From: Prevotella sp.
Lineage (GTDB): Bacteria > Bacteroidota > Bacteroidia > Bacteroidales > Dysgonomonadaceae
Assembly: GCA_031285625.1 (NCBI GenBank)
Contig: JAITVV010000007.1
Span: 1 to 64,000, forward strand
Length of the DNA: 64,000 bases
Direction: 5' to 3'
The notes below the pieces were generated by a model. It was given only the letters and a program-made list of their open reading frames with translations, had not been told where the DNA came from and did no database searches. Made by a program: the position numbers and the translations under genes. Position 1 is the first letter of the stretch, and every line of letters begins with the position of its first letter. Shown here one piece after another: positions 1 through 64,000 of this stretch.

Positions 1-47
1 CCCGAAATCCCTTCTTTAAAGGCTCCCTTTTAGTGGTAAAGCGGGTG

Positions 48-80
48 CAAAGATAAACAAATAATTAATAATATTCCAAA
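48..80 (-). promoter_or_regulatory. Predicted Bacteroidota promoter for a leftward gene outside the window
   Basis: On the minus strand a TATCTTTG -7 box (48-55) follows a TTTG -33 box (77-80) with a 21-bp spacer, matching the Bacteroidota consensus. It points out of the window, so the gene it serves is not seen. No gene is visible in 1-316 other than this and the promoter at 275. Confidence 0.5.
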
Positions 81-274
81 TATTTAAACGCATTTTTTTT
101 AAAAGAAAAATAGAATGAACAACAAACTGCCTAGAACAAAAGACATTGGCGGAAAATAAAAATTAAATAAAAAAATACAGGCTTGAATTTTCGCATTAAT
201 AAAAGGATAATGTAATCAAAATATTTCTGCAAAAGAGATATATCTAAGATTACAATACATATGATTATAATTAA

Positions 275-282
275 TATCTTTG
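275..282 (+). promoter_or_regulatory. Predicted -7 box for the thioredoxin-fold lipoprotein gene
   Basis: TATCTTTG lies 34 bp before the start codon at 317, which suits the Bacteroidota -7 element. No clear TTTG -33 box is found 19-21 bp upstream, so only half of the promoter is supported. Confidence 0.45.
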
Positions 283-316
283 CGCCTAAATTATATTTAC
301 TAATACACATTTATAT

Positions 317-1489
317 ATGAAAACATCTCTTCTGGCTAAGCTTATTCTTATTACGGTTACAATTGTAATGTTTGCATCTTGTAAAAACAAGGGCCCACAT
401 TTTACAGTAGAAGGTAAAATAGCGAATGCAGATACAACAATGTTATATCTGGAAAGACGCTCTTTGAATGAAACAACAATTATTGACTCTGTAAAGTTAG
501 ATACTGACGGGAACTTCAAATTTGAAGAACCAGCTTTGGGCTATCCTGAGTTTTATTTATTAAAAATGGATAAGCAAGCTATAAATCTGGCTATAGATTC
601 CATAGAGACTATTACAGTATATGCTAACAAACCGACTTTTGCAACAGAATATACAGTAGAAGGTTCTGAAAGTACTGTAAAAATAAAAGATATCGTATTT
701 GCTCAACAAAAGCTAAGCCAGAGTGTTTCTGACCTACGCAAAAAATTTGAGAGTAAAGAAATTAATCAGGATCAATATATCGCCGACATACAAATGGCTT
801 TGGATGAATACAAAACAAAAGCTAAAGATTTGATATTATCGGACTATAAGAGTATGGCCAGTTATTTTGCTTTATTTCAGAAAGTAGATGACTACCTTAT
901 CTTCGACCCTTATGATAAAAATGATCTTGTTGCATTCAGAGCTGTAGCCACGGTATGGGATCAGTACAAGTCAAACTCCCCAAGAGCACAGCATTTGAAA
1001 ACATTTACGTTAAGTGCATTGGCCGAACTTAAACAAATGGCTAGCCAGGAAGAAACTATTAAGAAATTAGAGAATACGGAAGCTACCGACCACAGTACTT
1101 TTTACAATATATCGTTGCCTGATATAAATAACAAAGAGATTCCTTTATCTTCATTGAAAGGAAAGGTTATCATTCTTGATTTCACTGCATATCAGACAGA
1201 GTTTTCTCCAGCACATAATATATTAATTAATAATGTGTATAGTAAATATAAAGGTTCGGTTGAAGTATATCAGGTTTCATTTGATACAGATATACATGCA
1301 TGGAAAAATTCAGCGATAAATTTGCCTTGGACATGTGTAAGAGAGAGTAAATACATGAATTCGGAATTGCTTACTAAATTTAATATACAAGGGTTTCCTA
1401 CAACATACCTAATGAACAAAAACGGAGAAATAGTAAAGAGGATACTGGCTTCCGACAACTTAGCAGCTGAAGTTCAAAAATTATTATAA
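317..1489 (+). CDS. DUF4369/thioredoxin-fold lipoprotein lacking the redox cysteines
   Basis: This is a 390-residue lipoprotein of the envelope. It has a signal peptide with a lipobox ending FASC (Cys22), an N-terminal beta-rich DUF4369-like domain (about residues 28-130), a helical linker (about 135-250) and a C-terminal TlpA/AhpC-like thioredoxin fold (about 262-390). The fold is recognised from the order of the segments GKVIILDFTA and GFPTTYLM, the latter holding the cis-Pro. The position of the usual WCxxC motif reads AYQTEFSPAH, so both catalytic cysteines are absent and it is unlikely to be a disulfide oxidoreductase. Family members in Bacteroidales are often annotated as thiol-disulfide interchange proteins; a binding or structural role is my inference. 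It stands alone ahead of greA, which has its own promoter. Confidence 0.8.
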   Translation: MKTSLLAKLILITVTIVMFASCKNKGPHFTVEGKIANADTTMLYLERRSLNETTIIDSVKLDTDGNFKFEEPALGYPEFYLLKMDKQAINLAIDSIETITVYANKPTFATEYTVEGSESTVKIKDIVFAQQKLSQSVSDLRKKFESKEINQDQYIADIQMALDEYKTKAKDLILSDYKSMASYFALFQKVDDYLIFDPYDKNDLVAFRAVATVWDQYKSNSPRAQHLKTFTLSALAELKQMASQEETIKKLENTEATDHSTFYNISLPDINNKEIPLSSLKGKVIILDFTAYQTEFSPAHNILINNVYSKYKGSVEVYQVSFDTDIHAWKNSAINLPWTCVRESKYMNSELLTKFNIQGFPTTYLMNKNGEIVKRILASDNLAAEVQKLL

Positions 1490-1504
1490 AAGTATACTCA
1501 AATA

Positions 1505-1536
1505 TTTGAAAATACGGAAAATATAATTTATCTTTG
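1505..1536 (+). promoter_or_regulatory. Predicted promoter of greA-HIT
   Basis: TTTG at 1505-1508 and TATCTTTG at 1529-1536 are separated by 20 bp, a full match to the Bacteroidota promoter consensus. Transcription would start near 1543, leaving a leader of over 100 nt before greA. Confidence 0.65.
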
Positions 1537-1551
1537 TTTTCAATAATAGTA

Positions 1552-1602
1552 AAAAAGGAAAAGGAGTTCTGGCCTATATCGGCAAGGATTCTTTTTCTTT
1601 TT
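1552..1602 (+). promoter_or_regulatory. Long leader hairpin upstream of greA
   Basis: A purine-rich arm (1552-1568) can pair with a pyrimidine-rich arm (1586-1602) over about 17 positions, counting several G-U pairs. The 3' arm is almost all U and C in RNA, so the element could act as an attenuator between the promoter at 1505 and greA. A role in expression is inferred from position only. Confidence 0.35.
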
Positions 1603-1656
1603 GTCGCTTTAAAAACAATAAAAAATAGTAGTCACTAATTTTAATTTTTAATTACC

Positions 1657-2127
1657 ATGGCTATCACTTACATGACCGAAGACGGTTACAAAAAGCTGAA
1701 AGAAGAAATAAATTCACTGGAAACCGTAGATAGACCAGCTATCTCAAAACAGATTGCAGAAGCCCGGGACAAGGGTGATCTATCTGAAAATGCTGAATAT
1801 GATGCAGCAAAAGAAGCACAAGGTTTGCTTGAGGCAAAAATAGCGCAAATGAAAAATCTACTGGCAAATGCCCGTTTGATTAATGAAGACGCTATTGGCA
1901 CTGACGTTGTACAGATCCTTAACAAGGTAACAATACGTAACACCAAAAACAATCAACAATTAACATATACCATTGTTGCTGAAAGTGAAGCTAATCTTAA
2001 AGAGAATAAGATGGCCGTGAGTACACCTATAGCACAAGGGCTGATGGGCAAAAAGGTAGGTGATGTTGCTGAAATCAAGGTACCATCGGGTATGATGAGT
2101 TTCGAAATCATGAATATTTCTTTATAA
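1657..2127 (+). CDS. greA: Transcription elongation factor GreA
   Basis: GreA binds the secondary channel of RNA polymerase and stimulates cleavage of backtracked transcripts. At 156 residues it has the family length. An N-terminal coiled coil (about residues 1-75) is followed by an FKBP-like C-terminal domain. The diagnostic coiled-coil tip is present: the segment ARDKGDLSENAEYDAAKEAQ holds the acidic residues that coordinate the catalytic metal. The gene is 4 bp upstream of the HIT gene, so the two are probably co-transcribed from the promoter at 1505-1536. The leader carries a long hairpin. Confidence 0.95.
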   Translation: MAITYMTEDGYKKLKEEINSLETVDRPAISKQIAEARDKGDLSENAEYDAAKEAQGLLEAKIAQMKNLLANARLINEDAIGTDVVQILNKVTIRNTKNNQQLTYTIVAESEANLKENKMAVSTPIAQGLMGKKVGDVAEIKVPSGMMSFEIMNISL

Positions 2128-2131
2128 GCCT

Positions 2132-2527
2132 ATGTCAAGCATTTTCACTAAGATTGCTGCCGGGGAAATACCTTCATACAAAGTTGCCGAAGATGACAGG
2201 TTCTTTGCTTTTCTGGATATAAATCCAATGGCAAAAGGGCATACACTTGTGATTCCAAAACAGGAAGTGGACTATATCTTCGACCTTGACGACACAACAT
2301 TGAAAGACATGACTATCTTTTCTAAAAAAATAGCCAAAGCCATCGAAAAGGCTGTTTCGTGTAAACGTGTTGGCATGATGGTAATTGGATTGGAAGTACC
2401 TCATGCGCATATTCACCTGATTCCGATCAATAAAGAATCGGATATGGTCTTATCAAACCCAAGAGTAAAGATGGAACAAGCCGAATTTGAGGAAATCGCA
2501 AAAAAAATAAGAGAATATTTAAGCTAA
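2132..2527 (+). CDS. HIT family protein (HINT-like nucleotide hydrolase)
   Basis: This is a 131-residue histidine-triad protein. The triad motif HxHxHxx is at residues 91-95 (H91, H93, H95) in VPHAHIHLIPI, and the N-terminal region SIFTKIAAGEIPSYK is typical of HINT-type purine nucleoside phosphoramidases. The cytoplasmic enzyme is expected to hydrolyse AMP-lysine or aminoacyl-adenylate-like phosphoramidates; the natural substrate is not known from sequence. It starts 4 bp after greA and is followed by a clear intrinsic terminator at 2558-2584, which closes the operon. Confidence 0.92.
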   Translation: MSSIFTKIAAGEIPSYKVAEDDRFFAFLDINPMAKGHTLVIPKQEVDYIFDLDDTTLKDMTIFSKKIAKAIEKAVSCKRVGMMVIGLEVPHAHIHLIPINKESDMVLSNPRVKMEQAEFEEIAKKIREYLS

Positions 2528-2557
2528 AATGCTTAGTATAATATATATTTTATGAAG

Positions 2558-2584
2558 ACGGGAGTAGAAACTTCCGTTTTTTTT
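2558..2584 (+). terminator. Intrinsic terminator of greA-HIT
   Basis: The 7-bp stem ACGGGAG/CTTCCGT (one G-U pair) with a 6-nt loop is followed by a run of eight T. It sits 30 bp after the HIT stop codon. Confidence 0.8.
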
Positions 2585-2625
2585 GTCTTATTCCGTAATA
2601 ATTTATGGAATATCAACCAAAAATA

Positions 2626-2671
2626 AATCTATCTAATAAATAATGATTATTCATCTAAAAACAGATAGATT
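2626..2671 (+). promoter_or_regulatory. Inverted repeat abutting the vWA start codon
   Basis: AATCTATCT (2626-2634) and AGATAGATT (2663-2671) form a perfect 9-bp inverted repeat whose right arm ends one base before the ATG at 2672. A smaller palindrome (AATAAT/ATTATT) lies in the loop. Such a hairpin could affect access to the start codon, or it could be a regulator site; neither is shown. Confidence 0.4.
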
Positions 2672-4465
2672 ATGAAAACTTACAAAACAGCTATCCTGAT
2701 ACTATCCTCTATGTTTTTTTTCTCGTGTGGAAGCAATAAAACTAAAACACAAGACCCTGAAACAGCAGAAAACACATCAACTGAAGCTTACATTCCTCAA
2801 GAAGTATCCACTGAGCCCGAACTTTCCCCTCCACCGCCCAAAATGGCAGAAAAGCAATTTACACCTCCTGTTGTTACTAAAGATTTGGAAGCCTCTGATG
2901 AATATATGAGTTCTCAAGACGAAGTGCTCAACAAAATGCAAGTCTCGGTTGCAGAATTAAGGGAACATAAAGTAATAGTAGAAGAACGGCCTATGGCTGA
3001 TAAAGTGTACACAAGAGTAGAATCTCCACGCTATGACAACTTAAGAAATGAAGAATACAGCCTATTTGCAGAAAATAAATTTCGCATGGCTAAAGAAGAG
3101 CCCTTATCTACATTTTCGGTAGATGTAGATGCAGCATCTTACAGTAATATGCGACGCTTTATCAACCGGGGCACCCTTCCAAACAGGGATGCTGTACGTA
3201 TAGAAGAACTAATCAATTATTTCAGCTATAACTATCCTGAACCGACAGGTAATGATCCTGTGAGAATCACAACCGAAGTAGGAAATTGTCCATGGAATAG
3301 CCAGAATCGTTTGGTTAGAATAGGACTTAAAGCCAGAAGTATGGCAGGAGATAATCTGCCAGCTTCGAATTTTGTATTCCTTATTGATGTTTCTGGTTCG
3401 ATGAATGGCCCTACCCGACTCGATCTGGTAAAATCATCCTTAAAACTACTGGTAAATAATCTGAGGGAAAAAGACCGCGTGGCTATTGTTGTTTATGCTA
3501 GTGCAACCGGAGAGGTTCTTCCTTCAACATCAGGAAGTAATAAACAAAAAATAAAAGAGGCTTTGGAAAACCTGAAAGCAGGTGGCTCAACAGCCGGAGG
3601 CGCAGGTATACAACTAGCTTATAAGATCGCAAAACAAAACTATATACAAGGAGGAAATAATCGGATTATTCTTTGTACAGACGGAGATTTCAATGTAGGA
3701 GTATCGAGCAACGAGGGATTGCAAAAGCTAATCGAAGAACAGCGAAAGAGCGGAGTATTCCTTTCTATATTAGGATATGGAATGGGTAACTATAAAGACA
3801 GCAAGATGCAAACACTGGCTCAAGCAGGTAATGGCAATCATGCTTATATAGATAATCTACAAGAAGCTAACAAGGTACTGGTAAATGAATTTGGAGCTAC
3901 AATGTACACCGTAGCCAAAGATGTGAAGCTACAAATAGAGTTTAATCCAAATAAAGTACAAGCATACAGGTTGGTAGGATACGAAAGCCGCCTGTTGAAT
4001 AAGGAAGATTTTAATGATGATACTAAAGATGCCGGAGAAATGGGTGCCGGTCATACAGTTACAGCATTTTATGAAGTAATTCCGGTAGGAGTGAAAAGTA
4101 ATTTCACCGGAAGTGTAGATCCTCTTAAATATCAGGATGAGCCTAAACAGACCCAGTTTGGAACAAGCCTTCATCCTGATCTGTTAACAGTGAAACTCAG
4201 ATATAAACAGCCAAATAGTGGCACAAGTAAAAAACTGGAAATACCTCTGATAGATAATAATAAGGATAATGTATCCAATGATTTTCGTTTTGCTTCGGCT
4301 GTTGCCATGTTTGGGCAAGTAATAAAAGATTCTGAATATAAAGGAGAGGGTACCTATGACAAAGCTATTGCTCTAGCACAAAAAGGATATGGAGAAGATC
4401 AGCAAGGATATCGCCGCGAATTTGTACGATTGATGGAAACGACAAAAGGACTGGCTAAAAATTAA
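2672..4465 (+). CDS. von Willebrand factor A domain lipoprotein (YfbK-like)
   Basis: This is a 597-residue envelope protein with a lipoprotein signal ending FFSC (Cys19). A Pro/Glu-rich linker (about 25-110) follows, then the N-terminal domain found in vWA/YfbK proteins (about 130-225), a vWA domain (about 230-410) and a C-terminal DUF3520-like region (about 420-590). The vWA metal-binding site (MIDAS) is intact: DxSxS at D239 in LIDVSGSM. Proteins of this type bind ligands through a divalent metal; the partner is not known, and the old label of calcium-activated channel homolog should not be read as a function. The gene is flanked by a terminator upstream and a long inverted repeat downstream, so it is probably monocistronic. 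Confidence 0.88.
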   Translation: MKTYKTAILILSSMFFFSCGSNKTKTQDPETAENTSTEAYIPQEVSTEPELSPPPPKMAEKQFTPPVVTKDLEASDEYMSSQDEVLNKMQVSVAELREHKVIVEERPMADKVYTRVESPRYDNLRNEEYSLFAENKFRMAKEEPLSTFSVDVDAASYSNMRRFINRGTLPNRDAVRIEELINYFSYNYPEPTGNDPVRITTEVGNCPWNSQNRLVRIGLKARSMAGDNLPASNFVFLIDVSGSMNGPTRLDLVKSSLKLLVNNLREKDRVAIVVYASATGEVLPSTSGSNKQKIKEALENLKAGGSTAGGAGIQLAYKIAKQNYIQGGNNRIILCTDGDFNVGVSSNEGLQKLIEEQRKSGVFLSILGYGMGNYKDSKMQTLAQAGNGNHAYIDNLQEANKVLVNEFGATMYTVAKDVKLQIEFNPNKVQAYRLVGYESRLLNKEDFNDDTKDAGEMGAGHTVTAFYEVIPVGVKSNFTGSVDPLKYQDEPKQTQFGTSLHPDLLTVKLRYKQPNSGTSKKLEIPLIDNNKDNVSNDFRFASAVAMFGQVIKDSEYKGEGTYDKAIALAQKGYGEDQQGYRREFVRLMETTKGLAKN

Positions 4466-4473
4466 CTATTATG

Positions 4474-4523
4474 ATTCCTTTCCAATAAGACTTAGATTTT
4501 ACTGAGCCTTATTGGAGAGGAAT
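4474..4523 (+). terminator. Long inverted repeat after the vWA gene, terminator-like
   Basis: Arms of 19 nt (4474-4492 and 4505-4523) match at 17 positions, with the two differences allowing G-U pairing, around a 12-nt loop. There is no T-run after the stem, so it is only a possible terminator or mRNA 3'-end protector. Confidence 0.5.
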
Positions 4524-4673
4524 ATTGTTGGAATGGATTTATCTTATTATATAGAGAAATGAAAAGAGTAACAACAGAAAAGTAACACACATAAAACTTA
4601 TAAAAGGTGTCACCTTTGTTACCTTTTTCTAAAATTTGAAGTAATATTGTATTTCAACTTAAATGGATCAATT

Positions 4674-5021
4674 ATGGCTATTCAAAGTATTGACGAATAT
4701 ATTTCAGAATTTCCTAAAGATATCCAATCTTTAATGAAAAAATTGAGGGCTACTATTAAGAAGGCCGTACCGGAAGCTACTGAGAAAATTAGTTGGCAAA
4801 TGCCAACATTTTATTTAAAAGGGAACCTCATTCACTTTGCCGGACATAAGAAACACATCGGCTTATACCCCGGAATAGAAGCAATGGAAGCTTTCAAAGA
4901 AGAACTAACATCCTATAAAACAACAAAAGGAGGAATACAGCTACCCTATGACAAACCTTTACCATTAAGCCTGGTCACTAAAATTGTAAAGTTTAATATA
5001 AAAAGGAATAGTAAGAAATAA
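4674..5021 (+). CDS. DUF1801 family protein (YdhG/iron-chaperone-like fold)
   Basis: This is a small cytoplasmic protein of 115 residues with the DUF1801 pattern. A helical start (SIDEYISEFPKDIQ) is followed by the conserved ISWQMPTFYLKGNLIHFAGHKKHIGLYPG core and an ending rich in Lys. The family is related to frataxin-like/YdhG proteins, but its biochemical role is unsettled. The start at 4674 was chosen because the family begins with a short MAxxSIDEYI stretch; an in-frame start at 4647 would add nine residues of unlikely sequence. It converges on the U32 gene with only 4 bp between stop codons. Confidence 0.8.
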   Translation: MAIQSIDEYISEFPKDIQSLMKKLRATIKKAVPEATEKISWQMPTFYLKGNLIHFAGHKKHIGLYPGIEAMEAFKEELTSYKTTKGGIQLPYDKPLPLSLVTKIVKFNIKRNSKK

Positions 5022-5025
5022 GTTG

Positions 5026-6297
5026 TCAGGCTTTTTCTATAAACTTCTTTTTCTGTTCCACTTTTACGAGTTTGAACAGTTTATCGGATGGACGAATCTT
5101 CTCATTTACTTTCATTGAGAACTTTTCGCCTTTTATGGTTTCATCTACAGGTTTCAGATCCACTCTGATTTCGTCTACCACCTGACTAACCGCACCTGTT
5201 GTAGGGCCTGTAATTAATATCTCATCCCCTACCTTTAGCGATTGAGTTTCCATAAGAAACTCGGCTACCCCCAGGTTTGAGAAATATTTAAGGCCTTTAC
5301 CAATATATACTTTGCGCTTGGTTGCTCCTGATCCATAGTTGCTAGACCATTCACCCAACCTTTGCCCCAGATAGTATCCGTCCCAGAAACCCCGGTTGAA
5401 AACAGTAGCAAGACGTTCATCCCAGTTGGCTACCTTTTCTTCTGTAAATGCTCCTCCACAATATGCCTTAACAGCCTCTTTGTAGCATTCTACAACTGTA
5501 CGTACATATTCAGGACCACGGGCACGCCCTTCTATTTTGAATACCCGTACACCTGCATCCATCATCTTATTCATAAAATGAATGGTTTTGAGGTCTTTAG
5601 GCGACATGATGTATTCATTGTCTATCTCCAGTTCTATGTCTGTTTCCTTATCTTTTACAATGTATCCTCTGCGGCATATCTGATTACATGCTCCACGGTT
5701 TGCAGAAAGATCCTTTTCATGAAGGCTCAGGTAACATTTACCCGAAACTGCCATACATAACGCCCCATGCGAGAACATTTCGATACGGATAAGTTCTCCG
5801 CTTGGTCCTTTTATCTGCTGCTCAACAATATCTTTATAAATAGCAGCTACCTGGTCGAGATTCAGCTCGCGTGCCAGTACAACAACATCAGCAAACTGAC
5901 CATAAAATTTGAGGGCCTCGGTATTTGTTATATTTAATTGAGTGGATAAATGAACTTCGACTCCTATGCTACGGGCATACATCATTACCGAAACATCAGA
6001 TGCAATAATAGCAGATAAGTCTGCTTCTTTAGCTGCATTTACAATCTGATGCATCAATGAAATATCATTATCGTAAATAATGGTATTTACTGTCAAATAG
6101 CTTTTTAATCCTTTTTCCCGACAGATAGTAGCTATCTGCTTCAAATCATCAATAGTAAAATTGTTTGAAGACTTAGCGCGCATATTCAATCCCTCTATGC
6201 CAAAGTAAATAGAATCTGCACCACCTTGTATTGCAGCAGCCAGTGAATCGTATGATCCTACCGGTGCCATTATTTCAAAATCTGATATATTATTCAT
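5026..6297 (-). CDS. Peptidase U32 family protein (TrhP/RlhA-like RNA hydroxylation family)
   Basis: This is a 423-residue cytoplasmic protein of the U32 family. It starts with FEIMAPVGSYDSLAAAIQGG, the usual family N-terminus, and carries the conserved core EMFSHGALCMAVSGKCYLS followed by a second cysteine pair (ACNQIC), giving four conserved cysteines between about residues 178 and 208. Characterised members (TrhP/YegQ, RlhA) take part in prephenate-dependent hydroxylation of tRNA or 23S rRNA rather than proteolysis, so an RNA-modification role is more likely than peptidase activity. Which RNA is modified cannot be told here. A full Bacteroidota promoter lies just upstream (6336-6367). Confidence 0.88.
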   Translation of the reverse strand: MNNISDFEIMAPVGSYDSLAAAIQGGADSIYFGIEGLNMRAKSSNNFTIDDLKQIATICREKGLKSYLTVNTIIYDNDISLMHQIVNAAKEADLSAIIASDVSVMMYARSIGVEVHLSTQLNITNTEALKFYGQFADVVVLARELNLDQVAAIYKDIVEQQIKGPSGELIRIEMFSHGALCMAVSGKCYLSLHEKDLSANRGACNQICRRGYIVKDKETDIELEIDNEYIMSPKDLKTIHFMNKMMDAGVRVFKIEGRARGPEYVRTVVECYKEAVKAYCGGAFTEEKVANWDERLATVFNRGFWDGYYLGQRLGEWSSNYGSGATKRKVYIGKGLKYFSNLGVAEFLMETQSLKVGDEILITGPTTGAVSQVVDEIRVDLKPVDETIKGEKFSMKVNEKIRPSDKLFKLVKVEQKKKFIEKA

Positions 6298-6335
6298 TAT
6301 ATAATTTGTTATCCTGTCTGCTTTTTAGCAGGATG

Positions 6336-6367
6336 CAAAATTATTGCTTTTAAATGAGAAGGGCAAA
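6336..6367 (-). promoter_or_regulatory. Predicted promoter of the U32 gene
   Basis: On the minus strand TTTG (6364-6367) and TAATTTTG (6336-6343) are separated by 20 bp. A short inverted repeat (ATCCTG/CAGGAT, 6311-6334) lies in the leader. Confidence 0.6.
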
Positions 6368-6425
6368 TGAATGAAGAAAAGATCTGATCTATTTAGAATA
6401 GATTATCTCAATCTCCAGCAATAAA

Positions 6426-7211
6426 TTATAACATTTTCTTTTTCACTATATCAATACTGGCTTCAACTTCTTTCTTTAGATCCGCCTGGCCATTATCATC
6501 GAGTTTTGCCAATACTGTATTATAATCACTCAAAGCTTCAACATACTTTCCAAGTTCATAGTAGGTATTTCCTCTATTATAATAAGCTATTGGGGAACCT
6601 TCGAGTTCTATTGCCTGATCAAAATCGGCAAGAGCTTCATAATAATGCTCCATTTTTTCGTGTACCAGTCCCCGGTTATTGTAAGCACTCGCATAATCCG
6701 GAGCTAATTCAATTGTCTTGTTCAGGTCCTGTAGGGCTTTTTCATACAACCCCATATTACTATATATAGAACCGCGGTTATAATACGGCATACTATCATT
6801 CGGGTCGAGTTCTATTATTTTGGTACAAACATTCATTGTTTGCATCTCGTCTCCCATCTGATAATAGACAATGGCTAAATGCATATAAGTTTTTACAAGA
6901 ACCTTATCACGCCATTCTGTATCCTTCTTATATTTTTCATCATTATTAATTCGCTCAATCAGTGCATTCAGCATATCTACTTTCTGCTGGGGGGTACTCA
7001 GCTTCTTTAAAGACAGATAGACATCATTATTAAATTTCACCAGGCTTTTCTCTCCTTGCTTTTTCCGTCTGGCTATAAGAAAAAACATCAAAGCAAACAA
7101 TAATAACATGAGACCAAAAATTGCAATGATCCCAATTATGCCTATATTTACAACCGAAGATGTACATGATGTGAATAACAAGGCTAAAAACAATAGAGAT
7201 ATATACTTCAT
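6426..7211 (-). CDS. Membrane-anchored TPR protein
   Basis: This is a 261-residue protein. The N-terminus has a signal or lipobox-like segment (FTSC, Cys16) directly followed by a strong transmembrane segment (about residues 22-48, ending LIARRKK). Tetratricopeptide repeats occupy about residues 105-235; canonical repeats read PYYNRGSIYSNMGLYEKALQ and AYNNRGLVHEKMEHYYEALA. TPR domains mediate protein-protein contacts, so this is probably an envelope-tethered scaffold; the partner is unknown. The U32 gene downstream has its own promoter, so the two need not be one operon. Confidence 0.8.
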   Translation of the reverse strand: MKYISLLFLALLFTSCTSSVVNIGIIGIIAIFGLMLLLFALMFFLIARRKKQGEKSLVKFNNDVYLSLKKLSTPQQKVDMLNALIERINNDEKYKKDTEWRDKVLVKTYMHLAIVYYQMGDEMQTMNVCTKIIELDPNDSMPYYNRGSIYSNMGLYEKALQDLNKTIELAPDYASAYNNRGLVHEKMEHYYEALADFDQAIELEGSPIAYYNRGNTYYELGKYVEALSDYNTVLAKLDDNGQADLKKEVEASIDIVKKKML

Positions 7212-7318
7212 TTCACTGATAATTTGCTAAATAATACAATAAAGCAAATTTAGGCAAAAAGATTAATTCTAGAAACAGCTTGGTCTGTTAAGGGTAATTG
7301 CTGTTAAACATTTCTTTT

Positions 7319-7351
7319 TTTGCAATAAAGAATATAAAATTTGTAGCTTTG
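7319..7351 (+). promoter_or_regulatory. Predicted promoter of the ECF sigma gene
   Basis: TTTG (7319-7322) and TAGCTTTG (7344-7351) are 21 bp apart, matching the housekeeping promoter consensus and placing the start site near 7358, about 20 bp before the sigma gene. Confidence 0.6.
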
Positions 7352-7378
7352 CAGTGTTAACCTTTCTTAAAAGAAAAT

Positions 7379-7981
7379 ATGTTTTCAAAACCGAAGATTA
7401 GTTTAGATCCACAAACTGACGATTCCTATTTGTTTTCCCTTATACAGAAAGGTAATAAAGAAGCTTTCACAGCCATCTATAATAAATACCACAAGCAATT
7501 ATATGTTCTGGCATTTACATATCTAAAAGACAAATATATGGCTGAAGACGCCATTCAACATGTATTTACCAAACTATGGGAATTTCATCAGGATATAGCA
7601 ATAAAAGTAAGTCTTAAAAATTTTCTATATACCATCACTAAAAACTATATACTGAATCAGATACGTAACGAAAACATGGTCATAAGAAAGAACTATGAGC
7701 TAGCACAAACAATAGAAAACTACGAAGATAACTTACTGCAAACAATCGAGGAAAAAGAACTTATGTCTCTTTTTAACAAAGCACTTTCAATGTTACCTGA
7801 ACAGAAAAGAGCAGTCTGCTTATTAAAATTTGAAGAGAAATTATCGAATCAGGAAATCGCGGACAAAATGCAGATCTCAATAAATACGGTAAAGACACAT
7901 TACGCACAAGCCCTCAAAATTTTAAGAGCCCAACTTGGCAAAATGTTAATAAATATTATTTTAATCATTCTTTCTCAATAG
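7379..7981 (+). CDS. ECF-type RNA polymerase sigma factor
   Basis: This is a 200-residue sigma-70 family factor of the Bacteroidota SusC-linked ECF type. Region 2 spans about residues 20-90 (FTAIYNKYHKQLYVLAFTYL, with AEDAIQHVFTKLW). Region 4 is at about 135-190, with the helix-turn-helix LSNQEIADKMQISINTVKTH. The last 12 residues are hydrophobic, which is unusual for a soluble sigma factor. It is followed 58 bp later by the FecR anti-sigma gene and then by an STN-bearing SusC gene, the standard trans-envelope signalling layout: substrate binding to SusC relieves the anti-sigma and frees this factor to transcribe the transport genes. Confidence 0.92.
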   Translation: MFSKPKISLDPQTDDSYLFSLIQKGNKEAFTAIYNKYHKQLYVLAFTYLKDKYMAEDAIQHVFTKLWEFHQDIAIKVSLKNFLYTITKNYILNQIRNENMVIRKNYELAQTIENYEDNLLQTIEEKELMSLFNKALSMLPEQKRAVCLLKFEEKLSNQEIADKMQISINTVKTHYAQALKILRAQLGKMLINIILIILSQ

Positions 7982-8039
7982 ATACGTGTCAATTTTATGA
8001 GTGGGAACTAATGTATACTAAACTTTGATATTTTTATTT

Positions 8040-9026
8040 ATGAACAGACCTTCAGACGAGTCCATCCAAAAAGTAATTGATGGCTTAGCCACACCCGAAG
8101 AAGCCCATATAGTAGCAGAATGGTTTGCTACAGATGAGGGACAGATGTATCTGTCCCACAAAATGGACATACAGGCACTCCAAGCCAAAGATGGTCTTGA
8201 GGAAGTATACATAGATCATGATGTACCATCCGAGAAGATGTACACCGAAATACTAGCACATGAGAACCGTAGAAGAATGCGTCGCATTATTCTACGTGTG
8301 GCAGCAGTTCTTATTCCATTTATTTTTATACTCGGCCTGGGTTGGCAGATCAACAATAAAGTAGACCTTTTTGGTAAGACAGAATATGTAGACATATATG
8401 TACCTAAAGGAGAGAGAATCCAGGTGATGTTTCAGGACGGAACAAAAGCATTTCTAAATTCAGACACACATCTACGTTACCCTAAAAAGTTTAGTTTGTT
8501 TGATCGTAAAGTATATCTTGACGGAGAAGCATATTTCACTGTGGATAAAAACCCCGACCGTCCTTTTATGGTACAAATGAATGAAGATGTTATCAAAATA
8601 TATGGGACAGAATTTAATGTTAAAGCATACTCCTCAAGCAACCTGATCAATATAGCTTTAGATAATGGGGATATAAGCCTTATTCCTTTTTCTAAAGGAA
8701 AATATTGTGTAAAACCTGGCGAAAAGCTTGTATATGATAGAAAGACAGGTGAATGCCGGATTTCGAAGAAACAAGATACGGAGTTTGCCTCATTATGGAA
8801 GAAGGATATCCTCGCATTCAGAAATACTCCTCTAAAGGATGTCATAGACGACCTTAACCGATGGTATAATGTACCTTTCATTGTAGAAGATACCAGAGCA
8901 TATATATATTCTTATACTATTATATCAGAAAACACTTCTCTGGAAAAAGTGCTAGCTGATCTGGAAAAAATATCACCTGTAAAATTTGAATACAAAGATA
9001 ATAAGGTGGTTATCAGTATGAAGTAA
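8040..9026 (+). CDS. FecR-family anti-sigma factor
   Basis: This is a 328-residue inner-membrane regulator. The N-terminal cytoplasmic part (about residues 1-80) would hold the sigma factor. A single transmembrane segment follows at about 85-105 (RVAAVLIPFIFILGLGW). The periplasmic side has a FecR domain (about 115-215, including VPKGERIQVMFQDGTKAFLN and GEAYFTV) and a C-terminal DUF4974-type domain (about 245-325) that is expected to contact the STN domain of the partner SusC. The start at 8040 (MNRPSDES) was preferred over an in-frame TTG at 8025. It lies between the sigma gene and susC. Confidence 0.9.
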   Translation: MNRPSDESIQKVIDGLATPEEAHIVAEWFATDEGQMYLSHKMDIQALQAKDGLEEVYIDHDVPSEKMYTEILAHENRRRMRRIILRVAAVLIPFIFILGLGWQINNKVDLFGKTEYVDIYVPKGERIQVMFQDGTKAFLNSDTHLRYPKKFSLFDRKVYLDGEAYFTVDKNPDRPFMVQMNEDVIKIYGTEFNVKAYSSSNLINIALDNGDISLIPFSKGKYCVKPGEKLVYDRKTGECRISKKQDTEFASLWKKDILAFRNTPLKDVIDDLNRWYNVPFIVEDTRAYIYSYTIISENTSLEKVLADLEKISPVKFEYKDNKVVISMK

Positions 9027-9086
9027 ATATTTTTGAAAGAAAATAAAAAAAATTACACATTCTTATCATCCTTTTTTCATACTGGG

Positions 9087-9116
9087 GGGTCTATTATACA
9101 AAGACCCTATTTTTTT
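9087..9116 (+). terminator. Terminator-like hairpin between the anti-sigma gene and susC
   Basis: GGGTCT (9087-9092) pairs with AGACCC (9102-9107) and is followed by a run of seven T after one intervening TA. It lies between fecR and the likely susC start and could attenuate read-through into susC. Confidence 0.5.
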
Positions 9117-9128
9117 AACCTTAAAAAA

Positions 9129-12100
9129 ATGTCAACTATGAAACGTGTAATTTTTGCCTTTCTGGTTATATTTATGTGCTCGACAATAACGATGTCGGCT
9201 CAAAGAGTAACTATGAACCTCCAGCAAGTAAAGCTGGAAAAAGTCTTATCAACAATTGCAGAGCAAACAGGTTATACCTTTGCTTATAGCCAACCGGTAG
9301 TAAATATAGACAAGATTGTGAGCATTGAAGTAACAGACACAGAGTTGCCTCAAGTCTTACAAAAAGTTTTTTCCGGTACAAATATCTCATATGAGATAAA
9401 TAATAAAAAGATATTACTTTCAGAAAAGAAAGAAGGAGATCAGGACAATACACCTGTACAACAATCACAAAGAATTACTGTTAAAGGTATTGCTATTGAT
9501 GCAAATGGCGAACCACTGATTGGTGCCAGTGTATCAGAAAAAGGAACTACAAACGGAACAATGACCGGAATTGATGGTGACTATACACTCTCAGTACCGG
9601 CAAATGCTACACTTGTAATCACTTATGTAGGTTACCTTCCTCAAGAGATAGCATTGAATGGACAAACAAGCGTCGATTTTACTTTAAAAGAAGATTCTCA
9701 GATGCTTGATGAAATTGTTGTTACAGCTCTGGGTATTAAAAAGAAAGAAAAATCCCTGACTTACTCTACACAGCAGGTTGGAAATGATGACCTCACTAGA
9801 GTAAAAGATCCGAATATGATCAATGCCCTTGCAGGTAAAACTGCCGGTGTACAAATAAATAAGAGTTCTTCCGGTTTGGGAGGTTCATCTAAAGTTGTTA
9901 TCCGCGGGGGACGCTCTCTATCAGGTAACAATCAACCATTATATGTCATTGATGGTATGCCTATGTCAAATAGTTCGAATGAGCAACCATTAACTGTACT
10001 GGGAGGTACAAATGATGCGGGAGGACGTGATTCAGGAGATGGTATAGCCAATCTTAACCCTGATGATATCGAAAGCATGAACATACTGAAAGGCCCTGCT
10101 GCCGCAGCTCTTTATGGTTCGGAAGCTGCCAATGGTGTTATATTGATTACAACTAAAAAGGGAAAGGCAGGAGCTACAAAAATAGATTTCTCCAGTAACC
10201 TTATGTTAGATTACGCTTTTGAGACACCTGATCTTCAGAAAAAATATAATGGCAACTGGGGTGAAAAACTTTCAGGAGGAGGTCACAACAATGTGAAAGA
10301 TTTCTTTAATACAGGTACCACATTTACCAACTCTATTGCTTTGAGTACAGGCTCGGAGAAAATGCAAACTTACTTCTCTTATGCAAACACGTCCGGACAT
10401 GGTATTGTACCAAATAACTCAATGATGAAACATAATCTGAACTTCAGGGAAACTGCCAAGTTCTTCGATGATAGATTATCACTCGACGCCAATGTGAACC
10501 TAATGAATCAAACTATTAAAAACAGGCCTGTAGCGGGTGGATATTATATGAATCCATTAGTGGGTTTATACAGATTCCCACAAGGACAGAAGCTATCCGA
10601 TTATGAAGGGGACGGCAGATTTATTTTCAATAAAGACAGAAATCTGAATGAGCAAAATTGGTATGATTTCAGTGAGAAAAATCAAAACCCATACTGGCTA
10701 ACATCAATGATACCTAGCAGCGATAAGAGAAATCGTGTTATTGCATCATTAACAGCTAACTTAAAAGTTACCGATTGGCTGGGATTCCAGGCCAGAGGTA
10801 GTGCAGACTTTGCTTCTGACAGATATTGGCAAAAAATGTATGTGGGCACACATACTGCATTAGCAAAGGGTGGTAATGGACGCTATATCAGATATACAGG
10901 TGAGCAGATGATTACATATGGAGACGTTATGGCAACACTTACACCAAACCTGAAAGGACCTTGGGGATTACAAGCCACAATAGGGGCAAGTATTAAAGAT
11001 GAGTACTATAAATCTGAACGTTTCGATTCTAACCCTGGAGGTATGAAATATGCCAATGTATTTACACTTCAAAATCTAATATCTGTTGAAGCTACAGCAA
11101 CTCCTATAGACAATCATTCTCAGATGCAATCGGTATTTGGAACAGCACAACTTAGCTTTAATGATTATCTATTCCTCGATGTTACTGCTCGTAATGACTG
11201 GTCTTCAAATCTGGCATTTACAAATAGTACAAGTTTCTTTTACCCATCAGTAGGTTTAACCGCCGTATTATCTGATATGGTTCAGTTACCTAAAGCAATA
11301 TCTTTTGCTAAATTAAGAGGAGCATGGAGCCAGGTAGGTAATACAGTACCTATTTACTCGCCAGGCCCTGCCGGATCAATGGCATCTGATGGAGGGTACC
11401 TTGAAAGTGAAAATGAACCTTTCGGAGATCTGAAACCGGAAAAAACAACATCGATAGAAGTTGGTACAGAATGGCGTTTTTTACAAAACAGAATAGACTT
11501 TGATTTCACATACTATAAAACCAACACCAAGAATCAGTTCTTCTTAGTTCCGGCTCCGGCAGGATCAGGATACGTATACAGAGGTATTAACGGTGGTGAC
11601 ATTCAAAATCAAGGTATTGAAATTATGATTGGAGGAAGCCCGGTTATGACAGACGCCTTTATGTGGAAAACTTCATTTAATTACTCTTTAAATAAAAATA
11701 AAGTAAAAAAATTACATCCAGACTTGCCTTCATTCATTTTAGGAAATAAAACCCAAACAGGAAACTATCAGATGGTAGTTACAGAAGGAGGATCGGTAGG
11801 TGATATTTACGGCATTGGTTATCAGAGGGATGATAATGGTAATATACTTTACGAAAACGGCCTGCCTCTAAGAACAAGCGCTTTGCAAAAAGTAGGAAAC
11901 TCTGCACCTAAATATAATCTCGGATGGTCAAATACTTTCACGTATAAAAATATTATCCTAAATTTCTTAATTGATATGAGAGTAGGTGGAGATGTATTAT
12001 CAATCACACAAGCAGACCTTGATTATAGAGGCTCTACCCAAGTCACAGCAGATGCCAGAGACCAAGGTTATGTAATGCTGGAAGGCACAAAGATTAATGA

Positions 12101-12416
12101 TGTAAAAGGTTTTTATCAGGCAGTTAGCTCTGAATTCGGCGCAGGATTAACAGAACATTATATGTATGATGCTACAAATATCAGACTTCGTGAATTATCA
12201 ATCGGATATCGCTTTAGTCCAAAACTGTTATTGAAAACGAAAACTATAAAAGGAGCAGAATTGGCATTTGTTGCAAGAAACCTATTCTTCTTCAAAAACA
12301 ATGCACCTTTCGATCCGGATGCAATCTTATCTACAGGAAATGATTTGCAAGGTGTCGACGCATTTGGTATGCCATCTACACGTAGCTTCGGATTTAACCT
12401 AAAACTTAGTTTCTAA
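9129..12416 (+). CDS. SusC/RagA-family TonB-dependent outer-membrane transporter with STN domain
   Basis: This is a large outer-membrane beta-barrel transporter, 1095 residues from the chosen start. In order it has a signal peptide, an STN signalling domain (about residues 25-95, starting RVTMNLQQVKLEKVL), a carboxypeptidase D regulatory-like domain (about 115-200, VKGIAIDANGEPLIGASVSE), a plug (about 205-330, with KSSSGLGGSSKVVIRGG and YVIDGMPM) and a TonB-dependent barrel to the end. SusC proteins pair with a SusD lipoprotein to import oligosaccharides; the STN domain passes a signal to FecR. The open frame extends to 9033, but that extension covers a terminator-like hairpin, so I start at 9129 (9138 is also possible). 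SusD follows after 18 bp. Confidence 0.92.
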   Translation: MSTMKRVIFAFLVIFMCSTITMSAQRVTMNLQQVKLEKVLSTIAEQTGYTFAYSQPVVNIDKIVSIEVTDTELPQVLQKVFSGTNISYEINNKKILLSEKKEGDQDNTPVQQSQRITVKGIAIDANGEPLIGASVSEKGTTNGTMTGIDGDYTLSVPANATLVITYVGYLPQEIALNGQTSVDFTLKEDSQMLDEIVVTALGIKKKEKSLTYSTQQVGNDDLTRVKDPNMINALAGKTAGVQINKSSSGLGGSSKVVIRGGRSLSGNNQPLYVIDGMPMSNSSNEQPLTVLGGTNDAGGRDSGDGIANLNPDDIESMNILKGPAAAALYGSEAANGVILITTKKGKAGATKIDFSSNLMLDYAFETPDLQKKYNGNWGEKLSGGGHNNVKDFFNTGTTFTNSIALSTGSEKMQTYFSYANTSGHGIVPNNSMMKHNLNFRETAKFFDDRLSLDANVNLMNQTIKNRPVAGGYYMNPLVGLYRFPQGQKLSDYEGDGRFIFNKDRNLNEQNWYDFSEKNQNPYWLTSMIPSSDKRNRVIASLTANLKVTDWLGFQARGSADFASDRYWQKMYVGTHTALAKGGNGRYIRYTGEQMITYGDVMATLTPNLKGPWGLQATIGASIKDEYYKSERFDSNPGGMKYANVFTLQNLISVEATATPIDNHSQMQSVFGTAQLSFNDYLFLDVTARNDWSSNLAFTNSTSFFYPSVGLTAVLSDMVQLPKAISFAKLRGAWSQVGNTVPIYSPGPAGSMASDGGYLESENEPFGDLKPEKTTSIEVGTEWRFLQNRIDFDFTYYKTNTKNQFFLVPAPAGSGYVYRGINGGDIQNQGIEIMIGGSPVMTDAFMWKTSFNYSLNKNKVKKLHPDLPSFILGNKTQTGNYQMVVTEGGSVGDIYGIGYQRDDNGNILYENGLPLRTSALQKVGNSAPKYNLGWSNTFTYKNIILNFLIDMRVGGDVLSITQADLDYRGSTQVTADARDQGYVMLEGTKINDVKGFYQAVSSEFGAGLTEHYMYDATNIRLRELSIGYRFSPKLLLKTKTIKGAELAFVARNLFFFKNNAPFDPDAILSTGNDLQGVDAFGMPSTRSFGFNLKLSF

Positions 12417-12434
12417 TACAATAATAATAACGTT

Positions 12435-14024
12435 ATGAAAAAAATATTCAAATATATTTGCTTATTGGTTTTACCGATAACAATAACATTGATGCCTTCA
12501 TGTACAGATGGATTTGAGGATATGAATAAATCCGGACAAGGTATATATGATGATGATATGCTTCCAGATGACAATCTGGTTGGCGCTTACTTCCCGGGAT
12601 TTCAAGCCAGCGTATACTTCAACTATAACTATGGGGCAGGTACAGATTGGACATTCCAATTATATCAGAATCTGAATTCGGATATGTTCTCGGGATATAT
12701 GTCCTCTCCAAGTTTTGGTGTTTCTTCAAATCTTACCTATGCAATGAACGACGGATGGAATTCATATGCCTGGACCACATCTAATGGTTACACAATGGCC
12801 AACTTCATGAAAATGGAAAGAAAAGCTAAAACCTATGAGAATCTTGATGTATATACAAAATGGGGTAAAATATTAAAGGTTGCTGCGATGCACAGGGTAG
12901 CAGACCTTTACGGACCGATAATATATTCAGATTATGGTAAATCGGACCTCGGAGCGGCTTATGATGATGTAAAAACTTTATATACCCAATTCTTTGCGGA
13001 TTTGGACGAAGGTATTGCAGGACTGGAAGCATATGAAACAGCAAATCCTGAAAATGCAAGATTCGTAAGAGTTGACAATATCTATGGTGCTAGTATGATC
13101 CAATGGGTTAAGTTTGCCAATTCACTTAGGCTAAAACTAGCTATGAATATTGTAAAAGCTGATCCTGCTAAAGCAAAAGAAGAAGCAGAAAAAGCAATCA
13201 ATCATAAATGGGGGGTTCTTGAAGCTCCTTCCGATATTGCAAAAGTATCTAATATGGCGAATCCTGTTGCTACAATAAGCAACTGGGGAGACTGTGCGAT
13301 GAGTGCCGATATGGAATCAATACTAAAAGGATACGAAGACCCTCGTCTTGAAAAATATTTTTTACCGGCAACAAACCCGAAAATCAAAGGTGAGTATAAA
13401 GGTATTCGTTTAGGTACAGGAGTTGATCGTGAAATTTACGCAAATAGTTCAGCACTGAATGTTACTGTAAGTACACCTCCAGTATTACTAAGCCCCGCCG
13501 AAGTATATTTCTTGAGAGCAGAAGGTGCACTTAGAGGCTGGGATATGAAAGGAACGGCTAAAGAGTTGTATGAAAAAGGAGTAACAGCATCATTTGACCA
13601 GTATGGTATCAGTGGCGCTAGCACTTACTTAACATCAACAGCACTCCCGGCAAAATATGAAGATAAGATTGTACCAGCTAATAGTCATGATGCGGTAAAC
13701 TTAGTTACTCCTGCATGGGTTGAAAGTGATAATAATGAGGTGAAACTACAAAAAATAATGACTCAAAAATGGATTGCCATGTTCCCTGATGGAAGTCCGG
13801 CATGGACAGACTATCGCCGCACAGGATATCCTAAACTATTCCCTGTAGTAAAAAATAATAGCCAGGGAATTGTCTCCACAGAATTGGGACCTCGCCGATT
13901 ACCATTCCCTAGTTCGGAAGCAGTAGATAATGCAACAAACTATGCAGATGGTGTAAGCAAACTAGGAGGAGCCGATAATGCAGGTACCCGTTTATGGTGG
14001 GATGTGAATAAAGCCAATTTCTAA
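12435..14024 (+). CDS. SusD/RagB-family lipoprotein (SusD_2 type)
   Basis: This is a 529-residue surface lipoprotein (signal ending MPSC, Cys23) that would cap the SusC barrel and bind glycan. Its start CTDGFEDMNKSGQGIYDDDM is typical of the SusD_2 group, and the helical TPR-like core includes AAMHRVADLYGPIIYSDYG. The C-terminal part has SPAEVYFLRAEGALRGW and KIMTQKWIAMFPDG, both conserved in the family. It is directly downstream of susC and is followed by a hairpin terminator (14041-14076). The ligand is not readable from the sequence; the neighbouring GH2 enzyme hints at a beta-linked hexosamine or mannoside. Confidence 0.92.
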   Translation: MKKIFKYICLLVLPITITLMPSCTDGFEDMNKSGQGIYDDDMLPDDNLVGAYFPGFQASVYFNYNYGAGTDWTFQLYQNLNSDMFSGYMSSPSFGVSSNLTYAMNDGWNSYAWTTSNGYTMANFMKMERKAKTYENLDVYTKWGKILKVAAMHRVADLYGPIIYSDYGKSDLGAAYDDVKTLYTQFFADLDEGIAGLEAYETANPENARFVRVDNIYGASMIQWVKFANSLRLKLAMNIVKADPAKAKEEAEKAINHKWGVLEAPSDIAKVSNMANPVATISNWGDCAMSADMESILKGYEDPRLEKYFLPATNPKIKGEYKGIRLGTGVDREIYANSSALNVTVSTPPVLLSPAEVYFLRAEGALRGWDMKGTAKELYEKGVTASFDQYGISGASTYLTSTALPAKYEDKIVPANSHDAVNLVTPAWVESDNNEVKLQKIMTQKWIAMFPDGSPAWTDYRRTGYPKLFPVVKNNSQGIVSTELGPRRLPFPSSEAVDNATNYADGVSKLGGADNAGTRLWWDVNKANF

Positions 14025-14040
14025 AATAAAAATAGTAAAG

Positions 14041-14076
14041 GGGAATGTAGGATTCTGTAATCTTACATTCTCTTTT
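14041..14076 (+). terminator. Intrinsic terminator after susD
   Basis: Arm 14041-14054 pairs with 14059-14072 around a 4-nt loop (CTGT), with some G-U pairs. The 3' side ends in a T-rich stretch. It would separate susCD from the GH2 gene, at least in part. Confidence 0.6.
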
Positions 14077-14148
14077 AAGAATTAAATAATTTTCTGTAAG
14101 TTTACATCCTATATCGAATCTACAGATAAATTATTCAAAATTAATACT

Positions 14149-16773
14149 ATGGCTCACAAAAACCTACTTCTTATCTTATCTACCTTATGTATTCTCTTTA
14201 CTATCAGTTCATGTAGCCAAAAGGAGGAGAATATGTATCAAAAAATCAATTTGGCTACTAATTGGAATATCCGGCATACGGATAGTATAAAAAGTACAGG
14301 AGATATAATCTCCACTCCTCAACAGTCAGTTGTAGACTGGTATAAAGCTAGTGTTCCCTCTACAGTAATGGGGACTCTTACAGCAAACGGACTCTATCCT
14401 GATTTATTTACAGGTAATAATATCAAGGATATAGACAGGAGCCTGTTTGACAAATCTTTCTGGTACCGTAATGAGTTTACATTACCTCAGCTAAGTAAAG
14501 ATCAACATGTAACACTAAATTTTGACGGTATATCATACTATGCTAATATCTGGTTAAATGGAAAACTTATCGCTTCCCGCGATTCTGTTTATGGAGCATT
14601 TCGCCATTTTTCTTATGATATAACTCCTCATATACAAGCAAATAATGTTCTGGCTGTCGAAGTCTTCAGAGCTGGAGCTGGCGATCCGAATATCGGATTT
14701 GCAGACTGGAACCCACGTCCCGCTGACGAGAATATGGGTATATACAGAAATGTATCACTTTCTATTACAGGAAATATAAAATTAAAAAACACATACGTAC
14801 AACCAAAAGTAAATACTGCTACTCTGGATGAAGCATGGCTCATGATAGAAACAGAAGTAGAGAATCTTACTGACAGTGAAATTTCGGGAGAGTTGATAGG
14901 AACTATTGAATCAAGAGAATTTTCATATCCAGTAATATTGGCACCTAAAGAAAAGAAGAAAGTAAAAATCACTTCAGAAGAGGCTGCTATACTTCACATG
15001 AAAAATCCACGTCTGTGGTGGTGTAATAATATGGGGAAACCCGAACTGTATAACCTAAGTTTGAAATTCAAATCCGGAGATATAGTTTCAGATAAAGATG
15101 ATGTAACATTCGGCGTCCGGGAAATAGAATCCTATCTTACCGAAAAAGGTTATAGAGGCTTTAAGCTGAATGGAAAAAATGTATTACTAAAATCGGCTGG
15201 TTGGACAGACGATATTTTCTTGCGCGACACGCCCGAAAGTAATGAAATACAGGTACAATATGTGAAAGATATGAATATGAATATGATCCGCTTTGAAAGT
15301 TTTTGGGGAACAAGTTCTAATATCTATGATCTATGTGATAAGTATGGCTTAATGGCTGTTGTAGGATGGAGTTGCCAATGGGAATGGGAAGCATACTATG
15401 GTAAGCCTTGCGATGATATGTACGGGTGCATTCTCACTGATGAAGAAATAGACCTTATTGCAGAATCTTTTGCCACACAGGTGCTATGGCTGCGTAATCA
15501 TCCGAGTATTATATCATGGATGCCCGGAAGCGATATGCTGCCAACCCCAAAACTGGAAGAGAAATACCTGGCTTTCCTTAAAGAATCAGATAACCGAATC
15601 TATGTTGGAGCAGCAAAAGAACGTACTAGTGAACTTTCCGGTAAAACAGGGACTAAAATGGCCGGGCCTTACGAATATGTCGGTCCGAACTATTGGTATA
15701 TAGATACTTTATATGGCGGAGCATTCGGCTACAATACCGAAACAGGTATAGGAGCACAACTACCAGTACTAGAATCCGTAAAAAAATTCATTCCTGAAAA
15801 TAAACTATGGCCAATAAGTGAAGCATGGGATTATCATTGTACAACATCTACAAGTGCAATGAATACACTAAAAGTACTTACTGCTGTTATAAATGATAAA
15901 TATGGGCAAGCAAAGAATCTGGAAGATTATATGATGAAGGCAGATCTTGTAAACTACGATGGCACACGAGCAATGTTTGAGGCTTTTAGAGTAAATCTTG
16001 GTAATACTACAGGTATTGTTCAATGGATGTTAAATTCTGCATGGCCCTCTCTATACTGGCAGATGTATGACTATTACAAAGTACCTACGGCAGCGTATTA
16101 CTCTGTAAAGAAAGGTAACCAACCTTTACAACTTATCTATAATTACGGCAATAACAGTGTATATGTTGTCAATGAATTAGTGGAAGACATTAGTAGCTAC
16201 AAAGTTATTATACAAACGTTCGAGATTAATTCGAAGCTAAAGGAAAAGAAGGAAATTACACTTGATGTTAAAAGTAATAGTTCGGTTCAGATTCTACAAT
16301 TACCAATTCTTACCGAAAATATATTCCTATCATTAGAAATATTGGACAAAGAAGGTAAGGCTATTGCTGATAATTTCTATTGTTTATCATCAAAACAGGA
16401 CGAATACTATTGGGATAAGACAGATTGGGTACACACTCCGGCCAAAAGCTACAGTGATTTCAAAAACCTCTCATCTCTTGAAACTGTAAAATTGAATATA
16501 AAAACATCTAAAGCCGAAACAGATAATGATATAACCTATGCTGTAAGTATTGAAAATCCATCTCAGACAATAGCATTCTTTGTTAATATAAAAATGAAAG
16601 ATAATAAAGGTGAAATGGTTGTTCCTGTTTTCTGGTCTGAAAATTACATCAGTTTATTGCCTGGTCAGAAAAAAATAATTGAATGCAAAATAGATAAAGA
16701 TATCATTAACGGAAAAGGTCTAAAGATCGAAGCTAAAGGCTGGAATAGCCCTTTATCTGAAATTAATTTATAG
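14149..16773 (+). CDS. Glycoside hydrolase family 2, exo-beta-D-glucosaminidase-like lipoprotein
   Basis: This is an 874-residue lipoprotein (signal ending ISSC, Cys22). It has the GH2 order: sugar-binding jelly roll (about 35-205), immunoglobulin-like domain (about 210-335), TIM barrel (about 340-640) and C-terminal beta domains. The usual Asn-Glu acid/base motif is replaced by GSD in WMPGSD, with D462 in the acid/base position. This is the hallmark of the exo-beta-D-glucosaminidase subfamily typified by CsxA, where Asp is the general acid. The expected nucleophile is E558 in WPISEAWDYH. Likely activity: release of GlcN-like or mannose-like residues from chain ends; the exact substrate is inferred. 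It is probably periplasmic or surface-exposed and works with the upstream SusCD pair. Confidence 0.85.
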   Translation: MAHKNLLLILSTLCILFTISSCSQKEENMYQKINLATNWNIRHTDSIKSTGDIISTPQQSVVDWYKASVPSTVMGTLTANGLYPDLFTGNNIKDIDRSLFDKSFWYRNEFTLPQLSKDQHVTLNFDGISYYANIWLNGKLIASRDSVYGAFRHFSYDITPHIQANNVLAVEVFRAGAGDPNIGFADWNPRPADENMGIYRNVSLSITGNIKLKNTYVQPKVNTATLDEAWLMIETEVENLTDSEISGELIGTIESREFSYPVILAPKEKKKVKITSEEAAILHMKNPRLWWCNNMGKPELYNLSLKFKSGDIVSDKDDVTFGVREIESYLTEKGYRGFKLNGKNVLLKSAGWTDDIFLRDTPESNEIQVQYVKDMNMNMIRFESFWGTSSNIYDLCDKYGLMAVVGWSCQWEWEAYYGKPCDDMYGCILTDEEIDLIAESFATQVLWLRNHPSIISWMPGSDMLPTPKLEEKYLAFLKESDNRIYVGAAKERTSELSGKTGTKMAGPYEYVGPNYWYIDTLYGGAFGYNTETGIGAQLPVLESVKKFIPENKLWPISEAWDYHCTTSTSAMNTLKVLTAVINDKYGQAKNLEDYMMKADLVNYDGTRAMFEAFRVNLGNTTGIVQWMLNSAWPSLYWQMYDYYKVPTAAYYSVKKGNQPLQLIYNYGNNSVYVVNELVEDISSYKVIIQTFEINSKLKEKKEITLDVKSNSSVQILQLPILTENIFLSLEILDKEGKAIADNFYCLSSKQDEYYWDKTDWVHTPAKSYSDFKNLSSLETVKLNIKTSKAETDNDITYAVSIENPSQTIAFFVNIKMKDNKGEMVVPVFWSENYISLLPGQKKIIECKIDKDIINGKGLKIEAKGWNSPLSEINL

Positions 16774-16824
16774 ATTCTGGTTCTACACTTTCAAAGCTAA
16801 CTACTCTTGATGTCAGTAGTTAAA

Positions 16825-16853
16825 AAAGGGATACTTGCGACAAGTATCCCTTT
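16825..16853. terminator. Bidirectional terminator between the GH2 and DUF937 genes
   Basis: A perfect 13-bp stem (AAAGGGATACTTG and its complement) encloses a 3-nt loop. On the minus strand it is followed by six T, and on the plus strand the 3' arm itself ends in TTT. It lies between convergent genes. Confidence 0.85.
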
Positions 16854-16878
16854 ATGTATTAAAATCATAAGATTCTCT

Positions 16879-17331
16879 TTATTTAAGGAATTTACCTAAA
16901 ATATCCCCTATAACACCACCTGGTCCTGAATTACCTCCTGTAAAAGACTGAAGTAATGATCCGAAATCGAAGGAATCGTTTGGATCATTTGATTTTTTGG
17001 ACAAGAGAGCCATCAAAGCCGGAACAACCGTAGAAGCAATTGTATTTGCTATAGCAGGACTTAAGCCGACTTTACTACTTAATGCAGAAACAACTGAAGC
17101 CTGAATAGAATTTACAATAGGATTACTGGCTACAGATGAAGATGAAGAGTCGCCTCCAAAAAGGCCCATAATAGAAGATACATTATCCAAACTAAGATTA
17201 TCTTTCAATCCGTCTACGATTGTAGATGCGGTAGTTTCTACTGCTGCATCTTGTTTATCGGCAGGAACGCCTGCATTTGCCACAGCTCCCTGAGCATGAT
17301 CTTTAATTAGATCCAAAATTCCATCTAACAT
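16879..17331 (-). CDS. DUF937 family protein
   Basis: This is a 150-residue protein of low complexity, rich in Ala, Ser, Val and Gly. It begins MLDGILDLIKDHAQGAVANA, which fits the DUF937/YidB-like family. Family function is unknown. It has a Gly/Ser-rich linker around residues 68-80 (GLFGGDSSSSSVASN) and a Gly-rich end (FTGGNSGPGGVIGDILGKFL). The start at 17331 was chosen over a frame opening at 17412 because the extra 27 residues do not look like protein of this family. It converges on the GH2 gene across a bidirectional terminator. Confidence 0.7.
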   Translation of the reverse strand: MLDGILDLIKDHAQGAVANAGVPADKQDAAVETTASTIVDGLKDNLSLDNVSSIMGLFGGDSSSSSVASNPIVNSIQASVVSALSSKVGLSPAIANTIASTVVPALMALLSKKSNDPNDSFDFGSLLQSFTGGNSGPGGVIGDILGKFLK

Positions 17332-17461
17332 ACTAGTAATAATTAAAGTGTGATTTTTATTTGTGTAATTTATATTTATACGATTATTTAGTTCTAATAA
17401 AACGGTAGCCAAATTGATACTTGGAATAGTATTATAACAAATAAATAAGGAAAACGTTTAG

Positions 17462-18553
17462 TTAATTCGGAGCTTTGGTGTAAAGATATGCAGCGATAAA
17501 GATGAACACTATATTAGGAACCCATACAGCAAGCATTGGAGACATAGTACCTGATACAGCAAAAGAAGAACTTACTGTTTGAAACATGATATATGTTACA
17601 CTCAAACCTAAACCGATACCAATATTCAGTCCCATCCCACCCTTCATTTTCCGGGCTGACAAGGAGGCTCCGATAATGGTAAGGATAAACGCAGAGAAAA
17701 TAGAAGCAAATCGTTTATGAAACTCAATCTCGAATTGAGTAAGACTAACCCCGCCCATATTAGCAAGCCCTTTTGCTTTCTGGCGCTGTATGTATGAATA
17801 GAGTTTTGGGGTTGTCATTTGTTCAAAGTCGTTCACTGATACAAGAAAATCGCTGGGAATAACATTTAATGTGGTATCCAATCTTGCACCTGTCGTTATT
17901 TCTTCTTTCATTCCGTGAAACTCACGTATCGAATAGTTATTCAAAACCCAATGATAAGCTGTATCATATTCAATTGTACTGGCTACTAATCTTGATTTTA
18001 ATTCTTTTTCTTCAAATTTATCAAGTGAAAGATTATAACCTCGCCGTGTTTTATTATCAAAACGTTCTATGTAAAGGATAACCCCTTTGTCAACCTGCAT
18101 CTGTATCCGGCTGGCATAGTCAACACTCTTGTCTTTAATATACTTATTTTGGAATTTAATACGCGTTTCATTCGCTGGCGGGATAATAAAACTGCTCAAT
18201 ATAAAAGAGCATATAGCAATAATTCCAGCCGATATCATGTAAGGTTTCATCAAACGCCTAAAACTCATCCCATTCGATAACATTGCTATAATCTCCGAGT
18301 TATCAGCCAGTTTGGAAGTAAAAAATATAACTGCTATAAATACGAATAAAGCACTGAAAAGATTAGTATAATATGGTACAAAATTTACATAATAATCAAA
18401 TACTATGGCTTTTAAAGGAGCATTATTGCTTAAGAACTTATCTAAGCGTTCATTGATATCAAATACTACCGAGATAGATATAATAAGAGCTATCGAGAAA
18501 ATATAAGTTCCCAAAAACTTCTTGATTATATATTTGTCAAGTATTGATAGCAT
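17462..18553 (-). CDS. LptF/LptG family permease (YjgP/YjgQ)
   Basis: This is a 363-residue inner-membrane protein of the lipopolysaccharide export transporter, which with LptB extracts LPS for transport to the outer membrane. It has transmembrane segments near the N-terminus (about residues 12-34, 54-78 and 98-122), a large periplasmic beta-jellyroll (about 130-265) and three C-terminal segments (about 275-355). The sequence start LDKYIIKKFLGTYIFSIALI and the FELKFHKRFA-like segment FEIEFHKRFASIFSAFILTI are typical. Whether it is the LptF or the LptG partner is not decided. It lies 16 bp downstream of tgt in a minus-strand operon. Confidence 0.9.
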   Translation of the reverse strand: MLSILDKYIIKKFLGTYIFSIALIISISVVFDINERLDKFLSNNAPLKAIVFDYYVNFVPYYTNLFSALFVFIAVIFFTSKLADNSEIIAMLSNGMSFRRLMKPYMISAGIIAICSFILSSFIIPPANETRIKFQNKYIKDKSVDYASRIQMQVDKGVILYIERFDNKTRRGYNLSLDKFEEKELKSRLVASTIEYDTAYHWVLNNYSIREFHGMKEEITTGARLDTTLNVIPSDFLVSVNDFEQMTTPKLYSYIQRQKAKGLANMGGVSLTQFEIEFHKRFASIFSAFILTIIGASLSARKMKGGMGLNIGIGLGLSVTYIMFQTVSSSFAVSGTMSPMLAVWVPNIVFIFIAAYLYTKAPN

Positions 18554-18569
18554 TCTTATTTGTTATTAC

Positions 18570-19700
18570 TTATATTCTTCTCGAAACATTTTCTATCATC
18601 GATTTCTTCCATACAGAGAAGTCACCTTCAACAATATGCTTTCGCGCCTCTCCTACTAACCATAGATAAAATCCCAGATTGTGAATAGAAGCTATTTGCA
18701 AAGCTAATATTTCATTTGTAATAAACAGATGACGAAGGTAGGCTTTTGTATATAAAGTGTCAACAAATGATGCTCCATCCTCTTCGATAGGAGAAAAATC
18801 TGTTGCCCATCTCTTATTACGCATATTCATAATACCATTGCGGGTAAATATCTGACCATTACGACCGTTTCGCGTAGGCATGATACAGTCAAACATATCT
18901 ACTCCCCTTTCGATAGCTTCGAGGATATTAGCCGGAGTACCGACTCCCATCAAATAACGTGGCTTGTCTTTAGGTAGTATTTCGTTTACCACTTCTATCA
19001 TTTCATACATTTTTTCAGTAGGTTCCCCTACTGCTAATCCGCCAATTGCGTTTCCATCAGCATCTTTAGATGCTACGTTTTCTGCTGCGCGACGACGCAA
19101 ATCCGGATATACACAGCCCTGCACTATAGGAAAAAGCGTTTGCTTATAACCATATTGACATTCGGTATTATTAAATTGCTTTATGCACCTGTCGAGCCAT
19201 CTTTCAGTCAGATCAAGAGATTTTTTCGCATAATTGTAGTCTGCATCACCAGGTGTACATTCATCAAAGGCCATAATAATATCAGCACCAATAATCCGTT
19301 GGATATCCATTACGGATTCGGGTGTAAAGAAATGCTTCGAACCATCGATATGTGAACGGAAAATAGCGCCTTCTTCTGTTAATCTTCTATTCTCAGCTAA
19401 TGAGAACACCTGAAATCCCCCACTATCGGTCAATATAGGTCTATTCCAACTATTAAACTGATGCAATCCTCCTGCTTGTTGCAAAATATCCAGTCCCGGT
19501 CGCAGGTACAAGTGGTAAGTATTTCCCAAAATTATTTGAGCATGTATATCATTTTCCAGTTCTGTCATATGAACAGCTTTAACTGCTCCTTGTGTTCCAA
19601 CCGGCATAAATATAGGTGTCTCTATTTGTCCATGATCTGTCGTTATTAAGCCTGCCCTGGCATTAGACTGATCATCTGTATATTGAAGTTCAAAATTCAT
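18570..19700 (-). CDS. tgt: tRNA-guanine transglycosylase (queuosine pathway)
   Basis: This 376-residue enzyme exchanges guanine 34 for preQ1 in GUN-anticodon tRNAs. Family motifs are clear: ETPIFMPVGTQGAVK near the start, the active-site segment ILTDSGGFQVFSL, IMAFDECTPGD, GGLAVGEP and the nucleophile segment MFDCIMPTRNGRNG. Near the C-terminus, however, the usual zinc site CxCxxC is replaced by GASFVD before TKAYLRHL; only the later His (in SIHNLGFYLWLV) remains. I believe other Bacteroidota Tgt proteins share this, but I could not check. It lies 11 bp downstream of the CNNM-type gene and 16 bp upstream of the LptF/G gene. Confidence 0.95.
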   Translation of the reverse strand: MNFELQYTDDQSNARAGLITTDHGQIETPIFMPVGTQGAVKAVHMTELENDIHAQIILGNTYHLYLRPGLDILQQAGGLHQFNSWNRPILTDSGGFQVFSLAENRRLTEEGAIFRSHIDGSKHFFTPESVMDIQRIIGADIIMAFDECTPGDADYNYAKKSLDLTERWLDRCIKQFNNTECQYGYKQTLFPIVQGCVYPDLRRRAAENVASKDADGNAIGGLAVGEPTEKMYEMIEVVNEILPKDKPRYLMGVGTPANILEAIERGVDMFDCIMPTRNGRNGQIFTRNGIMNMRNKRWATDFSPIEEDGASFVDTLYTKAYLRHLFITNEILALQIASIHNLGFYLWLVGEARKHIVEGDFSVWKKSMIENVSRRI

Positions 19701-19711
19701 CGATATAATTT

Positions 19712-21076
19712 TCAGATCTGAGTGGTTCTTGGTTGTTCAGTCTCTTCTGATTCGTCTTTTTGAACCAAATCTTTTAATTGTACTACGACTATAGAAGTCT
19801 TATTTTTCTTCATCACTGTAAATTGATAATCTTCGGCTTCTAACTTATCGTGTGTATTGGGTATACGCCCGAATTTATCAATCAGGTAACCAGCCAGTGT
19901 ATCGTATTGTTTATCCTTATCAATGGGATGAGGTAATTCATCATTAATATCCGATATGGCAGCTGTAGCTATTACAGAGTATGTATCTTCTCCTGTTTGT
20001 TCTACAAAAGGTATTTCATTATCATATTCATCCTGGATCTCACCTACAAGTTCTTCAAGAATATCTTCCATTGAAATAACGCCTTCCACACCTCCGTATT
20101 CATTTAATACCATTGCTATCTGCTGATGTTTCACCTGAAATTCTTTCAGTAATTGACCAATACGTTTCGTTTCAGGGGTGAAAGAGACAGGTCGTATTAT
20201 CGAACGTATATTTACAGTTCCGTTTATACGCATCTTTTTCAAAATATCCTTAAGATGAACAATCCCAATAGTATTATCAATATTATCTTCATAGCACGGG
20301 ATTCGCGAGTATCCTTCTTCAATAACAAACTCTAACGTTTTTTCGTCGTAATCATTTACATCTATAGCCACCACCTGAGTACGGGGCACCATGATCTGAC
20401 GTGCTGTGCGTTCCGAAAAGTCAAATGCATTTTGTATAATATCAAATTCGGCGCTATCTACATTGCCACTCTCTTTAGCCTGATCGACCAAATAGCGTAA
20501 CTCATCACTACTATAGGCTTCCTGTTCAGAAACAGTATGTAACCCTACTAATTTCAAAACTAGGTTAGCAACTCCATTCAGCATCCAGATAAAGGGACGA
20601 CATACCCAATAGAAAGCATGTAACGGATAAGCTACAACCAATGTTGTTTGCTCTGAACGTTGGATAGCTAGTGATTTAGGCGCTAATTCTCCTAATACAA
20701 TGTGTAATGTGGTAATGAGGAAAAATGCAAGCCCTATACTTATAGCTTGAATGGTAATATTTATACCTAATATAGAAAATGACTGGAAGTTTACTCCGAT
20801 AAGTTCAAAAAATCCAATTACCATCTTTGATACTATAGGCTCTCCAATCCAACCTAAAGCTAAACTGGATATTGTAATACCAAACTGTGTAGCAGCCAGA
20901 TATGCATCTAAATGTGTAACAATATGTTTTGAAAGAATGGCAGTTTTACTCCCTGCCTGAGCTTTTAATTCGAGTTGAGAAGATCTTACTTTTACAATTG
21001 CGAACTCAGCCGCAACAAAAAAACCGTTTAGAAATACAAATAAAAGAGTAATAAAAATCGATATGACAATGTCCAT
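19712..21076 (-). CDS. CNNM/CorC-HlyC family transporter (DUF21-CBS)
   Basis: This is a 454-residue membrane protein. A CNNM/DUF21 membrane domain with four hydrophobic segments (about residues 1-190) is followed by a CBS pair (about 205-325, with RTARQIMVPRTQVVAIDV and GIVHLKDILKK) and a CorC/HlyC C-terminal domain (about 345-430, with ILEELVGEIQDEYD before it). Family members are linked to Mg2+ or other cation efflux; the old name hemolysin is misleading. It is the first gene of a minus-strand operon with tgt and the LptF/G gene. A palindrome overlaps its promoter region. Confidence 0.9.
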   Translation of the reverse strand: MDIVISIFITLLFVFLNGFFVAAEFAIVKVRSSQLELKAQAGSKTAILSKHIVTHLDAYLAATQFGITISSLALGWIGEPIVSKMVIGFFELIGVNFQSFSILGINITIQAISIGLAFFLITTLHIVLGELAPKSLAIQRSEQTTLVVAYPLHAFYWVCRPFIWMLNGVANLVLKLVGLHTVSEQEAYSSDELRYLVDQAKESGNVDSAEFDIIQNAFDFSERTARQIMVPRTQVVAIDVNDYDEKTLEFVIEEGYSRIPCYEDNIDNTIGIVHLKDILKKMRINGTVNIRSIIRPVSFTPETKRIGQLLKEFQVKHQQIAMVLNEYGGVEGVISMEDILEELVGEIQDEYDNEIPFVEQTGEDTYSVIATAAISDINDELPHPIDKDKQYDTLAGYLIDKFGRIPNTHDKLEAEDYQFTVMKKNKTSIVVVQLKDLVQKDESEETEQPRTTQI

Positions 21077-21101
21077 ATTTTTATATGAATGATAATAGTT
21101 G

Positions 21102-21140
21102 CAAATATAATATAATTGTGCTTTCGTTTAACTAAACGAA
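21102..21140 (-). promoter_or_regulatory. Promoter region with palindrome upstream of the CNNM-tgt-lpt operon
   Basis: On the minus strand TATATTTG (21102-21109) is a -7 box 25 bp before the start codon. At the -33 position lies an inverted repeat TTCGTTTA-AC-TAAACGAA (21123-21140) with perfect 8-bp arms. A palindrome over the -33 box suggests a repressor or activator site; the regulator is unknown. Confidence 0.4.
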
Positions 21141-21190
21141 CCAATTCAATAATAATTTATATTATCATTTTAGGTTTAATTATCAAATAT

Positions 21191-21568
21191 TTATTTCAAA
21201 GGCAGTATCTCAATCCAATAATCATCCGGGTCATTGATAAAATAGAGGCCCATATCGTGATTCTCATAACATATGCAATCCATCTCTCTGTGAAATTCAC
21301 GGATCTGATCATAATCTCCTTCAACCCGTATACATAAATGGCTTTCATTTTCACCCAACTCGTATGCTTGAGTATGGTCTTTCAGCCATGTCAACTCAAG
21401 AGAGAATGGAGTGACACCATCACCCAAATACACAAGAATAAACGAACCATTGCTAGATTCTTTACGCCTTATCTCGTTTAAGCCCAAAGCTTTTTTATAA
21501 AAAGCTAGACTTTTATCTAAATCTGTCACATTAATATTGAAATGATCAAATCTTCCTTTAATTTCCAT
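21191..21568 (-). CDS. VOC family protein (glyoxalase/bleomycin resistance fold)
   Basis: This is a 125-residue cytoplasmic protein with the paired beta-alpha-beta-beta-beta modules of the vicinal oxygen chelate fold. The first module starts RFDHFNINVTDLDKSLAFYKKALGL, here seen as HFNINVTDLDKSLAFY; the second ends MGLYFINDPDDYWIEILP. Potential metal ligands are the His near residue 8, Glu53 region and the terminal Glu of WIEI. It resembles lactoylglutathione lyase-like proteins, but the substrate cannot be told. A TATCTTTG -7 box is present on the minus strand at 21604-21611. Confidence 0.82.
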   Translation of the reverse strand: MEIKGRFDHFNINVTDLDKSLAFYKKALGLNEIRRKESSNGSFILVYLGDGVTPFSLELTWLKDHTQAYELGENESHLCIRVEGDYDQIREFHREMDCICYENHDMGLYFINDPDDYWIEILPLK

Positions 21569-21718
21569 AATAAACTATATTATCTTTTATATTTCTTGAA
21601 GTACAAAGATAATAGGAAAAACAATATTTTGAATTTTGTATTCATATGAAAATATAAAACTTACTATATTCATAACCGCTCACCTTATTTCATTACCTGC
21701 AAACTTTTAATTAATTTA

Positions 21719-21749
21719 TTTGCTAAAAGATGAAAATCTATTATCTTTG
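21719..21749 (+). promoter_or_regulatory. Predicted promoter of tRNA-Arg
   Basis: TTTG (21719-21722) and TATCTTTG (21742-21749) are 19 bp apart, 24 bp before the mature tRNA 5' end. Confidence 0.65.
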
Positions 21750-21773
21750 CACTCGCTAAAAAGCAAAAAGGAT

Positions 21774-21847
21774 GGTCCGGTAGCTCAGCTGGATAGAGCA
21801 ACAGCCTTCTAAGCTGTGGGTCGTGGGTTCGAATCCCGCTCGGATCA
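21774..21847 (+). tRNA. tRNA-Arg (anticodon TCT)
   Basis: A full cloverleaf is present: acceptor GGTCCGG/TCGGATC with two G-T pairs, D arm GCTC/GAGC, anticodon stem ACAGC/GCTGT with loop CTTCTAA (anticodon TCT at 21808-21810), and T arm GTGGG/CCCGC with the TTCGAAT loop. CCA is not encoded. Its 3' end is the integration site of the island that follows, and the 3' end is repeated at 30207. Confidence 0.96.
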
Positions 21848-21849
21848 CT
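21834..21849 (+). repeat. Left attachment repeat (attL) of island 1
   Basis: TCCCGCTCGGATCACT covers the last 14 nt of tRNA-Arg plus two bases and occurs again, perfectly, at 30207-30222. The tRNA remains whole after integration. Confidence 0.85.
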
Positions 21850-21894
21850 TTAAGATCAGAAAATAAGTGACTTATTTCTGACAAAACAAGACAA

Positions 21895-21928
21895 AACTCT
21901 CTAAGATAGATTCTTAGGGAGTTTTTTT
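21895..21928 (+). terminator. Terminator downstream of tRNA-Arg, inside island 1
   Basis: The 12-bp stem (21895-21906 with 21912-21923, one G-U pair) encloses a 5-nt loop and is followed by seven T. An earlier imperfect hairpin lies at 21856-21881. The island therefore supplies its own terminator for the tRNA. Confidence 0.75.
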
Positions 21929-21982
21929 ATTCTCTCCCCAAGACATAATCAGTCATCAAAATGCCGATATTGGACAGTCATT

Positions 21983-22028
21983 CGTTACGGAATCGTTACG
22001 GATTTCACGAAAGACAAAAACCGTAACG
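21983..22028 (+). repeat. Candidate integrase arm-type sites, left end of island 1
   Basis: CGTTACGG occurs at 21983-21990 and 21994-22001 (11-bp step), and its inverted copy CCGTAACG at 22021-22028. The right end of the island has the same octamer pair at 30127-30145. Layout and spacing match the left end of the third unit (42102-42147). Confidence 0.55.
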
Positions 22029-22129
22029 ATTTAGAATCTAAGTTTCTCATTTGTCGATTATTGGCAGTCGCTTGTCTCCCTGACTTCTAACAAATAAATC
22101 TAGTTTTGAACTCTTAAAAATTACGAGTT

Positions 22130-23368
22130 ATGAATGTTATGAAGTCAACTTTTCGTGTGTTGTTTTATCTGCGAAAAAATGAAGTAAACAAATCCGGTAA
22201 TTCTTCCATTATGGTCAGAATTACAGTAAATGGGGAGCAAGTGCAATTTAGCTCCAAGTTGCAAATCAAACCCGAACTCTGGGATACCAAGAATGGAAAA
22301 GCCGTTGGTAAGAGTGCAGGAGCGATGAATACCAATCGTCTATTGGAAGCCATTAGTGCAAAAGCAAATGAATTGTATCATAAGCACCTGAGCGAGTACG
22401 GCTATGTCCTGCCTGAAAAAATAAAGAATATTATTCTCGGTGTTGACTCTGATAGAAGGAAGATGCTGTTGGAGCATTTTACCGAACACAATGAGTTCTA
22501 TGTATTGAAGATTGGCAAGGACACCTCTCAAATAACTGCGAATCGTTATAAGCTGACCAAACTTCGTCTACAAGAATTTCTAAAAGCAGAATATAATCTA
22601 TCGGATATTCCTGTATTTGAATTGACCCCTGTATTTGTGGAGAAGTTCTTTTTGTTTCTTAGGAATACCCATAATTGCAGCAATAATACCGCCTTGAAGT
22701 TTATCCAACGATTCAGAGCCGTATTCTATTACATTAAAAATACCGGAGCAGATATTAAGATTAATCCTTTCGGGAGTTTCAAGTTTCGTACAACCAAAGT
22801 CGTTCGGGAAATACTTACCCAAGAGGAACTTGACATCATTTACAAGAAAGAGTTTCTGACCGAACGGTTGGGACAAGTTAGGGACATTTTTATTTTTATG
22901 TGCTATACCGGGCTTAGTTACATAGATGTAGCTCAACTGACAGAGGATAATATAAAGACAGCCTTTGACGGACATCAATGGGTAATGACTAAACGCCAAA
23001 AGACAAGTGTACCCTCTAATATCCGCCTACTTGAAATTCCATTAGCAATTATAGAGAAGTATAGAGGACAACAAGCTAATGGTAAATTATTCCCAATTTG
23101 TTCCAATCAAAAGATGAATGAATACTTGAAGGAAATCGGTATAATCTGTGGAATAAATAAGGTAATCACCTGCCATGTTGCACGTCATAGCTTCGGAACG
23201 ACCGTTACGCTCGCCAATGGAGTACCTATTGAAACAGTATCGAAAATGCTCGGACATACGGATATTCGGACTACTCAGATTTATGCCAAAATAGTCGATC
23301 AGAAGCTTAGTACAGATATGGATAGCTTGGCGAAAAACTACACAAGGCGAAAATACACTAATAAATAA
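22130..23368 (+). CDS. Tyrosine recombinase/integrase, IntDOT-type
   Basis: This is a 412-residue site-specific recombinase. It has an N-terminal arm-DNA-binding domain (about residues 4-95, FRVLFYLRKNEVNKSG), a core-binding SAM-like domain (about 110-205) and the catalytic domain (about 220-405). The catalytic segment has HVARHSFGT (H-x-x-R), LGHTDIRTTQIYAK (H and the nucleophile Tyr) and a Lys in TKRQKTS. The box that holds Arg I in most of the family reads CYTGLSYIDV, with Ser in place of Arg, as in IntDOT of CTnDOT. An alternative start is at 22139. It is the first gene after attL and is expected to integrate and excise island 1 at tRNA-Arg. Confidence 0.92.
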   Translation: MNVMKSTFRVLFYLRKNEVNKSGNSSIMVRITVNGEQVQFSSKLQIKPELWDTKNGKAVGKSAGAMNTNRLLEAISAKANELYHKHLSEYGYVLPEKIKNIILGVDSDRRKMLLEHFTEHNEFYVLKIGKDTSQITANRYKLTKLRLQEFLKAEYNLSDIPVFELTPVFVEKFFLFLRNTHNCSNNTALKFIQRFRAVFYYIKNTGADIKINPFGSFKFRTTKVVREILTQEELDIIYKKEFLTERLGQVRDIFIFMCYTGLSYIDVAQLTEDNIKTAFDGHQWVMTKRQKTSVPSNIRLLEIPLAIIEKYRGQQANGKLFPICSNQKMNEYLKEIGIICGINKVITCHVARHSFGTTVTLANGVPIETVSKMLGHTDIRTTQIYAKIVDQKLSTDMDSLAKNYTRRKYTNK

Positions 23369-23373
23369 GCTCT

Positions 23374-23793
23374 ATGGAAGCAGGATACATAAAATTCACA
23401 GACGTAGAAACTGATAAACCCATTATTGAAGTAAAAATCATTGATGGTACAGTTTGGATGACAGTAAATGAGATAGCTGATTTGTTCGGGGTATATACTC
23501 CGACAATCAGCAAGCACCTCAAAGCTATCTTTAAGGATAATTTATTGAGAGAAAATGATGTTACAAAGGAGTATAGATATACTCGAAATGAAAAAGAAGA
23601 ATGTATTCGCACCTATTACAATTTGGAAGCGATTATTTTTCTAAGTTTTCGCATTCAGTCTCTCTATACAAAAGCCTTTAGAGAATGGGTGCTTAATGCT
23701 TTTTGTGAATACAGCAAAGAGAATAAGAACCATGAGGTTATTGTGATATTTAATACGAGTACAAAAAAACACTCACTTAAAACCTTGAATTAG
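23374..23793 (+). CDS. RhuM-like (Bro-N/KilA-related) DNA-binding domain protein, short
   Basis: This 139-residue protein starts 5 bp after the integrase stop. It has the pattern of the RhuM/virulence protein family: WMTVNEIADLFGVYTPTISKHLKAIF is a helix-turn-helix-like segment (about residues 29-54), followed by YYNLEAIIFLSFRIQS (about 88-103). Full-length RhuM proteins are usually over 300 residues, so this is a short form that ends in a Ser/Lys-rich tail; it may have lost its C-terminal part. Such genes are common beside integrases in Bacteroidota islands; the function is unknown. An ORF6N pseudogene starts one base after its stop codon. Confidence 0.6.
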   Translation: MEAGYIKFTDVETDKPIIEVKIIDGTVWMTVNEIADLFGVYTPTISKHLKAIFKDNLLRENDVTKEYRYTRNEKEECIRTYYNLEAIIFLSFRIQSLYTKAFREWVLNAFCEYSKENKNHEVIVIFNTSTKKHSLKTLN

Positions 23794-23794
23794 T

Positions 23795-24308
23795 ATGGAA
23801 TTACAAGTAATACAGAATAAGATATTTGAAGTTCGGGGATGTCGTATAATGATTGATTTCCACTTGGCTGAATTGTATCAGGTTGAAACCAGAGCATTGA
23901 AACAAGCGGTCAGAAGAAATATCGAGCGATTTCATGTTTGAATTGACTAATGAAGAAGCTATTCAATTGATAAACATAGGGGTATCACAATCTGTGATAC
24001 CCTCCGGCTATAATATTGGAGCATCTAAAATATTCGCATTTTCTGAGCAGGGAGTATCTATGCTTTCATCTGTTTTGCGAAGTAAAACTGCTATAGACAT
24101 CAATATTTCGATTATGAGAGCCTTTGTCGCTCTTCGTCAATATGCTTTTGGATATGCCGAACTTAGTCAGAGATTGGAAACTTTTATGCTCGAAACAAAT
24201 ATGCAATTCAATGAGGTATATCAAGCATTGACAGAGTTAGCTAGCATCAAGGAACTGGAGGATAAACCACGAAAGAGAGTCGGATTTGTACAGGATAAGG
24301 AAGAATAG
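23795..24308 (+). pseudogene. ORF6N domain protein, frameshifted
   Basis: The first frame (23795-23941) encodes the ORF6N start (MELQVIQNKIFEVRG, then LAELYQVETRALKQAVRRN) and stops after IERFHV. The continuation, FELTNEEAIQLINIG to the C-terminus (SEQGVSMLSSVLRSKTAIDI, IMRAFVALRQYAF), is in another frame from 23934 to 24308. The family normally reads RF-xx-DFMFEL here. The residual sequence CGATTTCATG is what would remain after an 11-bp deletion between two GATTT copies, so slipped-strand deletion is the likely cause (inferred). ORF6N proteins are phage or island associated DNA-binding proteins. Confidence 0.8.
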
Positions 24309-24582
24309 TTTCCTAATTTACCTTTTATAATAAGCCTTTTACATTCCAATGTAAGAGGCTTTTCTTATTTTTGTTCTTTAATCAAAAGAGAATAATGAAT
24401 CTAAGAAGTAAATTGCTGCAACGCTTGGAGATGGAAGATATTAACGAAATAACACTTCTGTATTTTTGAAACAAATAAGGGGATAAAAATGCCCCGATAT
24501 TATTTCTATCTTGTGACTCTTGCTAATATGATTAAAATTCATAGTAACTTAGAGTGACATATATCTATAATAAAAGAGTTTG

Positions 24583-27348
24583 ATGAATTGTCAGTTTGTA
24601 ATATACTTAAAAAACAAAGCATCACTAAAGTTTGAGTACAAAAGAGATGTTTCCACGGTTGTGCATACCGGCAATGGATATCGTATCACATTTAACAATG
24701 GAAAATCCTATAACTATGGAGCCGATAATGTGAACTACTATCCGCTTATATCAATGCGAGATAATGTGCGTATATATGAAAACGGCAAATTGAACAATAA
24801 ATACAATACTGTTTATAATTATAATCACTATTTGATTTTTGGAGATGAAGACAATTATTCTTATCCAATTGAAAACAACGCTGATATTGAAATATGTGAT
24901 ATAAAGAAAAATACTGCTCGGACAGAATCGGTTATCAATTACTTTAAAGAAATACTGAAAAATACAGGAGAAATTTTGTTTGATGTTCCTGCCGAAGAAA
25001 CAGAAAACAAGAATGTAAATAAAATAAGTTCCGAAATATTGCTCAAAGCCCTTGATAGCATAGATATATTAGAGTCGAGGTCGGTATTATCTAACTATAT
25101 TGACGGAACTAATCCTGCTGTCAAAAACTCTAAAGAAACCATTATATACCCATTCGGATGCAATGAAAGTCAAAAACTGGCGGTTGAAACGACTCTTAGA
25201 AATAGTATAAATATAGTAGAAGGTCCTCCGGGAACGGGCAAAACTCAAACGATCTTAAATATTATAGCCAATCTTATTGTGCAGAACAAAACTGTTGCAA
25301 TTGTATCAAATAATAACTCTGCAGTTTTCAATGTGCAAGAAAAGTTAGAAAAATATGGCTATGGAATGCTTGTGGCATCGCTCGGGAATAATGATAACAA
25401 AGCATCTTTTTTCGAAAACCTTGGAGAACAAACAATAAATAAAGATTTTAAGATATCGGCACAGAGATTAACTAATGCAAAGAATGAGATTGCTGAGTTG
25501 GATAGTATACTAACAACATGCTTTCAGTATAGAAATAAACTAGCTACCCTAAAAACAGAATTGGCAGATGCCAAAATAGAATTTGAACATATAAAAGCAG
25601 AACAGCCACTCGAACCAAATACAAAATATGTACTCGATAAGAAATTTCACCGTGATTGGAGTCTAGACAAAATTTTAAAATTGATCGGTTCATTATCAAA
25701 CGTTAGCATTAAATCTAAACTGTCTTTCATAAACAAATTACGCTTTGCTTTGCAATATGGCTTATTTGACTTTAAAATCATTAGCCAGTATAGTGAAGAG
25801 TTCCCTATTTATGCAAATCACAAATTCTATGAATTATACATCACAAAAATAGAAACTAAAATATTAGACATTGAAAATTGGTTGGTCTCTAATAATGAAG
25901 AAACCAATCTTAAGCATTTTACCGAAACATCCAAAGAAGTATTCAATGGCACACTATTCGAAAAATATAAACGATTAGGAAAATCTATGTTTTCACTTGA
26001 TGATTATCGTAATCAGTTTGATCGTTTTACAAAACACTATCCGGTTATACTAAGCTCTACTCTTTCGCTGCATACAAGTATTCCTAAAGGGTATCTTTTT
26101 GATTATCTGATTATAGATGAATCTTCACAGGTTGACATTATAAAATCTGCAGTATGTTTTTCGTGTTGCAGAAATGTAGTTATCGTAGGAGATAGTATGC
26201 AACTTAATCATATTGTAGACGAACAGAGCAAAGCTGCATCAGAATTATTTAAAACAAAGTACAACATCTCTCCTGCATATGATTATGTAGAACAGAATAT
26301 ATTAAACTCACTAAAAAGCTTGTATGGTAATAGTATAAAGACCGTTTTATTAAAAGAGCATTACAGATGTCATCCCACTATTATTGGATTCTGTAATAAG
26401 AAGTACTATAACAACAGTTTAGTTATTATGACTAATGGTAACAACCACCCGTTTAAAATCATTGAGACAAATATATCTGGCGGGAGAGACAACTACAACC
26501 AAAGACAGATAGATGAAACAGATTTCTACATTCGTCAAAATCATTCAGCAGACTATACTAAAGTCGGAGTTATTGCACCATATAGAAACCATGCAAATAT
26601 TCTACAAAAGCAACTTCCCGATGGTGCAGAAGCAGATACTATACATAAATTTCAAGGACGCGAAAAGGATGTAATCATATTCAATACCGTAAGAAATACA
26701 GTACAACCATTTATAGACAATCCCAATCTGATAAATGTAGCTGTATCAAGAGCTGTTAAAGAATTTATTGTAGTAAAACCTATATCAATGGAGCTTCCTC
26801 ACGGAACAAACATAGGCGATATGATACGCTATATATGTTATACTACCGACCCTAATGAGATAATTATTAAGGGTAGCATATGTTCTGTTTTTGACCTTTT
26901 ATACAAAGAATACAACAATGTTTTCACTTCATTCATTTCATCTAATAAGAACATAAAAGGTTCTGCCGCAGAAATTATAATTCACAAGCTGTTGAGTGAA
27001 AATATATTATTAAACAATTCCAAATTTTCATCTATTGATATGGCCAGAGAGTACAGGCTTAGAGATCTTATTCGAGATTTTAAGCCATTCTCTGAAAATG
27101 AGATTAAGTTCATAAATAGCAATTCAAGAATTGATTTTCTTTTGTATAACAAGATTGACAAAACTCCTGTACTTGCTATTGAGGTGGATGGTGTATCATT
27201 CCACAACAATGAACTGCAACATGAAAGAGACAAAAAGAAGAATAATATTTTAAAGATAATTGGACTGCCATTGCTTAGGCTATCGACAGATGGATACAAT
27301 GAGGAAACAAGGATTGTTGAAAGTTTAGAGTCTGCAATGAGACTATAG
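24583..27348 (+). CDS. Superfamily 1 helicase fused to a C-terminal endonuclease-like domain
   Basis: This is a large cytoplasmic protein of 921 residues (numbers below count from the TTG at 24580). An unrecognised beta-rich N-terminal region (1-110) precedes a UvrD/DNA2-NAM7-like helicase. The Walker A motif GPPGTGKT is at 215-222 and motif II is DESS at 513-516, with an insertion of about 290 residues between them that contains a coiled-coil-like stretch. Later motifs include LLKEHYRCHP, TIHKFQGREKDVIIF and NVAVSRAVKEFIVV. The C-terminal domain (about 800-922) ends in RIDFLLYNK (D852), AIEVDGVSFH (E868, D870) and LLRLSTDG, resembling DUF2726/Vsr-like PD-(D/E)xK nucleases. Helicase-nuclease fusions of this kind are often anti-phage genes; that role here is inferred from architecture and island context. 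Confidence 0.85.
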   Translation: MNCQFVIYLKNKASLKFEYKRDVSTVVHTGNGYRITFNNGKSYNYGADNVNYYPLISMRDNVRIYENGKLNNKYNTVYNYNHYLIFGDEDNYSYPIENNADIEICDIKKNTARTESVINYFKEILKNTGEILFDVPAEETENKNVNKISSEILLKALDSIDILESRSVLSNYIDGTNPAVKNSKETIIYPFGCNESQKLAVETTLRNSINIVEGPPGTGKTQTILNIIANLIVQNKTVAIVSNNNSAVFNVQEKLEKYGYGMLVASLGNNDNKASFFENLGEQTINKDFKISAQRLTNAKNEIAELDSILTTCFQYRNKLATLKTELADAKIEFEHIKAEQPLEPNTKYVLDKKFHRDWSLDKILKLIGSLSNVSIKSKLSFINKLRFALQYGLFDFKIISQYSEEFPIYANHKFYELYITKIETKILDIENWLVSNNEETNLKHFTETSKEVFNGTLFEKYKRLGKSMFSLDDYRNQFDRFTKHYPVILSSTLSLHTSIPKGYLFDYLIIDESSQVDIIKSAVCFSCCRNVVIVGDSMQLNHIVDEQSKAASELFKTKYNISPAYDYVEQNILNSLKSLYGNSIKTVLLKEHYRCHPTIIGFCNKKYYNNSLVIMTNGNNHPFKIIETNISGGRDNYNQRQIDETDFYIRQNHSADYTKVGVIAPYRNHANILQKQLPDGAEADTIHKFQGREKDVIIFNTVRNTVQPFIDNPNLINVAVSRAVKEFIVVKPISMELPHGTNIGDMIRYICYTTDPNEIIIKGSICSVFDLLYKEYNNVFTSFISSNKNIKGSAAEIIIHKLLSENILLNNSKFSSIDMAREYRLRDLIRDFKPFSENEIKFINSNSRIDFLLYNKIDKTPVLAIEVDGVSFHNNELQHERDKKKNNILKIIGLPLLRLSTDGYNEETRIVESLESAMRL

Positions 27349-27885
27349 GTTTGGTTGAAATACGTTCTCTCCTTTGTGATATTAATTTTTTAGAATACAA
27401 TTGGTAATTTCTTGAGAAGAGCTCCCTTTGTTTATTTTACAAAGACACTTTCTGATAGAATTTGTCTTTTATGTGATAGTTACGATAAACGTGCTATAAC
27501 TTATCCAAGAGCCACTTTCGCTCCCATTCTACTCACGATCAAGGAAGTCTTGGACTCAAAGCAGCAAGAGTACATCTAATTGTGTACACTTGCAAAGAAC
27601 TGATGTGAATCATTTTATTATCAACTATATTTTTAGATTTCTCCTTCCGTTTCTCTTATTATAACTACTCCACATTAGTATATGTCACCACTACTCGGTC
27701 ATTTTGTTCATCGGGCAAAGGTATGAATAGGTTTTAGGACTGTATATTCCAGCCTAGTGGTTTTCTCTAAAATCTTCCTCTTTCCCTGTGGGCGAGCGTA
27801 TTTAGTAGAAAAAATATGCTTTCCTAAAATCTTATACCCTTTTGTTGCCCTTGAAACAAAAAACGACCGATCCGATAGATGACGC
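27349..27885. other. Gap without a recognisable gene
   Basis: These 537 bp follow the helicase gene. I find no open frame with convincing protein sequence on either strand. The stretch 27708-27962 on the minus strand is open, but its translation resembles no known protein and overlaps the next gene. The region may be decayed sequence. Confidence 0.4.
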
Positions 27886-28170
27886 ATGAAAAAAAATGTC
27901 GCAGTTATGAGAAACGAAAAAGAAATATTGAAACAAAACTCCCTCACCTCCGGAATCATCATAAAATTGGGCTTGAGGGTCGCAGTTATTGCTCTTTGTG
28001 GGTACTTATTTTATCTGAATGGAATCTCTGTATTTGGTGTTGTTGGTGTGTATATACTTATCCGCAGTATTCTTAAAATCAGACGATTATCTATCAATGT
28101 TGTTTTTTCTCTTCTCTCTATTTTATTTCTGATAATAATAATCTCTCTTATTCTATTATTCATTTTCTAA
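27886..28170 (+). CDS. Small membrane protein, unknown function
   Basis: This is a 94-residue protein (an alternative start at 27907 gives 87). Two or three hydrophobic segments are visible: about residues 30-60 (LRVAVIALCGYLFYLN and VFGVVGVYILI) and 72-94 (VFSLLSILFLIIIISLILLF). I do not recognise a family. It is 11 bp upstream of the next gene and probably co-transcribed with it. Its place downstream of a helicase-nuclease gene makes it a candidate membrane partner, but nothing in the sequence proves this. Confidence 0.5.
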   Translation: MKKNVAVMRNEKEILKQNSLTSGIIIKLGLRVAVIALCGYLFYLNGISVFGVVGVYILIRSILKIRRLSINVVFSLLSILFLIIIISLILLFIF

Positions 28171-28181
28171 AACCTAAAATC

Positions 28182-28787
28182 ATGGAAAACAATTATAAGA
28201 ATCTCAATAAATACGAAAAATTAGCCGAAATACAAGATTTACGCCTTATGAAAAAAGAACGTTCATATGCAGCTAAGTATCTAAAAGCTTTATGGCAGAA
28301 CGATACAGCCATAATAACGGAATATGAGAGTTTTGGAAACTCTGCCCGACAACTATTAATGAACAGACGAGAATACGATCAGCATCTGTTATTTGGCTTT
28401 ACGGATATTGCATTCAATGAATACGGATGGTTGGAAAGACCTCAGTTCTTAGATGTCGAGCATTTCGAATTTCCACATCGGGACGGATGGGCGGTAAGTA
28501 ATCATATCACTATTGGTAGAGGTATTAATGGCAAATGGTCCTACGGGGCAAGTTATTCATGCAATACCAGTGGAGGTGGTTATGGTTTAGGCGTATGGGG
28601 CAAAATATTTGATGACAGAAAAAGTTGCTTAATATCTGCCTTACAAGAACTAATGGGTAAATTAAAGAAAGTAGACCAAGATAAATATACCGCTCGTGTA
28701 TTGAAGCAAGCAAAAGAGTTATTTGACACGGTTACAGGAAGAAAGGTTATACAGTTGGAATTATTTAAAACGGATAGATATGTATAG
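28182..28787 (+). CDS. Conserved island protein, unknown function
   Basis: This is a 201-residue soluble protein with no signal peptide. The N-terminal half is helical and charged (EIQDLRLMKKERSYAAKYLK). The middle is rich in aromatic residues and Gly (FGFTDIAFNEYGWLERPQF, then SCNTSGGGYGLGVWG). The C-terminal helix ends at VIQLELFKTDRYV. I have the impression that similar proteins occur in Bacteroides conjugative elements, but I cannot name a family. It overlaps the next gene by 8 bp, so translation of the two is probably coupled. Confidence 0.6.
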   Translation: MENNYKNLNKYEKLAEIQDLRLMKKERSYAAKYLKALWQNDTAIITEYESFGNSARQLLMNRREYDQHLLFGFTDIAFNEYGWLERPQFLDVEHFEFPHRDGWAVSNHITIGRGINGKWSYGASYSCNTSGGGYGLGVWGKIFDDRKSCLISALQELMGKLKKVDQDKYTARVLKQAKELFDTVTGRKVIQLELFKTDRYV

Positions 28788-28956
28788 GTTATATTTAGGA
28801 TTCAAACTATTAGGCAAATTTGATAGTATATTGGAAGCTAAACAGTTTGCAGAAAAAAGTGGATTGAGTGGGGCATTCAATCTGATTGGGGATAAGTATC
28901 GGGATGGTTGGTATGTGATGATATTTAGAGAACGTAATACTTCGAATCCTTTTTAG
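28780..28956 (+). CDS. Small conserved protein, unknown function
   Basis: This is a 58-residue protein starting MYRLYLGFKLLGKF and ending with an Asn/Pro-rich tail. It overlaps the end of the 201-residue gene by 8 bp, and the start at 28780 was chosen for this overlap. The sequence has the look of a small alpha/beta domain (LEAKQFAEKSGLSGAFNLIG, then DGWYVMIFRE). No family is recognised. Confidence 0.5.
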   Translation: MYRLYLGFKLLGKFDSILEAKQFAEKSGLSGAFNLIGDKYRDGWYVMIFRERNTSNPF

Positions 28957-29340
28957 CGGGCCTGATATGGAGAAAAGAGGAAAAACCCATAGGGTGAACC
29001 TATATTCATATATCTCAATTTCGTAGCGATAATACAATTTTGTTTTATAATTATGAAATTAGTTTTTAAAATTTCTCAAATAACAAGCACCGTGTTTAAC
29101 TATTAATTTTCTTAATTTAGAATTAGGGCTTTCTGCTATACTAATCGGGAGCAATCATATCGGGATCACCTAGTTCTATTTGCTGCATTGATAGAAAAAT
29201 ACATATTTTTTAACAACTTACGACCGATAAAAATTAAATCACATTTTTCGGATTCTAAGAGTTCTTCCATTTGTTAAGTTTCTGTTAAAAGACCAACAAC
29301 TCCTGTTATTAAATCACTTTCTTGTTTGAAATGGATTATT

Positions 29341-29753
29341 TACGGTAGTGGCTAGGTGGGTATGCCATAGTATTCTTTAAAAATGTGAGAAAAATATGAG
29401 AAGTTTTCAAAGCCAATAGAAAAACATATTTCATTAGCAGGAAGAGATGTGATTCCAAGCATTTATTTTGCTTTATTCAAATCTGTATCTCTCTGATCCA
29501 CATAGCTAATTTTTCGTTGAAAATAAACAAAAAATCATGGTTAAGACCAGATTATTGAAATATGGTTTAGGGGAAGGGAATGAGCAAATGAGATGAGGCA
29601 GTTACTCATTGGATTAACAGTAGTCTTTATTTTTTCATCGGAACGAAGAACAGTAATTTCCGCTTTGGTCAAAAACTCTTTTAAGATATCGTCTTTTAGA
29701 CAAAACATCAAGCTGTCATATATAGTCATTTTCAGAGTTTCCTTTTTCCTCAT
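29341..29753 (-). pseudogene. AraC-family regulator remnant
   Basis: On the minus strand an open stretch (29753-29541, MRKKETLKMTIYDSLMFCLK) resembles the N-terminal part of a Bacteroidota AraC-type regulator. Farther along, with stops and frame changes between, the segment LPANEICFSIGFENFSYFSH with FKEYYGIPT is a clear second helix-turn-helix of the AraC family (about 29345-29440). The gene has lost its middle and is broken by several stops. Confidence 0.65.
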
Positions 29754-29769
29754 ATTTGATCAGCTGTTG

Positions 29770-29996
29770 GAAAAACTCCGATCTACTTAAACAACCAGGA
29801 GCGGATATGTTGATTATAAAACTCAAGACTTTGAAACGATTCCTCAAAGATTATATTTAGTCATTAATAGTCAAGCCTAGGAGATTTCTATCATACATTT
29901 CTTGAAATATGGGAACGTAAAGGAAGTCGCACTTTGTTTTTAGATAGATTGATTAAACTTCTTGAGGAAACAATGGACGGGTTGGACAATAAATAA
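29770..29996 (+). pseudogene. Decayed coding sequence, unknown
   Basis: Translated pieces in more than one frame look protein-like (DYKTQDFETIPQRLYLVIN, then after a frame change FLEIWERKGSRTLFLDRLIK with KLLEETMDGLDNK before two stops). The junctions carry stops and shifts. I cannot name the parent family. Confidence 0.35.
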
Positions 29997-30126
29997 TAGG
30001 AGAATAAACTTTTACTAAAATATACTTGTGAAGAGATTTAGATTAGATAAATAATACCTATATTTGAACCTAGAAGTTAGGCAGATAGAGGTCTGCCAAC
30101 ACAAGACAAAAAGGCATCATTTTAAT

Positions 30127-30145
30127 CGTTACGAATTCGTTACGG
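30127..30145 (+). repeat. Candidate arm-type sites, right end of island 1
   Basis: CGTTACGA (30127-30134) and CGTTACGG (30138-30145) are 11 bp apart, 61 bp before the right core repeat. They match the octamers at the left end of the same island. Confidence 0.5.
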
Positions 30146-30206
30146 ACTAGCCTTTTGAAAAAGATAAACGATTGATTATTACATCTATTACGAGATAAAA
30201 AAGTGT

Positions 30207-30222
30207 TCCCGCTCGGATCACT
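30207..30222 (+). repeat. Right attachment repeat of island 1, and left edge of island 2
   Basis: This is a perfect 16-bp copy of 21834-21849. It is followed, as at the tRNA, by a strong terminator (30234-30267). Confidence 0.85.
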
Positions 30223-30233
30223 GTAAAACATAA

Positions 30234-30267
30234 AACTCTGTAAATTAATTATTTACAGAGTTTTTTA
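30234..30267 (+). terminator. Terminator at the left edge of island 2
   Basis: A perfect 12-bp stem (AACTCTGTAAAT at 30234-30245 with 30251-30262) and 5-nt loop are followed by T-rich sequence. Each att-like junction in the window is followed by such a terminator. Confidence 0.85.
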
Positions 30268-30384
30268 TTGATCCTGCAGAATCAGAACCTGAAATTACAT
30301 ATCGAATAGCACTCTTATTATCAGCAATATACTGAAATATCATTTTTACCTTTTAAAACAATAAAAGAAAAAACAATACTAAAT

Positions 30385-30398
30385 CGTTACTGTTACTG
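30385..30398 (+). repeat. Candidate arm-type sites, left end of island 2
   Basis: CGTTACTG (30385-30392) and TGTTACTG (30391-30398) overlap. The right end of the same unit has TGTTACTA and CGTTACTA (41862-41880). The spacing here is 6 bp, not 11, and no inverted copy follows, so this end may be partly deleted. Confidence 0.35.
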
Positions 30399-30472
30399 TT
30401 TGTCTGTCCTATTTTTTGTTTTCAACAGCCAAGTGAAAACTTCAAACAATCTTATTTAATCTATACTTCTAT

Positions 30473-30541
30473 TCTAATGGTTTTCTAATAATATTCTAAC
30501 AGTTTTCTAACAGCTTGCCATCTATCATAGGCCTACTTTTG
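30473..30541 (+). promoter_or_regulatory. mgtA promoter with four 11-bp-spaced TCTAA boxes
   Basis: TCTAA starts at 30473, 30484, 30495 and 30506, exactly one helical turn apart. After 23 bp comes a TACTTTTG -7 box (30534-30541), 36 bp before mgtA. An identical array with identical spacing precedes the efflux operon at 34025. Direct repeats at 11 bp are typical of OmpR-family regulators; the regulator encoded at 39718 is the likely binder (inferred). Confidence 0.7.
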
Positions 30542-30576
30542 TGGCAAAAATAATAAACCATTAAAAGTATAAGATT

Positions 30577-33231
30577 ATGAAGCTTTTCAAATGGAAGAGG
30601 AAAAAGAATGCTGCGTATCAGTTCAATAGTGAGAAGCTATTTCTGGCTGCGTCACAATCCAATAAACACATATACTCTTTGCTGAATTCACGAAGGGAAG
30701 GATTATATACAGCCGAAGCTGTGGATAGATTAAAAGACTGTGGCAAAAATGAAATAATATCAGAGAAAAATAACAAGTGGTTTATTCTGCTGATAAAAGC
30801 TTTCATCAACCCGTTTATCGGGATACTGATGTTTTTAGCCGTAATATCCATTATCCTCGATGTCGTTATGGCCGCACCGGACGAAAGGGAGTGGAAGACT
30901 GTAGTTATAATAACTACTATGGTAACTCTTAGCGGCCTGATCCGTTTCTATCAGGAATGGAAATCCAACAGGGCGAGCGAAGCCCTGAAGAAGATGGTAA
31001 ACAATAAGGTATCTGTCTTCCGCAAAGGGATTGATGCTTTTATTGATATACATATAACAAAACTTGTTCCCGGGGATGTTGTATTTCTTTCAGCGGGTGA
31101 TATGATTCCTGCCGATCTGCGTATTACAGAGGCAAAGGATTTGTTTGTAAGCCAGTCCTCTCTTACCGGAGAATCCGATGCTGTAGAAAAGACTCCTAAT
31201 CTCTTAGAACATTCTCCAAAAACAGGAAGCGTCATCGAACTGAACAATATATGCTTCATGGGATCAAATGTCATAAGCGGTTCGGCCAAAGCCATTGTTG
31301 TCAATACAGGAAATGATACATATCTGGGAACCATCGCCAAAAATATTGTAGGTAAAAGGGCCCAGACCAGTTTCGACAGGGGCATCAACAATGTCAGCCT
31401 TCTACTTATACGGTTTATGCTCGTTATGGTGCCTTTTGTTTTCTTTATCAACGGGTTTACAAAGGGGGATTGGTTCGAAGCCTTTCTTTTTGCCATCTCT
31501 GTAGCCGTGGGATTGACCCCTGAAATGCTTCCGATGATCGTTACCTCAAATCTGGCAAAGGGAGCCGTGAAAATGGCAAAGCATAAAACGATTGTCAAGA
31601 ACCTTAATTCCATCCAGAATTTCGGCGCTATGAATATCCTTTGTACGGATAAGACAGGTACGTTAACTCAGGACAAGATAGTACTGGAAAGGTATCTCGA
31701 TGCCGAAGGGAATGATAGTGTAAGAGTATTGCGCCATGCTTATTTCAACAGCTATTTCCAGACGGGCCTGAAAAACCTGATGGATAAGGCCATACTTGCC
31801 CATTGCGAAGAACTTCAATTTCAAAATCTGGGACATGAATATACTAAGGTAGACGAAATCCCTTTCGACTTTAATCGACGGCGCATGTCTGTAGTGATTG
31901 AAGATAAGCGGGGTAAACGACAGATTATAACAAAAGGGGCTATTGAAGAAACAGTGTCTATCTGTAAATATGCCGAGATCGGAGGAGAAGCTGTTCCTAT
32001 AACTGAAAAACTGAAGGAAAAACTTACAGCTATCGGTACCGATCTGAATATGAAAGGTATGAGAGTATTAGGAGTCGCTCAAAAGAGCTGGGTGGAGAAA
32101 GAGCATTCTTTTGCAGTCGAAGACGAATCGGAAATGGTGCTGATTGGTTATCTGGCTTTCCTCGATCCACCAAAAGCTTCTGCCTCGGAAGCTATTAAAG
32201 CCCTGTATGAACATGGAGTGGAAGTAAAAGTGCTCTCGGGGGATAATGCGCTGATAACTAAAAATGTCTGTCAACAAGTCGGTATCAATATTGAAAAAAT
32301 ATTGTTGGGAAACCAAATAGAAGAGATGAGCAGTGAGGAACTTGAAAGGGAAGTTTCCGGGACCAATATTTTCGCTAAACTGACTCCCTTGCAGAAGTCG
32401 AGAATAATACAGATTCTTCAATCGCAGGACAATACGGTCGGCTTTTTAGGTGACGGGATTAATGATGCAGCCGCACTTCGTCAGTCAGATATAGGTATTT
32501 CGGTAGATACCGCAGTGGATATAGCCAAAGAATCGGCGGATATTATCCTGCTCGAAAAAGACTTGATGGTACTGGAAAGAGGGGTTATAGAAGGACGTAA
32601 AATATTTGGAAATATTACCAAATACATCAAGATGACTGCCAGTTCCAACTTTGGAAATATGTTCAGTGTTTTAGTGGCCAGCGCGTTCCTGCCTTTCCTT
32701 CCCATGCTGCCGATACACTTATTAATACAGAATCTGCTTTATGATATTTCACAGATAACCATACCGTTCGACAATGTAGATAAAGAATATTTGCAAAAAC
32801 CGCGCAAATGGGATGCTTCCGACCTCAAACGCTTTATGATACGAATAGGGCCTATCAGTTCCATATTCGATATTGCGACCTATCTGGTGATGTGGTATGT
32901 ATTTAAATGCACTATGCCCGAAGACCAGTCTCTGTTCCAGTCTGGTTGGTTTATCGAAGGGTTACTTTCTCAGACACTCATTGTGCATATGATACGTACA
33001 CGTAAAATACCATTCATACAAAGCCGGGCTTCTCTGCCGGTAATGATAACCACTTTTTCTATCATGGCAATAGGCATCATCATTCCGTTTACAGCTCTTG
33101 GGGCATCTATCGGCTTTACTCCGCTGCCTTGGTCGTACTTCCCGTGGCTGGTAGGAATACTTATGAGCTATTGTTTCCTCATTCAGTTTATCAAGAACTG
33201 GTACGTGCGCAAGTTTCAAAGATGGTTATAA
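30577..33231 (+). CDS. mgtA: Magnesium-translocating P-type ATPase (MgtA/MgtB type)
   Basis: This is an 884-residue inner-membrane P3B-type ATPase expected to import Mg2+. The N-terminal cytoplasmic part (1-65) leads to transmembrane pairs near residues 68-95 and 100-120. The actuator motif TGES is in SSLTGESDAVEK (about 206). The phosphorylation site DKTGT has D358, the nucleotide-binding domain follows (about 375-560), and the hinge motif GDGINDAA is near 629. Six C-terminal transmembrane segments complete it. Length and order are normal. It lies 14 bp upstream of the MgtC-like gene, and its promoter carries the TCTAA array, so Mg2+ transport here is wired to the same regulator as the metal efflux genes. 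Confidence 0.93.
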   Translation: MKLFKWKRKKNAAYQFNSEKLFLAASQSNKHIYSLLNSRREGLYTAEAVDRLKDCGKNEIISEKNNKWFILLIKAFINPFIGILMFLAVISIILDVVMAAPDEREWKTVVIITTMVTLSGLIRFYQEWKSNRASEALKKMVNNKVSVFRKGIDAFIDIHITKLVPGDVVFLSAGDMIPADLRITEAKDLFVSQSSLTGESDAVEKTPNLLEHSPKTGSVIELNNICFMGSNVISGSAKAIVVNTGNDTYLGTIAKNIVGKRAQTSFDRGINNVSLLLIRFMLVMVPFVFFINGFTKGDWFEAFLFAISVAVGLTPEMLPMIVTSNLAKGAVKMAKHKTIVKNLNSIQNFGAMNILCTDKTGTLTQDKIVLERYLDAEGNDSVRVLRHAYFNSYFQTGLKNLMDKAILAHCEELQFQNLGHEYTKVDEIPFDFNRRRMSVVIEDKRGKRQIITKGAIEETVSICKYAEIGGEAVPITEKLKEKLTAIGTDLNMKGMRVLGVAQKSWVEKEHSFAVEDESEMVLIGYLAFLDPPKASASEAIKALYEHGVEVKVLSGDNALITKNVCQQVGINIEKILLGNQIEEMSSEELEREVSGTNIFAKLTPLQKSRIIQILQSQDNTVGFLGDGINDAAALRQSDIGISVDTAVDIAKESADIILLEKDLMVLERGVIEGRKIFGNITKYIKMTASSNFGNMFSVLVASAFLPFLPMLPIHLLIQNLLYDISQITIPFDNVDKEYLQKPRKWDASDLKRFMIRIGPISSIFDIATYLVMWYVFKCTMPEDQSLFQSGWFIEGLLSQTLIVHMIRTRKIPFIQSRASLPVMITTFSIMAIGIIIPFTALGASIGFTPLPWSYFPWLVGILMSYCFLIQFIKNWYVRKFQRWL

Positions 33232-33245
33232 GAAGATGAATAACA

Positions 33246-33947
33246 ATGATCTCATTCACTATTAACATAGGATTGGCCCTTCTGCTGGGTATGTGCATAG
33301 GGCTCGAACGCCAGTTGCGCCAACGGGTGGCGGGGTTACGCACCAATACGCTGGTATCTCTGGGAGCAGCCATATTTATGGTCATTGCCTGCAAAATAGG
33401 TGGGGATGCACAGGGACGCATCGCATCTTATATCATAAGTGGCATGGGCTTTCTGGGAGCAGGCGTCATTATTAAAGATGGAGCAACAATAAGAGGGCTT
33501 AATACAGCCGCAACCCTTTGGTGTACGGCTGCTATCGGGGCATTCTGTGGACTCGGTTATATCTACGAACCTTTGATAGGAACAGCTTTTATTATTACAG
33601 TGCATCTCATTTTACGCCCCTTATCGAATAGGATAATGAAGTCTACAGCTTTTGTCGATAAGGAAACCGAAGAATATCGCTATAAGTTCGTCACCTGCTG
33701 TAAAGAAAATGTAGAAAACCACATACGAGTATTATTTATCCAGTATATCGGAAACACCAACGACCTGATGCTGAGTTCCCTTACGAGCTACAATGCAGAT
33801 ACTCCTACATCGGCTGTGATAGAGGCAGATATTATCAGCTTCTCTAAACAAGATGCCGCAATAGAAAAGATTGCTTCTTTCCTCACTCTGGAAAGTGGTG
33901 TAACTTCTATTAAGTGGGAAGTAAGCAGCATGGATGCACATTCATGA
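33246..33947 (+). CDS. MgtC/SapB family membrane protein
   Basis: This is a 233-residue inner-membrane protein. The N-terminal half has four or five hydrophobic segments with the family motifs ALLLGMCIGLERQLRQR, AGLRTNTLVSLGAAIFM and GMGFLGAGVIIKDGATIRGL, followed by LNTAATLWCTAAIGAFCG. The C-terminal soluble part (about 145-233) corresponds to the ACT-like domain of MgtC. MgtC proteins help bacteria cope with low Mg2+ and acid, partly by inhibiting F-type ATP synthase; that effect is known for Salmonella only. It lies just after mgtA, as in the classical mgtCB pairing, and is followed by a terminator. Confidence 0.88.
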   Translation: MISFTINIGLALLLGMCIGLERQLRQRVAGLRTNTLVSLGAAIFMVIACKIGGDAQGRIASYIISGMGFLGAGVIIKDGATIRGLNTAATLWCTAAIGAFCGLGYIYEPLIGTAFIITVHLILRPLSNRIMKSTAFVDKETEEYRYKFVTCCKENVENHIRVLFIQYIGNTNDLMLSSLTSYNADTPTSAVIEADIISFSKQDAAIEKIASFLTLESGVTSIKWEVSSMDAHS

Positions 33948-33953
33948 AATATA

Positions 33954-34025
33954 GGATTAAGAAAGTCGCAGGTGTGAGAAATTATTAACTCCTACTCATC
34001 GCTTCCCGCTTTCTTAATCCTTTTT
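33954..34025 (+). terminator. Terminator between the MgtC-like gene and the efflux operon
   Basis: GGATTAAGAAAG (33954-33965) and CTTTCTTAATCC (34009-34020) form a perfect 12-bp stem with a 43-nt loop, followed by five T. It separates the two transcription units, each with its own TCTAA array. Confidence 0.65.
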
Positions 34026-34093
34026 CTAATAGTTTTCTAATAACTTTCTAAGACTTCTCTAACAGGCTGAAAAGAATCAACTCCCTACTTTTG
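34025..34093 (+). promoter_or_regulatory. Efflux operon 1 promoter with four 11-bp-spaced TCTAA boxes
   Basis: TCTAA starts at 34025, 34036, 34047 and 34058, followed after 23 bp by TACTTTTG (34086-34093), 32 bp before the adaptor gene. Number, phase and distance are identical to the mgtA promoter array at 30473. Confidence 0.7.
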
Positions 34094-34124
34094 CCGCAAA
34101 AAATAATTCTAAAAACAGAAAAAT

Positions 34125-35234
34125 ATGAAGAACAGGAAACCATTACAGCTCATATTGCTATTGTCGGTAATATGCCTTGCCGCTTGTAAAAGCAAAGATG
34201 TAGAAAATGAAGCGAATGCTTATCAGATAAAGGGAGATACAGTGTATGTAGATAATAACAACATTCTTATTTCGAAAATAAAACTATCAGAGGTAGAAGT
34301 TGAACCCTATTCAAAAGAAGTAATAACGGCAGGAACCGTTCAACCCATCCCTACACAATTTGCTTACGTAGCACCGCCTTTCTCGGGAAGAATTATAAAG
34401 TCATATATTAAATTAGGGCAACGGATTGCGAAAGATACTCCTTTATTTGAAATAAATTCCCCCGATTTTACTGCTGCTCAGAAAGATTTCTATCAGGCTC
34501 AATCGTCGAGGGAACTCGCTCAAAAGGAACTCAAACGTAAAGAGGATTTAATAGAAAACGGAGTCAGCTCGCAAAAAGAACTGGAAGAGGCTTTAAGCGC
34601 CTTACAGATTGCGGAGAAAGAATATGAGAATGCTCATGCGGCTTTGCTGGTCTATCAGGTAAACCCCGAAGATATGGTATTGGGACAATCGCTTATAGTG
34701 CGTTCCCCGATTTCGGGCAATGTAATAGAAAATAACATTGTTACGGGTCAATATATCAAAAACGATTCGGAACCGATTGCCACTATTGCCGACCTTTCGC
34801 AGGTATGGGTTACGGCACAGGTAAAAGAAAAAGATATCCGCTTTATACACGAAGGCGACAGCATAGAAATGTTTATGTCGGCTTATCCCGAAGAAATCAT
34901 CAACGGGAAAGTTTTCCATGTCGAAGAAGCGGTAGACGAAGCTACCCGCTCGATAAAAGTGCTGTCTGTCTGTGATAACAAAGAAGAACTCCTCAAGATA
35001 GGCATGTATACTACCGTGCACTTTCTGGACAAATCGTCCGACTTTGTCCATGTCCCCGAAAAAGCATTGCTGCAAGGAGAGAAAGACAGCTACGTATACG
35101 TGGAATCGGCGCCTAATACATATATCCGCACTCCTGTAGAAGTCGAAAGTTCAAAAAATGGGAAAGCCGTAATCGCAAAAGGACTCAGGGCTGATTGTAA
35201 AATCATTAGTGAAGGAGGGTACTATTTAAAGTAA
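34125..35234 (+). CDS. RND efflux periplasmic adaptor (CzcB/CusB type), set 1
   Basis: This is a 369-residue lipoprotein (signal ending LAAC, Cys21). It is the membrane-fusion subunit that joins the RND pump to the outer-membrane channel. The barrel-sandwich hybrid is seen in PPFSGRIIKSYIKLGQRIAK and, after a helical hairpin (about residues 115-180), SPISGNVIENNIVTGQYIK. The beta-barrel region includes LSQVWVTAQVKEKDI. Heavy-metal RND adaptors of the CzcB group look like this; no N- or C-terminal metal-binding extension with clustered Met or His is visible, so the metal is not predicted. It is the first gene of the set-1 operon and its promoter carries the TCTAA array. Confidence 0.9.
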   Translation: MKNRKPLQLILLLSVICLAACKSKDVENEANAYQIKGDTVYVDNNNILISKIKLSEVEVEPYSKEVITAGTVQPIPTQFAYVAPPFSGRIIKSYIKLGQRIAKDTPLFEINSPDFTAAQKDFYQAQSSRELAQKELKRKEDLIENGVSSQKELEEALSALQIAEKEYENAHAALLVYQVNPEDMVLGQSLIVRSPISGNVIENNIVTGQYIKNDSEPIATIADLSQVWVTAQVKEKDIRFIHEGDSIEMFMSAYPEEIINGKVFHVEEAVDEATRSIKVLSVCDNKEELLKIGMYTTVHFLDKSSDFVHVPEKALLQGEKDSYVYVESAPNTYIRTPVEVESSKNGKAVIAKGLRADCKIISEGGYYLK

Positions 35235-35332
35235 AAGTCGCAGACCTTTTTATTTACCCGAGAAGTCAAACCACAGGCATGTTGTAATCAGAAAATATGC
35301 CATTTAATTCCAACTTTCATTCAAGTTATATT

Positions 35333-37894
35333 ATGAAAAAAGATTTAATGTTGACGGTTATACAAAAAAGATGGGTGCTGCTGTGCCTATTCATTATACT
35401 CTGTTTCTTCGGTTATTACTCGTGGAAACAACTATCCATCGAAGCTTATCCTGATATTGCGGATGTTACTTCACAGGTGGTTACCCAAGTGCCAGGATTG
35501 GCTGCCGAAGAGGTGGAGCAACAAATAACGATTCCTCTCGAAAGGGCTTTAAACGGGTTGCCGGGTATGCACGTTATGCGAAGCAAAAGCACTTTCGGGC
35601 TATCGATGATAACTATCGTTTTCGAAGATGGTACAGAAGATTATTGGAGTCGCCAGAGAGTACAGGAAAGGCTCGACGAGGTGGAACTACCTTATGATGC
35701 CGTACCAGGACTAGACCCGTTAACCTCTCCTACAGGAGAGATTTACCGCTATATTATCGAAAGTGACAAACACTCGTTAAGGGAACTAACCGATTTGCAG
35801 AACTGGGTAATTATTCCACGTATCAAGCAGGTTTCGGGAGTAACTGATGTCAGCAATTTCGGAGGGATAACTACACAATATCAGGTAGAAATTGACCCAC
35901 AAAAACTTGAACAATATCATATCTCATTAGACCAAGTCATGGAAGCCATCGAGAACAATAATTCCAATGTCGGAGGCAGTGTTCTCAATCGGGGTGACCT
36001 CGGATATGTGGTAAGGGGAATCGGGCTTATTTCCGATTTGGAAGACTTAGGCAAAATTGTTGTCAGTTCCGAAAACGGAGTACCTGTTTTTCTTAATGAT
36101 ATAGGTAAACTAAAATACGGAAATCTCGAACGTAAAGGTGTTTTCGGATATACCGACCGCAAACGTGAGTATTCGGAAAGTATAGAGGGTATTGTCCTTT
36201 TATTGAAGCATGAAAATCCTTCTATTGTGTTGGAGGGTATCAAAAATGCAGTGGATGAACTGAACAGCGAAACACTTCCCGAAGGTGTGAATATTCACGT
36301 ATTTCTCGACCGTACCCAGCTGGTCGATACAACACTCCACACTGTATCGCGTACACTGCTCGAAGGTATGATTCTGGTTATTATCGTACTCATTGTTTTT
36401 CTCGGAAGTTGGCGCGGGGCACTGCTCGTAGCCGTTACGATTCCCATATCGTTACTTATTGCATTCATACTGATGCATCTCACGAATATTCCTGCAAACC
36501 TTTTATCACTGGGGGCTATCGATTTCGGTATCATAGTAGATGGTGCCATTGTGATGATGGAAACCATACTAAAGAAGAGGGAAGACCATCCGCAGGAATA
36601 TCTGGAAGAAAAAAGTATTTCGAAACGTGTAATAGAAGTTGCTAAACCGATTGCATTTGCCACTATAATTATCATCACGGCCTATTTGCCTCTTTTCGCA
36701 TTCGAACGTGTCGAACGTAAATTGTTCACTCCGATGGCATTTACGGTAAGTTATGCTTTAATCGGCGCTTTGCTGGTAGCCTTGTTTCTCATTCCGGGAA
36801 TCGGATATGCGCTTTACCGCAAACCGAAAAAGATATATCATAATAAATGGCTCGAAAAACTGACCTTGAAATATTCGGACGCAGTAAGCAAAATACTGAA
36901 AAAACCGAAAAAAGTAATCGTATCCGTCGCTGTCATTTTTGTTTGTGCCATCGGACTGTCTGTCTTTGTTGGAAAAGATTTCCTACCTGTGTTGGACGAA
37001 GGTTCTATCTGGATGCAGGTAAATCTCCCACCGGGAATATCAGTGGAAAAATCGAGGGAGCTATCCGATACACTACGGCAACGGACTATGAAGCATGGTG
37101 AAGTCACCTACATTGCCGTTCAGGCAGGGCGTAACGATGACGGTACAGACCCTTTCACTCCATCACATTTCGAGGTTTCCATCGGTATCAAGCCGTACAG
37201 TGAATGGCCGAGCGGAAAAACCAAGAACGATCTGATAGACGAATTAGCAAAAGAATATGAGTCACTGGCAGGCTTCCGTGTCGGATTCAGTCAGCCGATG
37301 ATCGACGGAGTGATGGATAAGATTGCAGGTGCGCATAGTGAACTGGTAATCAAAGTGTATGGCGACGAATTCAAAGAAACCCGACGGATTGCCGAAGATA
37401 TTATGAATACCCTGAAAAACGTGGAAGGTGCCGTCGATTTGGATATCGACCAGGAACCGCCCCTGCCTCAATTGCAGGTACATATGAACAGGGATGCCAT
37501 TGCGCGTTACGGGTTGAATGTTTCGGATGTGAGTAACCTGATTGAGGTGGCAATAGGAGGCAAAGCCATATCCCAGATTTATCAGAACGACAGAGTATAT
37601 GATATTACCTGCAAGTACGATGAAAATTCGCGCAACACCCCCGAAAAGATTGCTGCGCTGATGCTGACCTCCGCTACAGGAGCTAAGATACCGTTATCAC
37701 AGGTAGCCGATATAAAATTAAGTACAGGTGAAAGTACCATCACACGCGAAATGAACAAACGCCATCTGACCGTAAAGTTAAATCTTCGTGGGCGTGACCT
37801 CGGTTCTTTTCTTGAAGATGCCCAACATTCAATAGAAAAAAAATATAAAATACGACCACGAAAAATATCATATAAAGTGGGGCGGACAGTTTGA
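35333..37894 (+). CDS. Heavy-metal RND pump (CzcA/CusA family), set 1, N-terminal part before a frameshift
   Basis: This frame covers about 853 residues of a pump that is normally about 1030. The inner-membrane proton antiporter would move metal from periplasm or cytoplasm into the adaptor. Visible features: the first transmembrane segment, the porter domain, and a TM4 motif DFGIIVDGAIVMME with D397, D403 and E410, the three proton-relay residues of the divalent-cation (CzcA-like) branch. It also has the second porter half (FLPVLDEGSIWMQVNLPPG). After EDAQHSIEKK the frame is lost at a run of eight A (37836-37843); removing one A restores the family sequence into the next open frame. The start at 35333 was chosen because family members start MxxxxI near the first membrane segment. 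It may be a true mutation, a sequencing error or a slippage site. Confidence 0.85.
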   Translation: MKKDLMLTVIQKRWVLLCLFIILCFFGYYSWKQLSIEAYPDIADVTSQVVTQVPGLAAEEVEQQITIPLERALNGLPGMHVMRSKSTFGLSMITIVFEDGTEDYWSRQRVQERLDEVELPYDAVPGLDPLTSPTGEIYRYIIESDKHSLRELTDLQNWVIIPRIKQVSGVTDVSNFGGITTQYQVEIDPQKLEQYHISLDQVMEAIENNNSNVGGSVLNRGDLGYVVRGIGLISDLEDLGKIVVSSENGVPVFLNDIGKLKYGNLERKGVFGYTDRKREYSESIEGIVLLLKHENPSIVLEGIKNAVDELNSETLPEGVNIHVFLDRTQLVDTTLHTVSRTLLEGMILVIIVLIVFLGSWRGALLVAVTIPISLLIAFILMHLTNIPANLLSLGAIDFGIIVDGAIVMMETILKKREDHPQEYLEEKSISKRVIEVAKPIAFATIIIITAYLPLFAFERVERKLFTPMAFTVSYALIGALLVALFLIPGIGYALYRKPKKIYHNKWLEKLTLKYSDAVSKILKKPKKVIVSVAVIFVCAIGLSVFVGKDFLPVLDEGSIWMQVNLPPGISVEKSRELSDTLRQRTMKHGEVTYIAVQAGRNDDGTDPFTPSHFEVSIGIKPYSEWPSGKTKNDLIDELAKEYESLAGFRVGFSQPMIDGVMDKIAGAHSELVIKVYGDEFKETRRIAEDIMNTLKNVEGAVDLDIDQEPPLPQLQVHMNRDAIARYGLNVSDVSNLIEVAIGGKAISQIYQNDRVYDITCKYDENSRNTPEKIAALMLTSATGAKIPLSQVADIKLSTGESTITREMNKRHLTVKLNLRGRDLGSFLEDAQHSIEKKYKIRPRKISYKVGRTV

Positions 37895-38438
37895 AAATCA
37901 ACACCGCGCCTATTCACGCTTAGCTGTTATTGTTCCTTTGGCTCTGGCAATTATGTTTATCTTGCTGTATGCCGCTTTCGGAAAATTCCGTCAGGCAGGA
38001 TTGGTTTTGACCATTGTTCCGTTGGCTTTGTTCGGCGGCATGCTCGCCCTCAATCTAAGAGGAATGACGCTGAACGTATCTTCTGCAGTCGGTTTTATCG
38101 CTTTGTTCGGTGTCGCCATTCAAAACGGCGTGATTATGATTTCGCATATCAATGGTTTACGCAAAGACGGAATGCCATTACTAAAAGCGGTTTCTGATGG
38201 TACACGTCATCGTTTCCGCCCGATACTGATGACTGCGACAGTTGCTATATTGGGATTATTGCCTGCTTCTCTTGCTACGGGTATAGGTTCTGATGTACAG
38301 CGTCCCCTTGCCACCGTTATCGTATACGGTCTGATGTTTTCGACTATTATTACCCTGTTTGCCTTACCTGTCTTTTATTACATGATAGAAAATAAAGCAG
38401 AAAAATCAAAAAAAGAATCGGAATATGAAAATAAATAA
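37844..38438 (+). pseudogene. Heavy-metal RND pump, set 1, C-terminal part after the frameshift
   Basis: This is the continuation of the pump gene in the +1 frame. It reads KYDHEKYHIKWGGQFENQHR just after the A8 run and then carries the last transmembrane segments (LAIMFILLYAAFGKFRQAGL, GFIALFGVAIQNGVIMISHI, and MTATVAILGLLPASLATGIG). The join to the upstream frame needs only one base. The end overlaps the outer-membrane factor gene by 14 bp. The part from 37938 could be translated alone from an internal ATG, but would be only 166 residues and not a working pump. Confidence 0.85.
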
Positions 38439-39678
38439 AGTACAATCCATAATAGTAATGAGTATTCTCATCCTGATGAATTTTGCGGCCTTTGCACAGT
38501 CGCAGAATTCTATGGATGGAATGAATCCAATTTTATCTTTCCACGAATATTTAAATCAGGTGGGAAAAAAGAACCTCAATTTTCTGGCTGAAAAATACAA
38601 TGTAGATATTGCCGAAGCCGAAATGATTGCACAAAAAGTGCTTCCCGACCCCGATTTGGAGTTTGAAGCGGCGGACGAAACTTTTACTCTGGGATTAGCT
38701 TATAACCTTGAACTGGGTAATAAACGCGGTGCGAGAGTACGTCTTGCCAAAAGCCAGTCGGAATTAGAAAAGCTGGTTCTCGAATATTATTATCAGGAAT
38801 TGCGTGCCGAGGCTGCCAATTTGTTTCTGGATGCCATACAACAGCGGGAGCTGCTGACTGTGAAGAAAAGCTCTTATGAATATATGCTGCAATTGAGCCA
38901 TTCGGACAGTATCCGTTTTCGTTTGGGAGAAATAACCGAAACCGATGCCCGTCAATCGAAACTGGAAGCAGCCACTTTACTCAATGATGTTTTTGAACAG
39001 GAAGCTGTATATAAATCGACATTGGTGTTACTCAATCAATTTATGGGCAGAACCTCTGATACCCTGAATATTCCTTCTGGAAAGTGGGATACATTGAATA
39101 GGGAATATATACTTCCTGAGCTTACGTCCTTAGGACTAACTACTCGTATAGATTTGTTTGCTGCAAACAAAAACATTGAAGTGGTAACGAACCAACATAA
39201 ACTGGTAAAAGCCGAACGAAAAATGGATTTAGGTTTGTCACTTAATTACGAACGGGATTGGCATGGATTCCTTCCGCCATCCCGTTCATTTACGGCAGGT
39301 ATTTCTATTCCGCTTAAGTTCTCCAACCTGAATAAAGGCGCAGTGAAAGCGGCACAATTCGGGATAGAACAATCGAAAATCCAGCAACAGAATATGGAGT
39401 TGCAAATCAAATCCGAAATATCACAGGCATTTTTTCATTTCGAGGCTGCCAAGAAAAAATTAAGGCAGTACCAGTCAGGACTATTAGACGAATCCCATAA
39501 AATACTGGATGGTATGGTTTATAAATACAAACGCGGCGAAACAAGCATTATGGAAGTCCTGATTGCTCAACGTACCTATAATGAAGTTCAGGAGCAATAT
39601 CTGGAAACCATGAAAGGATATGTTTCGTCTTTAGTCGAACTGCAAAAAACATGTGGTATATGGGACATTGAGTTCTAA
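38425..39678 (+). CDS. Outer-membrane efflux protein (TolC family), set 1
   Basis: This is a 417-residue outer-membrane factor with a signal peptide (cleavage near residue 24, AFAQS). It has long alpha-helical stretches and a duplicated TolC pattern: ADETFTLGLAYNLELGNKRG and SLNYERDWHG with PPSRSFTAGISIPLKFSNLN are the usual beta-barrel strands. Its role is to carry metal from the adaptor-pump complex to the outside. It starts within the 3' end of the pump gene, so the order is adaptor, pump, channel. Length is within the CzcC/CusC range. Confidence 0.88.
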   Translation: MKINKVQSIIVMSILILMNFAAFAQSQNSMDGMNPILSFHEYLNQVGKKNLNFLAEKYNVDIAEAEMIAQKVLPDPDLEFEAADETFTLGLAYNLELGNKRGARVRLAKSQSELEKLVLEYYYQELRAEAANLFLDAIQQRELLTVKKSSYEYMLQLSHSDSIRFRLGEITETDARQSKLEAATLLNDVFEQEAVYKSTLVLLNQFMGRTSDTLNIPSGKWDTLNREYILPELTSLGLTTRIDLFAANKNIEVVTNQHKLVKAERKMDLGLSLNYERDWHGFLPPSRSFTAGISIPLKFSNLNKGAVKAAQFGIEQSKIQQQNMELQIKSEISQAFFHFEAAKKKLRQYQSGLLDESHKILDGMVYKYKRGETSIMEVLIAQRTYNEVQEQYLETMKGYVSSLVELQKTCGIWDIEF

Positions 39679-39684
39679 AAAGTT

Positions 39685-39692
39685 TATCTTTG
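39685..39692 (+). promoter_or_regulatory. Possible internal -7 box before response regulator 1
   Basis: TATCTTTG lies 25 bp before the regulator start. A -33 TTTG box is not found at the usual distance, so the two-component genes may instead be read through from the efflux operon. Confidence 0.35.
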
Positions 39693-39717
39693 CTTTATAG
39701 CCTTTATTCTATTTGGT

Positions 39718-40407
39718 ATGAAAAAAATATTGGTCATAGAAGATGAAAAACGGATAGCCGAAATTTTGCAGAAAGGCCTTTATGAATTCGGCTTCGAAGT
39801 TAGTGTCGCTTTCGATGGAGATACAGGTAAAAGACTCATTAATTCGAATTCTTACGACCTCATCATTACGGACATCATTCTTCCTCATCACAATGGCTTT
39901 GAACTGACAAAGGTAATTAAGGATAAGAACCCTCATACGCCTGTAATCATGCTGACGGCACTCGGTGCGACAGACGATAAGCTGGACGGATTCGATGCTG
40001 GAGCCGACGATTATATGGTAAAACCGTTTGACTTACGGGAATTGAATGCACGGATAAATGTGCTGTTGAAAAGACATCCAAACCAGAACGAAAATGTTGT
40101 AATGAATGAACTGAAGTATGATAGTTTAACTATGCAACTGGACACCAGAAAGGTCTTTCGTTCAGGAAAAGAAATAAAACTAACCCCCAAAGAATTTAAC
40201 CTGCTGAAATACCTGCTCGAAAATCCCGAAAGGGTTTTGCCCCGTTCCGAAATAGCCGAAAAAGTATGGGACACGCATTTCGATACGGGTACTAATTTTA
40301 TAGATGTGTATATCAATTACCTGAGAGGAAAAATTGATAAGGCTTTCGATAAGAAACTCATTCATACTAGTCCCGGCATCGGATTTATTCTAAAATCGGA
40401 AGAATGA
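39718..40407 (+). CDS. OmpR-family response regulator, set 1
   Basis: This is a 229-residue regulator: a receiver domain (about 1-120, phosphoacceptor D52 in IITDIILPHHNGFEL, conserved Lys in YMVKPFDLRELN) and a winged-helix DNA-binding domain (about 130-228, with LTPKEFNLLKYLLENPERVL and FIDVYINYLRGKID). It is of the CusR/CzcR type that controls metal efflux. Its stop overlaps the kinase start by 4 bp (ATGA). It is the most likely binder of the twin TCTAA arrays in front of mgtA and the set-1 efflux operon. Confidence 0.93.
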   Translation: MKKILVIEDEKRIAEILQKGLYEFGFEVSVAFDGDTGKRLINSNSYDLIITDIILPHHNGFELTKVIKDKNPHTPVIMLTALGATDDKLDGFDAGADDYMVKPFDLRELNARINVLLKRHPNQNENVVMNELKYDSLTMQLDTRKVFRSGKEIKLTPKEFNLLKYLLENPERVLPRSEIAEKVWDTHFDTGTNFIDVYINYLRGKIDKAFDKKLIHTSPGIGFILKSEE

Positions 40408-41774
40408 AGATAAAGACCAAAATAGCGCTTCGATACTCGATTGTCACCGCCATATTAATGGCGGTTTTCGCTACTATTGTCTATTTTGTTTCAGCTCACG
40501 ACAGGGAAATCGAATTTTATGATGACCTCTACAAAGAAGGCGTATCGAAAGCTAATTTATATTTCGAAGCGAAAGCCAGTCCCGAAACCATGCATTCCAT
40601 CTATAAGAACAACATAGAATATATCGACGAAGTGGAAGTCGCCATTTACAATACGCAGTTCAGCCTTTTGTATCATGACGCAAAAGATATAGATATTGTA
40701 AAGGAAACGCCTGACCTTATCACAAGAGTTATCAATTCAAAAAAGAACATTGATTTTTATGTGGAGAAATATCAGGCAGTCGGTTTTATCTTTCATCACA
40801 ATAATTCTCAGTATATAGTTACGGCAGCAGCTTTTGACGGTTACGGTTATAATAAATTGCACAGGCTTTTTGTCAATTTACTTATCCTTACCCTCCTTTC
40901 TATAATTACTTCTTTTATTGTCGGTTACTATCTGGCAAAGAGAGCCCTGAAACCTGTATCGGAAATCTCAAACAAGATGAAAGAGATAACCGCCAATAAT
41001 CTGGATTTAAGATTACTCAGCTACAATGAGAAAGACGAATTCGGAGAATTGGCGACTTCCTTCAACAAAGCTCTGGATATTATAGAATCTTCTTTCGAAT
41101 CGCAGAAAATGTTTGTCAGTAATGTGTCGCATGAATTGCGGACTCCGCTGGCTACCTTAATCGGTGAAATTGATTATGCTTTGTTGAAAAAGCGTACCAT
41201 TGAAGAATATATCCATACACTCCAAACATCGAAGCAAGATACTGTACGCCTGATAAAATTGGTGAACGGTTTACTCGATTTGGCCAAAGCAAGTTATGAT
41301 GAAAGCAAAATATCGATGGGAGAAGTACGTATAGACGAGATACTCCTCGATGCGAGGGAAGAGGTTTTAAGGTTGAATCCTGATTACAAAATCGATTTAC
41401 AATTTACACATCCTACAGAAAACGATTCCGAATTAATTGTTTCAGGTAATGAATACCTTTTGAAAACCGCTTTCTCTAACCTAATGGAGAATAATTGCAA
41501 ATTTTCTGCCAATAGAACATCGACCGTGAAAATATATTCAGTGGAAAACTCATTGCATATAAGCTTCTCCGATACGGGTATTGGTATCCCGTCTGAAGAT
41601 TTGGAGAATATCTTTAAACCATTCTACAGGGGAAGAAACAAAGAATTCATTGATGGCAACGGTATAGGTCTGGCTCTGGTCGATAAAGTTATCAAGATTC
41701 ATAAAGGAAAGATAGGAATAGATTCAGTTATTGGCGTCGGCACGGTTTTTAATATTGAATTCTTTGTCCTTTGA
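40404..41774 (+). CDS. Sensor histidine kinase, set 1
   Basis: This is a 456-residue inner-membrane kinase. Transmembrane segments lie near residues 10-30 and 155-180 with a periplasmic sensor loop between; a HAMP domain follows (about 178-230). The H box SHELRTPLATLIGE has H243. The ATPase domain has the N box LMENNCKFS, the G1 box DTGIGIP and the G2 box GNGIGLAL. It pairs with the overlapping response regulator. The signal is presumably a periplasmic metal, from gene context; the sensor loop has no obvious Met or His cluster. Confidence 0.92.
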   Translation: MKIKTKIALRYSIVTAILMAVFATIVYFVSAHDREIEFYDDLYKEGVSKANLYFEAKASPETMHSIYKNNIEYIDEVEVAIYNTQFSLLYHDAKDIDIVKETPDLITRVINSKKNIDFYVEKYQAVGFIFHHNNSQYIVTAAAFDGYGYNKLHRLFVNLLILTLLSIITSFIVGYYLAKRALKPVSEISNKMKEITANNLDLRLLSYNEKDEFGELATSFNKALDIIESSFESQKMFVSNVSHELRTPLATLIGEIDYALLKKRTIEEYIHTLQTSKQDTVRLIKLVNGLLDLAKASYDESKISMGEVRIDEILLDAREEVLRLNPDYKIDLQFTHPTENDSELIVSGNEYLLKTAFSNLMENNCKFSANRTSTVKIYSVENSLHISFSDTGIGIPSEDLENIFKPFYRGRNKEFIDGNGIGLALVDKVIKIHKGKIGIDSVIGVGTVFNIEFFVL

Positions 41775-41861
41775 ATATAAAGTAGTAAATTATATTCCAA
41801 AGAATACAAGTCAACTCTAAGCCAAAAGTGGCATTTTGAGAGACAATCCAAAGACAGAAAC

Positions 41862-41880
41862 TGTTACTAAATCGTTACTA
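41862..41880 (+). repeat. Candidate arm-type sites, right end of island 2
   Basis: TGTTACTA (41862-41869) and CGTTACTA (41873-41880) are 11 bp apart, 70 bp before the proposed core at 41951. Island 1 has the same layout at its right end. The rest of 41775-42296 holds no gene. Confidence 0.45.
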
Positions 41881-41950
41881 TTTGGATTGCATATATTAAG
41901 TAAATGACTGACAATTATCAATTTAAAATATAAATTGGTTGATCCATATG

Positions 41951-41958
41951 GGATCACT
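41951..41958 (+). repeat. Proposed degenerate attachment core between island 2 and the third unit
   Basis: GGATCACT equals the last 8 bases of the 16-bp att core. By itself an 8-mer is weak evidence. Its support is its position: 78 bp after the arm-type pair and 48 bp before a strong terminator, as at the two better junctions. Confidence 0.4.
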
Positions 41959-42006
41959 AGGCGAACCGAACCTTCGGGGACAGTTCAAAGCCAAAAGCAC
42001 AGGAAA

Positions 42007-42040
42007 GTCTTCTAAAGTATTAGTTTAGAAGACCTTTTTA
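42007..42040 (+). terminator. Terminator at the start of the third unit
   Basis: GTCTTCTAAA (42007-42016) and TTTAGAAGAC (42024-42033) form a perfect 10-bp stem with a 7-nt loop, followed by a T-run. Confidence 0.75.
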
Positions 42041-42101
42041 TTTAATAAATTCTCCTGAGAGACTTCACCAAGACATAAAAAGCCTTCAAAAAATCGAAAA
42101 T

Positions 42102-42147
42102 AACTACTAAATCACTACTGCTTTAGTTTCGAGTAAAAACAGTAGTT
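42102..42147 (+). repeat. Candidate arm-type sites, left end of the third unit
   Basis: AACTACTA (42102-42109) and CACTACTG (42113-42120) are 11 bp apart, and the inverted copy CAGTAGTT lies at 42140-42147. The layout (11-bp step, then inverted copy starting 20 bp after the end of the second box) is the same as at 21983-22028, although the octamer differs. Confidence 0.5.
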
Positions 42148-42220
42148 GTCTTTGGATAAAAACTCTCATTTACTGCTCGTTTTGACAGTCAAGAGAAAGA
42201 CATAAGTCTTTATTTAATTT

Positions 42221-42299
42221 TCTAATCTATTTTTAATCTACCTATAATCCTCATCTAATATAACTCAAAGAAACGTCTAATCTTTGGGAAATATATTTG
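42221..42299 (+). promoter_or_regulatory. Efflux operon 2 promoter with 11-bp-spaced TCTAA-like boxes
   Basis: Boxes TCTAA, TTTAA, TATAA and TCTAA start at 42221, 42232, 42243 and 42254, and another TCTAA is in phase at 42276. A candidate -7 box TATATTTG is at 42292-42299. The phase is the same as in the island 2 arrays, but the distance to the -7 box differs. Confidence 0.5.
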
Positions 42300-42323
42300 C
42301 ATCATAAAAATTGTATGCGTGCA

Positions 42324-43613
42324 ATGAAAAAATATTCTCTTTTTATTCTTTTGTTTTTCAATATACTAGCCGGATATTCCCAAGAACAGCAGTCACAGTC
42401 ACTGAAATTGAGTCGTGAAGAAATCGAGGTACTATTTCTGAAAAACAATCTCCAGCTTATAGCCGAAAAATTTAATATAGACATAGCCGATGCAGCCATA
42501 GTACAGGCTAGACTATGGGACAACCCCACTTTATCAATAGAAGGAATGAACCTATGGAGTACAAAATCGCAACGAGATGAAATAGAAGATATGGTAACCT
42601 CATCTTTTGTTAAAAACACAGAGTTCAGCATTGAACTAAGCCAGTTAATCCTAACTGCCAATAAACGAGGGAAACTGATTAGGCGGGAGAAAGTCTCGAA
42701 AGAAATCGCCAGACAAGAATTTGAGAAGATATTGCGCGGGCTGAAAGCCGAACTGAGAAAATCAATTTACGAAACACAATATTTACAAGCCTATCTCAAT
42801 ATACTGATGAATCAGCGTCAATCAGTAAACCAATTAGTCGAATCTCATAGAAAACAAGTTCTGCAGGGAAACATTGCAAAAAGCGAACTGCTTCGTCTGC
42901 AATCGTCCCTTCTCGATCTGGAAAACGAAATAAATGACACTCAACTCGATTTGGAAGAGCAGAGAAAAACTTTAAAAATCTTATTGAATATAGACCCGTT
43001 TACTCATATTGAGGTTGCAGATGATCCGGATACTGAAAAAAATCCTGATAATATCATACTTTCAGATTTATTGTATATAGCGGACGAATCACGCCCCGAT
43101 ATGAAACAATACAAACTTCAAACGCAATATTATCAAAGATCACTGGATTATGAAAAATCACAAAGAATCCCCAATATAAACATCAGTGCCAGCTATGACC
43201 GTTACGGGGGAGTATGGAAAGACTTTGTAGGGTTTGGAGTAAGCATAGACCTTCCTTTTTTCAATCGGAACCAAGGAAATATCAAAGCAGCAAAATTAAG
43301 TATAGACCAAAGCCAGTATTTATCACAACAGCAGCACAGCATTATCCGCCACGAAATTACTACCGCTTATAACAGCTATCTCCATACATACAATTTCTAT
43401 AAGAAAATAGAGAACAACAGTTTGTTTTCCGAATTAGACGGCATGCTGGACGTATATACCAAAAATCTTCAGTACAGGAATATCGGTATGCTCGAATATG
43501 TAGATTTTATGGATACATACAAATCAAGTAAGCAGACGATGCTTACCGCTAAAAAGAATGTAAGTATACAGTTCGAAGAATTACAATATACAGTAGGAAC
43601 AGATATAAAATAA
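42324..43613 (+). CDS. Outer-membrane efflux protein (TolC family), set 2
   Basis: This is a 429-residue outer-membrane factor with an N-terminal signal peptide (FILLFFNILAGYSQ). It has the TolC helical hairpins (about residues 25-225 and 235-425) and strands such as NINISASYDRYGGVW and FGVSIDLPFFNRNQGNIKAA, typical of CzcC-like channels. The start at 42324 was chosen for the signal peptide; an upstream in-frame TTG at 42297 overlaps the -7 box. It is the first gene of the set-2 operon, with the order channel, adaptor, pump and then the two-component system. Confidence 0.88.
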   Translation: MKKYSLFILLFFNILAGYSQEQQSQSLKLSREEIEVLFLKNNLQLIAEKFNIDIADAAIVQARLWDNPTLSIEGMNLWSTKSQRDEIEDMVTSSFVKNTEFSIELSQLILTANKRGKLIRREKVSKEIARQEFEKILRGLKAELRKSIYETQYLQAYLNILMNQRQSVNQLVESHRKQVLQGNIAKSELLRLQSSLLDLENEINDTQLDLEEQRKTLKILLNIDPFTHIEVADDPDTEKNPDNIILSDLLYIADESRPDMKQYKLQTQYYQRSLDYEKSQRIPNINISASYDRYGGVWKDFVGFGVSIDLPFFNRNQGNIKAAKLSIDQSQYLSQQQHSIIRHEITTAYNSYLHTYNFYKKIENNSLFSELDGMLDVYTKNLQYRNIGMLEYVDFMDTYKSSKQTMLTAKKNVSIQFEELQYTVGTDIK

Positions 43614-43616
43614 GCC

Positions 43617-44714
43617 ATGATTAAAAAACATATCATAAAAACATTCTGGATTATGGGTACTATCTCCATGATATCCTGTTTGGGAGGCGATACCCCAAAA
43701 GAAGAAGATATAGAAGCGGGTAAAATCAATGAGACATTTCTCAAAAGTGTAAAAACAACAAAAGCCATATTAAGCAACCGAAATGAAGAGCTTACCCTCA
43801 CTGGTAAAGTCGAATATGATCCCGATAAGATTATTAATTATGTGTCTTTGGTAAACGGTATTGCAGCCCGCACATATTTTTCTTTGGGAGACAAAGTACA
43901 GAAAGGTCAGACCTTACTTGATATAAGGAGTGCTGACCTGAGCTCCTTGCAATCGGAAGCTGTCACCTCCGAATCGGAAGTAAAGATTGCACAACGCGAA
44001 TTACAGACGTCCCAATCCATGTACGAAGACAATATATTATCCGAAAAGGAATTGCTGGAAGCTCAGGCTAAACTGAAACAGGCTCAGGCAACACACAACA
44101 AGATACAGAATGACATCTCTGTACTTGGTACCAATAAAGGAAATGGAGCATTTTCTATCAAATCGCCCATGACTGGATATATCGTAGCTAAAAACGTTTC
44201 TTCAGGAAGTACTATATCCACCGACAGTGACCCGCTTTTCACGGTAGCCGACCTAAGTACCGTATGGATAACAGCCAATATATATGCCAGCAACCTGCAA
44301 TTTGTAAAGGAAGGCATGGAGGTTGCGATAACTACTTTGTCTTACCCCGGCGAGATATTTCAAGGCAGAATAAATGTACTTTCGCAAGTCTTTGATCCCG
44401 AAGAAAAAGTATTGAAGGCACGTATTGTCATGAGTAATAAAGAGCTAAAGTTCAAACCCGAAATGTCGGTTGTAATCCGACTGAAAAACGAAACGAATGC
44501 TCAATTTGTCTCAGTACCTTCCGATGCCATCGTTTTTGATGATGACCGCTATTTTGTCATAGTACAGGATGCAACTGGTAATTTCAAAATAAAGGAAATC
44601 AAACTGGAGGGGCACAATAATAAAACTACCTATATCGCTTCCGGTTTGTTGGAGGGCGAAGAGGTAGTAACAAAGAATCAATTACTCATATACTCAGGCT
44701 TAAAAGAAGATTAA
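43617..44714 (+). CDS. RND efflux periplasmic adaptor (CzcB type), set 2
   Basis: This is a 365-residue lipoprotein (signal ending MISC, Cys21). The barrel-sandwich hybrid pieces are VNGIAARTYFSLGDKVQKGQ and SPMTGYIVAKNVSSGSTIST, separated by a helical hairpin (about 110-165). The beta-barrel starts at LSTVWITANIYASNLQF and the membrane-proximal domain closes the protein. It lies 3 bp after the channel gene and 3 bp before the pump gene, so the three are one translation-coupled operon. No metal-binding extension is visible. Confidence 0.9.
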   Translation: MIKKHIIKTFWIMGTISMISCLGGDTPKEEDIEAGKINETFLKSVKTTKAILSNRNEELTLTGKVEYDPDKIINYVSLVNGIAARTYFSLGDKVQKGQTLLDIRSADLSSLQSEAVTSESEVKIAQRELQTSQSMYEDNILSEKELLEAQAKLKQAQATHNKIQNDISVLGTNKGNGAFSIKSPMTGYIVAKNVSSGSTISTDSDPLFTVADLSTVWITANIYASNLQFVKEGMEVAITTLSYPGEIFQGRINVLSQVFDPEEKVLKARIVMSNKELKFKPEMSVVIRLKNETNAQFVSVPSDAIVFDDDRYFVIVQDATGNFKIKEIKLEGHNNKTTYIASGLLEGEEVVTKNQLLIYSGLKED

Positions 44715-44717
44715 TCC

Positions 44718-47700
44718 ATGCATAAGTTTGTCGAAAATATTATTGCATTCTCATTACGGAATCACATACTTGTACTTTTTCTTAGTGCCCTTCTGTTTAT
44801 TACCGGAATCATTTGTTATCTATATACCCCCATTGAGGCATATCCGGATGTGACAAATACACGTGTACGGATCATTACTCAATGGCCGGGAAGAAGTGCA
44901 GAGGAAGTTGAGAAATTTGTAACCCTTCCTATAATGCGGGAAATGAACACAATTCCCCGTAAGACAGATGTCCGCTCTACTTCTCTGTTTGGCCTATCGG
45001 TAGTTACTGTAGTTTTTGAAGATGGCGTCGACGACTTTTTTGCACAGCAATATTCATCCAACAGAATGCAAGGTCTTGACCTTCCCGAAGGCGCTGATCC
45101 ATCTATTGAGCCACCTTCGGGAGCTACCGGTGAAATATATCGCTATGTATTGAAGAGCGAATTACCGATCAGAGAAGTAGCAGCTATAAACGAATGGGTT
45201 GTAGAACGTGAGTTACTTTCGGTACCGGGTGTTGCTAGCATTGCAAGTTTTGGTGGAGAAGAAAAAATGTTTGAGATAAAAGTCAATCCTGCCGAATTGA
45301 GCAATTATGACTTATCTCCATTAGAAGTATTCGATGCAGTATCGAAAAGTAATATCAATGTAGGTGGAGATATTATTCAGAAAGGGAGTCAGGCTTATGT
45401 TGTAAGAGGGATAGGCCTGCTCGAAAGTATCGAAGATATCGAAAACATACTGATAGAAGTAAAAGGTGGAACACCCATCAGGGTAAAGCAGGTAGCAACT
45501 GTTAGCATCTCATCTAAACCGAGATTAGGGCAAGTAGGATTAGACGATGAAGATGATATAGTACAAGGAATCGTCATTATGCTACGGGGGCAGAATCCGA
45601 GTGAAGTCATTAACAACCTGAAAGAAAAAATAGGAGAACTCAACAACCGGATTTTACCCGAAGATGTTAAGATAGAACCTTTTCTCGACCGCACAACGTT
45701 AGTGGATTCGACAGTGCACACAGTAATGAAAAATTTGCTTGAAGGCATCTTATTAGTTTCCATAGTAGTCTTCATTTTTCTTTTCAATTGGCGTACAACG
45801 GTAATTGTAGCCACTGTGATTCCACTATCGTTTTTGTTTGCAATTATTATGTTACGGATACAGGGACTGCCTGCAAATCTCATTTCGATGGGTGCACTCG
45901 ACTTTGGTCTTTTACTGGAAGGTACCCTGGTCATAGTTGAAGTTATATTTGTAGCAATGGTAAAACGTTCCGGAAAACTGGGGACACGCTTTACAAATAT
46001 CTCAAAAAATGGTATAATAAAGAAAAGTGCGGGGAGTGTAGCATCTCATATCTTTTTTGCACAAATTATCCTTGTAGTAGCATTATTTCCTATCTTCTCA
46101 TTTCAGAAAGTAGAAGGGAAAATGTTTTCACCATTGGCTTTCACACTCGGATATGCATTGCTTGGCTCACTTATGCTTTCCCTCACTTATGTACCTGTAA
46201 TGTGTAAGGTTTTACTGATCAAGCCAGTCAAAGAGAAAAGTAATTTTATCAGCAGATTTTTCATAGAGATACTCAACAAAATATATCGGTTCAGTTCACA
46301 TTACAGAAAGGGTACGATTATTGCATTTTGTGTATTACTGGTAATTTGTATTGTACGGTTTGGATTCTGGGGAACAGAATTTATCCCGAGTATGAACGAA
46401 GGCGCAATATATATACGTGCTACATTGCCCAACAGCGTTAATTTGGACGAATCGATGAGGATTACACGACAAATGAAACAAAAGCTCCGTAAGTTCGATG
46501 AAATTCAATTTATCCTGTCCCAAACCGGGCGCCCGAATGATGGAACAGATCCGACAGGGTTTTTCAATATAGAGTTTCACGCCCAGCTAAAACCCGAAAA
46601 AGAATGGAAACGTAAAGTAAAAAAAGATGACTTGATTGCTGAAATCAAAGATTCACTTGACATTTATCCCGGAGTTATTCTTGGCTTCAGTCAACCGATA
46701 CAAGACAATGTAGAAGAATATGTTGCCGGAGTAAAAAGCTCACTTGTTATCAAAATATATGGGAACGATCTGCATCAACTCGAAGACTTGGCTGATCAGA
46801 CTGCTGCTACAATAAAAAATATACGTGGGGTAGAAGATATTAATGTTTTCCGAAGCATCGGCTTGCCTGAACTACAAATCAAACTGGAAGAGTCAAAAAT
46901 GGCCCGTTATGCTGTTTCGATGGCAGATGCACAGGCTGTAGTAGAGATGGCAATCGGTGGAAAAGCTGCTACCAAATTTTATGAAGAAGAACGTACTTTT
47001 GATGTACAAATACGTTTTCAGAAGGAATATAGAGATAATGAAGACAAGATTGGTAACATACTAATTCCTACGATGGACGGAAAATATGTACCTCTTAAAG
47101 AAATAGCAGACATAAAGTTCATCTCCGGACCTACATTTATTTATAGAGATGGGAGTAGCCGCTATGTAGGAATCGGGTTTAGTATTCGCGACAGGGACTT
47201 AGGTTCCACTATTGCCGAAGCTCAAGCCAAAGTAAAAGAAAAAGTACAACTCAAAACAGAAAACAAAATGGTATGGGCAGGTGAATTTGAGAGCCAGCAA
47301 CGTGCAACTAGCAGATTAATGGTTATTGTTCCTGCTGTATTATTACTTATTTTATTTTTATTGTATCTGAACTTCGGGACAGTGAAAGACACGCTTATTG
47401 CTGCAAGTGCCATTCCTTACGCTTTTATAGGAGGTTTTATATCGTTGTGGGCAACAGGTACGGTATTCGGAATATCAGCCGGAATAGGCTTCATTATTTT
47501 ATTCGGTATCACAGCTATAAATAGTATATTGCTCATTGTCCTTATGAAAGAGAGAATGCAACGTACCAAAAACCTCCGTCTGGCTATAGATGATGCTGTA
47601 ACCAATCGTATAAGACCTGTCTTAATGATTGCCCTAATGGGCTCGATGGGACTGCTTCCCGCAGCTCTATCGCACGGCATGGGCTCGGAGATACAAAAAC

Positions 47701-47816
47701 CTTTGGCTATTATGATCGTAGGAGGAATACTTATTTGTATGATACTCTCATTTACTGTATTACCACAGGTGTTTTATTTTGCTTACAGAAGAGACAAGCG
47801 ATTGAAAGATAAGTAA
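44718..47816 (+). CDS. Heavy-metal RND pump (CzcA/CusA family), set 2, variant TM4 motif
   Basis: This is a complete 1032-residue RND antiporter. It has 12 transmembrane segments and two large periplasmic porter domains (PDVTNTRVRIITQWPGRSAE near the start, FIPSMNEGAIYIRATLPNSV at the second half). The proton-relay motif in TM4 reads DFGLLLEGTLVIVE (D395, E401, E408). In CzcA and in the other two pumps here the second acid is Asp and the following residues are GA; this pump has Glu and GT. The last membrane part also differs (GFIILFGITAINSILLIVLM), lacking the usual GVAVLNG. It may form a separate substrate class; the metal is not predictable. Confidence 0.9.
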   Translation: MHKFVENIIAFSLRNHILVLFLSALLFITGIICYLYTPIEAYPDVTNTRVRIITQWPGRSAEEVEKFVTLPIMREMNTIPRKTDVRSTSLFGLSVVTVVFEDGVDDFFAQQYSSNRMQGLDLPEGADPSIEPPSGATGEIYRYVLKSELPIREVAAINEWVVERELLSVPGVASIASFGGEEKMFEIKVNPAELSNYDLSPLEVFDAVSKSNINVGGDIIQKGSQAYVVRGIGLLESIEDIENILIEVKGGTPIRVKQVATVSISSKPRLGQVGLDDEDDIVQGIVIMLRGQNPSEVINNLKEKIGELNNRILPEDVKIEPFLDRTTLVDSTVHTVMKNLLEGILLVSIVVFIFLFNWRTTVIVATVIPLSFLFAIIMLRIQGLPANLISMGALDFGLLLEGTLVIVEVIFVAMVKRSGKLGTRFTNISKNGIIKKSAGSVASHIFFAQIILVVALFPIFSFQKVEGKMFSPLAFTLGYALLGSLMLSLTYVPVMCKVLLIKPVKEKSNFISRFFIEILNKIYRFSSHYRKGTIIAFCVLLVICIVRFGFWGTEFIPSMNEGAIYIRATLPNSVNLDESMRITRQMKQKLRKFDEIQFILSQTGRPNDGTDPTGFFNIEFHAQLKPEKEWKRKVKKDDLIAEIKDSLDIYPGVILGFSQPIQDNVEEYVAGVKSSLVIKIYGNDLHQLEDLADQTAATIKNIRGVEDINVFRSIGLPELQIKLEESKMARYAVSMADAQAVVEMAIGGKAATKFYEEERTFDVQIRFQKEYRDNEDKIGNILIPTMDGKYVPLKEIADIKFISGPTFIYRDGSSRYVGIGFSIRDRDLGSTIAEAQAKVKEKVQLKTENKMVWAGEFESQQRATSRLMVIVPAVLLLILFLLYLNFGTVKDTLIAASAIPYAFIGGFISLWATGTVFGISAGIGFIILFGITAINSILLIVLMKERMQRTKNLRLAIDDAVTNRIRPVLMIALMGSMGLLPAALSHGMGSEIQKPLAIMIVGGILICMILSFTVLPQVFYFAYRRDKRLKDK

Positions 47817-47854
47817 TCCAAAATTCTTATCTTTATAATTCGAATATTCTTATT

Positions 47855-48538
47855 ATGGAATTATTATTAATAGAAGATAATAGCCGGATCAGCGAATTCG
47901 TTATAAAGGGACTGGAAGAAAGTGGTTTCGCTGTGGTTTTGGCCGATAACGGAGTTGAAGCCCGTAGACTTATCGGACAGAAAGAATGGGATCTTATCTT
48001 GTTGGATATAATGTTGCCTGATATTGATGGCATAGAATTATTACAATATACCCGTTATAAAAAGATCCAGACTCCTATACTTGTTATCAGTGCTCTGGGT
48101 GATCCCGATGATAAGATAAAAGCTCTCGATTATGGGGCTGATGATTATCTGACTAAACCCTTTTTATTACGCGAATTGATTGCTCATATAAATGCCCTTA
48201 CACGTAGGGCAAAGCTAAAATATGACGAATCTTCCGATATTCTGGAATGTGATAACCTAAAAATTTATCTGGACAGGCATCGCGTTGAAAGAGGAGGAAA
48301 AGAGATAAGACTCACATTACAAGAATTTAAGCTACTCAGACTACTGATAGAGAATGAGAATAAAGTATTATCTCGCACACAGATTTTGGATACGGTATGG
48401 GGGGTAAACTATGATACCAATACCAATGTAGTGGATGTGTATATTTCTTATCTGAGAAATAAGATAGATACGGAAGGATATACAAAGTTGATAAAGACTA
48501 TAAAAGGACGTGGTTATATGATACAATCTCAAGAATAG
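47855..48538 (+). CDS. OmpR-family response regulator, set 2
   Basis: This is a 227-residue regulator with a receiver domain (phosphoacceptor D51 in ILLDIMLPDIDGIELL, Lys in YLTKPFLLRELI) and a winged-helix output domain (about 130-226, LTLQEFKLLRLLIENENKVL and VVDVYISYLRNKID). It starts 38 bp after the pump gene and 8 bp before the kinase gene. The promoter of operon 2 has TCTAA-like boxes in the same 11-bp phase as those of island 2, so this regulator and regulator 1 probably bind related sites. Confidence 0.93.
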   Translation: MELLLIEDNSRISEFVIKGLEESGFAVVLADNGVEARRLIGQKEWDLILLDIMLPDIDGIELLQYTRYKKIQTPILVISALGDPDDKIKALDYGADDYLTKPFLLRELIAHINALTRRAKLKYDESSDILECDNLKIYLDRHRVERGGKEIRLTLQEFKLLRLLIENENKVLSRTQILDTVWGVNYDTNTNVVDVYISYLRNKIDTEGYTKLIKTIKGRGYMIQSQE

Positions 48539-48546
48539 TTTCTATA

Positions 48547-49893
48547 ATGAAAGTAAAAACCCGTCTTAGTTTATACTGCTCCCTGATATTCGGAATTGTT
48601 TTCGCTGTTGTATCATTCCTGATATATAGCTTATTTTATAAGAATACTGAAAAGGCCATCTTTAGCGATTTAGAAAAGACCGCATACATTTCCGCTCTGT
48701 TTTATCTGGAAGAGGACGAACTTAGTGCAAAGGAATTTTATAAGATTAGGATGCAATTTGAGGAAATTGTATCCGATTCATCTTACCAGGTCTATAATTC
48801 AGAAAATAGAATTATTTATGGAATACAGTCGTTTGATGTACCTGTATCTATTTTGGAAAAAACACGAGAAAATGGCCATTTATCCTTTTCCACAGACCAT
48901 TTTTTATGTTATGGTATATTTTATGTCGACAATCAGGGTGATTTCGTAGTTATAGCCAAAGAAGATAAAGCTGTATTGGATGGTCAGATGAATATATTAT
49001 TATGGATATTGATCCCTCTATTTATAATAGCACTCACTGCTATTGTCTTCTTGAGCAGATGGGTTGCCAACATTGCTTATAGTCCTTTCAGCGAGGCCAT
49101 ATCAGAGGTAAACAATATATCTACGAACAATCTGGATGTCCAGATCAAGTCTCCTCAGACCAATGATGAACTACAAGACCTCATCGATACATTCAATAGT
49201 TTGCTGACAAAAATATCGGAAACCGTAATCATTCAGAAAAATTTTGTCAGGTACATATCACACGAATTTAAAACCCCTCTAGCCTCTATGATTGGAAATC
49301 TGGATTTATTTTCCTTGAAAGATCGGAGTCCGGCCGAATATCATCAACTTTCGGTAAAGCTTATGCAACAGATATTTCAGATGGAAGAAATATTGGATAC
49401 TCTTATTATTATATCCGACCTGAGAAAAGATGAAAGAAAAACAGGAGAAACCCGTATAGATGAACTAATTTGGGAAATAATAAACAAAATCAAGGATATC
49501 CATCCTTCTTCAAAAATTCTGGTGAATATTAATATTGCTCCCGAAGATGAGTCATTAATGCTCGTAAATATAGACCGCACCCAACTACTTATCGCTTTAT
49601 TGAACCTGATTGAAAACGCAGTAAAATATTCACAAAAGGAAAACATTGAAATCGACCTTATAAAAAAAGAGAATATTCTTTGTTTATCTATTATGGATAG
49701 AGGTATTGGAATTCCGAAAGAACAATTATCGTATATAAGCAAGCCGTTCTACCGGGCTGATAATACTGACAGAATACAGGGTAATGGGATCGGTTTGTCT
49801 TTGGCCTTACGTATTTTTGATAAAAACAATATCAACTACAAAATTGAATCTGAACTAAATAAGGGTACTAAGATCATGATATATTTTGTGTAA
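48547..49893 (+). CDS. Sensor histidine kinase, set 2
   Basis: This is a 448-residue inner-membrane kinase. Transmembrane segments are near residues 10-32 and 150-172, with a periplasmic loop rich in Glu and Tyr between. A HAMP domain follows (about 172-225). The H box SHEFKTPLASMIGN has H239, and the ATPase domain has LIENAVKYS (N box), DRGIGIP (G1) and GNGIGLSLA (G2). It converges on the adaptor gene of set 3 with only 24 bp between, and I see no clear terminator there. Confidence 0.92.
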   Translation: MKVKTRLSLYCSLIFGIVFAVVSFLIYSLFYKNTEKAIFSDLEKTAYISALFYLEEDELSAKEFYKIRMQFEEIVSDSSYQVYNSENRIIYGIQSFDVPVSILEKTRENGHLSFSTDHFLCYGIFYVDNQGDFVVIAKEDKAVLDGQMNILLWILIPLFIIALTAIVFLSRWVANIAYSPFSEAISEVNNISTNNLDVQIKSPQTNDELQDLIDTFNSLLTKISETVIIQKNFVRYISHEFKTPLASMIGNLDLFSLKDRSPAEYHQLSVKLMQQIFQMEEILDTLIIISDLRKDERKTGETRIDELIWEIINKIKDIHPSSKILVNINIAPEDESLMLVNIDRTQLLIALLNLIENAVKYSQKENIEIDLIKKENILCLSIMDRGIGIPKEQLSYISKPFYRADNTDRIQGNGIGLSLALRIFDKNNINYKIESELNKGTKIMIYFV

Positions 49894-49917
49894 TTGTCTT
49901 GTATTATAAAAGATATT

Positions 49918-51054
49918 TCAAATCACATCATATACTCCTTTAGTCAAAACTTTAGTATCAGAATTAAACTCTTCACCAGGAATAATTTCGATCCAGTCAC
50001 CGTTTCGTTCTCCGGTCTTTATTAAAGTCTTGCGGAAAGTATAAAGTCCCTCTTTTTCCGATTCCAGAACCAAGAGGAAGTTATTGCCTTCTTCTGTTGT
50101 GACAGCATCAAAAGGTACGCTCAGGGCATTTCGTGAGTCGGCTACAAGCTGAGCTTCTACAAACATACCCGTCAATAGTTTTTGCTTTGTACTGGCATCT
50201 AAAGAGGCATAAACATTAATAACGCGGTCGTTCCCTCCAACTGATTTTCCAATCTGTGAAACCTTTGCTTCAAACTCATCCGAACCTACCTGTGGAACCA
50301 TAAACTTTATTTTTTGTCCGTTTTTTAAATTGAATATATCTTTTTCGAATACGGCTAATTCCAGATGCATAGCCTGTGTTTCTACAACTTCCATGATAAC
50401 ATCGACAGGGGAAATTGCTATTCCCACATTAGCATTGATAGCTGTAATATCGCCAGAGATAGGAGAATAGACAGTAATATAGGAGGAGAATTTGCCCTGC
50501 TCCACCTGTGACGGGTTGATGCGAAGCATATTCAGTTTTTGACGGAGGCTTTCATAAGTTGCTTTCGCACGTTTATAACCGCTCTCTGCTTCAAGGTACT
50601 TTTTTTTGGAAGATATTTTTTCATCGAATAGTGTCTTTTGTCTTTCATATTCCGATTTCAGATATTCCATTTGACCTGCTATTTCCAGATATGATTGTTG
50701 GAGGTCAATATATTCAGGACTTTCGAGAGTAATGAGTGGCTGCCCTTTAGAGACCTTATCGCCTACAAGTAAAGAAATGGATTTGACATATCCTCCCACA
50801 AATGAAGTCACTTTCGCCCTGTTTTTGGGTGGTACATCTATTCTACCCGATGCTTTTATAGTATTGTCAAATTCTCTTTCCTGTAAAGGGCTAATCTCCA
50901 TTTTCATAGAGTTGAACTGCTCTTGTGTAATCTCTACTAAAGAGGCATCTTCCTGTTTGGCGTTTTCCCCCTCCGAAGGTTTGTTTTCTCCTCCACAAGA
51001 ACTTAAAAAACTAATTATCAATGTAAACAGTATATAATAAGAATATCTTTTCAT
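49918..51054 (-). CDS. RND efflux periplasmic adaptor (CzcB/CusB type), set 3
   Basis: This is a 378-residue lipoprotein (signal ending LSSC, Cys20). The segments VTSFVGGYVKSISLLVGDKV and SPISGDITAINANVGIAISP form the lipoyl-like sandwich around a helical hairpin (about 125-185). The remaining beta-barrel and membrane-proximal domains follow the family order. It is the last gene of the set-3 operon (pump, channel, adaptor), 3 bp after the channel gene. It resembles the CusB/HlyD-type adaptors that work with the set-3 pump. Confidence 0.9.
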   Translation of the reverse strand: MKRYSYYILFTLIISFLSSCGGENKPSEGENAKQEDASLVEITQEQFNSMKMEISPLQEREFDNTIKASGRIDVPPKNRAKVTSFVGGYVKSISLLVGDKVSKGQPLITLESPEYIDLQQSYLEIAGQMEYLKSEYERQKTLFDEKISSKKKYLEAESGYKRAKATYESLRQKLNMLRINPSQVEQGKFSSYITVYSPISGDITAINANVGIAISPVDVIMEVVETQAMHLELAVFEKDIFNLKNGQKIKFMVPQVGSDEFEAKVSQIGKSVGGNDRVINVYASLDASTKQKLLTGMFVEAQLVADSRNALSVPFDAVTTEEGNNFLLVLESEKEGLYTFRKTLIKTGERNGDWIEIIPGEEFNSDTKVLTKGVYDVI

Positions 51055-51057
51055 CGC

Positions 51058-52260
51058 TTATTCGTTAAAATTGAAGTAATGTAACTCTAAATAGGATTTA
51101 TTGTAAGAAAGAACATTATCCAGATAATCGGATTCTATGCTGATAGCATTCTCCATACTCTGGATATACTGGAAAAAGTCTATCTCTCCGTTTTTATAAC
51201 TCATATCGGCGGTCTTTATGATTTCTTTCGAAAGTATCTGTCCGTTTTCTGTATAGTATTTAATCATCTCCTTATGCTGGTTCAGTTCGGCCTGCTTTTG
51301 CATATAGAAACTTTCCATCTGTATCTCACGGTTACTCCGCATAGCTTCCCAACTTTGTTGTTCCAGTTTCGCAGTTTTTCTTTTCGATATATTTCCGCTA
51401 AAGAATAAAGGGATGGCTACCCCTATCTGAAAACCGTTCTGCCTGTATCCCAAACCTTTATTTGTTCCTGTGAATAATTCAACACTCAGGTCGGGCAGCC
51501 AGTTCTGATTCTGTAATTTTAGTTGGGAAGAATAAGTGTTGCTGACAGTCTCCATATAATTTTTCTGCAATTCCTTACCTATACTGACATTATCGAGGTA
51601 CAACAGATTCAGTTGATTGTTAGATACCTGAAAGTCTTCCTCACTTTGTACCAGTGATTTCAGTTGTTCATATAAAGCCTGTCTCTGACTTTTTAGTTGA
51701 ACCAGTGTTGTATAAATCTGTTTTGATTTGGCTTCCGCTGTAATTTTTTCCAGATAATTGGATTCGCCTAACTCAAACTTACGGCTTCCTGCCTTCGAAA
51801 AAGCGGAATAAAGGCTATCCAGTTGAGCATATAAGACTTCTTTATTTTGTGTATAAACAATCTGTTCATATACAAGGGAAATTGCGAGTATAAGCTTGTT
51901 TTTTTGAATTTCGAACAATGCCTTATTTTGCTCCCATTGCGATTTATATACTTTTTTCTGAGCACCATAAACAGTAGGAAACGAAAATGTCTGTTCAATA
52001 CCAAATACCCTTAATGCCTTGTCATTGGGTGCGACATTATTTTCATCATATCCGTAATAAACAGTCGTTTTATCAAAATCGAAGGCTGTATTGATATTCG
52101 CCTTAGAGGCCTGTGTCTGCAATTGATACGAACTAAGTTCTTTATTGTTGGCAAGTGCTGTCGCTATCAGTCTGTTCAGCTCAGGGTTGTTTTGCGAGCA
52201 GACAACCGGACTAAATGCCAATAACGAGACGAACCATATATTTTTAAATATCTTCTTCAT
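51058..52260 (-). CDS. Outer-membrane efflux protein (TolC family), set 3
   Basis: This is a 400-residue outer-membrane factor with a signal peptide (SLLAFSPVVCSQ). It has the TolC-like helical hairpins. Beta-strand segments include DLSVELFTGTNKGLGYRQNG and FQIGVAIPLFFSGNISKR. It overlaps the pump gene by 17 bp at its start and is 3 bp upstream of the adaptor gene. Some channels of this type lie downstream of CusA-type pumps in Bacteroidota; the sequence is shorter than the channels of sets 1 and 2 but in the family range. Confidence 0.88.
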   Translation of the reverse strand: MKKIFKNIWFVSLLAFSPVVCSQNNPELNRLIATALANNKELSSYQLQTQASKANINTAFDFDKTTVYYGYDENNVAPNDKALRVFGIEQTFSFPTVYGAQKKVYKSQWEQNKALFEIQKNKLILAISLVYEQIVYTQNKEVLYAQLDSLYSAFSKAGSRKFELGESNYLEKITAEAKSKQIYTTLVQLKSQRQALYEQLKSLVQSEEDFQVSNNQLNLLYLDNVSIGKELQKNYMETVSNTYSSQLKLQNQNWLPDLSVELFTGTNKGLGYRQNGFQIGVAIPLFFSGNISKRKTAKLEQQSWEAMRSNREIQMESFYMQKQAELNQHKEMIKYYTENGQILSKEIIKTADMSYKNGEIDFFQYIQSMENAISIESDYLDNVLSYNKSYLELHYFNFNE

Positions 52261-55200
52261 CCTGAGTCAGATTTTTGTCAAACATTTTAAATAAGATAGG
52301 CAAAACTACCATTGTAAGAAGGGTTGCTGTAAATAAGCCGCCAATGACTACCGTTGCCAGAGGACGTTGTACTTCCGCTCCTGCCGAAGAAGAAATTGCC
52401 ATAGGAAGGAAACCGAGTGCTGCGGCTGCGGCTGTCAGCGTAACAGGGCGAAGCCTGTCGGTAGTACCTTTCAGTATCAGTTCATCTACATTTTTCATTC
52501 CTCTGTGTTTTAATTCTTTCAGATGCTCTACCAATACAATTCCGTTCAATACAGCAATACCAAACAGAGCAATAAAACCCACTCCTGCCGAAATACTAAA
52601 TGGCATTCCTCTCATCCAGAGCAATAACACACCACCCACAGCCGAAAGAGGTATCGCCGTGAAAACAAGCATCGTCTCTCTCATTGAGCCAAAAGCAAAA
52701 TACAAAAGGATAAAAATGAGGCATAACGCAACAGGAACAGCTATCTTTAAACGGATTATTGCGTTTTGCATATTTTCGAACTGCCCACCGTAAGTCACAT
52801 AGTATCCCGGAGGAAGATTTATTTTCTCAGTAATAATTGCTGAAACATCTTTTACCACACTTTCCATATCGCGGTTACGCACATTCACTCCAATGACAAC
52901 CCGGCGTTTGGTATCGTCACGGGAGATTTTGGCAGGTCCTTCGGTATATTCCACCTTCGCCAGTTCCCGAAGAGGAATTTGTCCACCATTCGGTAGCGGG
53001 ACATACAGATTACGTAAGTCTTCGATATCATTCCGAAGATTTTCTTCCAGACGTATTACCAGATCGAAACGGCGTTCTCCTTCAAATACATTTCCTACAG
53101 TTGTCCCTGCGAAAGATAATGCTACAATATCATTGATGTCGGATATATTCAGGCCGTATTGCGCAATGCGTGTGCGGTTATATTCGACAGTCATTTGCGG
53201 AAGTCCGTCTATTTTTTCTACTATAATGTCGGCAGCACCATCTACATGAGCTATCGCTAACTTAATTTGCTCAGCTTTTTCAGCCAATACGCCTAAATCT
53301 TCTCCGAAAATTTTAATGGCTACATCGGAACGTGTACCCGAGATAAGTTCGTTGAAGCGCATCTCGATAGGTTGGGTAAACTCAATTTCCATGTTTGGGA
53401 TAGTAGCTTCCAGTTCTTCTTTTATCTTGTCGGCTAACTCGTCTTTCGAACTTGCCGATACCCATTCGCTTTTTGGCTTTACTTTTACGATGATGTCGCT
53501 TTCCTCCATCGACATAGGATCGGTAGGTACTTCGGCTGCACCGATACGGCTTACTATTTGCTCTACTTCAGGGAATTTATCCAGAATTGTCTTTTCTATT
53601 AATGTAGTTGTCTCAATTGTCTTTGCTAAAGAAGTCCCTGTTTTGAGAACAGGTTGAATTACAAAATCGCCTTCGTCCAATTGAGGTATAAACTCTCCTC
53701 CCATCCGAGAAAATATAACGAGTGCCAAAATAAGCAAACCAACTGCTCCTGCCAATGTTTTCTTAGTATGCTTTAGAGCCCATGTGATAACAGGTAAATA
53801 AGAACGGGTCAGTAACCTCATTATACGGACTGTTATTCCGTTTCTTTTTTGTACCTGCGGTTTTATAATGAGAGATGAAGCTACGGGAACATAGGTAAGG
53901 CAAAGCAACATTGCCCCTATAAGTGCAAAGCTGAAAGTGAGCGCCATAGGGCGGAACATTTTCCCTTCCACACCCGAAAGAGAGAGTATAGGAATAAATA
54001 CTATTAAGATTATAAATTGTCCGAAGATGGCCGAGTTCATCATTGTAGATGAACTGCTTAGCGTTATCCTGTCAGTTTCTTTCTTTCTGTCGGATATGGG
54101 CAGATGGCTAAGTTTAGAAGCATTTGCCGTCATTTGGGCTGAGACAAATTCTACGATGATGACCGCACCGTCTATAATGATACCGAAATCAATTGCGCCC
54201 AGACTCATCAGGTTGGCGTCTATACCGAATATCCTCATCAGGGAGATGGCGAACAAGAGTGAAAGCGGTATAACTGATGCGACAACAATTCCCGAACGGA
54301 AATTACCAAGTAAAAGCACTACCACAAATACCACAATCAGACATCCCAGAATAAGGTTTTCGGCAACTGTGAAAGTTGTTTTAGCTACCAACTCACTACG
54401 TTCAAGGAATGCATTAATATATACACCTTCGGGAAGGACTTTCTGTACTTCCTCTACACGTTCTTTTACGGCATTGATGGTTTCTTTTGAGTCTGCCCCT
54501 TTGAGCATCATTATCTGACCAAGCACTTTTTCGCCTTCGCCATTGCCTGTGATTGCTCCAAAGCGGTTAGCACTGCCAAAACGTACTGTGGCAATATCTT
54601 TAACTAAGACGGGAATACCATTTTTGACTACAATATTTTCAATATCCGCAATGGAACTTATTTTTCCTTCGCCACGAATGAAATAACTTTGGTTGACTTT
54701 TTCGATATATGCTCCACCAGCAATACTGTTATTCTTCTCTAAAGCATTTACTAAATCGCTGGTAGTTATAGACATTGCCTTCAATCGGGACGGATTGATA
54801 GCGACTTCATATTGTTTAAGATAGCCTCCCCACGTATTGATTTCGACTACTCCGGGAATACCTGACAGTTGTCGTTTTACTATCCAGTCCTGTATAGTGC
54901 GCAGGTCGGCAACGGAATACCTGTCTTTATATTCAGGTTTTACATCTAAAACATATTGATAAATTTCGCCCAATCCTGTTGAAATAGGCCCCATTTCAGG
55001 AGAACCGAAACCTTCGGGTATGAGTTCGGATGCGGTTTTTATCTTTTCGGCTATTAGTTGCCGTGGAAGGTAAGTACCCATACCTTCATCGAAAACAATA
55101 GTTACTACCGACAGCCCGAATTTGGAAACAGAACGTATTTCCTGTACACCTGGCAGGTTAGCCATTTCCATTTCGATGGGGTAAGTAATAAACTGCTCGA

Positions 55201-55381
55201 TATCTTCGGTAGAAAGGTTAGTGGAAGTAGTAATAACCTGTACCTGATTGTTTGTAATATCGGGCACAGCCCCGATGGGTATATGGAATACGGAATAAAT
55301 GCCATACATAAATATGGCTGAAGTAAACAATAAGACAATAAGCTTGCGGTTGAGACTGAACCGTATAATCTTTTCTAACAT
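52244..55381 (-). CDS. Heavy-metal RND pump (CzcA/CusA family), set 3
   Basis: This is a complete 1045-residue pump with 12 transmembrane segments. The TM4 relay motif DFGIIIDGAVIIVE has D398, D404 and E411, the pattern of divalent-cation CzcA-type pumps. Porter-domain segments include FVIQPVLKTGTSLAKTIE, and the C-terminal membrane part reads GFIALFGIAVLNGIVLVEHL. A Met cluster (VPTDPMSMEES, about residue 614) lies in the second periplasmic half; whether it acts in metal transfer is unknown. It is the first gene of a three-gene operon (pump, channel, adaptor), 73 bp downstream of the kinase gene. Its promoter region has a tandem TTTGCTTAAGA repeat. Confidence 0.9.
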   Translation of the reverse strand: MLEKIIRFSLNRKLIVLLFTSAIFMYGIYSVFHIPIGAVPDITNNQVQVITTSTNLSTEDIEQFITYPIEMEMANLPGVQEIRSVSKFGLSVVTIVFDEGMGTYLPRQLIAEKIKTASELIPEGFGSPEMGPISTGLGEIYQYVLDVKPEYKDRYSVADLRTIQDWIVKRQLSGIPGVVEINTWGGYLKQYEVAINPSRLKAMSITTSDLVNALEKNNSIAGGAYIEKVNQSYFIRGEGKISSIADIENIVVKNGIPVLVKDIATVRFGSANRFGAITGNGEGEKVLGQIMMLKGADSKETINAVKERVEEVQKVLPEGVYINAFLERSELVAKTTFTVAENLILGCLIVVFVVVLLLGNFRSGIVVASVIPLSLLFAISLMRIFGIDANLMSLGAIDFGIIIDGAVIIVEFVSAQMTANASKLSHLPISDRKKETDRITLSSSSTMMNSAIFGQFIILIVFIPILSLSGVEGKMFRPMALTFSFALIGAMLLCLTYVPVASSLIIKPQVQKRNGITVRIMRLLTRSYLPVITWALKHTKKTLAGAVGLLILALVIFSRMGGEFIPQLDEGDFVIQPVLKTGTSLAKTIETTTLIEKTILDKFPEVEQIVSRIGAAEVPTDPMSMEESDIIVKVKPKSEWVSASSKDELADKIKEELEATIPNMEIEFTQPIEMRFNELISGTRSDVAIKIFGEDLGVLAEKAEQIKLAIAHVDGAADIIVEKIDGLPQMTVEYNRTRIAQYGLNISDINDIVALSFAGTTVGNVFEGERRFDLVIRLEENLRNDIEDLRNLYVPLPNGGQIPLRELAKVEYTEGPAKISRDDTKRRVVIGVNVRNRDMESVVKDVSAIITEKINLPPGYYVTYGGQFENMQNAIIRLKIAVPVALCLIFILLYFAFGSMRETMLVFTAIPLSAVGGVLLLWMRGMPFSISAGVGFIALFGIAVLNGIVLVEHLKELKHRGMKNVDELILKGTTDRLRPVTLTAAAAALGFLPMAISSSAGAEVQRPLATVVIGGLFTATLLTMVVLPILFKMFDKNLTQDEEDI

Positions 55382-55413
55382 TTACCTTTTCTTTTACCTG
55401 TTTTAATAACAAA

Positions 55414-55460
55414 CAAAATTAGAGGTATGTTAAAATAGTTTGCTTAAGATTTGCTTAAGA
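55414..55460 (-). promoter_or_regulatory. Promoter and regulator repeat before the set-3 pump operon
   Basis: On the minus strand a TAATTTTG -7 box (55414-55421) lies 33 bp before the pump start. On the plus strand TTTGCTTAAGA occurs twice in tandem, at 55439-55449 and 55450-55460 (11-bp step), the second copy reaching into the end of the kinase gene. The tandem is the likely binding site of response regulator 3 (inferred). Confidence 0.5.
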
Positions 55461-56840
55461 TTGGGGAATCTTTAGTTTGACTGTAGTCCCGTCACCCTCT
55501 TTGCTGAACAGTTCTATCTGAATATTGAGAAGTGAACAGAATCTTTTCACGATGGATAATCCTAAGCCAAAGCCTTTGATGTCAGCGTGATCGGTAGAAC
55601 GGTAAAACTTATCGAAAATCTTTCCCTTGTCTTTTTCGGGAATACCTATGCCGTTATCCTTAATTTCGCAGAAAATATATTTATCCTGTTCTTTGACCTT
55701 AATCTCGATTTCTCCATCCTGATGCGAATACTTAATAGCATTGGAAAGAATATTATTGATGATGGTAGATAACAGGTATACATCAGTTTTCAATAAGATG
55801 TTCTCAGGTAAAATATCAGTTTTTATATGGATATTTTTCTGTTGTATATTTTCAGAGAAAAACTTAATAATTTCATCGATAGTCTGCTTAATATTTATAT
55901 CTTCTGGCTTTAAAGTTTGCTTTTGGTTTTCATACCGGGTAAGGATAAGCAATTCATCTACCAGATGATTTAAGCGGTCAATTTCTTTAACACAATATCT
56001 TACTTTTTTTTCGTATTCTTCCTGTTGACGCGGTTTCCGAATAAGTACTTCAAGAGTCCCTTTCAGTACAGCCAAAGGTGTGCGGAATTCGTGCGAAGCA
56101 TACGATGTAAAAGATTTTTCCCGTTCTATTGCTTTTTCTATACGGTCGAGAAGCTGATTGATAGTATCCGAAAGAATATACAACTCGTCTTTGTTGTGAG
56201 GTAGAGGAATACGCTCTGTCAGGTTATCCCGTGTGATTTTATTGGACGTATTTATTATTTCATTGATTGGCTTGATACTTCTGCCGGCAATAAAACGGGC
56301 CACGAAAAACAATATTATGAGAATTACAGGAAAGGTGATAAGCATAATATGCCTTAACGTTTCCAAAACGACCTCCGAACCTTCACGGGCAACTGCCACT
56401 AAAAGATGGCCTACACGTTTTCCGTTCTCATCCAAAATCGGAACCTGTACCTGCCTTATTCGCTTTTCGGCAAGTTCGCCATTAAAAAAGACATTATCTT
56501 TTTGGGTCGAATCATATAATAAATGGCTTTCTTTCAGGTTGGGAGATTTATCTATAAGATTGCCATCTATATCGAGGAACTCAATAAATACAGGATCAAC
56601 GCCAACTGTATTATGTTCTCTTTCCATCCATTCCTTATGTCTCTTCAAAGCGATTTTCCCATCTTTGACTTCTACCTCCTGCGAATGACGGTCTACTTCG
56701 CGTTGCAAATCTTCATTCAGATGACCTGACACACTAAATTCCACAACCAGATATATAGTGACAAATACAAAACCAATCAGCAAAGCCGTTGTGATTATGT
56801 AATTGAGAGCGATCCTATTCCTAAATGAAAAATTCTGCAT
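55455..56840 (-). CDS. Sensor histidine kinase, set 3
   Basis: This is a 461-residue inner-membrane kinase. It has two transmembrane segments (about residues 10-32 and 160-185), a HAMP domain (about 185-240), the H box SHEFRTPLAVLKGT with H250, the N box ILSNAIKYS, the G1 box DNGIGIP and the G2 box GFGLGLSIVKR. The periplasmic loop contains EWMEREHNTVG with one His and two Glu, not a clear metal site. It lies 2 bp after its response regulator and upstream of the pump operon; the three-gene operon may be partly read through from here. Confidence 0.92.
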   Translation of the reverse strand: MQNFSFRNRIALNYIITTALLIGFVFVTIYLVVEFSVSGHLNEDLQREVDRHSQEVEVKDGKIALKRHKEWMEREHNTVGVDPVFIEFLDIDGNLIDKSPNLKESHLLYDSTQKDNVFFNGELAEKRIRQVQVPILDENGKRVGHLLVAVAREGSEVVLETLRHIMLITFPVILIILFFVARFIAGRSIKPINEIINTSNKITRDNLTERIPLPHNKDELYILSDTINQLLDRIEKAIEREKSFTSYASHEFRTPLAVLKGTLEVLIRKPRQQEEYEKKVRYCVKEIDRLNHLVDELLILTRYENQKQTLKPEDINIKQTIDEIIKFFSENIQQKNIHIKTDILPENILLKTDVYLLSTIINNILSNAIKYSHQDGEIEIKVKEQDKYIFCEIKDNGIGIPEKDKGKIFDKFYRSTDHADIKGFGLGLSIVKRFCSLLNIQIELFSKEGDGTTVKLKIPQS

Positions 56841-56842
56841 AT

Positions 56843-57508
56843 CTAATCGTTAGCTATATATCCTACTCCTCTGATGGTTTTGATATATCCGTTGTCTTTA
56901 TCCAAATTGAGTTTCTTACGTATGGCATTAATAAATACGTCTATTACACCAGTGTCATATTCAAAATTAATACCCCATACTTTCTCTATAATTTCATCCC
57001 TTTTGCACACACTTCCCTTATTTTTAATAAGGAATTCCAACAATTCAAACTCTCGCTGCGTAAGGGCAACATCCAGAGAATCGACCTTTACTTCATATGT
57101 TTTTAGGTTAAGAGAAATATTACCCAAAGTAAGGTTTGATCTTCCTTTATAATTTCGAAAATGAATTTTTATTCTTTCCAGCAATTCTTCAAAGCTAAAC
57201 GGCTTTTTGATATAATCATTTGCACCCGACTGTAACCCTTCTATTGTTTCCTGTATTGTATCTTTAGCAGTCAAAAACAGAATAGGTACCTCAGCATCTA
57301 TTTCACGGATCGATTTACACACTTCAATCCCTGTCATTTGGGGTAACATCCAGTCAAGAAGAATAAGGTCAGGCTTCTCCGATTGGAAAAGTTCGATCCC
57401 TTGTTTACCGTTCGTGGCAATAGCTACCCTGTAACCTTCTTCTTCAAGTCCCTGCTTCAGAAAATTCCAGATTCCCGGCTCATCTTCTATGATAATGATA
57501 TACTGCAT
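56843..57508 (-). CDS. OmpR-family response regulator, set 3
   Basis: This is a 221-residue regulator with a receiver domain (phosphoacceptor D52 in ILLDWMLPQMTGIEVC, Lys in YIKKPFSFEEL) and a winged-helix domain (about 125-220, LTQREFELLEFLIKNKGSVC and VIDVFINAIRKKLN). The start at 57508 was chosen over an in-frame TTG at 57517, because the TTG is part of the predicted TATCTTTG -7 box (57515-57522). That box is so near the ATG that the mRNA may be almost leaderless. Confidence 0.92.
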   Translation of the reverse strand: MQYIIIIEDEPGIWNFLKQGLEEEGYRVAIATNGKQGIELFQSEKPDLILLDWMLPQMTGIEVCKSIREIDAEVPILFLTAKDTIQETIEGLQSGANDYIKKPFSFEELLERIKIHFRNYKGRSNLTLGNISLNLKTYEVKVDSLDVALTQREFELLEFLIKNKGSVCKRDEIIEKVWGINFEYDTGVIDVFINAIRKKLNLDKDNGYIKTIRGVGYIAND

Positions 57509-57514
57509 AATGTG

Positions 57515-57522
57515 CAAAGATA
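57515..57522 (-). promoter_or_regulatory. Predicted -7 box of the set-3 two-component operon
   Basis: TATCTTTG on the minus strand ends 7 bp before the ATG of the regulator gene. A -33 TTTG at the usual spacing is not seen, so the call rests on the -7 box only. Confidence 0.4.
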
Positions 57523-57585
57523 TGATAAATATGTTTTATAATTTAATCTTCTTGATAAGATAGAAGGTTAAGACAATCATGAGTA

Positions 57586-57921
57586 CTATAAATTAAAAGT
57601 CTCATCTATAGCCTTTACAATTTCTACATGTATATCAATTTTATCTCCTATAAAACGAGGTACATTATCTATTGTTTTTTTAAATAAAGTAGATGCAAAA
57701 TCCGGGCAATTCTTCAATTCACTTGATGTAATTTTATAAGAACCTCTCAGCCTATTATTATTCCATCTGTAAATTGAAATAAAATACAATTTCATATTTC
57801 TCTCTATAAAGCAAATTAGCTCCACATTACCAACAATTTTGTTATATACACAACTAGTATTCTTTTCTTCTTTTTTAAAATCATGAAGAGCTAATTCGTG
57901 TTCTATATACCGAATGATCAT
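57586..57921 (-). CDS. Hypothetical protein
   Basis: This is a 111-residue open frame with ATG start and no recognised family. It has no signal peptide or membrane segment. The composition is ordinary (charged, with two Trp/Tyr-rich strands, FISIYRWNNNRLRG), and the last third is helical. It lies between the set-3 regulator and the long AT-rich gap. It could be a real small gene or a remnant near an element edge. Confidence 0.4.
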   Translation of the reverse strand: MIIRYIEHELALHDFKKEEKNTSCVYNKIVGNVELICFIERNMKLYFISIYRWNNNRLRGSYKITSSELKNCPDFASTLFKKTIDNVPRFIGDKIDIHVEIVKAIDETFNL

Positions 57922-58763
57922 ATCTAATATAATTTTATGTAATCAGGGAAATATATTATATTAACAAATAAACAACTCCTCTTGTTCATAGCCCTTTCAA
58001 GAGAACATCATATATCATACATATTATCAATAAATTAGATTACACCACAATGAATTAACAAATTTATCACTCGATAAAAAACTGTGAATAATAATAACTA
58101 TTAATTTGTTATAAATAGTTAATTGCATCTTTTTATCAAAGATTATTTACCAAAATTTTATCAAAAAATGTACTGTTGTTAACATTAAGGTATTAAAAAC
58201 CTATACAATTTTATCAAATTTAACATTATTTAATATTTAAAACCGTATAAAAATAGGTCTCTTTCATATTAATTAACATATTTATAGCTAATAAATCATA
58301 CACTATTGCAACCTCCTTATTCGCAAATTATTTCACTTAATATACAACTATACACAAATGATTTATTCTTTGAGAAATCACTGTTCCAGCGCTTATTCTT
58401 TCTCTCTTACTAAATATTTCCTGAAATTAAATATTCACAACATCTATCTTTATTTACGAAGAATAGAGCATATTTATTTTTTTTATAGATGAAAAAATTT
58501 ACATAAAACACTGTTGAGATATAAAAAGTTCAAGTTAAACACAACTAAATATTCCATAAACAATACACTGAAAAATACTGTTAAAAACTACGAAAATCAA
58601 ATGTGATTAGAATCAAAAAAACGTAAGAAAGATATAAAATCATCTTATCATATTTTTCTATCTGAGTATTTCAGGTATAAACTATTTTGTGCCTAATTTG
58701 ATTAAGAGCATTCACAAACACAAAATAAACAACTGATTTTAAATCATTTAATATAAATAAATT
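57922..58763. other. 842-bp AT-rich stretch without a gene
   Basis: No open frame with convincing protein sequence is seen on either strand. The stretch holds a cluster of TTTATC-type motifs (TTTATC/GATAAA at 58063-58078 and three copies of TTTTATCAAA at 58131, 58156 and 58209). I searched it for an att-like core (GGATCACT) and for arm-type octamers of the third unit and found none, so the right end of that unit is not placed here. Confidence 0.5.
58131..58218. repeat. Three copies of TTTTATCAAA
   Basis: Perfect decamers start at 58131, 58156 and 58209. A nearby inverted pair TTTATC/GATAAA lies at 58063-58078. The sites could bind a regulator, but their spacing is irregular and the region is AT-rich, so chance is not excluded. 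Confidence 0.35.
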
Positions 58764-59027
58764 ATGGAAGGATTAGGTATTATTTGGTCGATTATAATCG
58801 GCATTCTGGCTGGAGCTATTGCAGGCTGGCTAATGAAAGGGAGCGGTTTCGGATGGATTATGAATCTGGTTGTGGGACTGGTAGGCAGTGTGCTTGGTGG
58901 CTGGATTTACGGTTTACTTGGATTTCACACAGATAGTATATTAGGTGTACTCCTAATGTCGATAGTAGGTGCTGTAGTATTATTAGGTATACTATCGTTG
59001 TTTATGAGAATTAGAAATAGAGATTAA
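58764..59027 (+). CDS. GlsB/YeaQ/YmgE family stress-associated membrane protein
   Basis: This 87-residue protein has three hydrophobic segments and the Gly-rich pattern of the transglycosylase-associated family: IIIGILAGAIAGWLMKGSGF, then NLVVGLVGSVLGGWIYGLLG, then LMSIVGAVVLLGILSLFMR. Family members are induced in stress; the biochemical role is unknown and the old name is not evidence of transglycosylase activity. It begins a short operon-like pair with the 69-residue gene 20 bp later. Confidence 0.88.
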   Translation: MEGLGIIWSIIIGILAGAIAGWLMKGSGFGWIMNLVVGLVGSVLGGWIYGLLGFHTDSILGVLLMSIVGAVVLLGILSLFMRIRNRD

Positions 59028-59047
59028 ATAACTAAAAAAATTAAATT

Positions 59048-59257
59048 ATGAAAAAAGTAATTATGGGTACGGTTGCCGGTATAGCTACTGGATATTTTCT
59101 TCGCAAAATTCAGGAAAGAGCATATTTTCATGAAATGTGTGATGATATAAGCGGATTAGGGTTTAAGGCAAAAAAGAAGTTCAAAAATGCAATGGACAGA
59201 GGAATGAATGAGGCTGAATATATAAAGGATCAAGTCGAAAGTAAAGCAAACAAATAA
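59048..59257 (+). CDS. Small YtxH-like protein
   Basis: This is a 69-residue protein with a short hydrophobic N-terminus (VIMGTVAGIATGYFLRK) followed by a charged helical tail (AKKKFKNAMDRGMNEAEYIK). This is the shape of YtxH-domain or gas-vesicle-like stress proteins, which often accompany GlsB/YeaQ proteins. It would be anchored in the inner membrane. The start at 59048 is the only ATG that includes the hydrophobic segment. It is 20 bp after the GlsB-like gene. Confidence 0.65.
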   Translation: MKKVIMGTVAGIATGYFLRKIQERAYFHEMCDDISGLGFKAKKKFKNAMDRGMNEAEYIKDQVESKANK

Positions 59258-59309
59258 CTAAAATCAAGAGGTGGGGAAAGTTTAATATTAATAATAAAAA
59301 AAAACAGAA

Positions 59310-60494
59310 ATGAAGACTTCACTTACTATTATTTTCATGGTATTCGTAGGTTTATTAATGACTGCCTGCCAAAGTGAGAATGATGATTTAAACATCGGTA
59401 CTGATACTGGAATAGAAGGTAAAACATCAGTAAAATTTGAATTAGATGCAAGTGCAATTGGTTATGAAGTATCAACTAAAGCAGCACAATTTTCCCCAAC
59501 CTATACGAAAGATGGATTTAGTATTTATGCCTTCAGGCAAGGAGTTGGAGGAACAGATTATGTATATGAAAAAACAATTAGCCTGACTAATCTAAGTTAC
59601 TCTTCTTCAACAAAAAAATTAACGGGTAGCGATTTATTACCTATCGGTACGTACAAATTTTTGCCTGTCTATGGACTAGCTAATCAATCAACTCTGCTGA
59701 CTATACCTACATGGAGCACTCAAACATTAAGTAACGATTTTACAATCAAATATAGTGGAGGCAGAGGCTTAACAGAAATATTTCTGCCTATCACCATAGG
59801 AAACATCGACGCACTAACCTCATATGATATGGGATTAACAAGTACTGCTAACGAAACAGTTACAGCCTCTTTACAAAGGGCAGTATCACGTGTGGATGTT
59901 ATGTTTATCAAAGCTACAAAAGCCGATGATGGTACATATACAGAAACTGCTTATCCTACCGGCAAAGACGTATTTGGTCAAAAAGCCATAAAAACATTGC
60001 AAATGCGTTATAAAGGGCTAAATAATCTGATGAGTTTCTTTGGGACAAACCTCACTACTACTGTTTTCAATGCAAACATAAACCTCGACCTTTCAAAGAA
60101 TATTATTCTTAAAGGAGAGCATCCGACAGAAACAGCTATAGGTAAAGGGTCTTATCTGAGCTATGATAACATTAGTTCTAATGACTTGATATTCGGAGGA
60201 GCACACATATTTGGAAATTATTTATTCCCTAATAGTACTGCAGATAAAACAACTTCCTTAGAAATATATATTGAGCCGGAAGGTGGGATTGGAAGAACAA
60301 TAAATGTAAGTTATGACAATGATCATAAATTGCCAATAGAACGAAACAAAGTAACAATTGTGAAAATCTATGTATTAGACAGTGATCCTGATAATCCAAA
60401 TCCACCGACAGTATTTGATACCACAGTTAATTTTGAGGTAGAAATCGAAACAGTTTGGAATGGTAGTAATGAAGTTACAGGAGAGATAAACTAA
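59310..60494 (+). CDS. Fimbrillin-like lipoprotein (FimA/Mfa family), gene 1
   Basis: This is a 394-residue lipoprotein (signal ending LMTAC, Cys20). Early residues DDLNIGTDTG are followed by VKFELDASAIGYEV, a typical fimbrillin start. The body is beta-rich with Ser/Thr-rich stretches, and a segment SLQRAVSRVDVMFIKATK (about 188-205) matches the conserved A-R-hydrophobic strand of Bacteroidales type V pilins. Near the C-terminus are DSDPDNPNPP and the strand VNFEVEIETVWNGSNEVTGE. It is the first of four consecutive lipoprotein genes of this kind, which suggests a pilus locus; it could be a stalk or anchor subunit. Confidence 0.75.
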   Translation: MKTSLTIIFMVFVGLLMTACQSENDDLNIGTDTGIEGKTSVKFELDASAIGYEVSTKAAQFSPTYTKDGFSIYAFRQGVGGTDYVYEKTISLTNLSYSSSTKKLTGSDLLPIGTYKFLPVYGLANQSTLLTIPTWSTQTLSNDFTIKYSGGRGLTEIFLPITIGNIDALTSYDMGLTSTANETVTASLQRAVSRVDVMFIKATKADDGTYTETAYPTGKDVFGQKAIKTLQMRYKGLNNLMSFFGTNLTTTVFNANINLDLSKNIILKGEHPTETAIGKGSYLSYDNISSNDLIFGGAHIFGNYLFPNSTADKTTSLEIYIEPEGGIGRTINVSYDNDHKLPIERNKVTIVKIYVLDSDPDNPNPPTVFDTTVNFEVEIETVWNGSNEVTGEIN

Positions 60495-60558
60495 TATCAC
60501 TTTCCGAAATAGATAAATGTATTAATAAGTTTTTACAAGAGATTAAAACCGAAACAAC

Positions 60559-61518
60559 ATGAAAAAACGCTATTATATAATATGGATGTGGATGTTGATT
60601 GTCTTGCTAACAGCATGTAGCAATAAAGATGAAGATGTGTTTGATCATGGTAATCCTACACTGGATCACAAAAGTGAGGCCATAACTTTTTCCCAGGAAA
60701 TGGGAGGTGTTTCGGTTTTAATTTTCAATGAAAGCAATGATAACTTTAAATATCTGAGAAGTATTGTTTCCGGCTGGTCTACTGATGGTAAAGTCTCGAC
60801 TCGATTAAATTTAGGTAAATATAAGTTTTTGTTCTTAAAGTCAGCCGGAACAAGTACTTCTCTATATCCTGCTTCATTTGATGATAACACATCCTTTGAT
60901 GACATAAAAATCATAGCTAAAACTGATACCCAAAATGAAAATTATGTTCTACCTGTTGACGAAATATGGTTGCCTGAAACGGAGGAGTTAGCCAAAACCA
61001 TTTATACAATAGTAGATGAAACCACTGTTCAGAATAAACTGACCCGTGCAGTAAGCCAAATAATAGTTCATGTAAAACGTGTAGCGAACGAAAGTGGAAA
61101 GATAACAGAACTTCCATTTCCTCCCGGAAAAAACATTACAGATGATATTAAAGAAATAAAACTTGATATAAATGGTGTCGGAGAAGCTGTAAATATCAGA
61201 GGAGGAATAGGATCTACAAAAACAAAAGATATCTTAGATGAAGTAACTGATATTGATGATTACGGATTTGCGACATATAATGGTCCATTTGTTTTTCCTA
61301 AAGAAACAGCCGGACAAAGTACAATAAATATATCAGTTATACCTTCTGAAGACAGTGTATTTCCAGATATGAATACTTCTGTAAACGGCCGGCTCGAAAG
61401 AAATAAGAAGCTGGAAATTACACTCTTGGTAACTGCAACATATCAACTCATAGATATTACTGTGGACACAAATCCTATGAAAGAAATAGCCCAGGGTGAT
61501 TCTGGAATATGGGAATAA
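60559..61518 (+). CDS. Fimbrillin-like lipoprotein (FimB/Mfa2-like), gene 2
   Basis: This is a 319-residue lipoprotein (signal ending LLTAC, Cys20). The sequence has the usual two beta-domain layout: VSVLIFNESNDNFKYLRS near residues 51-68, NLGKYKFLFLKSAGTS, and a middle strand NKLTRAVSQIIVHVKRVANE (about 158-177) that matches the pilin family. The C-terminal strand is RNKKLEITLLVTATYQLID. It is shorter than the neighbours and may be an anchor or minor pilin. The next gene's proper start lies 20 bp downstream; the open frame of that gene overlaps its end by 10 bp. Confidence 0.7.
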   Translation: MKKRYYIIWMWMLIVLLTACSNKDEDVFDHGNPTLDHKSEAITFSQEMGGVSVLIFNESNDNFKYLRSIVSGWSTDGKVSTRLNLGKYKFLFLKSAGTSTSLYPASFDDNTSFDDIKIIAKTDTQNENYVLPVDEIWLPETEELAKTIYTIVDETTVQNKLTRAVSQIIVHVKRVANESGKITELPFPPGKNITDDIKEIKLDINGVGEAVNIRGGIGSTKTKDILDEVTDIDDYGFATYNGPFVFPKETAGQSTINISVIPSEDSVFPDMNTSVNGRLERNKKLEITLLVTATYQLIDITVDTNPMKEIAQGDSGIWE

Positions 61519-61538
61519 TAAAGCTTAAAAGAAAAAGG

Positions 61539-62861
61539 ATGAAAAATAGATTTATAAGATATGCTATCTTCTTCTTTGCAAGCCTGGCCTTGTTTTCATG
61601 CTCTAATAATGAGTACGAAGAAGACTATAATACCAATGTTGATATAGCCGAGGGTATACCGGTTATTACAGCCTTAGCAAGCAAACCATTGCCTGAAAAT
61701 TTGCAATGTACTATGTACATTTTCTGGAAATCGGCAACTGATACAGAAAATGAATATGCCTTAAAAGAAATAAAAATACTGGAAAATACAGCACAGAATA
61801 AGCTTAAATTTATGAATAATGAATTGGAGAACAAAACATATCGTTTTCTATTCGTTGCTACCCCTTCCAGCACTAAAGAAATTGAATTAGTGAAATCGGA
61901 TGAAAATAACCTACAAATTGGGGATAAATGGGAAGATCTGATGATAAGATCATTTGACCCAATAGTATCAGCAGATAACTATCAAGGATTTGTTGATAAA
62001 ACCGGAACAGAAATATTGAACGGAAAGACAATAAATTGTACTCTGAGCAGACTGGTCGGTCAAATAATATTCGATATATATAAAATATTAAAGGAAGGAA
62101 ATACAACTGTCAGCCAGGATGTTTCTTTACCACATTTCACAGTTTTAGACCGTGTGTATAAAATTGAGATAGAGTATAGTGACCTTACAAAAGGTGTTGT
62201 TTACAATAACGATAATGAAATAATACATCAAAGCTTGTGGAACGATTCATATAAACAAACCATAGAACCTAAACTATATGAAAATGAAATTCCATGGTTC
62301 CGGAATTTTAAGGTAAATGCTTCTCAACCTGTTACTAATCTTACATTTTCGGAAGAGAAGAATGGAAGTGCCCACATAAAAGGAATTTATTGTATGCCCT
62401 CTAACGAGAATCTGAAAATAAAAATGACATTCTATTATTATGATACAACTCCACTGTGTGAAAACACAGAACATATACATTCAAAGTACTGCTACACCTA
62501 TCTGGATACATATAACAATACACAGTTTCTACCCTCAATATGTGGTATAGCTGAACATACCCATATGAATAGCTGCTATAAAGACGGCGTATTGATCTGT
62601 ACCAAAGAAGTTCATATACACAGAGTAGGGTGCTACGATATAGATCCGGTATGCGGAATGAATGAATATGTTTACACCAGCGATTGTTTTACAAAGAAAT
62701 TCATTGTACTTAATCTACCGAAGAAGGATGCAACTCCATTAAGTGTTATTCCTAATCACTATACCCTAAATACAGCTAAGATCAGATATGATAGGATTAT
62801 AGATGTTGGCGCTAATTTCTCCTTTGAATTTGATACAGCTTGGAAAAATGATAATAACTAA
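61539..62861 (+). CDS. Fimbrillin-like lipoprotein with four Cys/His repeats, gene 3
   Basis: This is a 440-residue lipoprotein (signal ending LFSC, Cys21). The first two thirds follow the pilin layout (beta-rich, with INCTLSRLVGQIIFDIYKIL about 178-197). From about residue 307 to 383 there are four short repeats: CENTEHIHSKYC, CGIAEHTHMNSC, CTKEVHIHRVGC and CGMNEYVYTSDC, each C-x4-[HY]-x-[HY]-x4-C. They resemble repeats in Gram-positive surface proteins. Two-Cys/two-His units could bind a metal or form disulfides outside the cell; neither is shown. The start at 61539 was chosen for the signal peptide; an upstream in-frame ATG at 61509 adds ten Lys-rich residues. Confidence 0.75.
   Translation: MKNRFIRYAIFFFASLALFSCSNNEYEEDYNTNVDIAEGIPVITALASKPLPENLQCTMYIFWKSATDTENEYALKEIKILENTAQNKLKFMNNELENKTYRFLFVATPSSTKEIELVKSDENNLQIGDKWEDLMIRSFDPIVSADNYQGFVDKTGTEILNGKTINCTLSRLVGQIIFDIYKILKEGNTTVSQDVSLPHFTVLDRVYKIEIEYSDLTKGVVYNNDNEIIHQSLWNDSYKQTIEPKLYENEIPWFRNFKVNASQPVTNLTFSEEKNGSAHIKGIYCMPSNENLKIKMTFYYYDTTPLCENTEHIHSKYCYTYLDTYNNTQFLPSICGIAEHTHMNSCYKDGVLICTKEVHIHRVGCYDIDPVCGMNEYVYTSDCFTKKFIVLNLPKKDATPLSVIPNHYTLNTAKIRYDRIIDVGANFSFEFDTAWKNDNN
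62457..62690 (+). repeat. Coding region of four C-x4-[HY]-x-[HY]-x4-C repeats
   Basis: The four units start at about residues 307, 333, 352 and 372 of the 440-residue lipoprotein. The first three have His-x-His; the fourth has Tyr-x-Tyr. The linkers between units differ in length (about 14, 7 and 8 residues). Confidence 0.75.
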
Positions 62862-62876
62862 TAAAACCGCACTATT

Positions 62877-64000
62877 ATGATACGTAAAATAATTTTGCTA
62901 TTGGGCATAGCCATGTGGATAATATCTTGCCAGCAGGATGATCAGGAACTTGATATGAGTGGCGGTAACACAAATAATGGGGATGGTATTCCAGTAAAAA
63001 TATCATTATCAATAGAGGATGGAATAGACAATCAAACCGGGTATATTCCGATGAAAGTAGGTACTGAGGATGAAGTTAAATTAAAGATATCCAATTTATA
63101 CCGGATCATTATTATGAAGAAAATCGGAAATAAAATAATAATAGACTCTTTAGCTACAGGTATTGCTGATAATTCTTTAAGAGAATGGGATGCCGCCAGT
63201 TTCAAAAAAGGAGATAATCTTAGCGACCTTTCATTAGTTCTCACTCCCGGAGAGTATTATTTATCCATTTTTACCGGATTTAATAAGCTAATGTGGAATT
63301 CCCACATTAAAAAAGGAGGAGTTGTAGCTGATGATTCATCCGATGGAACCCATGACTACGCCTGTACATACGGAATCGGAGCAACAAGCTACTCTAATGT
63401 AGGTGTAAAGTACGTTTCGGAAGAAATATTCAGTGGGACAACACATTTTATAGTAAATAAGACCGAGGATCTACATTCCAATCCTGATCCCGTACTAGAG
63501 AATATAAAAGTGACCTTGAAACGCAATGTTACCAAATACAGGATGGTACTGCATGATTACGATGGAGTTGATCCTAACGATGCTTTTGAAAGCAATTTTT
63601 CTGAACCGATAATTAGAGGTAATATGACGGCCCTTAATGGGACTAAATTCGTAGATGGACTTGATATCTGGGGAGATCCATGGTATGATCAGGATACACC
63701 AACAACTGAAATGGAGTATTGTACTGAAACAAAGAGTTCAATGATTACCTTCGGAAATGAAAGATATTACTTCAGTACACATGGAACGAGAGTACACGCT
63801 CCTTACTTCTTCTCAAAAGAAGGGGATGAAGTAGAAGTACGCTTTTCAAATTTAAGAGTCTATTTTGGTTCCAACTCAAGATATTACAGATACAATGAGA
63901 CCATTGATGCAACACTGATGCATAACAATGTAGATGGCATAATATTCACTCCCGGGAGTGAAACCGACGATAATGTCTGGCCTCCTGTAACCAATATGAA
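62877..64000 (+). CDS. Fimbrillin-like lipoprotein, gene 4, cut by the window end
   Basis: The frame is open for 374 codons to the window edge with no stop. It has a lipoprotein signal ending WIISC (Cys18) and a Gly/Asn-rich start (MSGGNTNNGDG). The beta-rich body (VKISLSIEDGIDNQTGYIPM, then a middle strand NIKVTLKRNVTKYRMVLHDY) fits the pilin or pilus-accessory type of the three genes before it. It may be a tip or accessory subunit. The C-terminal part is not in the window. Confidence 0.65.
   Translation, partial: MIRKIILLLGIAMWIISCQQDDQELDMSGGNTNNGDGIPVKISLSIEDGIDNQTGYIPMKVGTEDEVKLKISNLYRIIIMKKIGNKIIIDSLATGIADNSLREWDAASFKKGDNLSDLSLVLTPGEYYLSIFTGFNKLMWNSHIKKGGVVADDSSDGTHDYACTYGIGATSYSNVGVKYVSEEIFSGTTHFIVNKTEDLHSNPDPVLENIKVTLKRNVTKYRMVLHDYDGVDPNDAFESNFSEPIIRGNMTALNGTKFVDGLDIWGDPWYDQDTPTTEMEYCTETKSSMITFGNERYYFSTHGTRVHAPYFFSKEGDEVEVRFSNLRVYFGSNSRYYRYNETIDATLMHNNVDGIIFTPGSETDDNVWPPVTNM

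Follow-up and report, generated by a model that had tools for sequence, protein, structure and literature searches.

Organisation of the locus

The window, i.e. the whole stretch of 64,000 nucleotides analysed here, belongs to a Dysgonomonas genome (94% complete, 96 contigs) in which a tRNA-Arg(TCT) gene is followed by a head-to-tail stack of inserted units with common attachment ends (Table 1). The window's contig, C28, ends at 192,892. The genus survey covered 25 Dysgonomonas genomes, mostly drafts.

Table 1. Features of the tRNA-Arg(TCT) array, in window coordinates
Feature	Coordinates	Strand	Remarks
tRNA-Arg(TCT)	21774..21848	+	attachment target; the core comprises its final 7 bases and the base after them
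Left end 1, long type	21842..22074	+	core 21842-21849; terminator stem 21893-21925
Left end 1, inner features	21986; 22065	+	first TAC of 11-bp-spaced TTAC pair; CAGTC
Tyrosine integrase, 412 aa	22130..23368	+	Arm-DNA-bind_5, Phage_int_SAM_5, Phage_integrase
Short frames, RhuM-like (23374-23793) and ORF6N-like (23934-24308)	23374..24308	+	both below Pfam cut-offs
SF1-type helicase with C-terminal nuclease-like domain	24580..27348	+	AAA_11/AAA_12/DUF2726; unit-1 cargo
Two small unit-1 frames	27886-28170, 28182-28787	+	related frames occur in units with an integrase behind other tRNA-Arg genes
Right end 1	30070..30222	+	11-bp-spaced TTAC pair 85 bp before core; spacer CGCTC, as in tRNA-Arg
Left end 2, short type	30215..30440	+	opens unit 2; core 30215-30222; terminator stem 30232-30264
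Mg2+ P-type ATPase	30577-33231	+	unit-2 cargo
MgtC family protein	33246-33947	+	unit-2 cargo
RND adaptor, CzcB/CusB-like	34125-35234	+	unit 2
RND permease in two frames, interrupted	35297-37894, 37938-38438	+	unit 2; Czc/Cus-type pump
Outer-membrane efflux protein	38425-39678	+	unit 2
Response regulator	39718-40407	+	unit-2 cargo
Histidine kinase	40404-41774	+	unit-2 cargo
Right end 2	41801..41958	+	closes unit 2
Left end 3, long type	41951..42195	+	core 41951-41958; terminator stem 42007-42033; no integrase behind
OEP, RND adaptor, CusA/CzcA-type RND permease, response regulator, histidine kinase	42297..49893	+	directly behind left end 3

Unit 1 (8.4 kb) carries the only integrase within the window's units, a single gene that starts 281 bp past the last core base. 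Its product scores above cut-off for PF17293, PF13102, and PF00589; with arm-binding, SAM-like core-binding, and catalytic domains and the gene beside attL, unit 1 is a Bacteroidetes-type tyrosine-integrase element. It is not an integron: the integrase_gron model reached 54.5 bits, below its cut-off of 265. Nor does it qualify as an ICE, since Pfam searches of its five frames of at least 100 aa found no relaxase, coupling protein, or T4SS. The helicase is partially similar to the MkoA/MkoC defence models. The ORF6N-like frame looks interrupted when taken together with 23795-23941. In G018:C184 and in G015:C12, a left end and integrase start matching those of unit 1 (87% nucleotide identity in each case) stand behind a different right end.

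Unit 2 (11.7 kb) is a metal-handling unit. Pfam assigned its eight main frames solely to ion transport, efflux, and regulation, and an HMM search of all frames of at least 60 aa found no integrase. Unit 3 consists of a left end in front of a metal-efflux operon, again with no recognisable integrase (HMM, frames of at least 60 aa). No right end was found for it in C28 (motif and model searches to 101.8 kb, model alone to the contig end), and this third island may therefore be a relic. The operon that follows at 49918-57517 has an orthologue in G029 that begins 2.3 kb behind tRNA-Arg and has no recognisable ends.

Anatomy of the attachment ends

The core GGATCACT lies at all three junctions, and the ends that the earlier note had placed at 21849, 30222, and 41958 are thereby exact to the base. 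The strong terminators it described correspond to the stems in Table 1; shuffled versions of the three regions contained on average 0.2, 0.1, and 0.0 such stems. Its octamer pair turned out to be a TTAC-type half-site repeat with an 11-bp period, present in both right ends of the window, with its start 85 bp (right end 1) and 86 bp (right end 2) ahead of the core. Across the genus this repeat starts 82-86 bp before the core in 24 of 28 right ends, the other four lacking a pattern match; under the strict pattern it occurs in all three left ends of the window and in 8 of 23 others. The CAGTC/CAGCC motif, also noticed earlier, delimits the left end on its inner side: two genomes with the same cargo are near-identical from just inside it.

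The 28 right ends generally read GATCC-N4..6-GGATCAC. Their spacers vary in length and are often identical to that of tRNA-Arg (CGCTC) or tRNA-Lys (CAGCG). This variation between the two core half-sites explains why few bases are common at the third junction, which had been considered the weaker one (8 bases only). That reservation no longer holds: the junction is sound, and relatives of left end 3 lie directly behind tRNA-Arg (L059, L134) and tRNA-Lys (L132, L135) elsewhere. Relatives also lie beside integrases, in G018:C68, G018:C261, and G024:C76. The three left ends and the two right ends (to 30222 and 41958) are thus confirmed as real attachment ends. Their repeats probably serve as arm-type and core-type integrase sites.

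Recurrence of the ends in Dysgonomonas

Single window ends used as nhmmer queries already found close relatives: left end 1 in G003 (2e-43), left end 3 in G018:C68 (6e-35), and right end 2 in G024:C76 (3e-30). Models were then built from the window's ends and these first relatives, with thresholds of at least 40 bits for right ends and at least 60 bits for long-type left ends. The right-end model yielded the 28 ends mentioned above, in 12 of the 25 genomes. In 15 of the 28, the right end passes straight into a left end (10 long-type, 5 short-type) at the core, in eight genomes including the window's own. Both ends have the same orientation at each of these junctions; G012:C4 (both junctions) and G017:C2 have degenerate cores. 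The 26 long-type left ends lie directly behind tRNA-Arg(TCT) (12), tRNA-Lys(TTT) (2), or a right end (9), with three unplaced. An integrase follows closely in 15 of 25 assessable cases, a fragment in one, and none in nine; two adjacent integrases stand behind left ends in G018:C261, G024:C76, G015:C12, and G002:C17.

The left-end layout sought in other genomes is thus present, directly behind tRNA-Arg or tRNA-Lys and at junctions, and these arrangements support the tandem accretion proposed in the earlier note. The array is very probably the product of site-specific accretion of tyrosine-integrase elements at the tRNA-Arg(TCT) 3' end, stacked head to tail. The accretion of integrative elements together with integrase-less, CIME-like units is most likely the known process at work. 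Against it stands the fact that the related genome lacking an island, which was to prove the borders, did not turn up: no precise empty site for any single unit was found among the genomes examined. The TGT-CNNM-glyoxalase-tRNA-Arg neighbourhood upstream of the array is also kept in G014, G017, and G018; behind this tRNA-Arg, neither G014 nor G017 revealed a left end. These two genomes nevertheless do not represent the empty site of the whole array, because the C28 proteins of 21-101.8 kb have no colinear match in the 39-40 kb downstream there. In searches beyond the genus, plasmids matched 21600-31000 by the tRNA stretch only (six records, near search); the junction of right end 2 with left end 3 had no plasmid match, and that of right end 1 with the short left end no phage match, in the one collection searched for each.

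An alternative is that ordinary chromosomal operons lay behind the tRNA gene and make up units 2 and 3, the ends at 30215 and 41951 being dispersed repeats or decayed scars. Cargo at other loci was the observation named earlier as contrary to accretion, and it was partly made: within the stretches fetched, other Dysgonomonas genomes have unit-2 and unit-3 cargo with no recognisable ends around it. Left ends without an integrase are also common, as the long-type count shows. This reading is nonetheless improbable. It does not account for 15 junctions at which co-oriented ends meet at the core, and unit 2 has both ends, with similar repeats in each; an unrelated starch-type PUL of G024 sits in a like frame, whose left end is 75.5% and whose right end is 88.5% identical to that of unit 2. 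Moreover, the short left end is found in arrays of tRNA-Arg and tRNA-Lys alike, and therefore is not host flank.

The pairing of ends bears on a second alternative, namely that a single larger ICE-like element was split by recombination between end repeats and left units 2 and 3 as its remains. Left and right repeats look unlike by eye in some bounded units (I_G015, N_G005a), so not every left/right pair represents one element; within-unit similarity is modest overall (permutation test 0.02, 13 units, with repeats missed in several ends). Deletion between repeats would produce what G024:C111 seems to show, a piece of the inner right end joined to an inner stretch of the left end. The window itself speaks otherwise: both 30215 and 41951 retain cores and full-length ends, the three left ends are of different types, and Pfam found no conjugation genes among the 18 proteins of 22130-49893. 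A broken element of this kind is highly improbable.

The short left end and its cargos

The short-type left end opens six units in five genomes, none with a recognised integrase. This differs from the long type (0/6 vs 15/25 assessable; two-sided Fisher 0.018, the fragment counted as none). The short-type units carry at least four unrelated cargos: a Mg2+/heavy-metal operon, a starch-type PUL, a xylan-type PUL, and a metal ATPase/ABC exporter. End similarity does not track cargo. Short-type units of G024 and G017 share a PUL that is 92% identical, in species with 75% identity at one marker locus, while their left ends are 57.8% and their right ends 64.6% identical; the left ends of G024 and G003, which frame different PULs, are 84.9% identical. 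That the cassettes are captured chromosomal DNA from beside a tRNA is unsupported as a rule, the context of the starch-type PUL being variable: G003, G007, and G019 have it immediately before tRNA-Lys and G018 beside tRNA-Gly/Tyr, and no tRNA was found around it in the stretches fetched from G002, G012, G016, G011, and G021. What is new here is a distinct short left end that frames unrelated operons without an integrase.

These units might form a dedicated class of integrase-less operon cassettes, with cargo exchanged in a fixed frame, rather than chance products of ICE decay. The lack of a recognised integrase, the variety of cargos, and the mismatch between cargo and end similarity favour such a class, as does a genus-wide search that found no seventh short left end (next match 31 bits). 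The model used for that search was, however, trained on all six ends, and six units are few; two G012 ends are partly decayed, with degenerate cores and no clear repeat pair; and one ancestral element that decayed and then spread could give the same picture. The class is put forward tentatively. Its stronger form is rather doubtful: whole operons would be swapped into a constant frame of short left end, right end, and common core, which would be moved in trans by the resident integrases of neighbouring units in the same tRNA array. If true, the arrays would be the operon-sized counterpart of integron cassette arrays.

A model of array growth

In the accretion model, the tRNA-Arg(TCT) 3' end would serve as the attachment site of tyrosine-integrase elements, and successive insertions would stack head to tail. 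Each unit would consist of the core, a left end of ~220 bp (terminator and arm-type repeats), the cargo, a right end of ~155 bp, and the core again. In the right end, the arm-type repeats would be followed by inverted half-sites, GATCC-N5-GGATC, flanking the exchange region. Every fresh insertion would restore the tRNA 3' end and supply its own terminator. Unit 1, with its integrase, would be the youngest. Unit 2 would depend on an integrase in trans, or be co-excised with unit 1 via the outer sites as a cis-mobilizable element. Unit 3 would be the retained left end of an element that lost its integrase and now abuts the metal-efflux operon. Mobility of the units is putative.

Relation to known systems and significance

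In CTnDOT-type integration in Bacteroides, a heterologous coupling sequence separates the core half-sites, and the integrase has an arm-binding domain. The short variable core spacer of the array resembles such a coupling sequence, and the unit-1 integrase likewise has an arm-binding domain; the systems differ in that the target here is a tRNA 3' end and no conjugation genes were found in unit 1. Tycheposons are tRNA-integrated cargo elements with a characteristic gene set. Titles and abstract openings on accretion, CIMEs, tycheposons, PUL islands, and Dysgonomonas islands held no earlier description of such arrays.

CIMEs are flanked on the left and on the right by attachment sites, lack genes for integration or transfer, and undergo accretion with ICEs and IMEs, according to the sections of the source used here (PMC5704250). 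Unit 2 conforms to this description, with the same core at its left (30215) and right (to 41958) ends and no integration or transfer genes, whereas unit 3, lacking a right end, does not. The array resembles CIMEs in that bounded units without an integrase share a tandem stack with an integrase-bearing element at the 3' end of a tRNA gene; it differs, within that account, in the whole metabolic or metal operon per integrase-less unit and in the distinct short left end around unrelated cargos. The ends of unit 2 resemble those of integrase-bearing units, and no intermediate between an ICE or IME and unit 2 was found; its origin from a decayed ICE is putative. The same source describes tandem tyrosine recombinase pairs, the ‘Tyr duo’, in Prevotella MTnPi elements (PMC5704250); the paired integrases behind some left ends elsewhere are similar, while the window has a single integrase. 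The ssrA islands of Dehalococcoides, of which 16 possess an integration module and 15 do not, carry catabolic genes and, in the portion of the report cited, likewise include several tandem islands behind one RNA gene (PMC3146451). They use serine recombinases and a tmRNA site, as that portion describes, whereas the Dysgonomonas arrays have tyrosine integrases and tRNA-Arg or tRNA-Lys sites.

The conserved ends make the arrays easy to locate and annotate, delimit PUL and efflux islands with single-base precision, and render the mobilisation of integrase-less units in trans or in cis directly testable. For the Bacteroidota, tRNA-borne units without a mobility gene of their own could provide a concrete route by which whole sugar-use and metal-handling operons are acquired and lost.

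Layout of the array in the window

The window genome is Dysgonomonas-like: the closest relatives of its integrase are found in Dysgonomonas genomes. Three DNA units are stacked head to tail behind tRNA-Arg(TCT), and the three left ends (unit borders on the tRNA side) claimed in the earlier note are borne out, as the attachment core GGATCACT is present at each (see table). A profile of related integrases, run against all frames of at least 60 residues, found no integrase in units 2 and 3, and no right end (far border) of unit 3 was found up to the contig end at 192,892. The partial matches of the unit 1 helicase-nuclease suggest that it may be a defence gene aboard the integrase-bearing unit. 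The RND permease of unit 2 appears interrupted in this assembly. The operon that follows unit 3 has an orthologue in another genus (G029), which begins 2.3 kb behind tRNA-Arg(TCT).

Elements of the array behind tRNA-Arg(TCT) and adjoining genes
Feature	Position	Content or remark
tRNA-Arg(TCT)	21774-21848	
Core GGATCACT	21842, 30215, 41951	
Unit 1	21842-30222	Short RhuM/ORF6N-like frames, large helicase-nuclease, small proteins
Tyrosine integrase, unit 1	22130-23368	
Helicase-nuclease, unit 1	24580-27348	Partial matches to Mokosh (MkoA/MkoC) and PDC-S37 defence models
Unit 2	30215-41958	Mg2+ P-type ATPase, MgtC, CzcB/CusB-like RND adaptor, RND permease, outer-membrane efflux protein, two-component system
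RND permease, unit 2	35297-37894, 37938-38438	Split into two frames
Left end of unit 3	41951	
Genes 3' of left end 3	up to 49893	Outer-membrane efflux protein, adaptor, CusA/CzcA-type permease, two-component system
Operon after unit 3	49918-57517, minus strand	Third CusA/CzcA-type RND operon, two-component system

Recurrence of the ends in other genomes

Nhmmer searches with single window ends give matches in other Dysgonomonas genomes (up to 2e-43), and the alignments share core, terminator and repeats; the same left-end layout, which the earlier note had proposed to look for elsewhere, is found. Models of the right end and the long left end, made from the window ends and their first relatives, were searched across 25 genomes of the genus. 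Many ends served as model input, so scores are partly by construction; their positions at junctions are independent of that. The right-end model gives 28 matches of at least 40 bits in 12 of the 25 genomes. Fifteen of these, in 8 genomes, abut at the core on a left end, of long type in 10 cases and of short type in 5; the core is degenerate at three (G012:C4 twice, G017:C2 once; G, C and L numbers denote genomes, contigs and fetched loci). Nine of the 10 long-type junctions have a left end of at least 60 bits; the tenth, cut by a contig end (G010:C55), scores 37.5. At the other 13 right ends another left end or none is recognised, and two of them run into terminator-bearing sequence also found behind tRNA-Arg elsewhere (G024:C44, like L050; G012:C4 386654, like L052). 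In the wider family, searched with stricter filters, 25 of 91 genomes (genus included) have a right-end match at E 0.001 or better, and beyond the genus G036 (two), G062, G072, G078 and G082 yield right ends scoring over 57 bits.

Against stacked insertions stand the cargos of units 2 and 3, which are present without ends in other species (within the stretches fetched). No exact empty site was found among the genomes compared, mostly drafts. Some "units" may be composites, because the repeats at the two ends do not agree in some bounded units; a permutation test of these repeats is only modest (0.02).

Anatomy of the ends

The left end is ordered as core, terminator, an 11-bp-spaced TTAC-type pair and a CAGTC-like motif. 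Strict TAC-N8-TAC occurs in all three window left ends and in 8 of 23 others examined; in further left ends pairs of another sequence can be made out visually (GGTACC, GGTGCC), and still others have no pair. The right end opens with AAGCCAAAAGTGG-like sequence (one of its types), followed by a TTAC-type pair and half-sites. This pair lies 82-86 bp upstream of the core in 24 of 28 right ends examined, a set differing from the 28 of at least 40 bits by two in and two out. TTAC-type pairs are predicted arm-type sites for the Arm-DNA-bind_5 domain of the integrase. The left-end terminator probably takes the place of the tRNA's own, lost with each insertion, and left ends would outlast their elements for that reason.

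Right ends finish in GATCC/GGATC-like half-sites around a variable spacer of 4-6 bases. The spacer is CGCTC, as in tRNA-Arg, at window 30215 and several other right ends; CAGCG, as in tRNA-Lys, in G018:C184, G018:C209 and G015:C12; and other sequences elsewhere, such as ATATG (window 41951) and AAGTG. The third window junction had been called weak for sharing only 8 bases; this does not hold, since few shared bases fit the variable spacer of right ends in general. Relatives of left end 3 stand directly behind tRNA-Arg in G011 (L059) and G020 (L134), and directly behind tRNA-Lys in G024 (L132) and G020 (L135). The variable spacer can be likened to the heterologous coupling sequence of CTnDOT.

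Integrases behind long and short left ends

Long-type left ends of at least 60 bits number 26, in 15 of 25 genomes. Of these, 12 lie directly behind tRNA-Arg(TCT), 2 directly behind tRNA-Lys(TTT) and 9 after a right end, with 3 unassigned. An integrase closely follows 15, a fragment follows one in G011, and none is present in the fetched stretch behind nine (G024:C97, G006:C49, G016:C21 twice, G000 41951 in the window itself, G005:C1 twice, G019:C47, G003:C1 4920519). G020:C264, whose stretch ends too early, was left out, giving 25 assessable ends.

The genus-wide search for short-type left ends gives six above 100 bits, all of them input to the model (window 30215, G024:C76, G003:C1, G017:C2 and two in G012:C4), and the remainder all fall below 32. 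All six units are internal, five directly after a recognised right end; the G003 unit comes after a unit at tRNA-Lys that carries an integrase and whose far end goes unrecognised by the right-end model. No integrase is recognised in any of the six (the second G012 unit is open at its far end, with 19.9 kb searched), compared with 15 of 25 long-type ends that have one if the fragment is scored as absent (two-sided Fisher 0.018).

Tandem integrase pairs behind third-type left ends (G018:C261 16557-19118; G024:C76 4421-7006; G024:C111 5756-8313, where the outer left end is missing) resemble the "Tyr duo" of Prevotella elements.

Cargo and probable lateral spread

Short-type units carry a metal operon in the window; a P-type ATPase, Fur and an ABC exporter in G012; a hybrid two-component regulator, SusC/SusD, GH3 and GH10 in G003; and, in G017 (domain-scanned) and G024 (same by DNA), a starch-type sugar-use operon (PUL) with SusC/SusD/SusE, GH97, GH31 and GH65. 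The G017 and G024 PULs are 92.3% identical across 17.1 kb, compared with 75.2% across 3.7 kb at a single marker locus (TGT-CNNM), while matches to this PUL in the remaining genomes are mostly 68-77% (one 2.5-kb stretch reaches 83%). These sequence comparisons suggest that the unit has spread laterally in recent times. Its ends are unlike in the two genomes (left 57.8%, right 64.6%; cores unlike). The G024 left end is more like the left ends of units with different cargo in G003 (84.9%) and the window (75.5%), and its right end matches that of window unit 2, with other cargo, at 88.5%. Frame and cargo of short-type units therefore have separate histories. Further evidence for recent transfer, again from identity, is a 14.7-kb stretch shared at 98.9% by G015:C12 and G018:C184 across a right/left junction and the integrase start.

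In three genomes (G003:C1 2184949-2199400, G007:C121 and G019:C27) a starch-type PUL stands directly 5' of tRNA-Lys(TTT), which also serves as an attachment site. A further unit with an integrase, ~20.6 kb long, is present in the window's genome (L148-L149, G000:C4:1-20720), with a different core (GGGACCAC) and cargo PUL-like by eye; on its left side 1.9 kb matches G016:C43 at 87%. Two inverted 2,745-bp copies of 100% identity inside one array unit (L055/L245, G005:C1 418128-420872 and 438651-441395; frames of 523 and 248 aa) are probably insertion sequences. In G003, assembled as one contig, 1,146 bp are exactly duplicated in tandem (L156, G003:C1 2129106-2131398).

Place among known systems

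Tandem accretion of ICEs and IMEs with cis-mobilizable elements (CIMEs) at tRNA genes has been reviewed (PMC5704250), and Dehalococcoides has tandem ssrA islands, 15 without an integration module (PMC3146451). The window array appears to operate like both. Unit 2 has the two structural features of a CIME, attL with attR and no integration or transfer genes; its ICE origin and mobilisation are putative. No account of these arrays was found among the literature titles and abstract openings searched. What seems new is the recurrence of arrays across Dysgonomonas, a distinct integrase-less short left end that frames unrelated operons, and PULs as cargo of such units.
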